A stretch of DNA of 64,000 nt from positions 744,001 through 808,000 of the forward strand of contig OZ004598.1 of NCBI GenBank assembly GCA_963924555.1, in the 5' to 3' direction. The notes beneath the pieces were generated by a model, which had not been told where the DNA came from, did not search any database, and worked only from the letters and a program-made list of their open reading frames with translations. Each line of letters opens with the position of its first letter. Within the stretch, counting starts at the first letter, position 1. The position numbers and the translations under genes were made by a program. Of the stretch, positions 1 to 64,000 are shown one piece after another. The stretch is from Crambe crambe (Eukaryota > Porifera > Demospongiae > Poecilosclerida > Crambeidae).

Positions 1-98
1 TTAATACGTACCATCATCGATGCATCATAATAAAGATAGTCGCCTTTGCACTGTGCCTCGGCACTCCGGTGCCAAGGCAAAAAAAGCAACAACACAGT

Positions 99-1450
99 TC
101 ACTCCAACGTAGTGAAGTTGAATAGGATGGCAATAAAAGCTAGCACAACTGAAAAGGTGTACCCTGGGCTGCTGATAGGAACACTGATACCTAAAAAAGA
201 AGGACAAAAGTCAAACTGGTCTCTTTTTTCAATCTTCTTCCATAAGGACCGTGCATAATACTTGTCTTCGGCAGATGGAGAATACTCGGTGGTTTTTTCT
301 TCTTTTTTAAATTCATTATCATAATCTTCTAAAATTATAAGCGAAGGTTGATCCTGATGTATGGAAACAATAATATATCCATTTCCATTATTAAGCAAAG
401 GTTCACGTTCGGCTGCAGTGTCAGATAAAGGTATGCCATTGTTTTTTAGTGAATAACAACAACAGCTCCCCTTTTCAGATTTCTTGCACCATTGTTTAAA
501 TCTTGTACAACACCCCATCAAGGAATCATTTGTATAGTGACACAGTTGATATATATCAAGTAAAGCATTATAATAATCTTTATGTGCTTTATTACATCTA
601 ACTGCCATCAAATAAGGGAGGAAAAAAGCAAAGAAGTCAAAAATTATATGCAAAGTGGTATTGATTATATCAAACTTATTTTTGTGTGGCCTTTCATAAT
701 ACAGTGGTCGTATAACATGAATCAAATCTGTCATCAGTAATAATAAATACACCAAATATTGCACCATAAACCAAGCTTCAAAAAAAGAGTTGCATATCAC
801 TCGTACTTTCTTACCAGCACGTGCATAAATACGAGATAATAGCTATTACGCATCTCCTTTCCAACTCTGAATCAATTTCTGCATGGTTAGTAACAGGTTT
901 AAATCCATTTTTTGAGCTCAACTTCTCTAACGAATGTTTCCAATACTTTCTTAAAAAACCAAATAACACTAACTATTATACAAACAATATTTGGAATAAA
1001 TAAAGTGATTCCAATCAGAGTAACATATCCTATTGTCAATTTTTCTAGTATCATTCTTACTAACATTTCCAATATTATAGTATTTTTTGTCTTGTAGATA
1101 ACACAGACAGTATTTCAACACAGTAGCTTCCTAAGAGTCTCATGTATTTTGTAAGGAACCATGTAGAGAATGCTTTACAGTTTTCACAGTATTTTTTTTT
1201 AATGTCACATTGACAACAGGGTGATGTGATATTTAAGAAATACCCAGCATAACCGATAAAAATAAGAAGCTCACTACCTTGAAGAAGTGTTATGAAACCA
1301 TATATAGCCTTTTCCAATATTGCATATGAGTTATTCAGGAAAAAGCCATTGCATTCACCTCGAATTATCCATAACTCCCGAGGAATATCAGCATAAACTA
1401 GCGATATATATGGGGAGATTCCAAACGCTCCAATTATACAATTTTTTTTA
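99..1450 (-). pseudogene. 7-TM membrane family member, decayed copy (A)
   Basis: The 3' part (99-800) is open and encodes TM5 to the C-terminus, with the family hallmarks EAWFMVQYLVYLLLL, PYLMAV.CNKAH.DYYNALL, SLWKKIEKR and FDFCPSFLGIS.PISSP. Upstream the frame is broken: about position 836 a TAG and a frame change separate the segment matching RIYARAGKKV from the part matching the paralogue at 20836. Further pieces of TM1-TM2 (ALYGFITLLQGSELLIF-like) appear in another frame at 1075-1317. The start microexon and donor (ATGTCATGGA then GTAAGT, near 1530) still match the paralogue. I read it as a pseudogene because several independent frame breaks would be needed to restore it. The inserted transposon at 1551 lies just upstream of its start. 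Confidence 0.8.
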
Positions 1451-1550
1451 ATACCTATAAAGTTAATAGATTGTCAAACTATGGTAGCTAACATACATTG
1501 GTATTAACTAAAATAGCTACTTACTCCATGACATTTTCCTAGACGTGAAG

Positions 1551-3838
1551 TATGGCAATCCGTTCAAGACAATATTATCAAAGAAATATATGGGCATATG
1601 ATCCTATATTTGTGTGCATGTAACTACATTTTATATATGCTCAAAATTTCAACATATATATGTTCCTCAAAAGACAAGAAATATATATGGGCAAAATTTC
1701 AACATATATAATAATATTACTCAAATTGTGGCAAAATTTCAACATAGCACTCAAAAGACAAAAATCCATGGGCATATGATCCTATATTTGTGTGCATGTA
1801 ACTTCATGATTATATATGATCAAAAGTTCAATTTGCATTCGACATTGCATGATCTAATTTCAACATATATATTTTTCAAGTGAGGTCAAAGTTTAATCAG
1901 GTTAAAGGTTACCTTCCCCCGGCGGCGCGGCGGCGCCGGCACGTACGCCTGTGCTGCGTCGACCTTTTACCTTTCTTCAGACATTGCATGCAATGGATCC
2001 AGAGTTAAGCCAGTGTATAGCCTCAGTGCCAGCCTGTGTACGTCAGCTTGAAAGCAGTACCGATACTACCGATATCAATTTGGCTGAGTCATTGACTCGC
2101 AGGGCCGAAGAGTTTGTAGAACTGCTTCGTGTTCTTTCAGGTGAGGCACTCATAAAGCTAGCTCAATAAGAATGTAATTGATTACATTGCAGGTCGTTTA
2201 GAGGAGTTACACAGTTCTTCCTAGCAGGCTGCAAGAAACCTGCAGGATTATATTGCCCTCTCTTCAATACTGCAACATTTTGCAACTTTGTTTTCTGATC
2301 GAACAATGGAATTGGAGGATTTGTATTGTAATCCATGGATGTCATTGACTATTGCCTGCCCAGTAGTAGGAGATGGTAGACCTGGAAGGCCCTCAGTAGT
2401 GATATCTGAACAGCAGATCACAACACTACTAGACTTGGGTTTCAACTATACTTCTATGGCTGCAATGTTTGGAGTATCAGAGAGAACTTTATTCCGAAGG
2501 AGGACTGAGTTAGGACTTCAGACTGGGCGTCACTATAGCGACATATCTGACGATGACCTAGACACTGTTGTACGCTCACTAGTACAGGTAAGATTCTATG
2601 AAACCAAGGGGAATATTTTTAATGCATTTTTTCTGTCACAGGAGTCCGTGAATTCAGGGTTGTCTATGATCCGAGGTGGACTTCAAGCGAGGGGAATTAT
2701 CGTCCAGTGTAGAAGGGTAGCAGATTCTCTACACAGAGTCGATCCTTTAAGCCAAATAATCTGACGCAGAATAACTACATACCGGAGACGATTCTGTTCC
2801 TACGCCCAACAGTTTATGGTATGCAAATCTAATTAATAGGTATTATGAATAATTGGTCGATATTTTAATGAAGGCATATCGATGGGCTGCACAAACTGAT
2901 TAGGTGGAAATTGGTCATACATGGAGGTATATAATGTAATATAGAACAGTGGGAGTAGTGGGTAGTGAGACGGCAGGTTATGGAGATTTGGATTGTAGAA
3001 TTACCTTAAGGTCACTTTATTAGAGGGTACTTATTTAGTTAGTTCAAAGTTCGAATTGATATAAGAATGTGATTACAGCTCAAGAATAGCTATATACTTG
3101 AGTGGAGAGGACTGAGCCTAGAGATATGAAAATTTTCACTGCTAAGGTTGCTAAAAAATCCAAAAGTATAATATATATTATAGTAAACTTGTACCTGTCA
3201 ATAAACATTACCTTTAAGTTAGTAATAGGGATTGGTGTACAACTTAGTACACTCTTACAGTGCCTGTTGTTAGTTTATAGTGGTCAATAAGACTGATCTT
3301 TGTCTGTTGTGTTGTTAGGAATTGATGGCTACTCACAGCTCATTACCTACATTAACTGCTCAGATAACAATTCAGCTGAAACAGTGCTAGAGTGTTTTCT
3401 TTGTGGTGGACATCAGTATGGGTTCCCTTCTCGAGTGCGGAGTGATTATGGATTAGAGAACTTGCATGTGGCTTACTGGACAAGTTTGAACTTTGACCTC
3501 CCTGGTTGACAAATAATTATCATACATATATATATTTTTGAGTAATGAATATATATTGAAATTTGCCCATAATATTATATTCTTTTGAGTAATAATATAG
3601 ATTTTGCCCATTATATTTCTTGTCTGTTGAGTATGTTGAAATTTTGCCCATATATATTTCTTGTCAATAATATTATTATATATATGTTGAAATTTTGCCC
3701 ATATATATTTCTTGTCTTTTGAGGAACATATATATGTTGAAATTTTGAGCATATATAAAATGTAGTTACATGCATACAAATATAGGATCATATGCCCATA
3801 TATTTCTTTGATAATATTGTCTTGAACGGATTGCCATA
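1551..3838. mobile_element. DNA transposon with long terminal inverted repeats
   Basis: The ends are inverted copies starting TATGGCAATCCGTTCAAGAC. They match almost perfectly for about 165 bp and more loosely for about 300 bp (left 1551-1880, right 3525-3838). The direct repeat GTGAAG flanks both ends (1545-1550 and 3839-3844). The paralogous flank at about 22316 has a single GTGAAG in the same context, so it is the empty site and the target duplication is 6 bp. The interior holds a decayed integrase-type transposase. Long TIRs, a 6-bp duplication and an integrase-like enzyme resemble what I recall of IS3EU elements, but that assignment is from memory and uncertain. Confidence 0.85.
1993..3500 (+). 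pseudogene. Decayed HTH plus DDE integrase-type transposase
   Basis: An N-terminal exon starts at MDPELSQCI (1993) and ends at a GTGAGG donor after RVLSG. A second segment (about 2288-2590) carries the motif GRPG.PSVVISEQQITTLL followed by a helix-turn-helix-like stretch, MAAMFGVSERTLFRRRTELG. Then come DSLHRVDP, HKLIRWKLVIHGG (about 2890) and GIDGYSQLITYINCSDNN plus YGFPSRVRSDYG (3314-3460), which are the typical blocks of the eukaryotic integrase-core family with its DDE fold. Breaks include an in-frame TAG near 2222, a TGA where CGA is expected near 2762, and several frame changes. No catalytic C-terminus remains before the right inverted repeat. A GC-rich tract (1918-1960) just upstream may be the old promoter. 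Confidence 0.75.
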
Positions 3839-3845
3839 GTGAAGT

Positions 3846-4677
3846 GTCAGTCATCATACACGTACACAGTCTCAGGTGTTTCAACGTGGACATTCACGCT
3901 TAATTAGATTCATGTTTTTTTGTTTTTTTTTCCAGTATGTCAATTTTTTTTTTTCCATGATGAGATAAAATTTGATGGCAAAGGATAATGAGAATGTAAG
4001 GTTATAAAAACAAAACACAATAGTCAATCAGGGTCTGATGACAGTCATGTTTAATTCATTTCCGGTATGGACAAGATAATAGTATCTTCAAGGAACATTC
4101 CAGGAATCACTAAGAGTAGCCCATAACTCCTCCCTATTCCCATCTATTGACCTATGAGGTCACTTAGGTAGAAACTGCACATTTCCAGGTAAAGCCATTA
4201 TGAACTGAGCAGTAGCTAAATAAAGGTCACAAATAAAACATTTAAAAACACCTCCTCTTTGCTGAAGCTCATAATAAATCTGGAAGTTTTTCAAGACATT
4301 TGATAATAAGAATTGTATTGACAAAAGGTAGATTTGCACGTGTCTCTTTAGTTTGAGTTGCTTCTCATTTTTCCTTGAGGACTAGACCTACGCAAAGAAA
4401 CACAAAATATTCCATCCTTGGTGGTAAATTTTCATCTTGTTAAATACCTGCAATGGAGAGAAAATAACAATCACAGGTAGTAGTTTACAAGTGTTTGACT
4501 CACCAATAGATACTTGCTTGATACAGTTGGCCCAACAGTACCCCTGTCCCTTCATCTTTCATCTAATAACCTGTGGCCATTATAAATAACTTGAAGGGAA
4601 TCACTTCACAGCCCTCTATATTGAACTAGATCTCAAATACTTGTTGCTGGGGACTGTCAAACCACTCTCAAGCCCAT
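3846..4677. other. Intergenic, no gene seen
   Basis: AT-rich sequence with short homopolymers between the transposon and the 3' end of RTTN. It probably includes the RTTN 3' UTR. I see no coding segment or RNA gene. Confidence 0.5.
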
Positions 4678-7580
4678 TTAAAAGAGTGACCATTGGAAGG
4701 AGAAGGGGTCGGGACTGAGACATGGGTGACTCAAGTTGTAAATAAGGTCTATTATTGTAAATATAGGACTGCCAGTGCTTACTACTAAAGCATAGAACAC
4801 TTTTGGCCACCTATGAGCCTTCTAACTCTTGTTACAGAGAGGAATAGAGTAGAATCCTAGAAATTAATCCTTCTACAAGTAAGTACATGGAATTTAATTG
4901 ATTTTTGCTTACCTCATAGCGCATCCAGAAAAGTGAGAAGCAGCTAGCTTCCTAGAAATCTTGTTACAGCTCCCAAAGGGCTCTAACTCAGTATCCTTCA
5001 ATAAGCTGATTTTGAGATATTTAGTGATTTAATAGAGCGGCATACGTATTTCAGGCCGATTTCCTTGCTTCTTCTTGGAAAACAAGCCTATGTAAACATG
5101 GAGGTGGGCTCTATTTTGTTTAATTAGCCACGCAAGTTCATATTGTTTTCTGAGATGGCTCCTGGTGGTGTAATTTGAGAGATGGACTAGCATAATAACT
5201 ATACATATCTCCATCCAGCAGGAAAGCCAGTGCTTTAGTGAGTGTTACTTGTGATGGCTCATCCAATAAGGACCTCTGTTGTTGCTTATTGCCAGACCCT
5301 TTGAGAGGCTTGAACCTGTGGATGAGTAGGGATGAAAGCAGTTTAAAGTAACTGCTACTCAGGGAGGAAGAAGAAACACCCAGACTTCGAAGAAGTAGAC
5401 CTGAAAATAACAACATATGTACATGCATAGCATACAATGTACAGTAAGATGTAGGTAGAGTTAGCATTTGATAGTTAATTTAGGAGTGGCGGGATCCAGT
5501 GCTTGAAATGCAGTTGATCTTTTGCTATATCATGCTCAATTCTTGACCAAATTTCACACATAAAATACCAGCAGAGAGCTGATCACCTGATCTGTGAGCT
5601 GGTTTTTAAAATTTGAAATTTGGTTTGAAATTGAGAAAGCTATAGCAATTAACTATGAGGAATGGAAACCTGTAAAACTGTCCCAGTGTAGTTGGAGGTT
5701 TGAAAAGAGGAGTTCCTGTCCTGCTGGAGACGACATGGCTTGAAGCAGGGAGAGGAGGAGCGTGACAATCACAGCTGCCAGAGAGAGGGAGCCAGCACTC
5801 TCCATGAAGACACTGCACTGTGCCAGCATTCTGTACAAACCTTCCACCACCTTCTCCTTCATGAGGAGGGGGAAAATTACATCTGGCTTCAGTGTGGTTA
5901 CCACGTAGAAAAAGTTGAGGACTTTCCTGCACATTTCAGTCCAGCTGCCTTGAAGGAAGGAACTGGAATATAAGATTAATTCACTGTAGGGGATGTACTT
6001 ATGATACAGGTTCTATTACTAAATGTCAGACCAAGGCCAAACTTCACTTTTGGTTGGACATTAATTTGTCCTGTGTGTGAAACTGTTCTGAATACCCAAA
6101 ATTGTGATCTGACTCAGGGAATTCTTTAGAGTGGTCATTTCATCTAGATGTGAAAGGGATGCTGAGCACTAACCTTATGATGCCCTTGCTTTCCGCCAGA
6201 AAAATTGCTCCAGTTACCACGGGATCTATCACACTGCATGAATATTATGCCATACATAAATTTTTTTTCGTGATTTTGTTAAATATACTATAAATCTCAA
6301 AAAAAATTTTCAAAATATGTAGCCATGGTACTATTTTTTTTTCATGAGTCAATTTTTTCTCTTCTGGAAAGGTTTACCTTGTCAATAGAAGCAAGATGGA
6401 GCTGTGGTGACGAAGTGTTGCCATGAAGTCAGGGAAAGCTAAGAAGAGGTTGTGAAGGAAGGAGGCTGTGCTACCCACCACATGGGGATCATAGCACGAG
6501 AAGATATCACCAATGACGCCAACCAGCAAACTTTCAGGTCTGTAAGGACAGCTGGAAGAAGCTTTCTTTTCCCGCTCTCCTTCAGAATGTGAATTGGTGT
6601 ATTGATTCACAGGAATCAAAACAGAAAGAAGCTTGTTGTTCTTGACCAGTCTTCTGACTAAAGGAGGTATCTGCTCACTGATTTTCGTGAACATCTCATT
6701 CTTTATGGAATCTTGAACTGATTTAAAGAACTTGTGAGATTCAAGGAGTAGTTTTAAAGTGTCTTGTCCAGTCAGTTTCACCTGAAAGTATAAAGTTTGA
6801 ATCAAAATTTTATGGGACAACTTTAAAACTGGTTAGCAAGTGATCAGCAGGAATTTCTTACTTAATCTTCTGCTAAAGCATATGTACAGTACCTCTTCAG
6901 TTGAGAAGGTTAAATAGCTGTGCCATCTCTTTTCCTTCATGCACACAGCACTCAAACAAACAAGCACCAGAAGAGCCTAAGATTCACAAAATAAAATAAA
7001 TAAACAAACATACAAACAAAATGAAATAAACAAACAAACAAACAAACAAACAAATAATAACAGCAGCACAAACTGACACAGGACTTGCAGTGTTCCATAC
7101 CTACCTGTTTTTTTACTAGTCCACTTTCTTTGGGTTCTGTTGCAATTTTCATGCACACTCCCCACAAGCTGAGGGGGTGTAAGGTGGCCCATGCTGAAAG
7201 AAGCACATCGGCCACCCCTGACTTCAAACAGAGGGACGAGAGCAGGCTCAAACCAGCGTATCTGACGTTGGGGTCCCTATCTTCGATCAAATACTGCAGC
7301 CAAGTCAGATCTACTTCAGAGGATTGCAGCCACTGACCCCACCACTCCTATCAAACAGTATTACACAATGTTATTCAACGTTACAGAATATTGCAGCAAG
7401 AGTCATGATAATTTCAAAAGCTCCCTGCACCAACTGGCTCTGTGGCTTAGTTGGTTAAAGTGCCTGTCTGGTAAACAGGAGATCATCGGATGGGTTCAAA
7501 TATATCTAGTCAGGGCCTTGCATCTTCCCCCTTCTCAAAACTAAAATTTTGGACATACACAAGATGAAAAGTTTGGACAC

Positions 7581-7620
<40 letters not shown>

Positions 7621-10600
7621 AAAGCGCCACAGGCCCTGACCGGATTCGAACCAGTGATCTCCTGTTTACTAGACAGGCGCTTTAACCAACTAAGCCACAG
7701 AGCCAGCCACATCAATGTGCCCTAGAATTTCCATCCAAGTCTACATCTACTGACCTCAGGAGGGCGGAGTTCTGTAGCAGTGGTATGTATGATGTGACAC
7801 ATAGCCAGTGACGTACGTGCTATGACCCCCTTCCCCATGAAGGACTCGCTAATCTTCCCCTGTCCTGACATAAATGACCACAGCACCTATATACAGTCAC
7901 ATGACAAGCAACAGGTCCATAAAAGGGATTATGCATTCAACTGACTTGTCGTAGGGAGCTCATCATTTTCATGGAGAGTCCAAGAAGGCCCTTGCTGGAT
8001 GCCCTTCCAAGAAATTTCCTAGCAAGAGGAAAAACATAGAGTGTGGAACAGCCCCTCTGTAAGGTATACTGGAAAAGAATACTAAAAGTATACTGGAGAG
8101 AATACTGAAAGTATACCCAAATACTGAAAGTATACTGGAGAGGATACTGAAAGAATACTGGAGAGAATACATGAAGTCCCTTGGCCCATGGGGAGTATAC
8201 TACTGAAGCTACCTGTCTGTGAGCTGAAGCAGACACTCGAGGGAGAGCTCCAGGAGAGGAATATCGTAGTAGCTGGGTGACCCAGCGATATCCAGGCACT
8301 GAGTGAGAGCCATTATGAAGGGGGCAGGGTCGAATTTACCCACATCAGGAGAGGAGTCACCAGCCATACGTCTAAGCAGATTACCAAAAAATTGGAGAAT
8401 TCTCTTCTGCAAAATCCTATTGAAAGGTAAAGTGTAGTATACAGTCATTTACTGATTCTAGTATACTGGGGGCAGTGAATTTACTGATTCTAGCATATTA
8501 GGGGCAGTGATTTACTGATTCTAGTATACTAAGGGCAGTGGATTTACTGATTCTAGTATACTAGGAGTTCAAAATGTCACTCTAAAGATTTGGAAATCCC
8601 ATGAAAGATTTCTGCCTACAGTTTTTTCGCATAGGAAAAAAAATCTTGTAGGAAGGTGCTGACCTTTGAGAGTCATAAGTTTCTTTTCCAGCATCCTCTG
8701 TATTGTGGAGGGAGGAGTGGAGGAGGAACATGGGAACAGAGTCCGGCTTAAAACACACTCCCGTCAGCCACACCAGTTCCTCACGTGTGACCACTTCTTC
8801 CGACCCTGAGGCTGAGAGGAGGTCCGAGAGAAAGGAAAGAATGGATGCAAGGAGGGAGTGGTCCTGTATGGTGCTTGGACTAACCTTCAGAAATCTAAGG
8901 GAATTTAGAAAATCAATTTACAGCAGAATTTCTGATAAAGGACGCCCCAAAAGAGATAAACCTCTCAATCTAAAAGTACCAACCACCTCTGGGCCACGAA
9001 AAGGTGATCTTTTAAAGGAGGCAGTCACTTTACAGAGGTCAAAATCAATTGTACAAACACTATTGGGACATAGCCAAGTGGTCTTTATAGAGAAGTGGTC
9101 TTTGAATAGGGTGGTCTCTTAATGGAGGCAGTCTCTTTACAGAGGTCAAAATCGATGGTACAAGCACTATTGGGACATAGCCAAGTGGTCCTTAATGGTC
9201 TTTGAATAGGGTGGTCTCTTAGTGGAGGCGGTCTCTTTACAGAGGTCGAAATCAATGGTACAAGCACTATTGGGAAATGGTCTTTAAAGAGAGGTGGTCT
9301 CTGAATATAATACACACTCTTTATTATAAAGAGAACAACCTCTCTATGAAGGACAAAAGGATGGGTCTCAAGTGGGGGGGTTTACTGTGAACCCAATGTT
9401 TCTACCACATCCCCAAGACTTACTTCTCCACTACATTCTTCCACTGCAAGCCAACATGTTTGGGAAGTGAAATCTCACACCCTTTCCTTCCGACGTTGAA
9501 GGAAGTGTGGAGAAGGACTATCACATGATGAAGAGTCTCCAAGACCTTTCCGTGAGAGCTTGCAGATAAAAGCTCATTAAAGTAATCGGCTAGGGACTTC
9601 CTCAAATTCAAGGACTGAAGAGAGGTGATATCGCTATTTGAAACTAGCAGCTTTTTGTCAGTCAGTTCTTCTTTCTGATCCTTAATGATTGCTTCAGTGC
9701 TTTTTGATACTGAATAGAGGTAGTGGATTCTGAGCATGCTCAGTAATGGTTCTGACATGTATAAATTAAGATCCAATGGAGAAGGAGTTGAGTGAGCATA
9801 GTCAAGACCGTAGGAACCCATTTCAAAGGGAAACTTCAACCTGTAAGTAGAGATTATTATAGGTAATTTTGGTTAGTGGCATAAGGTATATATAGGTTTA
9901 CTCTGGTGTACATGTAACCTGTTTGTTAATGGTAGTATAAGGTGTGTGTACCTATTTATAAGTGGTAGTAGTATAGGGTGTGCATAAGGTGTGTATACTT
10001 GGTTTCTAAGATGTGTGTGTACCTGTTTTTAAGTGGTAGTGTAAGTGGTAGTGGCATAGGGTGTACATAAGGTGTGTATACTTGGTTTCTAAGATGTGTG
10101 TGTACCTGTTTTTAAGTGGTAGTGGCATAGGGTGTACATAAGGTGTGCATACTTGGTTGTGTACCTGTTTTTAAGTGGTAGTGTAAGTGGTAGTAGTATA
10201 GGGTGTGCATAAGGTGTGTACACTTGGTTTCTAAGATGTGTGTGTACCTGTTTTTAAGTGGTAGAGGGAGAAGTATTTGACCCAGGTCAGTGACTTTCAC
10301 CTCATTCACAAACAGAAGCAGAGTGAGTAGTTCAGAGACGGAGAGAAGAAGTTCAGCATCTTTGTAACTCCATAAAGCAGCTGGTGTATATATATATAGT
10401 CATCAGAGAGTGCGGTAGCACTCTCTAAGTAGGGATGGCAGGTCAAAGTCCATAGGACAGTATAAACTAAAAACTCTTCTTTCTCTTCTACCCTTACTCT
10501 ACAGGTTCTCAGAAGGCTACAGTGAATTATTATATCTACAAAGAAGAGAGGAGAATGTTCAAAAGCCAAAAATTCATTCGCCAACATAAGAAAAAAACGA

Positions 10601-13600
10601 GTTCTAAAATTGACTTTTCGTTCTTTTTCTTTATCAGAGAGTGCGGTAGCACTCTCTAAGTAGGGATGGCAGGTCAAAGTCCATAGGACAGTATAAACTA
10701 AAAACTCTTCTTTCTCTTCTACCCTTACTCTACAGGTTCTCAGAAGGCTACAGTGAATTATTATATCTACAAAGAAGAGAGGAGAATGTTCAAAAGCCAA
10801 AAATTCATTCGCCAACATAAGAAAAAAACGAGTTCTAAAATTGACTTTTCGTTCTTTTTCTTTATCGAGAGTGCGTTAGCACTCTCTAAGTAGGGATGGC
10901 GGGTCAAAGGTCATAAGACTGTATAAACTAAAACTCTTCATTCTCTTCTATCCTTACTCTATAGGTTCTCAGAAGGCTACAGTGAATTATTACATCTACA
11001 AAGAAGAGAGCAGAATGTTCAAAAACCAAAAATTCATTCGCTAACATAAGAAAAAAGCGAGTTCTAAAATTGACTTTTGTTCTTTTTCTTTATAATAATA
11101 ATAATAATAAGGATAATAAGATCGACGTACCGACTTACTGGCTATAGTCATCAAAATTCTGCTTTGGCCATCTGTTAGAGCGGCACCTAGAGGCTGATCT
11201 TTTGCTATTAGTTTTGACTAAGGCTCTACTTCACTATTCGAGCACTCGGAACACTAGCTAATCTTTCGACGCCATTTTGAAGCGCACGTCGTTAGGGGGC
11301 GGGGCTTATGGGCGGAGCCACGTAAGCTTCTTGAGTTTAGCTTAGCTTAATCGTCTTATCTTATGATGTTCCAGTCACTCCTTGCTGAATTACAGTACAG
11401 ATGCTCATCTTATAGTAGTATTATAGCCAGTACTTGGCTGTAGTGTAGTCAGCTCACATGTCATTTAGCTACATTGCTGTTTACATTGCTGTTGCTGTAA
11501 AGTTTTATATTAAATAATAGACAAAACTTAAATAGCTAAACAAATTCTTCAACCAGAGACTGCTACCTACAAAAGAAAAAGATACTCATGTCAAATTAAT
11601 AATCACTGCATGCATATACTCTCAGTTGAAGTGACAGTAAATACTGCCACATACACAAACTTATATTAAACTTCAAGCACTAAGAAAAAAGGATAGAAAC
11701 AAGTAAATGCAAAAAATTTCTTTCAAATAAAAAGGTTAAGTAGGGATAGCTTAAAATCTAGCTGGGCTATATAATGTACTGCAGTCGTATGAAAACAATC
11801 CCTACTTTTACAACTGCCATAGCTAGCTATAGGTATATTGGATGTAAATGTAGGGATTGTTTTCATACGACTGCAGTACATTATATAGCCCAGCTAGATT
11901 TTAAGCTATCCCTACTTAACCTTTTTATTTGAAAGAAATTTTTTGCATTTATAATAATAATAATAATAATAAGGATAATAATAATAATAAGATCGACGTA
12001 CCGACTTACTGGCTATAGTCATCAAAATTCTGCTTTGGCCATCTGTTAGAGCGGCACCTAGAGGCTGATCTTTTGCTATTAGTTTTGACTAAGGCTCTAC
12101 TTCACTATTCGATAGCACTCGGAACACAGCTGCTAATCTTTCTACGCCATTTTGAAGGGGGCGGGGCTTATGGGCGGAGCCACGTAAGCTTAAGTTTAGC
12201 TATAGCCAAGGTCTTCATTCATTATCTGATGATGTTCCAGTCACTCCTTGCTGAATTACAGTACAGATGCTCATCCTATAGTAGCATTATAGCCAGTACT
12301 TTGCTGTAGTGTAGTCAGCTCACTTCACCATGCCGTGTACATGTCATTTACATTGCTGTTGCTGTAAAGTTTTATATCAACAAAACTTAAATAGCTAAAC
12401 AAATTCTTCAACCAGAGACACTGTATGTACCTACAAAAGAGGTTTATGTAGAGCTGGCTTTGTATAGTACTGTACTGTAGCCTCCCTCATTCAACTTCAA
12501 GCACTAAGAAAAAGGATAGAAACAAGTGAGCGTAAAAAATAAAAATGTTAAGTAGGGATAGCCTAAAATCTAGCTGGGCTATCTATAATGTGCTGCAGCC
12601 TCGTATGAAAAAAATCTTCGCGATATTACCTCATAAAAGGGGTGGGGCAATTAATAGCAGTTCTCCTCATATAACACCTGCACAGGATGTGGCCATTTGA
12701 TGGCATCCACTATTATGATCACTACACCAAATGCATAAACTCCCCATACTCCTCCCTCAAGCAAGACATACGTACCATCTCAATAATTATTTCAGTGATC
12801 ACATATGTAACAATTAGCTAATGCTGTTCACTTTTTAAAATGTTCACTCCTTTCAGTACTCCATTACACTGCAGATGATCATCCTTCAAACTCTCCTCCC
12901 TGAACAGAATGAAATACTGATCATTAAATAAATTTAGTTCAATCAAGGAAGCCTTTAGTGTCTATCAATTTTCATAATCACAAAGAAAAAGAATGCAAAC
13001 AAGTGAATGCAAAAAATTTCTTCGAAATAAAAATGTGAAGTAGGGATGCTATTATAACTGCAGCTTCATTATGAAAACCAAGTACTGCAGCATCGAAGCA
13101 GTATGGCCCAAAAATCTAGCTGGAATATGTATTATAACTGCATGCAAGAGAGTGAACTTAGTGAAGTGACCCTTACCCATCATCAAGTACGAGATACTAT
13201 TCCTACTTCACTCCCTTGGCCCTTGATCATGGGAGTGAAGTAGGAATAGTATCTTGTACTTGATGATGGGTAAGGGTCACTTCACTAAGTTCACTCTCTT
13301 GCATGCAGTTATAATACATATTCCAGCTAGATTTTTGGGCCATACTGCTTCGATGCTGCAGTACTTGGTTTTCATAATGAAGCTGCAGTTATAATAGCAT
13401 CCCTACTTCACATTTTTATTTCGAAGAAATTTTTTGCATTCACTTGTAATAATAATAATAATAATAATAAGGATAATAATAATAATAAGATCGACGTACC
13501 GACTTACTGGCTATAGTCATCAAAATTCTGCTTTGGCCATCTGTTAGAGCGGCACCTAGAGGCTGATCTTTTGCTATTAGTTTTGACTAAGGCTCTACTT

Positions 13601-16600
13601 CACTAAGAAAAAGGATAGAAACAAGTGAGCGTAAAAAATAAAAAGGTTAAGTAGGGATAGCCTAAAATCTAGCTGGGCTATCTATAATGTGCTGCAGCCT
13701 CGTATGAAAAAAATCTTCGCGATATTACCTCATAAAAGGGGTGGGACAATTAATAGCAGTTCTCCTCATATAACACCTGCACAGGATGTGGCCATTTGAT
13801 GGCATCCACTATTATGATCACTACACCAAATGCATAAACTCCCCATACTCCTCCCTCAAGCAAGACATACGTACCATCTCAATAATTATTTCAGTGATCA
13901 CATATGTAACAATTAGCTAATGCTGTTCACTTTTTAAAATGTTCACTCCTTTCAGTACTCCATTACACTGCAGATGATCATCCTTCAAACTCTCCTCCCT
14001 GAACAGAATGAAATACTGATCATTAAATAAATTTAGTTCAATCAAGGAAGCCTTTAGTGTCTATCAATTTTCATAATCACAAAGAAAAAGAATGCAAACA
14101 AGTGAATGCAAAAAATTTCTTCGAAATAAAAATGTGAAGTAGGGATGTTATTATAACTGCAGCTTCATTATGAAAACCAAGTACTGCAGCATCGAAGCAG
14201 TATGGCCCAAAAATCTAGCTGGAATATGTATTATAACTGCATGCAAGAGAGTGAACTTAGTGAAGTGACCCTTACCCATCATCAAGTACAAGATACTATT
14301 CCTACTTCACTCCCATGATCAAGGGCCAAGGGAGTGAAGTAGGAATAGTATCTCGTACTTGATGATGGGTAAGGGTCACTTCACTAAGTTCACTCTCTTG
14401 CATGCAGTTATAATACATATTCCAGCTAGATTTTTGGGCCATACTGCTTCGATGCTGCAGTACTTGGTTTTCATAATGAAGCTGCAGTTATAATAACATC
14501 CCTACTTCACATTTTTATTTCGAAGAAATTTTTTGCATTCACTTGTAATAAATAATATTACCCCCGGAAATAAGGACACCCATCTCTCTATTAAGGACAC
14601 CCCTGGCCTCTCTCCTCTGATCAGGACACCACTCTAATCAGGACATTTCTCTAATCAGGACACCCTTTTCTTATTCTGCACTGAGTAGAATACCGTTGTA
14701 CCTGACCCTCTTACACACATGTATTGGACACACCTTGGAACACAACCATAGTGAACTCATGACTATTGCTGAGTATCTTCCTCATTTCGTGGTTGGATGA
14801 GGCAAGGGTTAACAGACAATCCACACAGGGCTTCACCATGCTCATCAGCACCCCGTCTTTCCCCTCTTCCCCCACTTCCTTCCGTTGGTGACCCGGCTGT
14901 AATTGCTCCTCCATGTGACGGAGCACTGATTTGAGCAACTCCAGCAGATCACTGGACAACCCTTCCTCCAAAGCTCTTGCATGTAAGGAGTCATCTGTGT
15001 TGATTGATCATGTGAGTTGGATATTCAGAAATTCAGAGTATCCAATACTGAAATTGAACACTGAATTTCAGCACTCTGTAATGTACAGTATTCAACACTG
15101 TTGCAGTATGTACAGTAGTCATGACAACCATGCACTCTATCTTTTACTGAAGTATGATCCAATAAAAATATTTAGATTCAGTCTTGTGTACACCTTACCT
15201 AGGAGGAGTAGAGCTAACTGCTCCAGTGCAGATCTCTTCAACACCAAGTCCATCGTCTCTGACCTTAGGATGTGAAGCAACTTCAAGACATCTTCATGCT
15301 ACAAGCAGTCAAGGAGATAGTGAGAAAAGATAATGTGTTTCTATGATACCAGTTCAACCGGTATGTCAGTAATTATGGGTGGAAGTTAGGAGGCACACCC
15401 CCCTCCCCCCTCCCCAGTAGTAGTGTGAAGAATGTCTACAGAATGGTCACCTTGAATGCTCCACTTCTTTTAGCCTTAAACAGTTCCCCCTGTGATTTCC
15501 CTGCTATGAGAGTGTCATGGTATGGAACAGAATTCTGGAATGGAATGGAATTCTTAGTCCATGGCATGGATTGGGATAGACTGGTAAAGGACCATATCCG
15601 AACTCTGTGGATAAAGAACAAGAGAAAATCATTAGCGGGTGCTATCAGAGTGTGGGCGTGTCATGTGGGTGTGTACTAACTGGGTGCTGTCAGAGTAGAG
15701 GAGGCGTAGGAGGGAGTAGAATCGGGTGCAAGGGGGGAGTTGGATATTCTTGTCAGGGGAACACAACAGTTCCTTCAACTCACGGAACAGCCGATCATTC
15801 TCGACCACACCCACCTGGAAGGATAAGAAACAAATGACATGTAAACAAAATAATTATTGTAAGAGTCAAAATAATGTAGTGTACATTAATGGGGCAAGCA
15901 CACATGCTCAGTATACCTAAGGTTGTCATGGAAATAATATGTAATTCTACTTATACTACAAATCCCTCACTCAGCCAACTTGCTAGTGTGGGGTTTGCTT
16001 CACTCGCCCAATTAGCCTCCAGTATTGTCTAACCTCAATATAGGGGAGCAAAGGAACCAAGACTTCTCTCAACTCAGGCCAGATCAATTCCTCCCTCAGA
16101 GAGAGTACCTCACCAAGGAGACAGAGACAGGCAGAGGAGACTACCTCACTTCTCGAGATTGCTCCTTGTGTGGCCAAGAGATGCATCAGGTCCTTATCAA
16201 GGAGAACTTGATCAACCTTCCTCTCAATGGAGGTGGGGCATGGAGGAGGAACGGAAGAAGTAGAGGGTGTTGATTGGGAATCAGAGGATATAGACAAGGA
16301 AGAGTTGAGAGGTTTGCCAGAGGAAAGAGCACTTCTCATGTACTCCTGTAAACACAGATGAAGTACAGACAATGGCCTCCTTGGTGACCCAATAAAGTCT
16401 CCTAATTAGAGGGGTGACCTCATTTTAAATGGTGTTAATAATTTCAAGTGGTGGGTGCATGGCCTCATTTCAAGTGGTGTCTGTAAGGGGGTGGTCTCAT
16501 TTCCATGGTCCAGATTAGAGAGTGTTCACTATATCTAACCTCGAACAGCATAATGAACGTACTGTGAAGTGTTTGTAAGCCATTTCTTGTGTTTGTGGTT

Positions 16601-19600
16601 CTCCATGACACAATAAACGTAACAGACATTCCTTGGAATATTTCCATCCTTGGTCGGGTATTTCAGGAATAGTCAAACTATGGCAAAATAGAGGTCTAAA
16701 TAACGCACACCATAGTATATTAGAATGTTCATTAATACACCATAGTATACTAGAATGTTCGTTAATTAATACACACCATAGTATACTAGAATGTTCATTA
16801 ATACACCCTAGTATACTAGAATGTTCGTTAAATAATACACACCATAGTATACTAGAATGTTCATTAACACATACCATAATATACGTAACAAACACCATAG
16901 TATACTAGAATGTTCATTAATGCACACCATAGTATACTAAATAACACATGCATACCATAATATACTAGAATGTTCATTAATACACACCATAGTATACTAG
17001 AATGTTCATTAACACACACCACAGTATACTAGAATGTTCATTAACACACACCATAGTATACTAGAATGTTTATTCAAATGAGCAGTTATTCTTAGTTCTG
17101 TTATTGTGTGGATTTCTCACCAGTCCAGGCTGAGATTTACGGCTTTGGCGATGAATCTACCATTACAAGTGAACCACAATCCAGGAAGAGCGCTAAGGAC
17201 CAGGCAGACCTGATCCACTGCACGTGTGCAGTTGGAACCAGTGAGAATGGCTTCAGGAGAGGACAAAAACAGAGACATCTGCTCAAACGCTTCACACAAG
17301 ACCCTGACTTTACCAAAGAGCTGCAACATTGAGAAACATGATGAAAAAATGTGTTGAAATTGTTAACATTTCCACCTGATGAGATTATTGGATCTCACCC
17401 TGCAATTAGGAGAGTCCACTTTAGAGAACACTGGCAGCATACTGTCCTGGAGGTGGGGACAGACCACACCCACCACCCCGTTCATCATGAACCCCTGAAG
17501 CACTCCACTCAGAGCAGGAAGGACACCCTATATAAAATGGACACCCTCAATTTTGCACTATAAGAATTATCTCTACATAATATGTTAGGTCACTCTTACC
17601 TCTCGACTGTCATCATCTTCATGTTCATCTCCTCCCTCTTTCCAGCTCTTCCTGTTGAGTTGGAGTAATCTGCTGAGGTAGCAGCCGAGGGAAAGGGTCA
17701 CACAGCACACCAGCTGCATCTGTGGGGAGGAACTTGTACTCTGGGAGCCCATTCGTCGCCACTTGGACTGGCACTGGGAAATGACGGAGCAGAGACTGGA
17801 CACACAACGTCGGAGGGACTATGTAAAATCAACAACAAAAGTACCATGTACCATATAGCGCAATATTTTGTGGGTAAAAAATTTCGTGGATTTCATGGTT
17901 TTGAAAAAATAATACACGAGAATAAGGGAATGGTTCACACATCAATATTTGCAAAACTTTTTACCCATGAAAATTTTGTGTTATACGGTACACTGACTCA
18001 CAGTAAGTAGCTGTCCATATAATTTTAAAAAGACATTATTCTACATATTATGGATAGGCATCAGAAATGTATGCTCTATGGGACATGATAACATACTCTA
18101 TGTCGTATTTCATCCAATTGGTCTGGTTTTAAAGAGGACATAAAATCCAGTTCCATCAACTCGACAGCAGCCCCGAGCAGCTGCAGGCAGACATGTACAC
18201 ATGCCGCACTGATCCCAGCAGGGGAAGAACCCTGCTTATTAGCACTCAACATCAGACAGGGGAAGTCCCTATTGAGGTATTTGAGTGTCAGAGGGGCAAC
18301 CACCGTCATCACTGACAATGAGAACTGAGAAATGGCAAGTTGCTTCGACTGGAGGTGGAGGATGTTCCCCACGATCTGTTCCAATCTCTCCTTTCGAGCA
18401 GCAGTTTGGGGGTGTGGCACTTGATCATGTGGTGAGTTTGACTGGTCTGACAGGGAGCCTGAATCTAACAATGTAAAGTAATTACAGGGTTCCCTCATAA
18501 ACAAAAAGAGTGATTCTAGCGTTTCTCCCCTGGAAAACAAAAATTGTTTGGGCCAAAAGTGTCCTGAAAAGAGGTGTCCTCAGTCAGGTGTGATCTTTGG
18601 GACCCTCCCCTCTCCCCCTCTCCTTCCCTTCTCATCCTATGCTACAAGGATGGCTCACCATTTAAGTGTGTGTGCGTGTCAGTGATGGTGGAGGAAGGAC
18701 TGTTGCGAATCTTTACTCTCAACATCAGCTTGCGGGTGAAGGTGAGCAGACATAATAAGCAGGGATGGTGGGTGGAGCTTGCATCACTAGTTGCAAGCAG
18801 TCTCTCAAGACTCTATAAAAACAAGACAACAAAAATGCAACAAAGTTCGATCAGATTACAATGGAATCCCAAAACAAACAAACAAACAAAGAATAAAAAA
18901 CAACCAAACGACTCTGTGTCCCATTGTATTTCTGAAATGAAGACACCTTTCTCCTTTTTATAATTCTTTCAATTTTTTTAGAACCATAAAATTATGTAAA
19001 TAGTAGCAGTGAAACTTACAGTTATGAGAGCTGGTCTCTGGAGGAAGAGTTCGGGAGGGAAATCTTGGAAGAGAACGTCCTGCAGAAACTCGCAGGAATG
19101 CAGCAGGGAATCCGGCGATGGGTTCTCAAGACGACTACAGTGTTGAAGGAAATGATGAGTACTCAGATGGTTCTCAAAATGAATTAAAAGGGATTTTTTT
19201 TATCACTACACATACTTGATGCAGCAAACATAGTGTTACAACCTAGTTACACTGTATACACCCTAGCTACATTGTTACGTAGGCACCCCTGAGTGGTTGT
19301 AAGGATGTGCTCATCATTAGCAGACAGCTCCAACCATGGAAAATATCCTCCTTCAAAACAATACATATAAGGTAAAGGGTCATCAAAGCTTAATAAGGAG
19401 GTAAAGGGTCATCAAAGCTTAATAAGGAGGTAAATGAGAGAGAGAGAGAGAGTTCCCTTACCACTCTTATAATCACTCTTCCTCTGGACCTCAATGGAGT
19501 CACTCTCTCCTCCCCCTGACCCTTGTCCACGGGGGACCTCGGGAATCACAGCACTGGTACTGTAGAGGAAATTGGATGCCCCCTCAATTTCCTCCACACT

Positions 19601-22600
19601 ATTCCCCTTGGGAACCAGAGTCCAAGACAAGCTATCCTCACTGATAGCTGTGGACTCTGACCCCGATGAGGTGGATGGGATTTCTGGAGTGGATTTGATG
19701 GGGTGGGCGGTAATGAGAGGTGGAGCTAGTGCTGCTGGGGGTGGCGGAGGGCGAGTGGGGGGTGTGGTGAGCGAGGTGCTGTCTGTGTTATTGTGACTAC
19801 TGGAGTCTGACGTGCTAGTGGTGGTGCCATGGGTACTGGCCACACCCACTCCATTCACTGTAATACAGTCATCTATGCAATTCAGTCAGTCAATGTATAC
19901 ATAGAACTATTGGGGAGGCCCCTGTAATTACATGTATGCTATATGAATCACATTAGAGACTCAGAGGTGTCCTGATTAAAGAGGTGTCCTGATTAAAGAG
20001 GTCTCCTGATTAGATAGGTGGAACTTACATCGAGGTTTTTAACTACCATAACTATGGGTGATTTTCTCCCGTACCTTGAGAGGGAGTGTGGTTGCTGCTG
20101 GTGGTACCTGATGTGAAGGGTGAGGTGGTGGAAGAGGTGGTGTGGGGAGAGGACAGAGAAGCTGGGTGGTGTTGGGGGAGGGTCAGCAGGTGTTCCAGGG
20201 TCTCATCAATGAGGGGGTGGAGGGAAGGGTCACAGTATAGGCGGAGTTGGGATAGGAACTCTACACCACCGATATCAACCAGAGTGCACGAAGCTGCTTC
20301 ATGCTGCATGCATACGCATCAATACATGCAGGCTTGAAACACACTCAAACTTAAAGCATTCACCTTGCCCCTTGATCATTCACTATAACTGCTATAACTT
20401 TCAACAGAGAGCTGATTACCCACTCTCTATGCTGGTGTTTGAAATTTGAAATTTGGTTAAGAATTGAGAAATAGTGATTGATCAAGGGGAAGGTGAATGC
20501 TAAGAGACTTTAATTATGGTCACTGCAATTTTTATAGTAATGGCACTAGTTAGTGATGGACAGAGCCTGTCACTAGACACAATGATCAATCTCACTTGAG
20601 AACCCAACACGACCAAATAAATCTCCAAATGGTCTGTCATTAAGAAATACGTATCAGTCAGTGTCTATTCATCCTCATGGACTTAACTTTTATAGTGATT
20701 GTTGTATTGGAGGGTGGAGAGGGGTGGAGTTATTATAACACATAATCATGATACCCTCTCTCACTACAATTACACCACTAGCTACTTACAAGCAAAAATA
20801 AGCAAACAACACACGAAAAGCAAAAGCTACAGTAATCAAACTATCACAGCACTGAAGTTGAATATGATAGCAATAAAAGCTAGCACAACTGAAAAGGTGT
20901 ACCCTGGGCTGCTAATAGGAATACTGATACCTAAAAACGAGGGACAAAAATCGAATTCGTTTCTTTTTTCAATCTTCTGTAGAGATCTTGCATAATATCT
21001 ATCTTCAGGAGATATACCAGATGCATAATTCGTAAGTTCAACATGTAAATTATCTAAATTTTCATATTCACTTGCTTCTGCTTCTTCTGAGGAACAAGGG
21101 CATTTTTCATACCATTCTTCAAGTTTATTATTCCAGAAATCATCCTTTATTTTGACATTTTGATATATCTCGAGTAAAGCATTATAATAATCACTGTGAG
21201 CCTTATTACATAAAACTGCCATTAGATAAGGCAAGAAAAAGGCAAAGAAATCGAAAGTTATATTCAGAGCAGTATAAATTAGGTCAAATATATTTTTACT
21301 TGACCTTTCATACAGTGGTCGTATGATATGAATGAAATCCAATATCAGTAATAATAAATACACCAGATATTGCACCATAAACCAAGCTTCCAAAACATTG
21401 CATATCACTTGTACTTTCTCACCAGCACGTGCATAAATACAAGATATTCTAATACGTCTTCTTTCCAACTCTAAATCAATATCATCATCAGTAACAAGTC
21501 TAAATTCGTCCATTTTTAGTGCCGCCTTGCTTAGTGACTTCAACGGATCTTTCCAATACTTTCTTAAAAAACCGAACAACACTGCAACAATTATACGAAT
21601 GATACATGGAATAATTAAGGAGATACCAATCAGAGTTGCATAACCGATTGCCAAATGTTCACACATAATCGGATTTTGGAGTGTGGAATTTTGTGTACAA
21701 AACTTTGATACAGTGTAGTATTTCTTATCTCGCATGTATCCAATAAATGATATCTGCACTGATAACCACATCATTAATAAGTACACTGCAACCGACAGTA
21801 TTTCAACACAGTATCTTCCTAAGAATCGCATACATTTTGTACGGAACCACTTACTCAGTTTTAGTGGGTCACATTGACAATGGAGTGATGTGTATATCAT
21901 GTTCCAGTCTAAGTAATACGCGGCACAACAAATGAAAATAAGAAGCTCGCTACCTTGAAGGAGTGTTATACAACTGTATATAGCATTTTCCAGTACTGCA
22001 TATGTGCTATTCAAAGAGTCATTGCATTCACCTCGAATTATCCATAACTCCCGAGGAATATCAGTAGAAAATAGCGACAGATATGGGGAGATTCCAAGCA
22101 CTCCAATTATGCATAATGAACATAGTTTCTTGCCACCTATAATATTAATATTGTGCACACTTGAACTGTATGTCCACAATGCTAAGTAAATATGGTAGCT
22201 AACATATACATCATTCAAGTCCATGCATGGTAAACCAACTAGCTACCCATAACCATAGCTATACTTACTCAATGACATTTTCCCTTGAACACTTCAGACT
22301 GAATACTGCAATGTGAAGTGTCATGCTGATTGTATGATGATGCCTTATGAGTAGCTACCAATCATAGTCTTATGGCATGCGTAGTTAGTGAATTTGTGAT
22401 CTCACTCTTTCATTTTCCTCTATATAGTCACTATAGTACTCAATGTGTGTGGGTACAGTTAACTAACTGCAGTATATAAAGCTTCCTGACAAGTAGCTAC
22501 TAGTTATATCGCATCATATAAGCATGCAGTTATATTGCATGATCATTATTGACTGTCTATGAGATATATTACGGCGGTTTCCAGGAGGTCCACATACATT

Positions 22601-25600
22601 GTAATTAAGTGCTGTAAATCTGGAAATTTTTGTTATTAGAAGTCACCTTAACCCTAGTCAGAAATTTAGCGATTTTCTATTATCAGGATTTCAAGGCATT
22701 AATATTACTATGATTCCAACACACACTACCTATTGATACTAAGCACCATTCAAGCTCTTTATGTTTTTCAAGCAGGAACAATATCAGTTTGAACTTTGAA
22801 CTGTACATGCTTAGGGTAGTTCAAATTAAATAGGCAGACGTATGGAGAAGTGGCCAACAAATTGTATACAGTGAAGCCTCACCTGTATCCAGGGATAACC
22901 CTTCTATGAAGAACACTTAGCTAGTTATTTAATTGATTATTGACTTCCATGCAGAGACCACCTCCCTATTTTTTGTGGCCCAGAGGTGATCAGTGTAGGC
23001 GGGTTTCACTGTACACCTATAGTTTATGCACTATCCACTGTTATTATAACAGTACACAGGAATGTTTGGTATCCACACACTTTACTCAGCTACAGGGTTT
23101 TTCAGAAATTGTTGTGATAGAGGTCCAGGCCTATCACTACTCTGCTACTACTTCCAAATAAGGAATGTAAAGTTCATTTTTGTGGTCATGTTCATAAAAG
23201 CTAATTATAAGCATATCAAGCTGTAACAATTCAACAAGAAAATTGTAAATATGAATTCATTTGAACTAGCTATACCTATCAGCACAGCCAATATAAAGTA
23301 ATGGATGCCATAAACACACAATATTCTACATACTAAAATTTTTAGTACCCAACGATAAACATAACTATATTGGGTGTTAGCTAGAACCATCCAGCAGAGT
23401 ATGGTTAGATATGTGACCTGAAATATAGGTATGGTAGATGTGACCTATATGAATATTATAGGCATGGTAGACACAGTGCTGAGATATGTGACACACTCTT
23501 TTATGTAGAGATGGCAGGTCAGATAATAGCTATACTCTTTTTTTTCCCTTCTCTTCTACCTCAACTATATAGATTCTCAAAAGACTACACTGGGATTGCT
23601 ACACCTACAGAAGACAGAATATTCAAAAAAAAAAAAATCAAAAAAAAATCAAAAAAATCAGTGATTCCTAAAAATTGAAGTAGCTATCAGGTAGGAATCA
23701 TAACGAAATTCAAAGGTGACTAAGCTAGCTAATGAAAAAATTTCATGGCTACATAGTGAAATGGGTGAAGTCCAGCAAGTAGCCGATATATTGAATAATA
23801 TTTGTTGCTGTAGTTTAGAAGTAGCATGCTAATGAATCTGTAAGTGCTGAAGAGTGACTTGAAATATGCTCCCTTACCATACCATCTGTTCAAGTGCTAT
23901 CTAGAGGTAAGTTTCTACTTTGCAAATCAGTGACATGTGCATGGAACACTAGCTCGTCATTTTCTGCCATATTGAAGCCTGTACATGTGTACAGGGGGCA
24001 TGGCCACTATGGCCTGGTCAACTGGCACCTAGGATGCTGGTCACTCCTCAGGACTGTGTTGCACTGCAGATAAGGTCCCTCAGAACATTAGCAGATAGAA
24101 ATGTGTTTTAACCCTGAAATTTAGTTCAAGGGTGGATTATCTTGACTGCACTTATCTATGAATTTTTGCAAAGAAAAAGGATGGAAACAAGTGAGCTGCA
24201 ATTTATTCTGTAAGGATGGCCCCTAAATCTAGCTGGACTCAGTATGTACTATGACTGCAGCATCATATTAAGCCAAGCCCACCTATTTTGGGGCCATCCC
24301 TACATGAGATTTTTTGCAGCTCATGAATATATATGTACCATAGACACAGTGCTGAGATATGTGACCCATGAATATAGACCTAATGCCGAGATATGCAACC
24401 TATAAATATAGGAGATATGTGACCCATGAATGGTAGACCTAATGCCGAGATATGCAACCTATAAATATAGGTATGGTAGACCCATGCAGTGCTGAGATAT
24501 GTGACCTATGAATAGAAAAGTGATGGGTAGACCCAGTTCTGAGATATGTAACCTGTGAATATAGATAATGGTAGACACTGACCTATGGCTATATGGGTCT
24601 CATGAGTCATAGGGATATTGCACTCTCTGATAATACACATTATAGTGGACTTTTTTTTTTTTTGTAAATAATTATTATGAAAATAGTATAAACTGTCAAA
24701 AGCTATCACACTTATAACAACTGCCACATAGCTAGCTATTAACATGTGTAATCATTTTGGATAAAACTAAATACAACAGCAATAAGAGTTAGTATAAGAG
24801 TATAAGTATAACTGGGGCTGCTAATAGGGATGGTAATACCAAAAATATTAGGGCAAAAATCAAAATTATCTTTCTTTTCAATTTTTTTCCACAAAGATCT
24901 TATATAATATTCACTAATAGAGTCTTCCACTTGCACTTGATTATATTCCTCACAGCAACAAAATTTTCGACAAAAAGCTACAAATTCCTTACAGCAGTCT
25001 TTTCCACATTTGTAGCAACAAATTTTTCGACAAAAAGCTACAAATTCCTCACAGCAGTCTTCTTCACATTTGTATGTGCCATTTTGATATACCTCAAGTA
25101 ATGCTTCAAAATAATCATTATGAGCATTATTACATATAACTGCCATTATATAAGGTGAGAGAAATGACAATAAATCAAAAAATATATACAATATAGTGTG
25201 CACTCGGTCGTGCACATTAGATTTATGAGAATACAACGGTCCTATGATATGTATCAAATCAGTCATCAGTAATACCGAGTAGATGAAAAATTGCAGCATG
25301 AACCAAGCTTCTAGAACATTGTATATCACTCGTACTTTCTTACCAATACTTCGATATTCACGTAGTAAATCTTTACACCTTGTTTTTAACACTGAATTAA
25401 TTCTATCATCACTAACAATGCTGAGGTCGTATGGTTCCTTCTGGCTTAGTTTTTTCAATGAGTTTTTCCAATTTATGTTTGCATAACCCAGTAGCATTAT
25501 AGCAATTACACGAACCACACCCGGAACATAAATGGCAAATGCAACCACAACAGCATGTGCTATTGCTAATTGCTCATACTTATTTGTGCCATTCTGCAGG

Positions 25601-27378
25601 TCACAAAAATTTGTAGCATTATATTTATCAATGTCTCCATAATATCCATTTATTGATATGAACACTCCTAGTGTAACAACTGTTGCCATAAACATAAACA
25701 ACCCACAACATAATATAAAACAGCTGCAAGTACATTCGCAATTACAAGATGTCCCTGGTGCAGGATTCATAGACTGACCTGTACCAGGTGTGGATCTCTG
25801 ATTTGTACCAGAATGATCTGCATCAGATTGCAAAGCCTCACAAGTCGCAACCAGGGGTGTGGCTTGCGAGACTACAGATTGCACAGGTGTGGACCTTGTG
25901 ACAGAATTCTTAGATCTCATATAATAGTAAAAAATAGGGAAAGTAAAAACTAAAAGCTCGATAATTTGCAGAAAATTAATAATACCGTATAATATACTTT
26001 CTAACAGTTCATTACTTGTATTATCAGACTTCCTGCACTCACTTTCAATTATCCAATAATCTTTTAAAATATCTATGATAAAGTGTCCAACGTGTGGTAG
26101 GATCCCAAGGAACATCCCAAGGAACCAAAGTAGAAACAACCCGCATGGATATAAACATATCTTGCACTTATTTTGAGACATTCTGTATACAACAAGCCTC
26201 ACACGTATAATTGGGCCTGAACGAACCACACACTGTAGCGGAGTCTCTATTTATAACATCATTTCTCTGCGCGCGACGATCATCTGGTAACTTACATCGC
26301 GCATGCGCAAACCGTGCATGCGAGCGCGTGGCGCTTTGCTTTCTCTTTGACATTTCTGCCTCCCTTTAATAGCTAGAGTTTCTAAGAAGGTTATCCAGTA
26401 TATCTATGGCTACTGCTTCAAGGAATTGGTATAAACAAGAGTCCCGTGAGAGTGAAGAAATGAATATCCAAGAGTCCGCTTCCGTGCAAAGTAAATCCTG
26501 TCAGGACACCACACTCCAGCTAGGCCAGGCAGGTTGCTATACTAATATAAATAGCTTTTGCACATGCACGTGGTTCGACTGGACGACATTTCACATGCAC
26601 AACATAACAGACCACAACACAGTATTACATGCACACAAAATACCACACCCATGCAGAGCACATTGATCTTCTTCTCATAAAACCATTGCCTTCAGCATCA
26701 GTCCATTCAATATGCAGAAATATGCACATACACATCAAATTATCAACATCCGACCACATTGATCAGGCTTGCCCCACCTCGTAATTGGGGTGAGTCCCAC
26801 ACTAGCCTCATTCCCAGGTATGAGGCCTGCCCCACACTAGCTAGTTGTGTGTGCATATATATCAAGGGCCAACTGCATACCAAATTATATGACTACGTAG
26901 GCTGTCTGGGCCCTCTGACTATGTAACTGAGAGAGCTGACTGGGCCCTCTGACTATGTACCCAAGAGCACTGACTGGGCCCTCTGACTACATACCTGAGA
27001 GAGCTGAGCCCTCTGACTACGTACCTGAGAGAGCTGACTGGGCCCTCTGACTATGTACCCAAGAGCACTGACTGAACCCACCTGAGAGAGCTGACTGAGT
27101 AGAGTGAGCACTTGAGATTCACAGGCCCACTCCTCAAAGTTGAACCACTCCAGCAAGTGGGCGAGGAAGTCCCTCTCGTTAGCCAGGTCTGACAAGCTCA
27201 GCAAACCATTTCTGATTTTGAAGACTATGCTCCTAAGGCTTCTGCTACGAATGTCCAGCAGAGAGTGATCTGATAGTGGTGTTGATGGAGAAGATGGGAG
27301 GGGAGGAGGAGGGAGGAGGGAGGAGGGGGGATAAGATGAGGAGAAAGGGGGAGGAGATGAAGAAAGGGGAACAGCCAT
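4678..27378 (-). CDS. RTTN: Rotatin (armadillo-like centriole/basal-body protein)
   Basis: Rotatin is a large armadillo-like protein needed for centriole assembly and ciliary basal bodies. The start ATG is at 27376-27378. Exon 1 encodes a Pro/Ser-rich leader and then IRSRSLRSIVFKIRNGLL and LLEWFNFEEW, the N-terminal signature of rotatin. Exon 2 gives LVDIGGVEFLSQLRLYC. A later exon gives FPWLELSANDEHIL and another DVLFQDFPPELFLQRP, both matching the vertebrate protein. Model exons: 27378-27082, 20303-20075, 19857-19462, 19350-19279, 19134-19020, 18728-18659, 18464-18097, 17818-17600, 17527-17399, 17320-17121, 16648-16540, 16345-16034, 15814-15681, 15298-15199, 14973-14702, 10380-10248, 9840-9424, 8884-8664, 8416-8213, 7864-7755, 7347-7105, 6781-6378, 5962-5670, 5400-5205, 5005-4913, 4810-4678. 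That is about 1,820 codons, against about 2,226 in human. Phases agree at most junctions. The junctions around 19279/19134 and the frame of 16648-16540 are unsure, and an exon may be missing in 10.4-14.7 kb. Confidence 0.88.
5963..6377. other. RTTN intron, nothing further seen
   Basis: Intron between the exons at 6781-6378 and 5962-5670. AT-rich, with poly-T runs. I see no RNA gene or repeat family member. Confidence 0.4.
7436..7518 (+). pseudogene. tRNA-Thr (GGT) relic
   Basis: It matches the tRNA-Thr at 7631-7704 through the acceptor, D and anticodon arms (GGCTCTG start, anticodon loop CTGGTAA), but on the opposite strand. The T arm is ruined: the GGTTCAAAT loop no longer sits between pairing stems and extra bases are present. 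The 3' acceptor half CAGGGCC survives. It is a dead tRNA copy inside an RTTN intron. Confidence 0.75.
7586..7615. repeat. (GA)n microsatellite
   Basis: A run of alternating G and A, about 30 bases, between the two tRNA-like sequences in an RTTN intron. Confidence 0.9.
7631..7704 (-). tRNA. tRNA-Thr (anticodon AGT)
   Basis: Read on the minus strand it folds as a full cloverleaf. The acceptor stem is GGCTCTG with CAGGGCC (one G-U pair). The D-arm region contains TTAGTTGGTTAA. The anticodon stem CCTGT/ACAGG encloses the loop CTAGTAA, giving anticodon AGT (Thr, ACU). The T arm ACTGG/CCGGT encloses TTCGAAT. Discriminator is T. An internal A-box-like and a B-box (GGTTCGAATCC) promoter are intact. 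It lies inside an RTTN intron on the same strand as RTTN. Confidence 0.93.
8070..8172. repeat. Short minisatellite in RTTN intron
   Basis: Irregular repeats of about 20 bp built on GAGAATACTGAAAGTATACT. They lie between the exons at 8416-8213 and 7864-7755. Confidence 0.75.
8450..8572. repeat. Minisatellite, ~33 bp unit
   Basis: About four copies of a unit with TTACTGATTCTAGTATACT followed by GGGCAGTG. They sit just upstream of the acceptor of the RTTN exon at 8416-8213. Confidence 0.85.
8990..9310. repeat. Tandem repeat, ~110 bp unit, three copies
   Basis: Three copies of a unit containing CAGAGGTCAAAATCAATGGT and CACTATTGGGACATAGCCAA, with changes between copies. They fill the RTTN intron between the exons at 9840-9424 and 8884-8664. 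Confidence 0.85.
9930..10262. repeat. Minisatellite made from an RTTN splice donor
   Basis: Four to five copies of a unit of about 60-80 bp, each with ACCTGTTTTTAAGTGGTAG, which is the reverse of the true end of the RTTN exon at 10248 (CCACTTAAAAACAG then GTACAC). The array therefore repeats the last exon bases and the 5' splice site downstream of the real one. Confidence 0.85.
10393..11095. repeat. Three tandem copies of a ~235 bp element
   Basis: Copies start near 10402, 10633 and 10865, each with GAGAGTGCGGTAGCACTCTC, then TAAGTAGGGATGGC, and ending in GTTCTTTTTCTTTAT. The first two are nearly identical and the third is older. A diverged single copy lies near 23490-23650, and its reversed end (CATCCCTACTTAGAGAGTAC) at 55707. 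The open frame across two copies is a repeat artefact. Confidence 0.9.
11096..11707. repeat. Repeat block with TAA microsatellite, first of three copies
   Basis: Starts with (TAA)n, then AAGATCGACGTACCGACTTA and GCGGCACCTAGAGGCTGATC. The same block recurs near 11950-12450 and in shortened form at 13446-13606. It is non-coding and lies in the long RTTN intron 10381-14701. Confidence 0.85.
11708..11949. repeat. Foldback (hairpin) element
   Basis: Two arms of about 105 bp pair almost perfectly around a loop near 11812-11846. The arms contain AAGGTTAAGTAGGGATAGCT and CTGCAGTCGTATGAAAACAA. No coding capacity. It belongs to the group of hairpins here that carry the GTAGGGATG motif near each end. 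Confidence 0.9.
12500..13445. repeat. Repeat unit with 430-bp hairpin, copy 1
   Basis: The unit starts with AAGAAAAAGGATAGAAACAA and ends in a long hairpin (13012-13445), whose arms of about 205 bp meet near 13213-13230 at TCACTCCC..GGGAGTGA. The unit is repeated almost without change at 13606-14541, so a ~1.1 kb tandem duplication has occurred. Confidence 0.9.
13606..14541. repeat. Repeat unit with 430-bp hairpin, copy 2
   Basis: A near-identical copy of 12500-13445, including the hairpin (14108-14541). The short centre between the arms is inverted relative to copy 1 (CATGATCAAGGGCC against GGCCCTTGATCATG), which shows flipping or gene conversion between the arms. Confidence 0.88.
16690..17080. 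repeat. Minisatellite, ~32 bp unit, ~11 copies
   Basis: Copies of CACCATAGTATACTAGAATG followed by TTCATTAA.. lie in the RTTN intron between the exons at 17320-17121 and 16648-16540. Peptide-like open frames through it are artefacts. Confidence 0.92.
17852..17993. mobile_element. MITE, same family as the one at 43558
   Basis: Imperfect terminal inverted repeats begin TACCATATAGCGCAATATTT on the left. On the right, read in reverse, they begin TACCGTATAACACAAAATTT. The interior has TTTCGTGGATTTCATGGTTT. The TACCGTATA end and TTCGTGG interior match the element in the INTS2 exon. It lies in an RTTN intron. Confidence 0.75.
20836..22278 (-). CDS. 7-TM membrane family member B (nested in RTTN intron 1)
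   Basis: I recognise no named family. The best model joins a 10-nt coding microexon (22269-22278, ATGTCATTGA, then GTAAGT) to 22136-20836, giving about 437 residues starting MSLSGKKLC. A start at 22222-22224 without splicing is possible but adds a leader not found in paralogues. About seven hydrophobic segments are visible. The TM1-TM2 loop has GECNDSLNSTY (sequons NDS, NST) and the TM3-TM4 loop FCTQNSTLQN (NST). The TM4-TM5 loop is long and basic (KDPLKSLSKAALK, ERRRIR). The C-terminal signature runs ARSLQKIEKRNEFDFCP, SFLGISIPISSP and a last TM ending near the C-terminus. It sits inside RTTN intron 1, same strand. Likely a plasma-membrane receptor or channel subunit, by topology only. Confidence 0.8.
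24165..24330. repeat. Hairpin MITE relic
   Basis: Contains AAGAAAAAGGATGGAAACAA, AAATCTAGCTGGACT, GACTGCAGCATC and, in reverse, GGCCATCCCTACATGAGA. These are the blocks of the hairpin family in the 11.7-14.5 kb array, but the arms have decayed. Confidence 0.65.
24335..24600. repeat. Degenerate minisatellite downstream of gene C
   Basis: Irregular copies of GAGATATGTGACC(C/T)ATGAAT and ATAGGTATGGTAGACCCA. A related short array lies downstream of gene F (56205-56330), so the arrays probably travelled with the genes when they duplicated. Confidence 0.7.
24739..26181 (-). CDS. 7-TM membrane family member C
   Basis: Uninterrupted frame of about 480 residues from ATG at 26179-26181 (MSQNKCKIC). 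An upstream extension begins only with GTG and is unlikely. TM1 is about FLLWFLGMFLGILPHVGHF. The TM1-TM2 loop has the sequon NTS and the TM3-TM4 loop has NAT and NGT. The TM2-TM3 loop carries an extra Ser/Thr-rich stretch. The signature EAWFMLQFFIYSVLLMTDLI marks TM5 and YIMAVICNNAHNDYFEALLE follows TM6. The TM6-TM7 loop holds a tandem duplication of a Cys-rich unit (CCEEFVAFCRK then CCKEFVAFCRK). The C-terminus has SLWKKIEKKDNFDFCP, FGITIPISSP, then TM7. It lies inside RTTN intron 1 on the same strand. Function unknown; receptor-like by topology. Confidence 0.85.
   Translation of the reverse strand: MSQNKCKICLYPCGLFLLWFLGMFLGILPHVGHFIIDILKDYWIIESECRKSDNTSNELLESILYGIINFLQIIELLVFTFPIFYYYMRSKNSVTRSTPVQSVVSQATPLVATCEALQSDADHSGTNQRSTPGTGQSMNPAPGTSCNCECTCSCFILCCGLFMFMATVVTLGVFISINGYYGDIDKYNATNFCDLQNGTNKYEQLAIAHAVVVAFAIYVPGVVRVIAIMLLGYANINWKNSLKKLSQKEPYDLSIVSDDRINSVLKTRCKDLLREYRSIGKKVRVIYNVLEAWFMLQFFIYSVLLMTDLIHIIGPLYSHKSNVHDRVHTILYIFFDLLSFLSPYIMAVICNNAHNDYFEALLEVYQNGTYKCEEDCCEEFVAFCRKICCYKCGKDCCKEFVAFCRKFCCCEEYNQVQVEDSISEYYIRSLWKKIEKKDNFDFCPNIFGITIPISSPSYTYTLILTLIAVVFSFIQNDYTC
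26262..26345. promoter_or_regulatory. CpG-rich 5' flank of gene C
   Basis: A dense cluster of CG dinucleotides (CGCGCGACGATC, GCGCATGCGC twice-related, GCGAGCGCGTGGCGC) just upstream of gene C in otherwise AT-rich DNA. The GCGCATGCGC palindrome resembles an NRF-1 type site. It may serve gene C and possibly a transcript to the right. Inference from composition only. Confidence 0.45.
26406..26540 (+). other. Possible first exon of an unknown gene
   Basis: ATG at 26406 opens an acidic reading frame (MATASRNWYKQESRESEEMN) divergent from gene C, with possible donors near 26490 (AAAGTAAAT). I found no partner exon and no homology, so this could be chance. Confidence 0.2.
26880..27081. repeat. Minisatellite made from the RTTN exon 1 splice donor
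   Basis: About five copies of CTGAGAGAGCTGACTG with TACGTA or TATGTA beside it, spaced by GGGCCCTCTGACTA. In reverse, each reads as the end of RTTN exon 1 (CAGCTCTCTCAG) followed by GT. The frame stays open through the array to 26953, so use of an outer donor would add in-frame QLSQ-containing units. The same array flanks the dead exon 1 copy at 35925-36090, so it predates that duplication. Confidence 0.85.
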
Positions 27379-27500
27379 CGGACTTTTGTGCACTAACTTG
27401 TCTTGAGGAGCAAGTCTTTGATGGATACCTCCTCTGCCTTTATCTTGTCCATTGTGGACTCGAATTTTCCCGCCAAATTGCCGGGAGGTTAAGGTTCACA
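27379..27500. promoter_or_regulatory. Shared RTTN/INTS2 head-to-head promoter, left copy
   Basis: Lies between the RTTN start (27378) and the INTS2-like copy on the other strand. It holds a strong E2F-type site, TTTTCCCGCCAAA (27465-27477). The same site is conserved in the right copy (36815-36827) while the surroundings have changed. E2F sites of this form drive S-phase genes, which would suit a centriole gene. The regulatory role is inferred. Confidence 0.55.
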
Positions 27501-28381
27501 TGGTGAGCATTAATTGGGAAGAACTCACAAGGGACGACTTTCATGACTTTGCTGAAGATTCAGCCGTAATCTCACTGGTTCCGAAGGTAAAAAATAACCT
27601 TTATGAGGTACTTTTCTGTAGGCCAAGTTCGTCATTCCTACGGCCTAAGCTTTATAGAATATTGCAGACATTCCAGCTACGAATGTCCCCTTTTCATTTT
27701 GCAGCCAGCAGAGATAGTATTATTACGGCAGTATTATATTATCTATGCAGCCAGGATTAGAGGAACCAGGACACAACAAGCCCCACCCATCCCTTAGGAT
27801 TATCATTGCCCTCTTCTCAGGAAATATAAAGGAACTCCTTGCCCTTTCACTTGCCCAGCCGGATGGTTCTGATCACTCCCATTCTGGCTCCAGAGTGTAT
27901 TGGACAAGGAGAAGGGCCATACACACTGCCATTGTTGGCATAAGAGAAGTCAATGCCATCAAGAGTTATCTTGAGGTGGTATTCGAGAGATTTACTGTAT
28001 GGTATTTTATGTCCCATAAAATATTTTATTAACTGAGTTTACTAACGTCTTTGAAATTCAGGGATCAAATTAGGTGATTAGTGAATATGTATAGTCTAAA
28101 TCATTAAACATTCGGTTTATGTCTTTGCCCAGTAAGAGGTCAGCCAGAAATGTCTGTTTTCTCCTCTTAACTTTTATAGGTGGTTCTTCTGAGCAGGAAG
28201 ATACTACCATTGAGGAGGTTGAAAGTACTGCTAGCATCACGGCCTCCAGGTCTTCTGAGACACTTGAGGAGTTGATGGACCAGATGGACATTGAGTTGAG
28301 TGATCATGAAGGAAAGGAGGGTGCAGACAGGGGGGTCAGAGGGGGAAATCAGAGGAACTGGAGAAAGGGAGGGTGTGGGTA
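27500..28381 (+). pseudogene. INTS2: INTS2 5' copy, truncated
   Basis: Matches the long INTS2 copy at 36.7-39.6 kb. The segment FIALFSGNIKELLALSLAQP (from about 27795) equals the first coding exon but lacks about 40 bp that encode the DLRPFLPSL region. GIREVNAIKSYLE is present in a shifted frame. At about 27995 the match jumps from the end of exon 1 to the intron before exon 7, so exons 2-6 are deleted. The acidic exon (ESTASITAS, LEELMDQMDIELSDHE) is present at 28180-28340, then homology ends at about 28381. It cannot encode Integrator subunit 2. Confidence 0.88.
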
Positions 28382-28489
28382 ATAATGATTGTTTGATATT
28401 TTGTGCAAGTCATTCATTCTGTGATAATATTGTCATCCTGTGGTTTGTTTTCATATCCTGTTTTGTGCTAATCATTTTTGGCGAGGCAG

Positions 28490-30020
28490 ACAGCTCTTCA
28501 GTGTTTAAATCAAGCCGATTTTTGGAAAAAGGCTTTATTCCAGAAAGAAGGGCAACATTCCAGCTCCGTAGTGCTCCTATCCCTCTCAGCCTTCAACCCA
28601 TGCAGTGATCAAAATTTCTAACACTTGAATTGCATGGTATGTCTACAATGCAGAAATGCTGACAAATTAGCTATGGTACAATGACATTTTCCTCAAACAG
28701 TTCAGACTGAATACTGGAATGTGAAGTATACTTAGCTATCAGGAAGCAGTTAGTTGGCTGTATCCACATAGCTACACACATTGAGTACTATAGTGACAAC
28801 GTATATAGAGCAAGGCATAGGAGGAAAACGAAAGAGTGAGATCACAACTTCATTATGTAGCTACTATATACACATGAAGACTACAATTGGTAAAACTCAC
28901 AAGGCAGTAGCTACAGTATATCACAATGCTCATTGTGGACTTTTTATGTGATACGTAGTTCCAAAGACCATTTCTTCATGGTTTAGTTCCAGCCCCTGGG
29001 ATTAAAATAATTATAGTCCAGCTGTTAGAAAACACAACATCTGAAACTAAGTACACCTGAGAAGATATCACTATGCAAAACTACAAAATTAATGTTAATG
29101 ATAGTCACAACTATATAACTGCATGTTTTCTCAGGAATTCCCCATATCTATGTATGCTATTAGCAATTCCAGAAGTCATATACATTTCCTGCAAGTAAAA
29201 TGTTAATAATATTCATGACCAACTGCAGATATTTACTCAGGAATTCCCCATAGCTGCTATACATGCCACACTCACAGTGTAACAGTTATGGATGCACACC
29301 ATTACATTACTACTACTAACTACATAACACTCTTATAGTTAGTGACTAGCTATAATGATGGTTTTTAGTATATTAGCTAGCTAACTTATGCAACATTTGA
29401 AATGAATACACATAACATGGCAACAGTGCTACTATACTATCACAGTGGATTGACTGCTACTATAGTAGCTGCATGTTAGTCTTCCATAATCCTTCAAATT
29501 GGTCTTCCATTTATCTCATAAGCTAGCTACAATACATTCTTTACACAATTCTGAGTTAAAGATCTGTGAGGCTAGCTAGCTACATGCGACATTGCTTGAT
29601 TGGCCCTGTCCATTTCTCAGACTTAGGAACAACCAGACTTTCCTTTTTTGGGTTAATAAAAGTGCTCAGAAGAGTGACCACAAGCAGCATAAGTACAAGG
29701 TTTCTAGTTATAATGTACATGCGCAGGACGAAAGATGAAATAATCTCTTATTAGTTATTACTAGTATCCACATTGATTTGAAGTCAAGTGATCATATTAT
29801 GCACACATGGTATCTATGGAAAAGCACTATACATAATTAATAACAATATGCATAGCTAGAAATGTGTCACTGTAATGAAGTGTCATAATGGGTGCAGGAG
29901 ATAACTATACTCGATCCACCTGGGGCAAATAAAAGCCCACATGGTTTTAACACTGGTGATAAAAATACTGCATGGGAATAAATACTTATTGTTTTGTCTC
30001 CTAGGTGATAAACTAATACC
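28490..30020. repeat. Segmental duplication, copy 1 (pairs with 60924-62300)
   Basis: From TTTTTGGAAAAAGGCTTTAT to AAATAAAAGCCCACATGG this region matches 60924 onward. The middle of copy 1 is interrupted relative to copy 2, which rejoins at 32.5 kb. Around 28690 it keeps CAATGACATTTTCC, the reverse of the start microexon of gene B, so it descends from the 5' end of a B-type family gene. No open gene remains. Confidence 0.8.
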
Positions 30021-30223
30021 AATCATGCTAATCAACAGTCTAGCAGTTTGTTAACTGCATGCAATTCACATGATTGTCATGCACAGTGCTACATGTAGGG
30101 AATGACGTTTTGATGTTGCTTATCATCCTCGTGAATGTTTGTTTTTTCCCCTTTTTCTTATGAATATGGGTAGCTATGAGTAGACAAAGTGCTGAGACAT
30201 GACCTGTGAACTAGCTATGAATA

Positions 30224-30312
30224 TGTGAGGGAGGAGGGGTTACAGTACAGGTGGAGCTGTGATATAAACTTGATATAGCTACCACCGAAATCTACCAGGG
30301 TGCATGCTGTCA
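30224..30312 (-). pseudogene. RTTN: RTTN exon 2 relic
   Basis: Read in reverse it gives ACTLVDFGG, then after a short insertion ISQLHLYCNPSS, matching ASCTLVDIGGVEFLSQLRLYC of the real exon 2 (20303-20075). Its order relative to family genes D and E and the exon 1 relic at 36 kb mirrors the intact RTTN intron 1, which shows that the whole segment was duplicated. Confidence 0.75.
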
Positions 30313-30444
30313 TTATCTTAGGAGTGCCATGATCAGCACTAGCTACATAGATTTCTTCATGCTTAATTTACATTTTAATAGTAGATCAGACATTGCATTG
30401 AAATTCAACAGTTTAGAAATTACCCTATAAGATAACATGTATAA

Positions 30445-31612
30445 TTATTTCATTAAACCTGATGTAACACTAAAGAGAGATATTATAAGAGCATATGTAT
30501 AAATGGGGCTGTTAATAGGGATGCTAGCACCAAAAAGATTGGGACGAAAATCCAAGTTATCTTTCTTTTCGATCTTCTTCCACAAGGATCTTGCATAATA
30601 TTTACTGTGTTGACCATCCACAGGTTCATCATCTAATGAATCATAATCACCCGTTTCATTTTTTTGGCAACAACACAAATTTTTACGACATGCTTTAAAG
30701 TAATCCTCTTCTTCACATTTATAGTGACCGTTTTGATATAACTCAAGTAATGCTTCATAGTAATCATTATGAGCTTCATTACACTTAACTGCCATCAAAT
30801 AAGGCAAGAGAAATGTCACCAAGTCCAGAATTACATACAATATAGTACGCCATCTGTCATAATCATTGTTTGGTTTTTGATTCTGTACTGGACTTAAGAC
30901 ATGTATCAAATCAGTCGTCAGTTTTACTGAGTAGACTATAAATTGCAGCATGAACCAAGATTCTAGAGCTTTGTATATCACTTGTACTTTCTTACCAATA
31001 ATTCGATAACCATATGACAATTTTTGACATCTCTCTTCCAGCTCTGAATCAATTTTATCGTCAGTAACATCGATGTATAGCTTCTCACTTAATTTTCTCA
31101 ATGAGTCTTTCAAATATTTTCTTGCTAAATCCAATAGCACTATAACAAGTATACGAACTACACATGGAACGATGATGGTAAGTTCACTCATGACAGCGTG
31201 AGTTATTATGAATCTATCATATGCACTTGTGCCAAGCAGACCACAATAATCTGAAGCATTATAATCTTTATCTCGACCATATCCCATTCCTGATATGACC
31301 ACTCCTACTGTAAAGGGCAGAAGGATATATACTACCACAAACAGCATTTGTATGGAACAACAATGACAGAACAGAATGTTTTCCAGCTTATACTCCTTAC
31401 ATATGGTACTCCAGTAATAGCCAACATATAGAGTAAAAACTAACAGCTCAATACCTTGCAGAAGACCAACAAAACTATATAGAACACTTTCTAACGATTT
31501 TTTATTTTCTTCATCACATTTACCTTGATATAATACCCAAGTGTGTCACGTGTAGTAGGAATCCAATAGATAAAGCAACGACTTGGTAGTTAACAACATT
31601 TTGTTACATGAC
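30445..31612 (-). pseudogene. 7-TM membrane family member D, broken at the N-terminus
   Basis: 300 codons are open from TM3 to the stop (30445-31347) and the frame extends upstream to about 31525. The protein is very close to E and G: NASDYC in the TM3-TM4 loop, PYLMAVKCNEAHNDYYEALL, SLWKKIEKKDNLDFRP, SIPINSPIYTY. Against gene E, a 5-bp deletion near 31530 (GGTATTATATCAAGG for GGTATTGATATATATCAAGG) and a further loss near 31570 break TM1 from the rest. The start region (ATGTCATGTAACAAAATG, near 31612) is still visible. One key loop residue differs too (EAWF is ESWF). A downstream start would drop TM1-TM2, so I call it a pseudogene. Confidence 0.75.
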
Positions 31613-33047
31613 ATTATGACTCCCCTTGCACAGCAGTCCTGTAGAAACTCTTTGTCCTTGAAAGCTATGCAAATTCTCTTAGGTACAGCCTCAGACCATA
31701 GATTGTAGGGACTACGTAACCGGGATTGGAAGAGTAACTCTTCAAGTACTTCCTATATACTCCACCAGGGCAAGTATAGCTAGCTGTCGATGTCATGAGC
31801 ATGCGCGTGGCGCTCTTGCGGTATAAACGGCCCAGCCACTCCTTTGTGCATGCCCGCATTAATTAATACAAGAAAAAAGACTGGGTATTAAGTGTGCAGC
31901 CATTGATCCTGGTGATTTCTTTCAGGTTCTTCTTCACCTCTGCACCTTCTTGTGCTCTGAGTAAAGATATTGAAGCCTCCCTATCAGTTGATCATCCCTG
32001 AGGAATATAATATTAAAAATTAATGTACTCTGAGCTTTTCTTGGCAAGGGAATGCATACATTTGGAAAGCATAGGTGGAGGGCATGAACTTGTTATGAAT
32101 ATAAATTGGGTCACTAGAAACAACTTAACTTTTCCAAAAAGGTACGCAAAGACACGCCCAGCTAATGTGAACTATTGGCTGTAACTCTTGAATACATGCA
32201 AAGTTCACTACATTTTAGGTACGAGGGCATGAAGTAGAGTGTATACTAAACTCTGAAACTGTAAAGCAATTTATTCTTTCATGTAAGGGGATACAGGTAG
32301 CTACCTATACACAAAGCCAAAACAGGCTAAAACAGGCTGGTATAGGTGTCCTAGCAGCAAACATTTGTGAGTAAGGTGGTGAAGTTACGAGCTATGAGCT
32401 ATATATATGCTATGGACTTCTGAACTTCGAGTCCTCCATGTCAAGCTTTTTCAGCTCTTACACTATTTTGTACAACAACGAAAATTAAACACATGAAAAT
32501 TAATTACCTTGAACATGACCTTGAAAATAAATCAACATCGAGTATGTACCCATTTTTAGGTTATCTGAGTCGAAAATTGGAACTCAGATAACCTAAAAAT
32601 GGGTTGTTTTTACACATTTTTAAAAAAGGGACTTTTGGTGTCATGTGCCATATGATGTATTACATGTGTGGACTATTCATTTTGGAGCTAGCAGATTTTG
32701 TTAGTAGCAGCTATAGCTATACAAATCTTTCAAATTCTTGAACATTGCATGCATGGCCTCCTCCCTGGCAGAATGAGTAGCCACAAGATCAATGTGTCAA
32801 TTGCACTACTATTATACCATAAAAGAAAAGCCCACATTGGTACTGCATGGGAATAAATACAAATTTACTATTTTGTCTCCTAGGTGCATGATCAGCACTA
32901 CATTGATTATTATTATTTTTTTGAGAATTAAGATTCTTCATGCTTAATACAGTAGATCAGAATCCATCAAACAATTGTATTGAAACATAAAAATTCATGA
33001 AAATTACTCTAAAAAATAGGGATGATATCACCACATAATATGTGTAA
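31613..33047. other. Spacer between family genes D and E
   Basis: No gene seen. A short hairpin lies at 32540-32610: the arms CCCATTTTTAGGTTATCTGA pair around CGAAAATTGG. The same hairpin occurs at 61825-61880 within the second segmental copy. 31740-31860 holds CG-rich sequence (GCATGCGCGTGGCGC) like that upstream of gene C. Confidence 0.6.
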
Positions 33048-34313
33048 TTATCTTGTTAAACCAGATATAACACCAAAAAGAGATAGTATAAGAGTACACG
33101 TGTAAATGGGACTGCTAATAGGGATGCTAGCACCAAAAAGATTGGGACGAAAATCTAAGTCATCTTTCTTTTCGATCTTCTTCCACAAGGATCTTACATA
33201 ATATTTACTGTGTTGACCATCCACAGGTTCATCATCTAATGAATCATAATCACCCGTTTCATTTTTTTGGCAACAACACAAATTTTTACGACATGCTTTA
33301 AAGTAATCCTCTTCTTCACATTTATATTGACCATTTTGATATAACTCAAGTAATGCTTTATAATAATCACTATGAACTTCATTACATTTAACTGCCATCA
33401 AATAAGGCAAGAGAAATGTTGCCAAGTCAAAAATTAGATACAATATAGTACGCCATCTGTCATAATCATTGTTGGGTTTATGAGAATTCACTGGTCGTAA
33501 GACGTGTATCAAATCAGTCGTCAGTAATACTGAGTAGACTATAAATTGCAGCATGAACCAAGCTTCTAGAGCTTTGTATATCACTTGTACTTTCTTACCA
33601 ATAATTCGATAACCATATGACAATTTTTGACATCTCGCTTCCAGCTCTGAATCAATTTCATCAGTAACATGGCTGTATAGCTTCTCACTTAATTTTTTCA
33701 ATGAATCTTTGAAATGTTTTCTTGCTAAACCCAATAGCACTATAACAATTATACGAACTACACATGGAACGATGATGGTAAGTTCACTCATGACAGCGTG
33801 AGTTATTATAAATCTATCATATGCACTTGTGACAAGCAGACCACAATAATTTGAAGCATTATAGTCTTTGTCTCGACCATATCCCATTCCTGATATGACC
33901 ACTCCTACTGTAAAGGGCAGAAGGATATATACTACTACAAACAGCGTTGGTATGGAACAACAATGACAGAATGTTTCACAGAATGTTTTATAGGTGAAAG
34001 ATTGCAGCTTATATTCCCTACATATGGTTCTCCAGTAATAGCCAACATATAGAGTAAAAACTAACAGCTCAATACCTTGCAGAAGATTAACAAAACCATA
34101 TAGAACATTTTCTAGCAATTCCTTATTTTCTTCATCACATTTACCTTGATATATATCAATACCCAAGTGTGTCACGTGTAGTAGGAATCCAATAGCTCCA
34201 AATAGAGAAAGCAACAACTTGGTAGTTAACAACTTGTTGCATGACATTATGACTCCAGTCGTTGAAAGCAAATTAGTCCTTTCCACATTATGTGGAAGCT
34301 GTGAGGAATTCAA
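33048..34313 (-). CDS. 7-TM membrane family member E
   Basis: Uninterrupted frame of 421 residues from MNSSQLPHN. A second ATG at MSCNKLLTTK aligns with the start of other members and may be the real one. Hydrophobic segments: residues ~30-52, 66-92, 122-145, 163-195, 243-268, 281-300 and the last ~20. The TM3-TM4 loop has the sequon NAS next to a Cys. The TM2-TM3 loop (KLQSFTYKTFCETFCHCC) and TM6-TM7 loop (KACRKNLCCCQK) are Cys-rich and basic, as cytoplasmic segments would be. TM5 carries EAWFMLQFIVYSVLLTTDLI. The C-terminus is SLWKKIEKKDDLDFRP, FGASIPISSP and TM7. Near twin of G (62446). Function unknown; topology suggests N-in, C-out. Confidence 0.87.
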   Translation of the reverse strand: MNSSQLPHNVERTNLLSTTGVIMSCNKLLTTKLLLSLFGAIGFLLHVTHLGIDIYQGKCDEENKELLENVLYGFVNLLQGIELLVFTLYVGYYWRTICREYKLQSFTYKTFCETFCHCCSIPTLFVVVYILLPFTVGVVISGMGYGRDKDYNASNYCGLLVTSAYDRFIITHAVMSELTIIVPCVVRIIVIVLLGLARKHFKDSLKKLSEKLYSHVTDEIDSELEARCQKLSYGYRIIGKKVQVIYKALEAWFMLQFIVYSVLLTTDLIHVLRPVNSHKPNNDYDRWRTILYLIFDLATFLLPYLMAVKCNEVHSDYYKALLELYQNGQYKCEEEDYFKACRKNLCCCQKNETGDYDSLDDEPVDGQHSKYYVRSLWKKIEKKDDLDFRPNLFGASIPISSPIYTCTLILSLFGVISGLTR

Positions 34314-34321
34314 TCAATACG

Positions 34322-34360
34322 CGAGGACACTTCCGGGGCGGGGTACATTTCATCGACCTC
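34322..34360. promoter_or_regulatory. ETS plus GC-box promoter element upstream of gene E
   Basis: GAGGACACTTCCGGGGCGGG holds an ETS-type core (ACTTCCGG) overlapping a GC box (GGGGCGGGG). It lies 15-40 bp upstream of the gene E start and is identical upstream of gene G (63723-63761). The role is inferred from the motifs and conservation between copies. Confidence 0.5.
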
Positions 34361-34520
34361 ACTTTTCTGCACGTTCCTTTTATAAGAAAATAATGAAAAT
34401 TAATTATTGTTGTTTTACTGATGGAGTAGTCGAGTGTGAACGGGCGAGAAGTTACAAGCTGTTAAAAGCGATGCTGGACACTATCTTTGATGTTTACATG
34501 TAGGTTGGGGCTGATATATA

Positions 34521-35119
34521 ATGGCTGGTTCCAGTAGCTTAGAGAATGTATTCCTGGATCCAGTAGCTTAGAGCTTGATGAGAATGATATTCCTGGTGCA
34601 GTTTTGAATGAGCCACTGGAAAATGCTACAGTTCATGCTCTGAAATGGTGGCTCCTCTGCAGCCACCATCATGAAGAAAACCCAAGCTTATAGATCGATC
34701 AGTAAGAAATGAATTGAACACATTAATTTTAGAGTATAAATCTTACTTTTAGCATTTGAAAAGCTAAAGAAGGTTTAGAAGTAGTTGCACCGTAAAATTC
34801 AGTCAGCGTCTACTATAGCTGATTCTATCAAGGAAATACCTGCTGGCTGTACTATTTAAAATTTGAGGTGCACTAAATGGAAAAGACCTGCCACTTCATC
34901 CAAATAAAAGCATTAAATTGAACATGTTGATTTAGGTTGCTATATCTCTGTTAGGCATTCTCTATACATACCTTGTGGATTGTGTTGGCCGAAGTGAAGC
35001 ATTTCGTTCACTCCAAAGAGGATTCACTTGGTCTTCTGGTTGGCTATCAAAATTGGACTTAAATCCATACTTCTGTCACATTCGTTGTAAGCTCACACCC
35101 TCAATGAAGCAAGGGTTTG
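34521..35119 (+). pseudogene. Fragment of a SAP-like-domain transposon-type gene
   Basis: ATG at 34521 begins MAGSSSLEN. A ~40-bp duplication of CCAGTAGCTTAGAG then shifts the frame, after which LNEPLENATVHALKWWLLC reads well. This matches the SAP-like block (PELKRWLLCRG type) found at the N-terminus of many invertebrate exonuclease or transposon-associated proteins. A second open piece at 34952-35119 gives LVDCVGRSEAFRSLQRGF and SKLDLNPYFCHIRC. It is divergent from gene E, and the same start is repeated beside gene G. I cannot name the gene. Confidence 0.45.
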
Positions 35120-35920
35120 TATAGTGTGTACTTACTGAAGGTGAATTGACTATGATTCGTGTGAATGTGCTGCTGTGTATGACTGAGTGATTGATTTAAG
35201 TTTGATTTAATTTGTTCCTGCAGGAGGACTATACAATTGGTTATGAATGGCACATTGTTATTAATCACAGACTTAGCTATATACCATTCTGTAAACAAGA
35301 CGTCTATATACAGCTGTACCATTGTACTCCTCTCATGACATGAACTAGCTCATCTGGCAACAGCCAGGGTCAAATTTGACAACAATTTTAGACTGAGATA
35401 TCAATTCAAAATCGAGACACTCGCACCACTTTTGGTTCCAAACAAGATGGGTTTCCAGGCTGTCTTGATGGATTTGTCGCCCCAAAATTTGATAGCTAGA
35501 TGGTTCCTGGTAGCTACAGATATAGATCATGCATTTGTACAATTGATCCAGGTCAAATTGATGGTGACCACTGTAAAAAATGCTGAAGCTTACTTCCTTG
35601 AAGAAGTTTTATGCAACTGTGTTTGAACTTTATAAGTATGGTTATGAAGAGAAGTGTTACGTTCACCTTGCATTATCCAAAATCCAGGTTCAGATTGCCA
35701 ATGTTCAATAACCAATGTAGACTATTCACAGTGGTTAACCAAGTTAGACATCTTACTGAGAAGTAGTCTTGTATGTAGTGCATTACCTACTTAAGTACCT
35801 AAAACACTACATGTATCACATCAGACTAACATTATCTGGTCATGATTACCAATTTAGACTGGACAAAGAAAAAGTCCTACGGCTGTTATTGTGAGCCACT
35901 TCTACAATTGAACACTCTGA
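35120..35920. other. Spacer, no gene seen
   Basis: No recognisable coding or RNA feature between the SAP-like fragment and the RTTN exon 1 relic. Short open frames look random. Confidence 0.4.
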
Positions 35921-35924
35921 CTAT

Positions 35925-36300
35925 GTACCTGAGAGAGTTGACTGAGCCCTCTGACTACATACCTGAGAGTGTTGACTGAACCCATTTACGTACCTGAGAG
36001 TGCTGACTGACTATGTGCCTGAGAGAGCTGCATACCTGAGAGAACTGACTGAACACTTTGATTATGTGCCTGAGAGAGCTGACTGAGTAGAGTGAGCACT
36101 TGAGAGTCACAGGCCACTCCTTAAAGTTGAACCACTCCAACAAGCAAGTGGGCAAGGAAGTCCCTCTCGTTAGCCAAGTCTGACAAGCTCAGCAAACCAT
36201 TTCGGATTTTGAAGACTATGCTCCTGAGGCTTCGGCTACGAATGTCCAGCAGAGAGTGATCTGATAGTGGCAGTGATGGAGGAGGGGGAGAGGGGAGGAA
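35925..36300 (-). pseudogene. RTTN: RTTN exon 1 relic with its donor minisatellite
   Basis: Matches the real exon 1 at 27082-27378. Two lesions break the frame: one base is lost in the CAGGCC region (near 36110) and CAAG is duplicated within the codons for EWFNF..LLAH (near 36143). The CTGAGAGAGCTGACTG minisatellite follows at 35925-36090 as in the left copy. The Pro/Ser leader and start are separated by the insertion at 36312-36715. Confidence 0.85.
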
Positions 36301-36311
36301 TCATCTCCCTT

Positions 36312-36715
36312 TCTTCAAATAAAATGGCTATCCAAAAAAATTTTTTTGTAGTGTAGCTAAATTGTAATTATGTTGTTGTTGCTTTTGTTGCTGTTGTTTT
36401 TCATTGTTTTTGCTTTTAACTCTTCTATCAGCATGTATTATGTAATTACCCTTAGCTATCTTATCCATTAAATCAGTGTTGCCAGGTTGCTCTCTTAAAA
36501 AAATCCACAGACAGAAAAGGATGCTATAGACATCCATGGACATCCATAAACAATTTTCTGATCCAAAAATCCACAGATTGTGGATAAATCCATGAACCTG
36601 GCAACACTGCGGCATTATGTGTAGCTACTACTTTAATATTGTGCGTTTTGTCATCTGTGTGTGTAGGTTTACGGTCCTGGTGTTGAACACCAAATTGTTT
36701 ACAAAAAAAAGAGAG
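36312..36715. mobile_element. Insertion in the RTTN exon 1 relic
   Basis: Sequence absent from the left copy, inserted between the exon 1 relic and its start ATG. It includes a small inverted-repeat element with ends AGTGTTGCCAGGTT (36474) and AACCTGGCAACACT (36593-36607), and CAA/GTT microsatellite. Boundaries are approximate. Confidence 0.55.
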
Positions 36716-36734
36716 GAGGAGAGAGGGGCAGCTC

Positions 36735-37010
36735 ATTGGACTTCTGTGCACTAACTTGTCTTGAGGAGCAAGTCTTTGATGGATACCTAGCACAGCTTAT
36801 TAGCTGGACTCGAATTTTCCCGCCAAATTACCGGGAGGTTAAGGTTCACTTGGTGAGCATTAATTGGGAAGAACTCACATGGCCGCGACTTTGTGTAGTC
36901 TCGCGGGGATTCATCCTTAATCTCACTTAGTCTGAAGGTAAATAGCCTTTAGGAGGTACTTTTCTGTAGGCCAAGTTTAGACTAAAGGATGATGTCCCCG
37001 TTTCATTTTG
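36735..37010 (+). promoter_or_regulatory. INTS2: INTS2 promoter and 5' leader, right copy
   Basis: Aligns with 27390-27700. The E2F-type site TTTTCCCGCCAAA is kept at 36815-36827. A likely leader-exon donor (CTTGGTGAGC, 36850) and a second (GAAGGTAAAT, 36935) precede a TTTTGCAG acceptor at 37006-37013. With RTTN exon 1 dead on this side, the promoter now serves only the plus strand. Confidence 0.5.
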
Positions 37011-39363
37011 CAGCCAGGAATCATGGGAACCAGGACACAACAGGCCCCACCCACCCCTCGGGTTTTCATTGCCCTCCTCTCAGGAAACATAAAGGAACTC
37101 CTTGCCTCCTCTTCAGATGACCTTCGACCTTTCCTCCCTTCACTTGCCCGGATGGTTCTGGTTCCTCCCATTCCGACCTCTCTTGGGGGCATGGCTCCAG
37201 AGTGTGTTGGACAAGAAGAAGGAGAAGGGCCATTCATACTGCCATTGCTGGCATAAGAGAAGTCAATGCCATCAAGAGTTATCTTGAGCTCAACTTTCAG
37301 GTATTCGAGAAATTTACTGTACGGTTAATGCACATGTACCTAGAGTTATGATGACCCTTTACCTGAGAAGCCTGACTATATTCACTCATGTACTGCAATA
37401 CTCAAAACACACTAGGAACTGAGACAAGATGCCATTAAAGAGCAGCAGCTGCTGAAGAAACTAGGTCCAGAGGACAGAAGCCAGTCTCAAAGCATCTTAG
37501 CCTCTTCTCTTCAATTCGGACTGGCCATAGAGTTTGAGAGAAGCAACTTTCTTCGTCGCTTTCGTCTGTTTCTGAGTGAGATTCTGAAGGTCATGGGTCA
37601 ACTGGATAGCCCTGGACAGTTCAAGTTGATCCAGTCTGACCTGTTTGAGTGCGAGTGTCACCTGGAGGAGATATGTGATATCATGTGTGTTGCCACAGCA
37701 GGTGGGTGGAGTTTGAGGGAGGTGGTTTGCTGTTAGAATCAGAGTTTGTTTGTTTATTGTTGTTATTTATTTGTTTGTTTATCTCCCCTCTCTACAGAAT
37801 TATCCTCTCTTCTGCCAGTTGTGCAGTTATCTGAAGCATTGCTACGGTTACGGAATGGACCACACCTTCTTGCCAGAGTGCTGGCCAACATGCCAGACAG
37901 CTTTGACCAAGGTAAGTTGCAGCCAGGATTTATTGAAGGCATAGGAGCAAGACCGTAATCACCATGAAAGAGTGGGGCCAAATTTGATCATGAGTTTTCT
38001 GAGGTGGCTCCTGGTGTAAGCACAGAGCTTGACACCTGACTTTCTAGTCACATATGTCTGGTCATTATTTGTTTGTCAGGATAAAAATACTAGTCAAAAT
38101 GCACACTGATTCAATGTCCAGTTAAATGTTAGGACAAACTATACTTTGTGGGGACATCATGTCTGGTCAATATTATCAATTTCTTATCAAACTCAACCTG
38201 TTCATAAGTTGACCAGATGGCTAACACTGTATCCTTATTCTTCCAGTGGTTACCTCCCTGGTGCTGAATGGAGAGACTTTGGACGAGGTCTCGCTGGCTG
38301 GGAGGTGTCGGACGGGAGCCATACAGATGTTGTGCCAGATGCATCCTGCCAAGTCTGCCTACGTCCAGTCCCTGGCCATCAGCAACTGCAAACACCCAAC
38401 ACTGGCCCTCTCTCTCGCACTCGATGCCGAGGAAAACAGGCTCAGGCAAGCACTTGGGAAATGACCATTACTCTGCAGTTAAAGTTATTAGTCTCTCTTC
38501 TTTGCCTTCTGATATCTTACAGATTGTGTTCTTACGGGATGGAATCTGAACGTCACGTCAGTCCAATTCTGGATCCAAATTGGGCCTCGGGGCAAGCGGG
38601 AGTCATCACTCTTCTGCACAACATCATCATTGCTGGAGATGATCAGACCAGAGTCTGGTTTGCCCAGTACCTCAAGTGCATGCAGCAAAGGTAAGCCCCT
38701 GTTAATAAATCAGCAGACATGCAGAAAGTTTGGATCAGGAAATCAGACTATGCAATACAGTGTGACTTTTTTCCAGTACCGACGGCACAAATGTTCTGCT
38801 GTCACTAAACTCTGCTCCTATATTTTGAGGAAACTCCGTTCCTTCAACTCCCCCTCAACTCCCAAATTGGACCCCCTAAGTTTTGTCCCTCCCCATCGAC
38901 CCTTGTTACCATCCAGAGTGCAGGAAACCATGGAAACAGAGTCATCACTGATATCCACTCAGGAAGCCGAGACAAATCAGGTCAGCTCGCTATGTAACCC
39001 CTCCCCTCCCACAAGTACAAGGACCCATTCCTTTTTCATACATCCTCCCAAAACTAAAGTTCACTGTCAGTACTGATTTAGTGTTCTTGATCAACTTTCT
39101 CAATCCTTAACCTTAATTTCAAATTTCAAATTTCAAAAAACCAGCTCGCACAGCTCTCTGCTGGTGTTTCAAATGTGAAATTTATGAGAAAGTTAGAGCA
39201 GATATAGTGAATGATCTAGGGATAAGGTATTTACGAAATGATTTTTATAAATTTGAAATTCAGGGATAATGTTATGTAGTCTAAATCATTAGACATTCAG
39301 TTTACGTCTTTGCCCAGTAAGAGGTCAACCAGGAATGACTGTTTTCTCCTCTAACTTTTGCAG

Positions 39364-39825
39364 GTGATTCTTTCTGAGGAGCACACTACTACCATTGAGG
39401 AGGTTGAAAGTACTGCTAGCATCACGGCCTCCAGCTCCTCCGAGACACTTGAGGAGTTGATGGACCAGATGGACATTGAGTTGAGTGATCATGAAGGAGA
39501 GGAGGGTGCAGATGAGGGCAAGGGGGAGGGGTCAGAAGGGGAGGTGGAGGAAATTGGAGGAACTGGAGAAAGAGAGGGTGTGGGGATGAGTGAGAAGATA
39601 GAGTCTTTGACGCACATCCATGTGGGACTGAGTGGGGAGGTGGGGGAGAAGGACAGGATGGGGGTGGGGCCTGTGAGGACTGTCGAGAAGGAGGGAGGGA
39701 GTGGCGTAGCAGGGGGGAGGAGGAGAAAACACTCGTCCACTTACGAGAAAGCGAACTTTGTGGTTATATCAATGGAGAAACAACTTCCCAATGAGGACAT
39801 AGTGGAACTGATGAATCTTTTACAG
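39364..39825 (+). other. Acidic lineage-specific insert exon of INTS2
   Basis: This exon of the INTS2 model is open and encodes a long acidic Ser/Gly/Glu-rich stretch (ESTASITASSSSETLEE, DIELSDHEGEEGADEG) before ending in a helical segment (EDIVELMNLLQ) that rejoins the family alignment. The acidic part has no counterpart in vertebrate INTS2 as I know it and is probably a disordered loop. The same exon is kept in the truncated left copy (28180-28380). Confidence 0.7.
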
Positions 39826-39946
39826 GTACATGCACTTAATTAATGAAGTATTTTGAATTCACTATGGCAACATGCTCTTAAGTGCTTGAGGTTGATCAGT
39901 ACACAGTACAATAGTATACATAGTAACACAGTATTGTGTTTATTAA

Positions 39947-40607
39947 TAAGGGAGGATTACACCATAAAAATTAAAATTTTAAAACGTCCATATCTTCATT
40001 ATACTACCCCCTATAAGCTTGATTTATGTCTCAAAAGAGAGCTCTCTTATAGAGCTTTCCAATGGTGTACTTAGTTACAACTTTACACCCCCCCCTATAT
40101 GGAAGACCTGACATGACCTCATTAATTAACACAATTCTTTTAAATTACCACATACTTAGGAGGCCTTTGATACTCCTATCATAGCTTCTATGGGCCTAGC
40201 TGCTTTGAATGAACTAAGGGATTTCAAGGGGGGGGTATGGTTCCAAACATATGAAGGGAGATGTAAAAAAATGACACTTTTTTCACATTTACCTTTTTTT
40301 CTTTGGAACTATACCCCCCCCTTGAAATCCCTTCGTTCATTCAAAGCAGCTAGGCCCATAGAAGCTATGATAGGAGTATTAAAGGCCTCCTAAGTATGTG
40401 GTAATTTAAAAGAATTGTGTTAATTAATGAGGTCATGTCAGGTCTTCCATATATGGGGGGGTGTAAAGTTGTAACTAAGTACACCATTGGAAAGCTCTAC
40501 AAGAGAGCTCTCTTTTGAGACATAAACCAAGCTTATAGGGGGTAGTATAATGAAGATATGGACGTTTTAAAATTTTTATTTTTATGGTGTAATCCTCCCT
40601 TTTAAGT
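39947..40607. mobile_element. 660-bp palindromic foldback element in an INTS2 intron
   Basis: Two arms of about 320 bp pair nearly perfectly around a loop near 40262-40298. The arms contain GGATTACACCATAAAAATTA, ACTACCCCCTATAAGCTTGA, GGAGGCCTTTGATACTCCTA and CTAAGGGATTTCAAGGGGGG. No coding capacity. It occupies the intron where an INTS2 exon of about 60 codons is expected but not found. Confidence 0.93.
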
Positions 40608-43557
40608 CCATATAAGGAAGGCAGTGAGTTTACATTTTGGTGTAATCTCCTGTATGCACATTAGCTATTTGCAGTAACTTGCTTGATTCTTGACCAAATT
40701 CCAAATCTCAATCACCAGCAGACAGAAGTGAGTTAATTAATGACCCACTGCGTTTGCTGATACAGTTAATGTGGTGGTCACTGCAGCTATGGTGAGCTTC
40801 TCCTCCTCATCTCCATTCACCTGCGAGAGAAGCAGCTGGAGCAAATAGAGGAACTCATAGCCAACACCCTCAACATGAGAGTTTCGGTAAGTGCTGAGTC
40901 AGCAAAGAATAGTCCTACCCTAGCCCTAGGACAACCTGTGATGTTTTATCATTGAAATCCTAAAAATTTGTGTTCCCATGGAGTATCTTAGTATCTACCA
41001 CTATCCTCTCTCTATCTTATAGAGTTCTCTCAGGAGTGGTCACTTTACGACTCTGAGCAAGCTATTTCTAAAGGTCTTTACTGAAGAGGTGAGGGAAGAC
41101 CTTGTGATGGCAGGATCACATGCATACCAGTGACATCAGGGTCTTTTACATCTGTGTCTCTCTCCAGGTGGTGTGTGCCCATGCAGTGAGTGTCCCTCCC
41201 ACTTCCCACTTGAGTGCAGATGTTAAAGGTTACCTCCCCGTCCACTGCATTCACCAGCTCATCAAGATGAGAAACTTCTGCAAGTACAGCATCTCCATCA
41301 AGGTGTGTACATACATACATACATCATGCTGAGTCAGCATTGTGTGCCTACTTTGGAGTGTATCATACTGCAGTTTTGACATCCATTCAGGATTGGATCT
41401 ACCAGCAGCTGCTTGTGGTTTCTGAGCCACTGCACCCCACCTTCCCTCCCCTCCTCCAGGAGTTCGTCAACTCAGTGCTGGTCTCTGCCATCACTTCTCC
41501 TCCGAGATCCTCTTCCTACACCTCCGCAAACATGGCAGCTGCCACCACCAAGAACCACACCCCTTTCTCTGCAGAAGAGGCAAGGTTTTAGGTTGCCATG
41601 GGGCACACGATTATCTAATAGCAGGGGCAGAGTGAGTGGTCAGGTGATTACAGAATGGTTGCCATCCAGGGGGGTCTGGAGGCATGCCACTCATAAAAAT
41701 TTGGTTTTATATATTACTAAGATTGAATCAAATCGAAGCTGGTGCATTCTAGGGGGACTTTTTGGTTATTCCTTATTGTATGAAGTTATAAGGAGAAAAA
41801 GCATAAAAGTGGTGTATTCAACTTTTTGCAGGTTCTTTCTGTCTTTAAGAGAGACCCAGACACTTACCAGTCCCACCTTCCTCTTCCTGCGCAACTCTTA
41901 ATGCTGTACTATGTTCTCCTCTACCAGGACTGCTATCTCTTGAACCTCAAGGCTTTGCGTGAGTGACCTTTTAACCTTCATAATTTTCTTGTAATGCATT
42001 CCCTTCTGACCTTTTAACCTTTCATACTTTTCTTGGTTAATATTAAGTTGGTAATACAATCCTGTGTGAGTGACCTTTTAACTGCAATCCTCAGTTGAAT
42101 GAGTGACCTTTTAATTTTCTTCATTAATTAATAAAGAAGTATAATACTTCCCTCTTCTTTTTCTTGACTGACTGACTACTTGCAGTGATGTTGCCTGGCA
42201 GAGAAGTTCCTAGTGCCTACAGTCCCAGGGTCCTGACTCAGATACCCATGAAGTACCTGCTGGATCATGCCCGGCACTCCAGGCACAGTACTCCACGCTT
42301 TACCTGACCCTTCTCAAGCTAACAGCCACGTAGTTTCCTCAACTCTGTCTGGTGTGTGAGTACATGACAGAAAAAAGGGACATCTCAAATCTTCAATGCC
42401 ATGGTATGCAGTCAATTGTGCTTTCAACTAAATAGACCCTTTACCAGAGAAATGCTTTGTTCTCTTGCAGCCAGTGAATATAATCAGATCATCAAAGTAT
42501 CCAGCAAGAAGATAACTCCAGAGTTAGCCATGAAAGGTGATGTATGTAAAGGTTAATAGGCAGTCCAAGGCTTCATGCTTAACTATGGACTGTCCTTCAG
42601 TCAATATATTATACACTTCCTGAAATGCATTCCTTCCTGTCCCATCTGTTCATATGTAAGGACACTACTCTAGTCAGGACACCTCCCTAGTACCAGGACA
42701 CCCCTCTATTAATTATCAGGACACTTTTAATATCAGGCTAATATCAGGACACTTTTTCGTAACTATGGAGAGTTCTAAGATCTCTCTGTTCCTTTTGCAG
42801 TGTTGGAACATGTTCACACCAATCCTTCCCAGGCTGTGCTGGTCCTCAACCATCTCTCCTCCCTGCCACCTACGTCCCTGGTCCCCTACTCTCACCCCAT
42901 AACCTCCACCCTCTCACTCCTCCTCCACTCTCCTTCCATCTCACGAGTCATACAAGGTCTTTACGTCACCCTCTGGACAAAACTTAACACCATCATGCCC
43001 AGAAAGTAAGTAATTATGTTGCTACTGTGGTTACCATGCTGATCTCTCTCTCCTCTCCTCTCCTCTCTCTTTCTCCTCTTTCTCTCTCTCTTTCTCTTGT
43101 CAAGGTTGTGGCTGGACACAATTAATGCCCTGAGGCCAGTGGAGATGCAGCAGCTACGACCATACACTCACCAGGACTTATCCGAGGACCCTCTCATCGT
43201 CCTGCGCTGTGACACCAGAGCATTAAGGTACGTACAAACATCATTGTCCAGCCAATTTTCCCCATAATTGTCCCAGCCCATTCCCCCCATAGTCCAGTTG
43301 CAATTCTCCCATAGTCCAGTCCAATTCTTATTAGCAGCTATGGCATTAGACTACGTCCAGACAATATTACAGGCCATTTTTATCTATGCCTGTATTTATA
43401 AGGAACTTAAAGTGCAAAGGTCAGGGTAGGTGTGAATGGGTGTTTGATCTTCACTGCACCTGCACAATACATGCATGTATGAATTGACAGACCTGCCACA
43501 TGCATAACAGGTGTCCTCCCATTTTTGATCTGATCCTTCGCTGCCTTGCTGCGTATA

Positions 43558-43803
43558 CCGTATAGCGGGTATATTTCGAGGGGCGAAAGTTTCGCGATTA
43601 GACCTTTTTGTCTATTTTGCGGGGAAATTATTCGTGGTTTAGATTTTGAAAAAAAAAAACAAAACAAAAAAAAAAAACAAAAAAAAAGAAAAAAAAACTT
43701 GGCAGCCAGCTAGCTGGTATGTGCGTGTGTGCATGAACGAACATCTAGCTGGCTAGCTAGCTAAAGCTTCGATGTCACCCCTCGAAATATACCCGCTATA
43801 CGG
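43558..43803. mobile_element. 246-bp TA-target MITE inside an INTS2 exon
   Basis: Terminal inverted repeats of 26 bp begin CCGTATAGCGGGTATATTTC and end in the exact reverse at 43803. TA dinucleotides flank both sides (43556-43557, 43804-43805). Removing the element and one TA joins GCGTA-TA-CCTCC and restores one open frame (LRCLAAY then TSTFKTWLHEQ). TA duplication suggests a Tc1/mariner-type mobiliser. A relative lies at 17852-17993. It has no transposase frame. Confidence 0.93.
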
Positions 43804-44576
43804 TACCTCCACTTTCAAGACCTGGCTCCACGAACAGTCCCACATCCAAAGCTCTGTCACTACAGCAATGCCTGACTCATCCACTGGTGGTCACATGACC
43901 AAACTGGAGCGGGAAGAGCTATGCATTGCTCTCAATGCTACTCAAGAGAGTGCTATCATTCAGCTGCTGTTGGAAGTATGCCTGACCACTGAAGAAGATA
44001 AAAAGGTGGGCTATAATTAGAGTATCTTAAAAAGAGGTGCACTTTAATTAGAGAACGGTGGGCTATAATTAGAGTAGCATCCTTATACTATATTCCTCTT
44101 AGCTGGAGTCTTCACTTGGACCTCAGTCTTCACTTGGACCTCAGTTGTCCCCTCGTCGAGAGATCCAGTGTCTCATCTGCTCATACCTCCACCACACCTT
44201 CATAGACGAACCAAGTCTTGCCAAGCTGGTCCATTTCCAGGTGCTACTATTACGCTGCTAATATTTGCATACTCTAATTAGCAGGGTCATCCCAAATGTT
44301 ACTATTACTAATTTGCAGGGTTATCCCACTGAGTTGATTCCCATGATGGTGGCTGGCATTCCCTCCATGCACATTTGTCTGGATTTCATCCCTGAGCTCC
44401 TCAATCAACCTCGCACTGAAAAACAGGTGAGGTACATTACACAGCATGCAAGGAGGGAGGAAAATAGTCAGCAGGAAATGTTAACTTCTGGCTTCTCATT
44501 CGCTTCCTTTACAAAATTGCCATTGATAAGATTTGTATCTGATAAAGGGTGCATGTACACCATTGCTTGACTTGAT

Positions 44577-45233
44577 TAAGGGTTGTGGCACACCTCGCCC
44601 ACACATGGTTGCTAAGGGGTCATATCTCCAAAACTACTTGCACCATAGACTTTAAATTGCACATGTCCATAAAGCAGCTTAGTAATACTACACACACAAA
44701 AAATGAAGAAGAAAGGTCAAGTCCTGCAGGTGCTATGAACAGTTTTCAAATTCAAACTAAAAAGCATTACTTCTCACCAACCACCAAACTTCACTGGCTG
44801 ATTTTTGGTTTGTAGCTTTCTAGCACCACTCTCTAAAAAATTACAGAAGGGTTTGTTGATATCTATTTTACTTTTCGATTTAGCCCAGGAACTTAAATGT
44901 TCACTTTTGGGAACTCAAAAAGTAAAGTAGATACCAACAAATCCTTCTGTAATTTTGTAGAGAGGGCTACTAAGAAGCTCTAGGCCAAAAATCAGCCACT
45001 TAATTCCAGTGGTCGGTGAGAAACAATGCTTTTTATCTCTAAAGAGTAAAAAGACTCATATCACCTGTAAGAATTAACCTTTTTCCATCATTTTTAGTGA
45101 GTGTATTAGTGATATACTACCTTATAACTCTGTGCAATTTGAAGTCCATAGCTATAGTAATTTCGGAGTTATGTAAGAAAGACTAAAATTTAATTGTTGC
45201 ACGTGCGTTGCTATGTGCCACCACCCTTAAGGG
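44577..45233. mobile_element. MITE-like element, last INTS2 intron (first of two)
   Basis: Ends are inverted: TAAGGGTTGTGGCACA on the left and, in reverse, TAAGGGTGGTGGCACATAGC on the right. The interior includes an imperfect hairpin (TTGTTGATATCTATTTTACT paired with AGTAAAGTAGATACCAACAA). No coding capacity. Confidence 0.7.
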
Positions 45234-45643
45234 TGGTCAGACATACCGCCCACACATGGTTGCTAAGGAAGCCAATCTCCAAAGCTACTAATGCCAAGGA
45301 CTTGAAACTCCACATGACTAAGACACTATAACACTACCACACAGACATGAAGGAGAAAGGGCAATTCTTACTCAAGATATGATTGATATCTTTTATGGCA
45401 ACATTACATGGCTTGCTAAATGAAGTTCTAGAATAGGTATCGATAAATCCAAATGTAGATTTGTTCACCTATTCAGATAATAGCTGTATGCAAATTTTAG
45501 GCCCAGTGCTATACTTCATTCCAGAGAAACAATGCATTTCATATAGTCCCATTGAAACTCTATGTATCACACTGGAAATTTATGGTTAGTAATTACATTA
45601 TTTTGTGACCACGTAGTTACTATGTCTGACCACCCTAACAGAC
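45230..45643. mobile_element. MITE-like element, last INTS2 intron (second of two)
   Basis: Directly follows the previous element. Left end AGGGTGGTCAGACATA; right end in reverse AGGGTGGTCAGACATAGTAA. The block CCGCCCACACATGGTTGCTA is shared with the left end of the neighbouring element (CTCGCCCACACATGGTTGCT), so both belong to one family. Confidence 0.75.
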
Positions 45644-46234
45644 ACATATGAACTACCATCTTGATTGGCAGGTATTTGGAGTGCAGCTGGTGGCTCATGT
45701 AATCCACCAGTACCCAGTGCCAGAGACCATGGGTGTGGCTAAAGGCATTTTTAAGAGACTGACGCTCCTTGCTGGAGAGATACCCAGTGACATGAGGGGA
45801 TACTTCCTTGCCATTCTTCCCTCGGTGCTGTTGCTCTGTCAGACCTTCCCTCCCCTCTGCTCCGATGCCACTGAGCTCCTGGTCCATCTGATGAAGATAT
45901 ACCAGCCAGCTGATGGATCTCTGAGCTCCATACTGCTCACCAAAAGAGATGAAAGTAGCGGAAAGAGAGAAAGCACAGACTTGCCTCTTGTCAAGGCCAT
46001 TAAGAATACTTCCAATGAAATTGTAACCTTTATCACTGCATAATAATTACTGTATAAGCTATAACAACTTACAATGAAGGAACTTCCTATGTAATGGGGG
46101 ATTTTTCATTCTGTTTCAATATTGGTAGATATAGATTCCCAAAATAATTGGCGAGCGAGTGAAGCCCCACACTAATTGGTCAAAATGGAAAATTGGGGTC
46201 TGACTAGAACACGGACCGGACCGGACCACGATAA

Positions 46235-47050
46235 ACTTTTGCGCACGAAATGAAAATGCGCATGCGCCCTTAGCCTACCTCATTGTCGGTTCAAGCGCGC
46301 TTTTTTGTGCTTAGTAAGAGTAAGTGTTACTAATAGTACAAGCTCTAGCTATAATTATGCATATTATTGTTATGATAATAGTATGCACGCTACCAGGCTC
46401 TAAACTGGCCATTCACCTTCTCTCAGGTGGGTTGATTTAATAACCATATACTCAGATAACTATTGTTATGATCTCATTATTTTTAATCTCATACAGAATG
46501 ACATTCCTTTGAAAAGGAAACAGAAATTGTAAGAAAGAAATTAATATTTTGATTCAAATTAACTAGTTCAACAAAGTGACTTTATTAGTGATCCATGGTC
46601 CGTGATTTTGTCAGCTAGCTCCCCCCAACCTGGCCTGGCCTGTGGCAATTCCAAACAGTTTCAATTCAATTCAAGTTTGAATTAGCTGCAGGGACACAAA
46701 CAGGTAAGAGTGAAATAAAATGAGAAAACTGCCCCCGTCAGGTGGGCATGGTGGAAAACAGTGCAATGATAGGTGCAAGGTCCAGGAAGGGTGATATAAG
46801 GGTCTTTTCGATATCTTCCTTGGTCATCTCTTGTCCTTGGATGTGTTCATTCACATACTGATCTACCCTAGACTCTGGAATTGATTGATCGCATAGGCTG
46901 CAGGGATGCTGCTAAACATCGGTGTGGTCATTTCTTTGAATAGTGACTGTATTGCCTTGGTACCTCTTTGGCCAAAGTCCAGGGCTGTGTCCCAGGGTAC
47001 GTAGATAGCAAATCAAGCGCGCATGCGCATTTTCATTTCGTGCGCAAAAG
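46235..47050. mobile_element. Inverted-repeat-bounded segment carrying a coding fragment
   Basis: A 32-bp inverted repeat beginning CTTTTGCGCACGAAATGAAA bounds the segment (46235-46266 and the reverse at 47019-47050). Inside on the minus strand (about 46995-46735) two frames read like one exon: WDTALDFGQRGTKAIQSLF, MFSSIPAAYAINQF, then after a frame break SRVDQYVNEHIQGQEMT and IEKTLISPFLDLAPIIALF. I do not recognise the source gene. I found no clear target-site duplication, so calling it a transposon is an inference. Confidence 0.5.
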
Positions 47051-47849
47051 GTCACTACCTTATGTAAACTGAACCAGATAGGTCATGCTGATAGCTAGGT
47101 GGTTTTGTCCAGGACGGTGACCTACCTTATTAATCTTCTCTGTTTAAGATGCTAGCTATAAATCACTCACCAGCAAGTGGATTGTGCATTCTATGCCTTT
47201 GACATGTCAGGTAGAATATATGTTGTTAGAAGATGCTTGGTTGAAACATCTGTACATTCCCTTCATTTTGGTATCTGATTGTGTAGTGTCATTAATGTCA
47301 TCATCTTCATCAATAATTTTAGTTACTAACTCAGTAATAGCTAGTTATTGATCTTTTTCACTGCTTCAACAGTGCTATTGATAATTTTCATGTTCAAGGA
47401 ATCCAAAATTATAGATATAGTGAATTGCAAGTTGGTTGTTCAAATAAAAACTTGGATCTATTGAGGAAAAGCCACACATCTATTCAGGACTGAACAGAAA
47501 CAGCCTCAAGTTTACACAGCTGTTTTTGGATTTTGCATCTAGCATTGGCAATTGGACAGCCAACTTTATATAACATCACTGTATGGCCAAAGATATATTT
47601 TATTTTGAGAAGCTGTAGTCATAGCAGCTGGTTTTGAGATATATTGGGCCTAGGAGGTTCTTGTTTACTTATAAAGCAGTTTTGTAATCAACACAAAACT
47701 ATAAGGTGTGTAAGTGATTTAGTGGGTAAGTGATTCAGTCTGGAAACTAAAAATGGAAAGGAGTAAGAACAGAGCTTTGATGAACACTCTTGAAAGTGGA
47801 ATGACATAATATTATGCGCGCATACGCAGCATTATTTTATTTTGATAAC
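47051..47849. other. Spacer, no gene seen
   Basis: AT-rich sequence between the inverted-repeat segment and the death-domain gene. Possibly includes that gene's 3' UTR. No recognisable coding or RNA feature. Confidence 0.4.
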
Positions 47850-49077
47850 TCACAATAGATCTTGAATAACAATAGCTCTACAGTTAAAATTAGCTATAGT
47901 CACTTCACAGAAAGCAACAAAACCTAGTAATAGCATAATCACTAGTATTGTCATTTTAGCTGCTGGATGATACTTGATCAGTTCCCTGTTAAAACAATTG
48001 ATATGAGTTAATCTATAGCTAGCAGTCTGAATATTGATAACTTCCACTGACATGTTCTATACTTTTAACACTATCTAGTATAGTCTGGCCATGGATCCTA
48101 ATACCAATATGACTTGCGGTTGCGGGACCAATTAGATTGCTTAAGAGCCATTTGCACTGGCATATGGCTGATCCAGAAAGCTTCTTTTTCTGAGCACACC
48201 CATACCACACATGGGAATAATAGCAGAGGAGGAAACAAAATGTTCTATATGGAAAGTGGACTCCATGATTGAACTTGAATGTAACTATAATGTGTCTACA
48301 CTAGCAGCCTAGCTTGACCAAAGCTGATTATAGCATGTCTGCTAGTGAGATTGCAGATAGCCATTTAAGATACATAATATGACATTAGCTACAAGCATAC
48401 ATGTAGTCAAAGAATAATGACTTTATACAGCTGGAATTAAAGAATAGAATAATAGGGAAACAAAATTAATAATGTGCCAGTCCCTAATGCTATCACTTAT
48501 TTTCAAACCATATCTAACCATCGGAATGTAAAACAAAAAGGGGTCCTTGCCACATCTATAATAATAATAATAATAATACTTACCATTTGTTGCATGGCTT
48601 GTTGCCTGGCTTGAATAATAGCCTGTAACTTTCCTGCCAACACTGTATACTCAGCATCCACAAGCAGGTTATAAAAACCACTCCAACTTCCAGGGTACTG
48701 CCTAGGTTTCTTCAGCCATTGTTCAAACACCTCACTTAAACAATTTTCAGGTGTCTTCCCACTTCCTGGGTTTTCTATACCTCGAATTTCTGCAAAGCTG
48801 AAGCCAAGCAGCTGAGCTATCTTCCTCCAATCTGGAGCCAATTCTGTTATAAATTTAATTTCCACCTCCTGACCATTAGGGTATACGAACTTGAGTAATC
48901 GTAAGAGACCAGGTCCAATATCATCTTGATTCTGTGGGTCTAAAATGGTGATTAACCCAGAGATTTATATTTATTGCTTTCAATGCTCAGATAATAATCC
49001 CTGTATGCCACACATCAGGACAGGCATGGGATATTACTTAAAGAGCAAGAATAACCACACCTGCACTTACCTGCCAT
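47850..49077 (-). CDS. Death-domain protein with C-terminal membrane anchor
   Basis: The ATG at 49075-49077 codes MA, with a donor after ATGGCAG. Exon 2 (48939-48584) continues in phase as DPQNQDDIGPGLLRLLKF, then a death-fold domain: APDWRKIAQLLGFSFAEIRG, NCLSEVFEQWLKKP, GSWSGFYNLLVDAEYTVLAG. The WRKIAQLLG and W..L..AL-type spacing is the death-domain pattern seen in apoptosis and innate-immune adaptors. A last exon (47985-47850) encodes a single hydrophobic helix (MTILVIMLLLGFVAFC) and a short tail. The phase between exon 2 and this exon does not fit, so a small exon (perhaps within 48210-48010) is missing from my model. A membrane-tethered adaptor acting in cell-death or immune signalling is likely by domain, not proven. 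Confidence 0.7.
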
Positions 49078-49379
49078 ATCTTATCCAAGTCTCTTTTTTT
49101 AGCTGTCAGCGTTAGCGAAGTACGTGCGCGCGGAATAACTATTGCTTAACCCCTTGCTGCGCATGCGCATCGGGGCAAACCACTTCGGTGGTTTTGGTTG
49201 CCCTTTGGGTTTGCGGGGCAAACTTCTTTGGTAGATAATACAGTACCAACAAACTCTCCTGGGAGAATGATAACGAAGAAATGATCCTGGATGTTCCTTT
49301 CATGCTAGAGGGGGTCAAAGGGGTTAGCTGAATGAGGAATTCCCCATAGGAACCAAACGGGAACAACTCGTGCAGATGC

Positions 49380-50640
49380 TACCTTCTCCACCTTTGAAAC
49401 AATCTCCAAGTTTGCATGGGAAGGAGACATCACGTAGCTGTGTTTCTTCGATCTGCAAAAAGCTTATGACTCAGTGCAATACCCTAGCTGTTATGCTGAA
49501 ACTTGCATATGAGTGTGGTATCATGGGAAAGACTAGTCTGGCGTCGCCAGCCCAGCTTTTCTTCTTCTTCTTTTTTTTTGGGGGGACGGGGAAGAAAAGT
49601 GGTCTGGTAGCTCTAGCATCAACTACTTGTGTCGCCCGCGCGTGCAGCTATAGCTGCGTCCCAATCAGATTGCTCTATTCAGTCACGTGAAGTAGTATTA
49701 ATGTTGGCGAGACACACCCACTATTTATTCCAGGTTGGCAGAGCTAGAGCTATGGAGGAGTAACCAAGAGCTGTGTTTAAACAGCTAGGAATACCTGGCC
49801 TGAAGCCTGAACGGCTGGAAGTTGTATCAGCAATTTTCAAGGGCGATGTGTTCGCAATTCTACCTACTGGCTTCGGAAAATTATTCCATGTATATTGCAA
49901 TTTAAATTATTTTTGAGAGAGCGCGCGGGCGTCACAAGTAGTTAATGCTAGAGCTCCCAGACCACTTTTCTTCCCCGTCCCAAAAAAAAAAAAAGAAGAA
50001 AAGCTGGGCTGGCGACGCCAGACTAGGGAAAGACGTGGTACATGGCCCCAAAGAGTTGTGTCCTACTCAATGGGAAGACCTCCGAACTTCACACCATGGC
50101 GTTCAGGGCTCAGTCCTCTCCCCCACCCTGTTCCTGCTCATGCTGGACCCCCTCCTACAACATCTGGAGAAGAACCAGCTGGGTCCATGTGTGGCTGGGT
50201 TATATGTAGGGGGCTTTGCTCATGCAGACAATATTAGGACACTATGTAGCAGGGACACCCTGGACTCCCAAATTGGAACAGTGGAAGAGTTTGTAGCCAC
50301 AAATGAGGCTCTATCCCTGAATGTGAAGTAGTGGTTGTCTCATCCCAGAGTGCTCCCGCTGAGCCAATTTGCACAATCAAGGAACAGCCCCTCTCTCCAG
50401 TTGCCTCTGCCAAGTGCCTAGGATATTGGTGGTCCTGGGACCTGTCAGCAGACAAGTCAATTGACTCTGCAATTGGACGGGCAACTTCTTTGCATTTGGA
50501 ACAATGGGTGGTTTCCAGGGAAAGCTAAACCCTTTCTCAGGTAGAGCCATCTTCGAAACTTGTGTCGTCCCAGTCCTGGTATTTGGGAGTGAAAACTGCA
50601 TGGTACTTGACTGAATCTCTATTGGAAAAGCTTAAATCTT
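49380..50640 (+). mobile_element. LINE reverse-transcriptase relic
   Basis: Pieces of a non-LTR retrotransposon RT run in order: SICKKLMTQCNTLAVMLKLA, then after the inserted element PTQWEDLRTSHHGVQGSVLS, LFLLMLDPLLQHLEKNQ and GLYVGGFAHADNIRTLCS. This is the QGSVLSP..F..LMDPLL block and the AHADDI catalytic loop, with the second Asp of the DD pair now Asn. Downstream come a stop at about 50329 and frame changes. Inactive. Confidence 0.8.
49534..50025. mobile_element. Mutator-like (Pack-type) element with helicase fragment
   Basis: Terminal inverted repeats of about 110 bp begin TAGTCTGGCGTCGCCAGCCC. A 9-bp duplication GGGAAAGAC flanks the element (49525-49533 and 50026-50034). Removing it rejoins the LINE coding sequence. 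Long TIRs with a 9-bp duplication are the hallmark of Mutator-type elements. Inside, 49780-49910 on the plus strand encodes LGIPGLKPERLEVVSAIFKG and DVFAILPTGFGKLF, the start of a RecQ-like helicase domain with the Walker A loop PTGFGK. No transposase, so it is non-autonomous. Confidence 0.88.
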
Positions 50641-51333
50641 TCCAAGCTGAGATCGGCTCTGGAATAGCCCTCAATGAAACTCTGCTTCATCCAACGTACA
50701 TCCACAAATGAAGAGTCCCTTGGTCATCTATTTCTCACCCATCTCATGGGAGACACACCCAGTGAAATTCCACTTCAAGTTCACTCTCTTGTTGCTGAAC
50801 TTTTTTGAACTGCACACAGCCATCCCTACTTCTCTTTTTTATTTAGAATAAATATTTTTTCCTTTACTTGTTCATCATCTTTTTTGATGTAATGGTCTTA
50901 TTATTTTATTACAGGCAACTGGATGCTATAATTTTTTGCACTCCACAGATGATGGGGAATCTGTGAGGGCAGGAAAACTTAATGAACTTGCATGATAGCT
51001 ACCACTGAGAGTGCCACGTTGTTGATACAACGAAAAATATGATTATTGGCATTGTGGCATGATTTTTGACTGTTAATGTGTGATTATTCATGCAGGAAGG
51101 TAAGAACAAACTATATAGCTAGTAGTACTGTGCAAGGGTGTGGTCCAAAAGTGAGGCAAACTCCTCCCCTACTAGAGTGAGCCAACCAAACAAGTTGCAG
51201 AAACTGTAGAAGATCACTGTCCCTTGAGGGTATAAGAGCTAGTTTATAATTTTTTGCAACAATCAAATATAGCTTTTGACAAAGAAAAAGATTACATGAA
51301 CAGAAAAACTCTCTACAGTTTAATTCTCTTCAT
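50641..51333. other. Spacer with hairpin-MITE half
   Basis: 50775-50940 equals the right arm and flank of the hairpin element at 53690-54058 (TTCTCTTTTTTATTTAGAAT, TTACAGGCAACTGGATGCTA) but lacks the left arm. The rest has no visible feature. Confidence 0.6.
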
Positions 51334-52783
51334 CTAGACACACCAGCAGCCAAATGCAAATGCGAGAACAGCTGTAATTAATGCACTTACAGAAATTCCA
51401 ATTTTTGTTTTGGTATATAGTTCCCTACCAGCTGGTTCTAGGTCTGTGTCAGTATGGTTAAAATGACAGATTAATGGCTGGTTATTGTCTTCAAGCATAT
51501 ACAACAGAAAGCTAAATGTTATAAAGATGAAAATAAGATAAAACACAATGTTTTGTAAATGAACTGTACACAGATTGTATTTGGACTTTTTGATGGACTC
51601 TGCTCTTTCTTCCTGACCTTTGTACCATATTTTCATTGTACACAGATTGCAATAGGACTCTGTTCTTTCTTCAAGACCTTTGTACCATATTTTCATTGTA
51701 CTAAAGAGTAGCCATAAAATGCCAAATAGGAATATAAGTGTATAAAAGGTGACACTTACAGATCGATTATTCGATCCACAAAAGGTGCCTACTTCATCAT
51801 CACTTGCATGTTCGATAGCACTGTACAAAACATCAAATTTAACAATAATAAATTATCTACAAACAAATCCTTAATTATATTCTGTGGGTGGCAACAATCA
51901 GAAATATACTTAAAAAATATAATCAAGAACCATAATAGCTAGCAATAATATAACAAAAGCTGGAAAAAATATAATAATAGCTAGAAATAATATAAATAAT
52001 GCAACTGATATAATAACTTGAACAACATATACAACAGCTGATACAATACAACCAAGAATATACCTTAGACAAGGACAATTACAACTCAGGAGGGCACCTT
52101 TTTATATAAAAAAATAGCAGAGGGCTTTGAAGTGACCCCATACAGTAGTGGTATCATATTCTGAAGAGTCTTTTAACTTAGATGATACCTTACTGATCAT
52201 ATCTGAAAATTCTGGGAGAAATTGAGGGATGACAAAAAAAACTAATGTTGAGAAGCCTAATATTCTGATACTTTTTTTGACAAGTTTCATTACAATTGAG
52301 CTCTTCTCCATAATTATCAGTGATGTTTCTGATATTATCACCATAAAAATAACATATTATTCCCAAACCTTCTGTTATTATAATAAATAATTCATATGCA
52401 TTTGCCAATTTCCTTTCAGGCATATCTTTTGAACTTTCACCTGTTGAACTTTCACCTATTAATTCTCGTTCATCTGTTGAACTTTCACCTGTTAATTCTT
52501 GTTCATTTGTTGAACTTTCACCTGTTGATTCTCCTGAATTTGGGGGCTCAGAGCATAATTTTATTATTGTAAAGATAATCATAAAGATAACCACCACCAC
52601 AAGTAGAAGAATAAGAACACTGAAAGTAACCATAACCCCTATTGCAGTAAATCGATCAGAAGGGTGAAAGAATAAACTTGCCCTTATTATGGAGTTAATA
52701 ATGTCAGCAAAAAAAATGTAGACAAATATAATTGTTTCCAAGTGATCGTGACTTCGTGTATCTGGAAGTAACAACTTTTTCAC
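51334..52783 (-). CDS. Small multi-pass membrane protein, two exons
   Basis: Unrecognised family. Exon 1 starts MKKLLLPDTRSHDHLE (52783) and has TM segments IIFVYIFFADIINSII, FSVLILLLVVVVIFMIIFTI and AYELFIIITEGLGIICYFYG. Between TM2 and TM3 is an imperfect repeat of GESST(N/D)E(Q/R)ELTGES. At a run of eight T near 52235 the frame slips: with seven T it continues FVIPQFLPEFSDMISKVSS. A GT donor near 52140 would join to exon 2 at about 51819 (AIEHASDDEVGTFCGSNNRS), which adds TMs FYTLIFLFGILWLLF, IVFYLIFIFITFSFLLYML and SALITAVLAFAFGCWC. Exon 2 has an internal duplication of TMKIWYKG.EER.ES. The homopolymer slip may be an assembly error. Confidence 0.55.
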
Positions 52784-53685
52784 ATAGTTAGATAGGTCTA
52801 TGTGTGATCTGTTTGTGTGAAAAGTACACTCAAGTGTAAAAGTACACTCTTCACTCAGTGAGCAGCTATAAACTAGTTATTAATGCATACCCTCTTATGC
52901 TGATAATTCCCTAGTGGGTCATGATGACTGTCATATGGATGGGTGTGATGAGAACTCCTTAAGGACATAATGCTCGTTTGAAAATTTCACAATGGCACAT
53001 ATAAAATGACCAGTCTCTTCTCTGACAAAAGTGATGTCTTACCTCAAAATATATACCATAGCTGTAGCTGGTCCCGTGACTCATTATGGTACTCATGAAT
53101 ATGTTCATGAATATCAGCATTTATGCTGATATTGATGTCTGCATATAGACTACCAGGATTCCAGAAAGCAAATTCTCAGACTCTGTGTCTAGGATCCTAT
53201 TATAGGACTCTGTGTTCAGTCAGTAGACCAAATGTCTGGAGGATCCTTTAAACATACCATCCAACATGTATACTTTGTATCCAGAATGTTTCAACAACTT
53301 CTTCAATCTCCTCTTATAAATAAATTTAAACTAGACCTTTCTGTGCATGAAATAATACTCTGTTCAAAAACCAGTTCCCATGGCAGGTTCAGTGGAAGAG
53401 ATTCATTGACTCAATAGATGCTGCCATAGTGTGTGTTAGTATACATATCCGTCGATTAGCTGAGTCTGTAGAATTATATGAATCCAGGTTCAGGAGAGAT
53501 CAAATGCAGTACTCTTTCGATGGGGGGAAATGTCTTCTTGGGGTCTTGGATTTGAAGTAATTTTGTGAAAATGTTTTTGCATCACATTAAGTTGGTATTC
53601 TCGTAAAATTAACATTGTATTAACTTCCAGTCACTGGCCATTTTGACTGCAGAGGACACTGTTTAGCCATTTTTATTAAGATGAA
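52784..53685. other. Spacer, no gene seen
   Basis: Upstream region of the gene at 51334-52783. A short open frame at 53232 has no protein-like character. No repeat recognised. Confidence 0.4.
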
Positions 53686-53689
53686 GGAA

Positions 53690-54058
53690 AAAAAAATTAT
53701 TCTAAATAAAAAAAAGAGAAGTAGGGATGGCTGTGTACGGTTCAAAAAAGTTCAGCAACAAGAGAGTGAACTTCAGTGAAGTAACCCCTTACCCATCACC
53801 AACTACGAGCCAACTATTCCTACTTCACTCCCATGATGAGATATAAAGGGAGTGAAGTAGGAATAGTTACCTTGTAGTTGGTGATGGGTAAGGGGTTACT
53901 TCACTGAAGTTCATTCTCTTGTTGCTGAACTTTTTTGAACCGTACACAGCCATCCCTACTTCTCTTTTTTATTTAGAATAAATATTTTTTCCTTTACTTG
54001 TTCATCATCTTTTTTGATGTAATGCTCTATTATTTTATTACAGGCAACTGGATGCTAT
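53690..54058. mobile_element. Hairpin MITE
   Basis: Arms of about 140 bp with AAAAGAGAAGTAGGGATGGC and CAACAAGAGAGTGAACTTCA pair around TCACTCCCATGATGAG..GGGAGTGAAG. The core GAAGTAGGAATAGT and GATGGGTAAGG blocks are shared with the hairpins at 13012 and 14108, so it is the same family. A half copy lies at 50775-50940. Confidence 0.88.
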
Positions 54059-56498
54059 CAAAAGTTAAAGTTCACTTATTGTAACTATGTAGTTCATTGG
54101 AGATGAGATTTCACCATAATAATTATTGTATGAGCCGAAATGAATCTGATCTGGAAGATCTATATAGTTTATAATAAGATTGTAATTTTGTATATAATTT
54201 TTAAGGCCTTTACTAGTGATACCGGATGCTATGGTGGGCGGGGTCAAATTTTTATACGTAAAAATAATACTGCAGGACGGCACCAAAAGTGACCAAGATA
54301 TAACCTGGCTGCGAAGGTCCAGATCCAAAGAAATCCAGGAAAAAAACATATCAACAGAATCCTAATATTCTAGAGAATCTAACTGTGACAGTTTCTTTTA
54401 GATAGAGTGCTAAATTTAGATTTGATGTTCAAAAACATATTTAAATTTCGATTTTCTTATGATATAACACTTGAACAGGTCATGAAACCATATTTTTTGG
54501 AAACTGCATCAAAAACTGATCCTGGTACCTTGGATAACTTCTTGTATCAAGCGGAAAAGAAGGCACGCAAGAAGGATAAGGCATTCAACTTATATAACTG
54601 ATGGGTCAAAGTTCATGACCTCAACCCTTTCCCACTAAATTTGAATCTGTGCTGCCTCAGGTGAATAGCCTAACCCCCCTCACCCCCATAGTACATATTT
54701 TAATGTAAAATAAAAGTGATGAAAAATGCTTGAATTCTGAATCAATCTCTGAACAACATAAATCAGTTCTGGCTGTGGAGTAATGCTGCAGTCTGTTCCT
54801 TAATAACAGCAAAGCTCCCAGATCCTGTACATGACTTTGAACATCAATCACTGTCCACTGCAAAGCTTGGCAGCATAAATTGCAGACTCAATGCCACAAA
54901 TTCTAAAATATAGCAAAGCCGTAATACAGTAAATTTGAAATGAGCAATCAAAAACACGTTTTACATGGGGAGGGTAGGTCTACTGAAGTTCCTAACTTTG
55001 TTAATGTTGTGTACATTCAAAATAGAGACAGACTCTAGGACAACAATTGTACAACAGTTCCTACTAGTCTGGTGTTATCCAGACTACATGGCCTATTTTT
55101 TAAAATTTACCCTTAGTTCTATAGTCATTTTCTTACTCTTCCATATGAACTTTGTTTGAAGAAAATCCATCTAGTAGATCCTAAGATACGAGCAAAAGAT
55201 TGCAGTACTATTAGCCATAATGACCTTTAACCTACTTTGGAAAGGTGTCGTTTTCTTAATTAAAAGAAAGTAAAATTTTCCTGTACAATTTCAATTGTAT
55301 AATGTTACGTATCTCTGCTTCTACTGGATGGATTTTTATCGGATAAAGTTTATCTGGCTGAGGAAAAAGAGCTTAATATTTTTAAGAAATGAATTTATAG
55401 TTTCATAGTATTTTAAAAAATAGCCCGGTATCACTACCTTTACTGATATTTACCTGATATACTGTTGCATCAAGGGTTGATTCATAACCAGACTAGTGCC
55501 TAGGGTTTATGCTCTGAGCATAAAACGGCGATTTTTGAAGTCGCTGTAAAATGATACCGCTTTGTTCTCTGCTCTTCATATTTGAGTCCTAGCATGTTGA
55601 AGGTGTTCTGTCTTGAAGTTAGGAGTTGCTGACTGCAGGAGGTAAGTATTCTGGAGTTATGAAAGAAAATATTAAGTATTACTCCAATGGAACATCCGTG
55701 TCATCCCTACTTAGAGAGTACTATCGTACTCTCTGATAAATTATAAAGCTTATGCAATATGCTTTCTTTTGAGCCTATTTTCAAGGTCATGGCGGGTAGT
55801 ATGAAGGAGCTATGAACCAAAATGTCTGGTCACCTAAAAAAAAAATGCTATAGGCCCCCTTAAGTGTATATTTGCCCACATGCAGTGAACGTGGATGCAT
55901 GAATATAATGTTTCCTAGGCAGCTACCATGCAAAATATGCCCACCCAGACCTCCAGTGGCTATAAACATAAGGATAATGAATACAGATTTTGTCTTCCAG
56001 GTGATAGATAAATAAGTACCATTCATGCATTATTAGTAGTCTCAAAAGCTACACTGTCAATATAATTATTATGTGCAGACATTGCAGGTCTTTTATTTCA
56101 TGCATGTATTACTCCATATAGCCTACCAACCAGTCTAAAAATAGACAGGGCCAATCAAAACTGTGACAAACTACAATGGCCTTATTATGTAGAACTATAA
56201 GACATGTGACCTATGAATATACACCCAGTGACAAGGTGTGTTATGAATATAGGTACTGGTAGACTCAGTTTGACCTATAAATATAGGTATGGGTATAGAC
56301 CCAGTGCCAAGGTGTGACCGGTATGGGTCTTGTCCATAAGGGGCTAACAGTATTATTAGATAATTATCACACTTATAAAAAAACAAACAAAAACAAACAA
56401 ACAAAAAAAACAACAACGATCAACAAGGGTTCAAAGTACACAATAGTTCAGATATTACACTAATAGGGATGATATAGCCACATAAATTAACGATCTTC
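54059..56498. other. Long spacer downstream of gene F
   Basis: No gene I can support. 54380-54601 has an open frame (VMKPYFLETASKTDPGT, NFLYQAEKKARKKDKAFN) that reads like a charged exon but has no visible partner. 55705-55740 is the end of the 235-bp element. 56205-56330 is a short degenerate repeat (GACCTATGAATATA, ATAGGTATGGGTATAG) like that downstream of gene C. Confidence 0.5.
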
Positions 56499-57837
56499 TC
56501 AACATGTATACTTATTTTGGATAAAACTAAATACAACAGCAATAAGAGATATTATGAAAGAATAAGTATAACTGGGGCTGCTAATAGGGATGCTAACACC
56601 AAAAATTTGAGGACAAAAATCAAAGTCTTTTTTCTTTTTCCACAAAGATCTTGCACGGCATTTAGCAGCATATTTATGATCATGTTCTTCCAATAGAGGC
56701 TCAGACTCCGGTTTAGGTTTAAAAGAACAAAACATATTTTTACAACATGTACTTAATTTCTTATAGCAACACTCTTTTTTATATTTCCATTCGCCACTTT
56801 GATACAACTCAAATAATTCTTTATAATAATCATCATGAGCTTTATTGCATGAAGCTGCCACCAAATAAGGTACAAGAAATGCCATTAAGTCAAACAATAC
56901 ATACAATAATTATAGTATGCACTTCATCATATATATTGGATTTATGAGTATATGATGGTCCTATGATATGTATCAAATCAGTTGTCAGTAATACCGAGTA
57001 CAACATAAATTGCAGCAGGAACCAAGCTTCAAGAGCATTGTATATCACTCGTACTTGTTCTCCAATACATTGGTAATGATATGATAATTTTTCATAGCTC
57101 GTTTCCAGCTTGTCTTTAATGTTGCTTATCTCATCTAATGAGTCATTCCAACATTTTTTTGCATAACCCAACAGCACTAGAACAGCTATGCGAACTACAC
57201 CCGGAATAAAGATGGTAAATGCAGTCACAACAGCGTGTGCTATTGCTAATCCTTTATACCTACTAGTGCCATTCGGAAGCTTACAAGAATCTGTAGTATT
57301 ATAAAAAGCTTCGTCTCGATAATATCCAAGTGCTGATGTGGCCACTCCTATTATAAGAATTACTGCCATGAACAGGCACAGCAGAAAATAATAAGTTTTT
57401 TGAATCTTACAGGTTTCAGATTGGTTAGACTGCTGATTTGTAGCAGGTTCCCGATTGGTTAAACTGCTGGTTAATAGCTTATCTTGTGAGCCAGACTCTT
57501 CAAGGCTTGTGAGACTTCTATATGGCTCTAACGGATGATCTGTAACAGATTTCCACAATCGTTGATGAAGAGTGGTAGATTGCTCAGACCATTCAATATA
57601 TATATATTTCTTATATATGGTATTCCAGTGATAGCCAACACAGAAAATAAACACGATAAGCTCAATAATTTGCAGAACATTAATTAAACCATATAGGACA
57701 CTTTCTAATATTTCATTACTTGAATCATCAGACTTGCATTCACCATGAATTATCCAAAGCTGCCATAAAATATCAATGACAAAGTGTCCAATGTGTAGTG
57801 GGATTCCAAAAATTGCAGCACACCATAATACACTCAT
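56499..57837 (-). pseudogene. 7-TM membrane family member F, frameshifted
   Basis: Starts MSVLWCAAIFGIPLHIGHF (57837) and is most like gene C. Loops carry GECKSDDSSN after TM1 and NTT and NGT sequons before TM4. TM5 reads EAWFLLQFMLYSVLLTTDLI. At about 56900, CATACTATAATTATTGTATG replaces the expected CATACTATATTGTATG, a 4-bp insertion that ends the frame at VCIV. The rest (YVLFDLMAFLVPYLVAASCN, DFCPQIFGVSIPISSP, TM7) is open in the other frame to 56499. A single lesion, so either a young pseudogene or a sequence error. An extra polar insert (EPYRSLTSLEESGSQDK) lies in the TM2-TM3 loop. Confidence 0.82.
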
Positions 57838-58099
57838 AGTACAGAAAGTATTTAAATCTATTAAATGGACATGTACAAATTAGAGTAGTAACATAAAAAA
57901 ATCTGAAGTAGCTAGCTACACACCTTTACAACACATTATGCCTTGCTCAGCAGCCAGTCATTAGCTACTTAGCCTGAACCGCACCGGGCCGTATACTGTT
58001 CGTTGCTCTATATGCTCGCACTTTTAAAGGAGCTTGAAGTGGGTGTGGCTAAAATTAAAAACATGCATCTCTGATGTGTTAGATTTTTCTTTACTACCA
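57838..58099. other. 5' flank of gene F
   Basis: Short upstream region. Contains GAACCGCACCGGGCCG, a GC-rich patch that may belong to the gene F promoter. Nothing else seen. Confidence 0.35.
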
Positions 58100-58775
58100 C
58101 TTCAGCATTTTCCAATTAATTCTGTGGTCCTATTCGATGCTATGCTCTGCAAATTGCTCATCTAATGAACACAAGGCTCTCTTTAATATCTGTGTTCCAA
58201 TGTACGACCTGCATGGAATGCTATAAACCACTCCTGGCTTCTTCTTGTCCTGAATAAAATCCTTTTGGATGGACCAATAACTCCCTCTTAGTATTTTATG
58301 AGGTTTGAAATATGTTCTGATGATCAACGATGCTAAGACTCTCTTTATGCTCTTGGATGTATGTCCTATATGTGGTAATATTACTGTTGCTGGTTCTGTG
58401 ATGGTCTAGGTAATTTTGGGTGAGTTCTGTTATTGATAGTTGACGGGTACCCATTCTGTTGTGGTTATGTGACACTGTACTTCTTCAGCAACTCTTCAAT
58501 CTTTGTCTGTGAAAGAGAGTTCTTGCTGTGAGCCATGGGATGATGGGATATTTAGTGTCTTTTTCCTGTAAACGTTGTACTCATACTGCCATTTTCATGA
58601 CAGGTAATTTCAGTGTCCAAAAAACTCTCAGATTCCAATTCACTAGCTTTATTGATGGTTCTATAGAATTGAGGTGATCTTGAAATTCTTGCACTGAATC
58701 TTCTCTCACAGCTGTACAAATGTCATCAACACCAGGAGTGATAGTGATAGTTAGAACACAGCTTTGTACATTCAC
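58100..58775 (-). mobile_element. Penelope-like retroelement relic
   Basis: Read on the minus strand: VDDICTAVREDSVQEFQDHL and NSIEPSIKLVNW match the VDD catalytic block and the following HLN..HPSIKF helix of Penelope-like reverse transcriptases. Downstream come IIRTYFKPHKIL and KKPGVVYSIPC..SYIGT, the junction with the GIY-YIG endonuclease (VVYSIPC...YIG). Frame changes and stops lie between these parts. Confidence 0.75.
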
Positions 58776-58817
58776 AATACAAAATCAGATCTTCTAAACC
58801 TCATAATGCATCACAGG

Positions 58818-58915
58818 GATACTAAGTGCCTAACAGTAGGTTTACTAAGTGCCCTGGGTAGGTTTACTAAGTGCCCTGGGCACTTAGTAAACCTACTGTT
58901 AGGCACTTCCTGTTT
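58818..58915. repeat. Short palindrome with internal repeat
   Basis: AAGTGCCTAACAGTAGGTTT and ACTAAGTGCCC pair with the reverse copy ending GTTAGGCACTT. GGTAGGTTTACTAAGTGCCC is also directly repeated within it. Non-coding. Confidence 0.85.
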
Positions 58916-59097
58916 TGTAATAATTTTGTGGTGAGATCATGTGATGATTATGAGGTGCTAATACAGCTATGTGCTATGGATGTAGATGAAGTTGTGTTTA
59001 CTTTGCAGTATTGATATTGATGATTGACATTGATGATAACTGGTTTGAGATAACATGGTATATGAGCTATGTGCTATGGATGTAGATGAAGTAGTGT

Positions 59098-59945
59098 TTA
59101 CTTTGCAGTATTGATATTGATGGTAACTGAACCACACTGGTTAAAGGTATATGAACCAGGAAGGGAAGCATTTCGAGACTGGTGAACTGAAGTTGTGTTG
59201 CTAGCAATTGGCATCAAGGTATTCTCAGTACACTGCTTTTTTGTTGTGTTGCTTAATATATCTGACACAATTTCTTTTTGATCAGCAGATGTGTGTTTGT
59301 AGGATCGAATACCCTCTAGACTCCGATGTCCAGTCCGTTCCATCACAAGCTGCTCATCAATACCGGATGAGTAGAGGCGAGTTGCTGCTGTGGCCCGCAA
59401 AGAGTGATTTGTCTTTAATCCCTCAATTCCACAAGCTTCACACATTTTGGACACAGCTTTAGCCAGCTTGTTTCTACCGACTGGTACCATAGAGTACCAG
59501 CAATCATTTGTGGGGTTCTTCAAGGGCCCAAGATAGAAGGCTCCATCAGGGCAATCAGGAGGGCAAAGAGACATGTACAACTTGAACAAACGGACAAAGC
59601 ACCTTGCTGGATTTTCAGTGTTTGAGTGATGTTGAACTACTTTAGGCTTGTGCTTTTGCCCCTTCAGTCCTCCAGGTCGATTTTTGGAGATATCCTCTGT
59701 GTAGAGGAGATAAGGCCTCTCGCCCTGCCTTTCAACTACCTGAATTTGACAAGGGTTGTGTCGCAAGTTCCTATGTTCGTCCCCAGAGCGAAGTGCAAAG
59801 TACAATCCATTCATGTAAATGATTGTGTTTTCCCACAGTAGTCCCTCCTCCTCTGTGGTGAATGGCTCTGCTTATTTGTGCACTGAACCAACACCCTTTG
59901 ATTGTAGACACTTCATTTCAGCATCAAATGAGGACTGACTACTCT
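59098..59945 (-). pseudogene. Crypton-type tyrosine recombinase (catalytic domain)
   Basis: The open part from MNGLYFALRSGDEHRNL (59814) to 59098 encodes a tyrosine-recombinase catalytic domain: the first Arg in LRSGDEHRNL, the H-x-x-R box in NHSLRATAATRLYSSG, the second His in ERTGHRSLEGIRSYKH and the nucleophile Tyr in RSYKH. This set is typical of Crypton elements and of host genes derived from them (the DUF3504/QRICH1/ZMYM type). Just upstream the sequence KGVGSVHK, stop, AEPFTTEEEGLLWE shows an in-frame TAA at about 59871 where Lys or Gln is expected. The N-terminal half is otherwise missing. No LTRs or TIRs seen. Confidence 0.8.
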
Positions 59946-59999
59946 TTTGCCTGTATTGTAACAATGTGTGATGTATTTATTTCTAAGTTTTACAAGTCT

Positions 60000-60440
60000 G
60001 TGTGAATAGAAATGATTCAGAAAATGGCACTTGTTCCATGGCACACATTATCTTCTTGTGCCTGCTCAGCCAGGCGAATATTTGCTCACAAGCCATGGTA
60101 GCTCGTATGCTTATTTTTGTTGGCAAGCTGGGTCCCGGTGATTTCTAATGTGGAGATCATCAATTACCTGTAAAATAATAATAAATGTTACATTATTATT
60201 ATTATGTGTGATGAATAATAGCTAGCTCTATAGCTATTGGTACCTTGGTGATATCAGACCAAATATACTTGAGATCTCCAGGTAATGGCAGAGGCTTTTT
60301 AACAACTTTGAGGTTATCCAAATGGAAAATGTTGTCGTATGCAAGGATGATATTCTGCCGTATACTTCTTCCCTGACTTCTAAAAGCAGCTACCAGCCAT
60401 GTTAAGACAAGTAAGAAGACTTGTGCCGGACCTTCAGACC
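60000..60440 (-). pseudogene. Transposase relic (KDZ-like, uncertain)
   Basis: Minus-strand exon about 60436-60245 reads SEGPAQVFLLVLTWLVAAFR, RQNIILAYDNIFHLDNLKVV and KKPLPLPGDLKYIWSDITK, ending in GTACC. The next piece (about 60171-60010) reads VIDDLHIRNHRDPACQQK, then after a frame break MACEQIFAWLSRHKKIMCAM. The HIRNH.DP.C and EQ.F.WLSR.KKI blocks are familiar from the C-terminal part of large metazoan transposases (KDZ type from memory). Frame breaks show it is dead. Confidence 0.5.
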
Positions 60441-60923
60441 TATGATTAATGACAAGTTAGTCTTTTAATAAACTGGATGCCTCGCCATGTAGTAAACTCG
60501 TTATCATTTGATTATCACTGATATATTTTTGCAGGTATATAAATAATTGGTTTTCTTGCTTACTTTAAGAGTGTTTCCATACTCATTAGTCACAATGACA
60601 GCAAGGCCATTCTTCGTTCAATCTTCTTTAATATCTACAAGGATGGACAAAATGTGATCAAGGCTTCTAGTATTATGATATTGATGAGGTACATGAGATG
60701 GAATTGAAATTTAGGGGGAAAGTACATTTTTGAAGGGGATGGTTTACTGTTTCTCAATGATCAGGTAGCTAGATAGTCTAGTGACTCTAGTACACAATAA
60801 TAATTCAGTATGAGTATTGTGCTTACCTTTATGAATTAATGAGTCCGAAAAATTGACATTGTTGTCGATGTCATCATCAACACCTATAATAGACAATTAG
60901 AGCGCTCAGCCTTAACGATGCGT
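60441..60923. other. Spacer, no gene seen
   Basis: Intergenic sequence between the transposase relic and the start of the segmental duplicate. No recognisable feature. Confidence 0.35.
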
Positions 60924-62300
60924 AGATGAGTGTTTAAATCGAGCTGATTTTTGGAAAAAGGCTTTATTCCAGAAAGAAGGGCAACATTCCAGCTCCATAG
61001 TGCTCCTATCCCTCAACCCAGTAATCAAAATTTCTATAAAAGTTACAATCACTAAATAATTATTGTGCACACTCGAGTTGCATGTATGTCTACAATGCAG
61101 AAATGCTGACAAACTATGGTACAGTGACATTTTCCTCAAACAGTTACTGCAATGTGAAGTATACTTGTCAGGAAACAGTTAGTTGGCTGTACCCACATGT
61201 AGCTACACACATTGAGTACTATAGGAGAGGAGGAAAAAGAGTGAGATCACAACTTCACTAGCTACTACACATGAGGACTATGATTAGTAAATGAATGTAC
61301 TCACATATTATAATACAGTATATCCCATGCTCATCGTGGACTAAGATCATTTCTTCATGGTTTAGTTCCAGCCCCTGGGATTAAAATATAGTCCAGCCAT
61401 CAAAAAACACAACATCTGAAACTAAGCATGCCTGAGAAGATGTCAACTATGCAAACTACAAATTTAATGTTAATGATAGTCACGACTAACTGCATATGTT
61501 TACTCGGGAATTCCCCTAGCTACTATTAGTGCTTCTGGAAGCCATACATTTCCCGAGTACAAAGTGTTTAATGATATTCATGACTAACTGCATACGTTTA
61601 CTCAGGAATTCCCCTAGCTACTATATATGCCACACCCACAATGTAACAGTTATGGATGCACACCATTATTTGATGGTACATGCAACAACTGCATGAAATT
61701 CTAAATTAGTAACTACATAACACTTTTATAGTTAGTGACTATTATGATGGTTTTTAGTACAACTTTTGAAATGAATACACATATGATAAATCAACATTGA
61801 AAATTTCCCAGTCTACGGTATGTACCCATTTTAGGTTATCTGAGTTGAAAATTGGAACTCAGATAACCTAAAATGGGTTGTTTTTACACATTTGTTTTTA
61901 CAATGTGCAGTCAAGGGATATTTGGTGTCATGTCACCATGTGATGTATTACATGTGTGGCAGTCCCAGCCAGGGGGACACTATTCATTCTGGAGCTAGCA
62001 GATTTTGTTAGTAGCAGCTATAGCTATACAAATCACATTGCATGCATGGCCTCCTCCCTGGCAGAATGAGTAGCCACAAGATCGACGTGTCAATTGCACT
62101 AGTCTCGCTAGCCAGACTCCTTTTCCCCTCACTATCTCATCTTTGCATATACACTTACTTGCACGTGCAAGTAAGTGTATGTGCAGTGGAAAAGGAGTCT
62201 GGCTAACAAGATCGACGTGTCAATTGCACTACTATTATACTCCACCTGGGGCAAATAAAAGCCCACATGGTATTAACACTGGTAGTAAAAATACTGCATG
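60924..62300. repeat. Segmental duplication, copy 2 (pairs with 28490-30020 and 32.5-33.0 kb)
   Basis: Matches 28497 onward (GTGTTTAAATCGAGCTGATT), then from about 61785 matches 32520 onward, including the small hairpin around AAAATTGG. It runs into gene G as 32.5 kb runs into gene E. CAGTGACATTTTCC at 61120 is the reversed B-type start microexon, now mutated. Confidence 0.85.
62078..62231. mobile_element. 106-bp hairpin insertion with ~24-bp flanking direct repeats
   Basis: A hairpin with arms GCTAGCCAGACTCCTTTTCC and its reverse (62102-62207) lies between two copies of AAGATCGACGTGTCAATTGC-ACTA. The homologous site near 32787 has the repeat once and no hairpin, so the insertion and the duplication happened together after the segmental copy was made. 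Confidence 0.8.
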
Positions 62301-62445
62301 GCAAATTTACTATTTTATGATCAGCCCTACATTGATTTTTTTTGATGCTTAATACTTTTTAATAGTAGATCAGAATCCATTAAACAATTGCATTGAAACA
62401 CAAAAATTCATGAAAAAAATAGGGATGGATGATATCACCAAATAA

Positions 62446-63714
62446 TTATTTTGTTAAACCAGATATAACACCAAAAAGAGATAGTATAAGAGTACACGTG
62501 TAAATGGGGCTGCTGATGGGGATGCTAGCACCAAAAAGATTGGGACGAAAATCCAAGTGATCTTTCTTTTCGATCTTCTTCCACAAGGATCTTACATAAT
62601 ATTTACTGTGTTGACCATCCACAGGTTCATCGTCTAATGAATCATAATCATCCGTTTCATTTTTTTGGCAATAACATAAATTTTTACAACATGCTTTAAA
62701 GTAATCCTCTTCTTCACATTTATATCGACCATTTTGATATAACTCAAGTAATGCTTCATAGTAATCATTATGAGCTTCATTACACTTAACTGCCATCAAA
62801 TAAGGCAAGAGAAATGTCGCTAAATCAAAACTTAGATACAATATAGTACGCCATTTGTCATAATCATTATTGGGTTTTTGAGAATTCACTGGTCGTAAGA
62901 CGTGTATCAAATCAGTCGTCAGTAATACTGAGTAGACTATAAATTGCAGCATGAACCAAGCTTCTAGAGCTTTGTATATTACTCGTACTTTCTTACCAAT
63001 AATTCGATAACCATATGATAATTTTTGACATCTTGCTTCCAGCTCTGAATCAATTTTATCATCAGTAACATGGCTGTATGGGTTCTCACTTAATTTTCTC
63101 AATGAGTCTTTCAAATGTTTTCTTGCTAAACCCAATAGCATGATAACAAGTATACGAACTACACATGGAATGATGATGGTAAGTTCAGTCATGATGGCGT
63201 GCATTGTTATAAAGAAATCATATGTACTTGTGCCACGCAGACCACAATAATTTGAAGCATTATAGTCTTTGTCTCGACCATATCCCATTCCTGATATGGC
63301 CGTTCCTACTGTAAGGGGCAGAAGGCTATATACTACCACAAACAGCGTTTGTATGGAACAAAAATGACAGAATGTTTCACAGAATGTTTTATAGGTGAAA
63401 GATTGCAGCTTATATTCCCTACATATGGTTCTCCAGTAATAGCCAACATACAGAGTAAAAACTAACAGCTCAATACCTTGCAGAAGACCAACAAAACTAT
63501 ATAGAACATTTTCTAGCAATTCCTTATTTTCTTCATCACATTTACCTTGATATATATCAATACCCAAGTGTATCACGTGTAGTAGGAATCCAATACTTCC
63601 AAATAGAGAAAGCAACAACTTGGTAGTTAACAACTTGTTGCATGACATTATGACTCCAGTCGTTGAAAGCAAATTAGTCCTTTCCACATTATGTGGAAGC
63701 TGTGAGGAATTCAA
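62446..63714 (-). CDS. 7-TM membrane family member G
   Basis: Uninterrupted frame of 422 residues, near twin of gene E with the same start (MNSSQLPHN) and the same flanks. Differences cluster in TM3 and the TM3-TM4 loop (LPLTVGTAISGMGY, CGLRGTSTYDFF) and in TM4 (MHAIMTELTIIIPCVV). The TM6-TM7 loop is KACCKNLCYCQKNETDDYDS. The sequon NAS before TM4, EAWFMLQF in TM5, SLWKKIEKKDHLDFRP and FGASIPISSP before TM7 are all kept. The open frame after duplication implies selection or recent origin. Predicted N-terminus inside, C-terminus outside. Function unknown. Confidence 0.87.
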   Translation of the reverse strand: MNSSQLPHNVERTNLLSTTGVIMSCNKLLTTKLLLSLFGSIGFLLHVIHLGIDIYQGKCDEENKELLENVLYSFVGLLQGIELLVFTLYVGYYWRTICREYKLQSFTYKTFCETFCHFCSIQTLFVVVYSLLPLTVGTAISGMGYGRDKDYNASNYCGLRGTSTYDFFITMHAIMTELTIIIPCVVRILVIMLLGLARKHLKDSLRKLSENPYSHVTDDKIDSELEARCQKLSYGYRIIGKKVRVIYKALEAWFMLQFIVYSVLLTTDLIHVLRPVNSQKPNNDYDKWRTILYLSFDLATFLLPYLMAVKCNEAHNDYYEALLELYQNGRYKCEEEDYFKACCKNLCYCQKNETDDYDSLDDEPVDGQHSKYYVRSLWKKIEKKDHLDFRPNLFGASIPISSPIYTCTLILSLFGVISGLTK

Positions 63715-63722
63715 TCAATACG

Positions 63723-63761
63723 CGAGGACACTTCCGGGGCGGGGTACATTTCATCGACCTC
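63723..63761. promoter_or_regulatory. ETS plus GC-box promoter element upstream of gene G
   Basis: Identical to the element upstream of gene E: ACTTCCGG overlapping GGGGCGGGG. It is conserved across the duplication, together with about 270 bp of flank reaching the window end. Confidence 0.5.
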
Positions 63762-63920
63762 ACTTTTCTGCACGTTCCTTTTATAAGAAAATCAATGAAA
63801 ATTAATTATTGTTGTTTTACTGATGGAGTAGTCGAGTGTGAACGGGCGAGAAGTTACAAGCTGTTAAAAGCGATGCTGGACACTATCTTTGATGTTTACA
63901 TGTAGGTTGGGGCTGATATA

Positions 63921-64000
63921 TAATGGCTGGTTCCAGTAGCTTAGAGAATGTATTCCTGGATCCAGTAGCTTAGAGCTTGATGAGAATGATATTCCTGGTG
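63921..64000 (+). pseudogene. SAP-like-domain gene start, second copy (runs off the window)
   Basis: Same as 34521 onward: ATGGCTGGTTCCAGTAGC, with the same duplication of CCAGTAGCTTAGAG that shifts the frame. The shared lesion shows it arose before the segmental duplication. It continues past the window edge. Confidence 0.45.

Follow-up and report, generated by a model that had tools for sequence, protein, structure and literature searches.

A clustered family of seven-helix membrane proteins in the sponge Crambe crambe that may be a hidden branch of the insect taste and smell receptor superfamily

The insect receptors BmGr9 and Orco are tetrameric cation channels in which the ligand pocket lies in the outer half of the helix bundle, helices 4 to 6 form an anchor and helix 7 forms the pore. 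The widest survey of the superfamily to which they belong is reportedly that of Himmel et al. 2023. According to the portion of Benton et al. 2020 (PMC7746228) available for this study, Gr-like proteins occur in protostomes, some deuterostomes, Cnidaria and Placozoa, the TM7 motif is regarded as diagnostic but not definitive for this (7TMIC) superfamily, and the phase-0 intron that precedes TM7 is uninformative in intron-poor organisms; section 8 of a 2024 review (PMC11526382) places Gr-like proteins in protostomes, cnidarians and placozoans. Sponges are unmentioned in the main text of both PMC7746228 and PMC9998090 (Benton and Himmel 2023), and the available part of a 2014 survey of sponge GPCRs (PMC4302439) uses neither of the words gustatory and inverted. 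None of the Gr-related titles and opening lines of abstracts that were listed describes a sponge Gr-like receptor, and an earlier sponge report may still exist.

The window analyzed here is a 64-kb stretch of the C. crambe genome (C21:744001-808000, in an assembly of 143 Mb and 119 contigs). An earlier note on this stretch had described seven related minus-strand loci, designated A to G; all seven were recovered in place and align as a single family, although the range assigned to the cluster (20836..63714) covers B to G and omits A, which starts at 99 and is nevertheless inside the window. Four of these copies are intact (B, C, E and G), while three are broken (A, D and F). Locus B possesses an intact frame with seven hydrophobic segments (20836-22242), and sequence signals predict a two-exon gene (20836..22278) in which a tiny first exon (22269-22278, ATG TCA TTG A, followed by a GTAAGT donor) would be joined across a 132-base intron to the main exon (20836-22136, preceded by TTATAG). 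The protein joined at these predicted splice sites, MSLSGKKLC...NFSAVIV, has a start, MSLSGKKLC, that resembles MSQNKC of C and MSCNKL of E and G. Locus C (24739..26181, in a frame open to 26250) is an intact single-exon 7-TM gene if translation begins at MSQNKCKIC, a start codon picked for its likeness to those of E and G. The latter two, which are 91% identical, are intact single-exon 7-TM genes from MSCNKLLTT, located at 33048..34247 (E, frame 33048-34313) and 62446..63648 (G, frame 62446-63714). Among the broken copies, D (30445..31545) shifts frame inside TM1 and is preceded by an in-frame stop immediately before its open frame; F (56502..57879) is interrupted near 56900, with TM1-TM5 in 56890-57879 and TM6-TM7 in another frame (56502-56909); and A (99..1473) consists of two pieces, 1078-1473 (TM1 to the start of TM3) and 99-842 (TM5-TM7), between which all three frames carry stops.

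Several other features occupy the same window. A rotatin exon (RTTN_N, E 3e-16) lies at 26953-27495 on the minus strand and, if later rotatin exons are located below 20 kb, B and C lie within an intron of the rotatin gene and share its strand. Between F and G there is a minus-strand tyrosine-recombinase-like frame (59098-59871; DUF3504, Phage_integrase), perhaps a mobile element. Positions 10402-11093 hold three tandem copies of a 231-base unit (96% matches) that overlap an open frame (10306-10875), and a tRNA-Thr (AGT) is encoded at 7631-7704 on the minus strand. Furthermore, a multi-helix membrane protein is specified by two minus-strand frames (51334-51852 and 52190-52876). Sequences matching its C-terminal part (residues ~154-221) occur at 14 other places, mostly in clusters (C8:8014-8025k, C13:3070-3092k and C16:6504-6528k) and within frames of 143-430 aa, and its N-terminal residues 11-60 match 37 short pieces genome-wide; this protein represents another clustered and unnamed family of membrane proteins, one piece of which is repeat-derived.

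When C, B and two distantly related members served as queries, searches of the whole genome returned at least 13 loci of the type found in the window (the alpha subfamily), eight of which are intact; these and the following locus counts are lower bounds. Twelve alpha loci are located on C21 at 676-808 kb and one on C16. The intact members comprise those at 696k, 704k and 707k of C21, the window loci B, C, E and G, and the C16 locus (2374k), while the five broken or fragmentary ones are those at 676k and 698k together with A, D and F. Two further subfamilies were recognized, i.e., beta, with three loci (C1 6178k, C1 6185k and C21 3530k), and gamma, with four (C16 3338-3347k), near one of which a short collagen-like frame was seen by eye that, like the rotatin exon, indicates an animal host. 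The three subfamilies separate at 98-100% bootstrap in a maximum-likelihood tree of 18 rows, for which the program flags a meeting of long branches, and beta and gamma are the older subfamilies.

With three of the seven window copies broken and a window rich in repeats, it could be argued that these frames are hydrophobic by chance or stem from transposons and are not genes. Against this stand the eight intact alpha frames, which run to 412-503 aa from stop to stop, and the conservation across the three subfamilies, which have the above bootstrap values. Moreover, dN/dS is below 1 in all twelve pairs compared (0.35-0.61 in seven recent and 0.23-0.61 in five older pairs), these being overlapping and not independent pairs, two of which are based on those stretches of broken copies A and D that are still open. 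Taken with the mixture of intact and broken copies, these ratios are those of coding genes subject to duplication and decay; the family looks coding, and a non-genic origin is accordingly considered highly implausible. The divergent, expanding receptor or channel family that had been proposed thus stands with respect to the family itself, its duplication and its cluster of intact and broken copies, while the receptor or channel role is suggested by analogy.

When C or an alignment of 11 members was used to look for relatives among known proteins, five sequences came back in either case, the window-encoded C, E, D and F and one further protein, P0004, although relatives below about 35% identity were probably missed, as estimated from the word-matching rule. 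The protein collection covers animals, since a gustatory receptor query returns 128 Gr43a relatives there, 120 of which are listed. P0004 nearly equals the C21:698k copy (L009, C21:698550-699900), which is broken in this assembly, while the near-identical P0004 is intact in another public record; this reflects either an allelic or an assembly difference. Scans with single peptide patterns gave six stretches in viral contigs and 16 in bacterial or archaeal ones, none a confirmed relative, and sequence searches of the PDB returned nothing credible.

A Kyte-Doolittle scan identified seven hydrophobic segments in all eight intact alpha members, B, C, E and G among them, and in the beta member L018, while the four gamma members show five to six at the same threshold. 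With stop-to-stop frames of 391-503 aa, the intact alpha members and L018 fall within the length and helix number described for the superfamily. The last helix ends 0-6 residues short of the C-terminus, and sequons are present in the TM1-2 loop of B and C and in the TM3-4 loop of B, C, D, E, F and G, both as described previously. The basic and cysteine-rich character ascribed to the loops between TM2-3, TM4-5 and TM6-7 was borne out in part: TM4-5 is basic but not cysteine-rich, and it is loops 2 and 6 that are rich in cysteine.

From sequons and charge together, the earlier note had derived an inner N-terminus, and it is the sequons, together with the cysteines of loops 1 and 3, that favor this orientation. 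Across 20 aligned rows, the sequon density per 100 residues is 2.2 in loop 1 and 3.0 in loop 3, as against 0.3-0.7 in loops 2, 4, 5 and 6. A count was made in 11 non-redundant members, which are paralogues and thus not independent, after nine of the 20 rows had been set aside as close copies or fragments. Loops 1, 3 and 5 (965 aa) contain 21 sequons in all, and loops 2, 4 and 6 (2183 aa) contain 12; shuffling gives a mean of 6.1 for loops 1, 3 and 5, and one in 5000 shuffles reaches 21. On the N-in reading, these lengths also make the inner loops longer than the outer ones. Loops 1 and 3 each contain a cysteine in nine of the 11 members, a pattern for which a disulphide joining both outer loops would account; in the beta member L018 and the gamma member L023, loop 3 has no cysteine and the loop 1 cysteines are off the aligned position. 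The charge argument proved weak. Lysine and arginine make up 301 of 2183 residues in loops 2, 4 and 6 and 94 of 965 in loops 1, 3 and 5, a modest difference in the same 11 members, and next to the helices, up to 12 residues from the cores, their numbers summed over the 11 rows show no bias (79 outside, 77 inside). The positive-inside rule was therefore rejected as decisive evidence.

The unbiased helix flanks would suit a GPCR family (N-out, C-in) that is confined to this lineage and has diverged in sequence in the manner of the nematode serpentine receptors, as would the seven helices and the tandem expansion. The sequons present in the TM6-7 loop of C, D, E, G and A also fit such an orientation, and they go against the N-in reading unless they are unused. 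Further support for a GPCR comes from one of 11 members, L004 (C21:704k), which exceeds the 7TM_GPCR_Srd cut-off at 23.6 versus 22.8 bits (E 3.4e-5, residues 10-193); however, this match was taken as chance since its close sisters E and G have none at E values up to 1. A GPCR family is regarded as improbable, and the N-in/C-out topology as likely on present sequence evidence.

Sequence comparison did not link the family to any known inverted receptor. Neither 7tm_7 nor 7tm_6 matched the family proteins in a hmmscan against Pfam-A, and profile searches of the genome with both gave nothing credible, the best hits (E 2.9 and 3.9, respectively) lying elsewhere in the genome. PHTF1-2_N likewise matched none of the proteins and nothing above the cut-off in the genome (best E 1.3, elsewhere), while the plant DUF3537 and the other inverted 7-TM families in Pfam had no match to the family proteins. 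The TM7 motif (T/S)Yhhhhh(Q/K/E)(F/L/M) was found in none of 16 members, as compared to 118 of 120 Gr43a-family control proteins; F entered this set without its last helix, and its C-terminal piece, checked separately, also lacks the motif. No phase-0 intron immediately precedes TM7 in the intact alpha and gamma frames, which are open through this helix. In a profile comparison with 16 Gr43a-family proteins, the sole full-length local match was to the start of TM5, at the equivalent position, and scored 17.0 versus 21.6 and 23.3 for reversed controls. Comparisons limited to TM5-6 exceeded their reversed controls at both settings used (16.7 versus 12.3 and 12.2; 21.9 versus 16.4 and 17.3; Prob 1-6%), but are not counted as evidence because the regions were picked after the full-length result was known; TM5-7 and TM7 alone showed no clear gain over reversed controls.

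The resemblance to the insect gustatory and odorant receptors that had been suggested was assessed by structure comparison of a model of E (P0002), in which Or/Gr chains were the sole best matches over the full length, with a clear gap to the remainder, although the pLDDT of this model is 54; the result for a second model is weak. In these two low-confidence models, helices 4, 5 and 6 measure 48, 59 and 46 residues and 56, 61 and 63 residues, respectively, and both place a short helix and then a beta hairpin (pLDDT below 50) before TM7, a helix that is split into 7a and 7b in the superfamily. It may be that the proteins form a new inverted 7-TM family that has its own fold, for example a transporter, enzyme or adhesion protein, and that the Or/Gr match is what AlphaFold produces for a weakly determined bundle with long helices 4-6. 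This appears rather unlikely given that Or/Gr chains alone top the full-length ranking by a clear gap, and that the matched fold is not among the structures on which AlphaFold was trained. The N-in topology and a Gr/Or-like fold are considered to be supported, not proved.

The explanation that we favor, and hold to be moderately probable, is that all seven loci are members of one N-in/C-out seven-helix family, divided into several subfamilies and having a Gr/Or-like (7TMIC) fold, which by analogy would form a ligand-gated tetrameric channel and which grows by duplication and decay. Such a protein would fold as the insect gustatory and odorant receptors do, with its N-terminus inside and its C-terminus outside, helices 4, 5 and 6 extending into the cytoplasm, where they form an anchor, and helix 7 closing the protein. 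By analogy with BmGr9 and Orco, four subunits may assemble into a tetramer with a pore lined by helix 7, and a small molecule bound in the outer half of the helix bundle would open this cation pore; speculatively, the cysteine-rich inner loop 6 could be lipid-anchored. The tandem cluster would expand and decay through duplication, as do chemoreceptor families. Tetramer, channel and chemical ligand are inferred from this analogy.

Since a tentative model gives these proteins a shape like that of insect taste and smell channels, which they do not resemble in sequence, the family may represent a concealed branch of the superfamily. It is conceivable, though somewhat less than an even prospect, that tandem duplication in an early-branching, perhaps neuron-less, animal has diversified a branch of the insect taste and smell superfamily that is invisible to sequence searches, giving a repertoire of ligand-gated chemoreceptor channels that is found only by fold. 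The recognized non-bilaterian Gr-like proteins are cnidarian and placozoan, as far as the available parts of PMC7746228 and PMC11526382 indicate, and a family that expands in tandem, probably shares this fold and has no sequence signature would extend the superfamily and would suggest that its diagnostic TM7 motif is dispensable. In a sponge, such a family would bear on chemical sensing without neurons, and its loci provide concrete candidate chemoreceptor genes for expression and testing.

Among known receptor systems, nematode Srd (PF10317) has a topology opposite to the one considered likely here; L004 matches it in the region of the first four helices with a score barely above the cut-off, and E and G do not match it. 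The family differs from the insect gustatory receptors (BmGr9, DmGr43a and Gr64a; 7tm_7) in having no significant sequence similarity to them and no TM7 motif, in the long cysteine-rich TM6-7 loop of the alpha subfamily, and in alpha and gamma frames that have no intron before TM7. The same differences set it apart from the insect odorant receptors and Orco (7tm_6), whose profile finds nothing above chance in the genome. With the GRL/7TMIC proteins of non-insect animals and protists, as characterized in the available parts of PMC7746228 and PMC9998090 and judged by the criteria published there, the family shares its length, its seven helices and its longer inner loops, and an inner N-terminus is likely.
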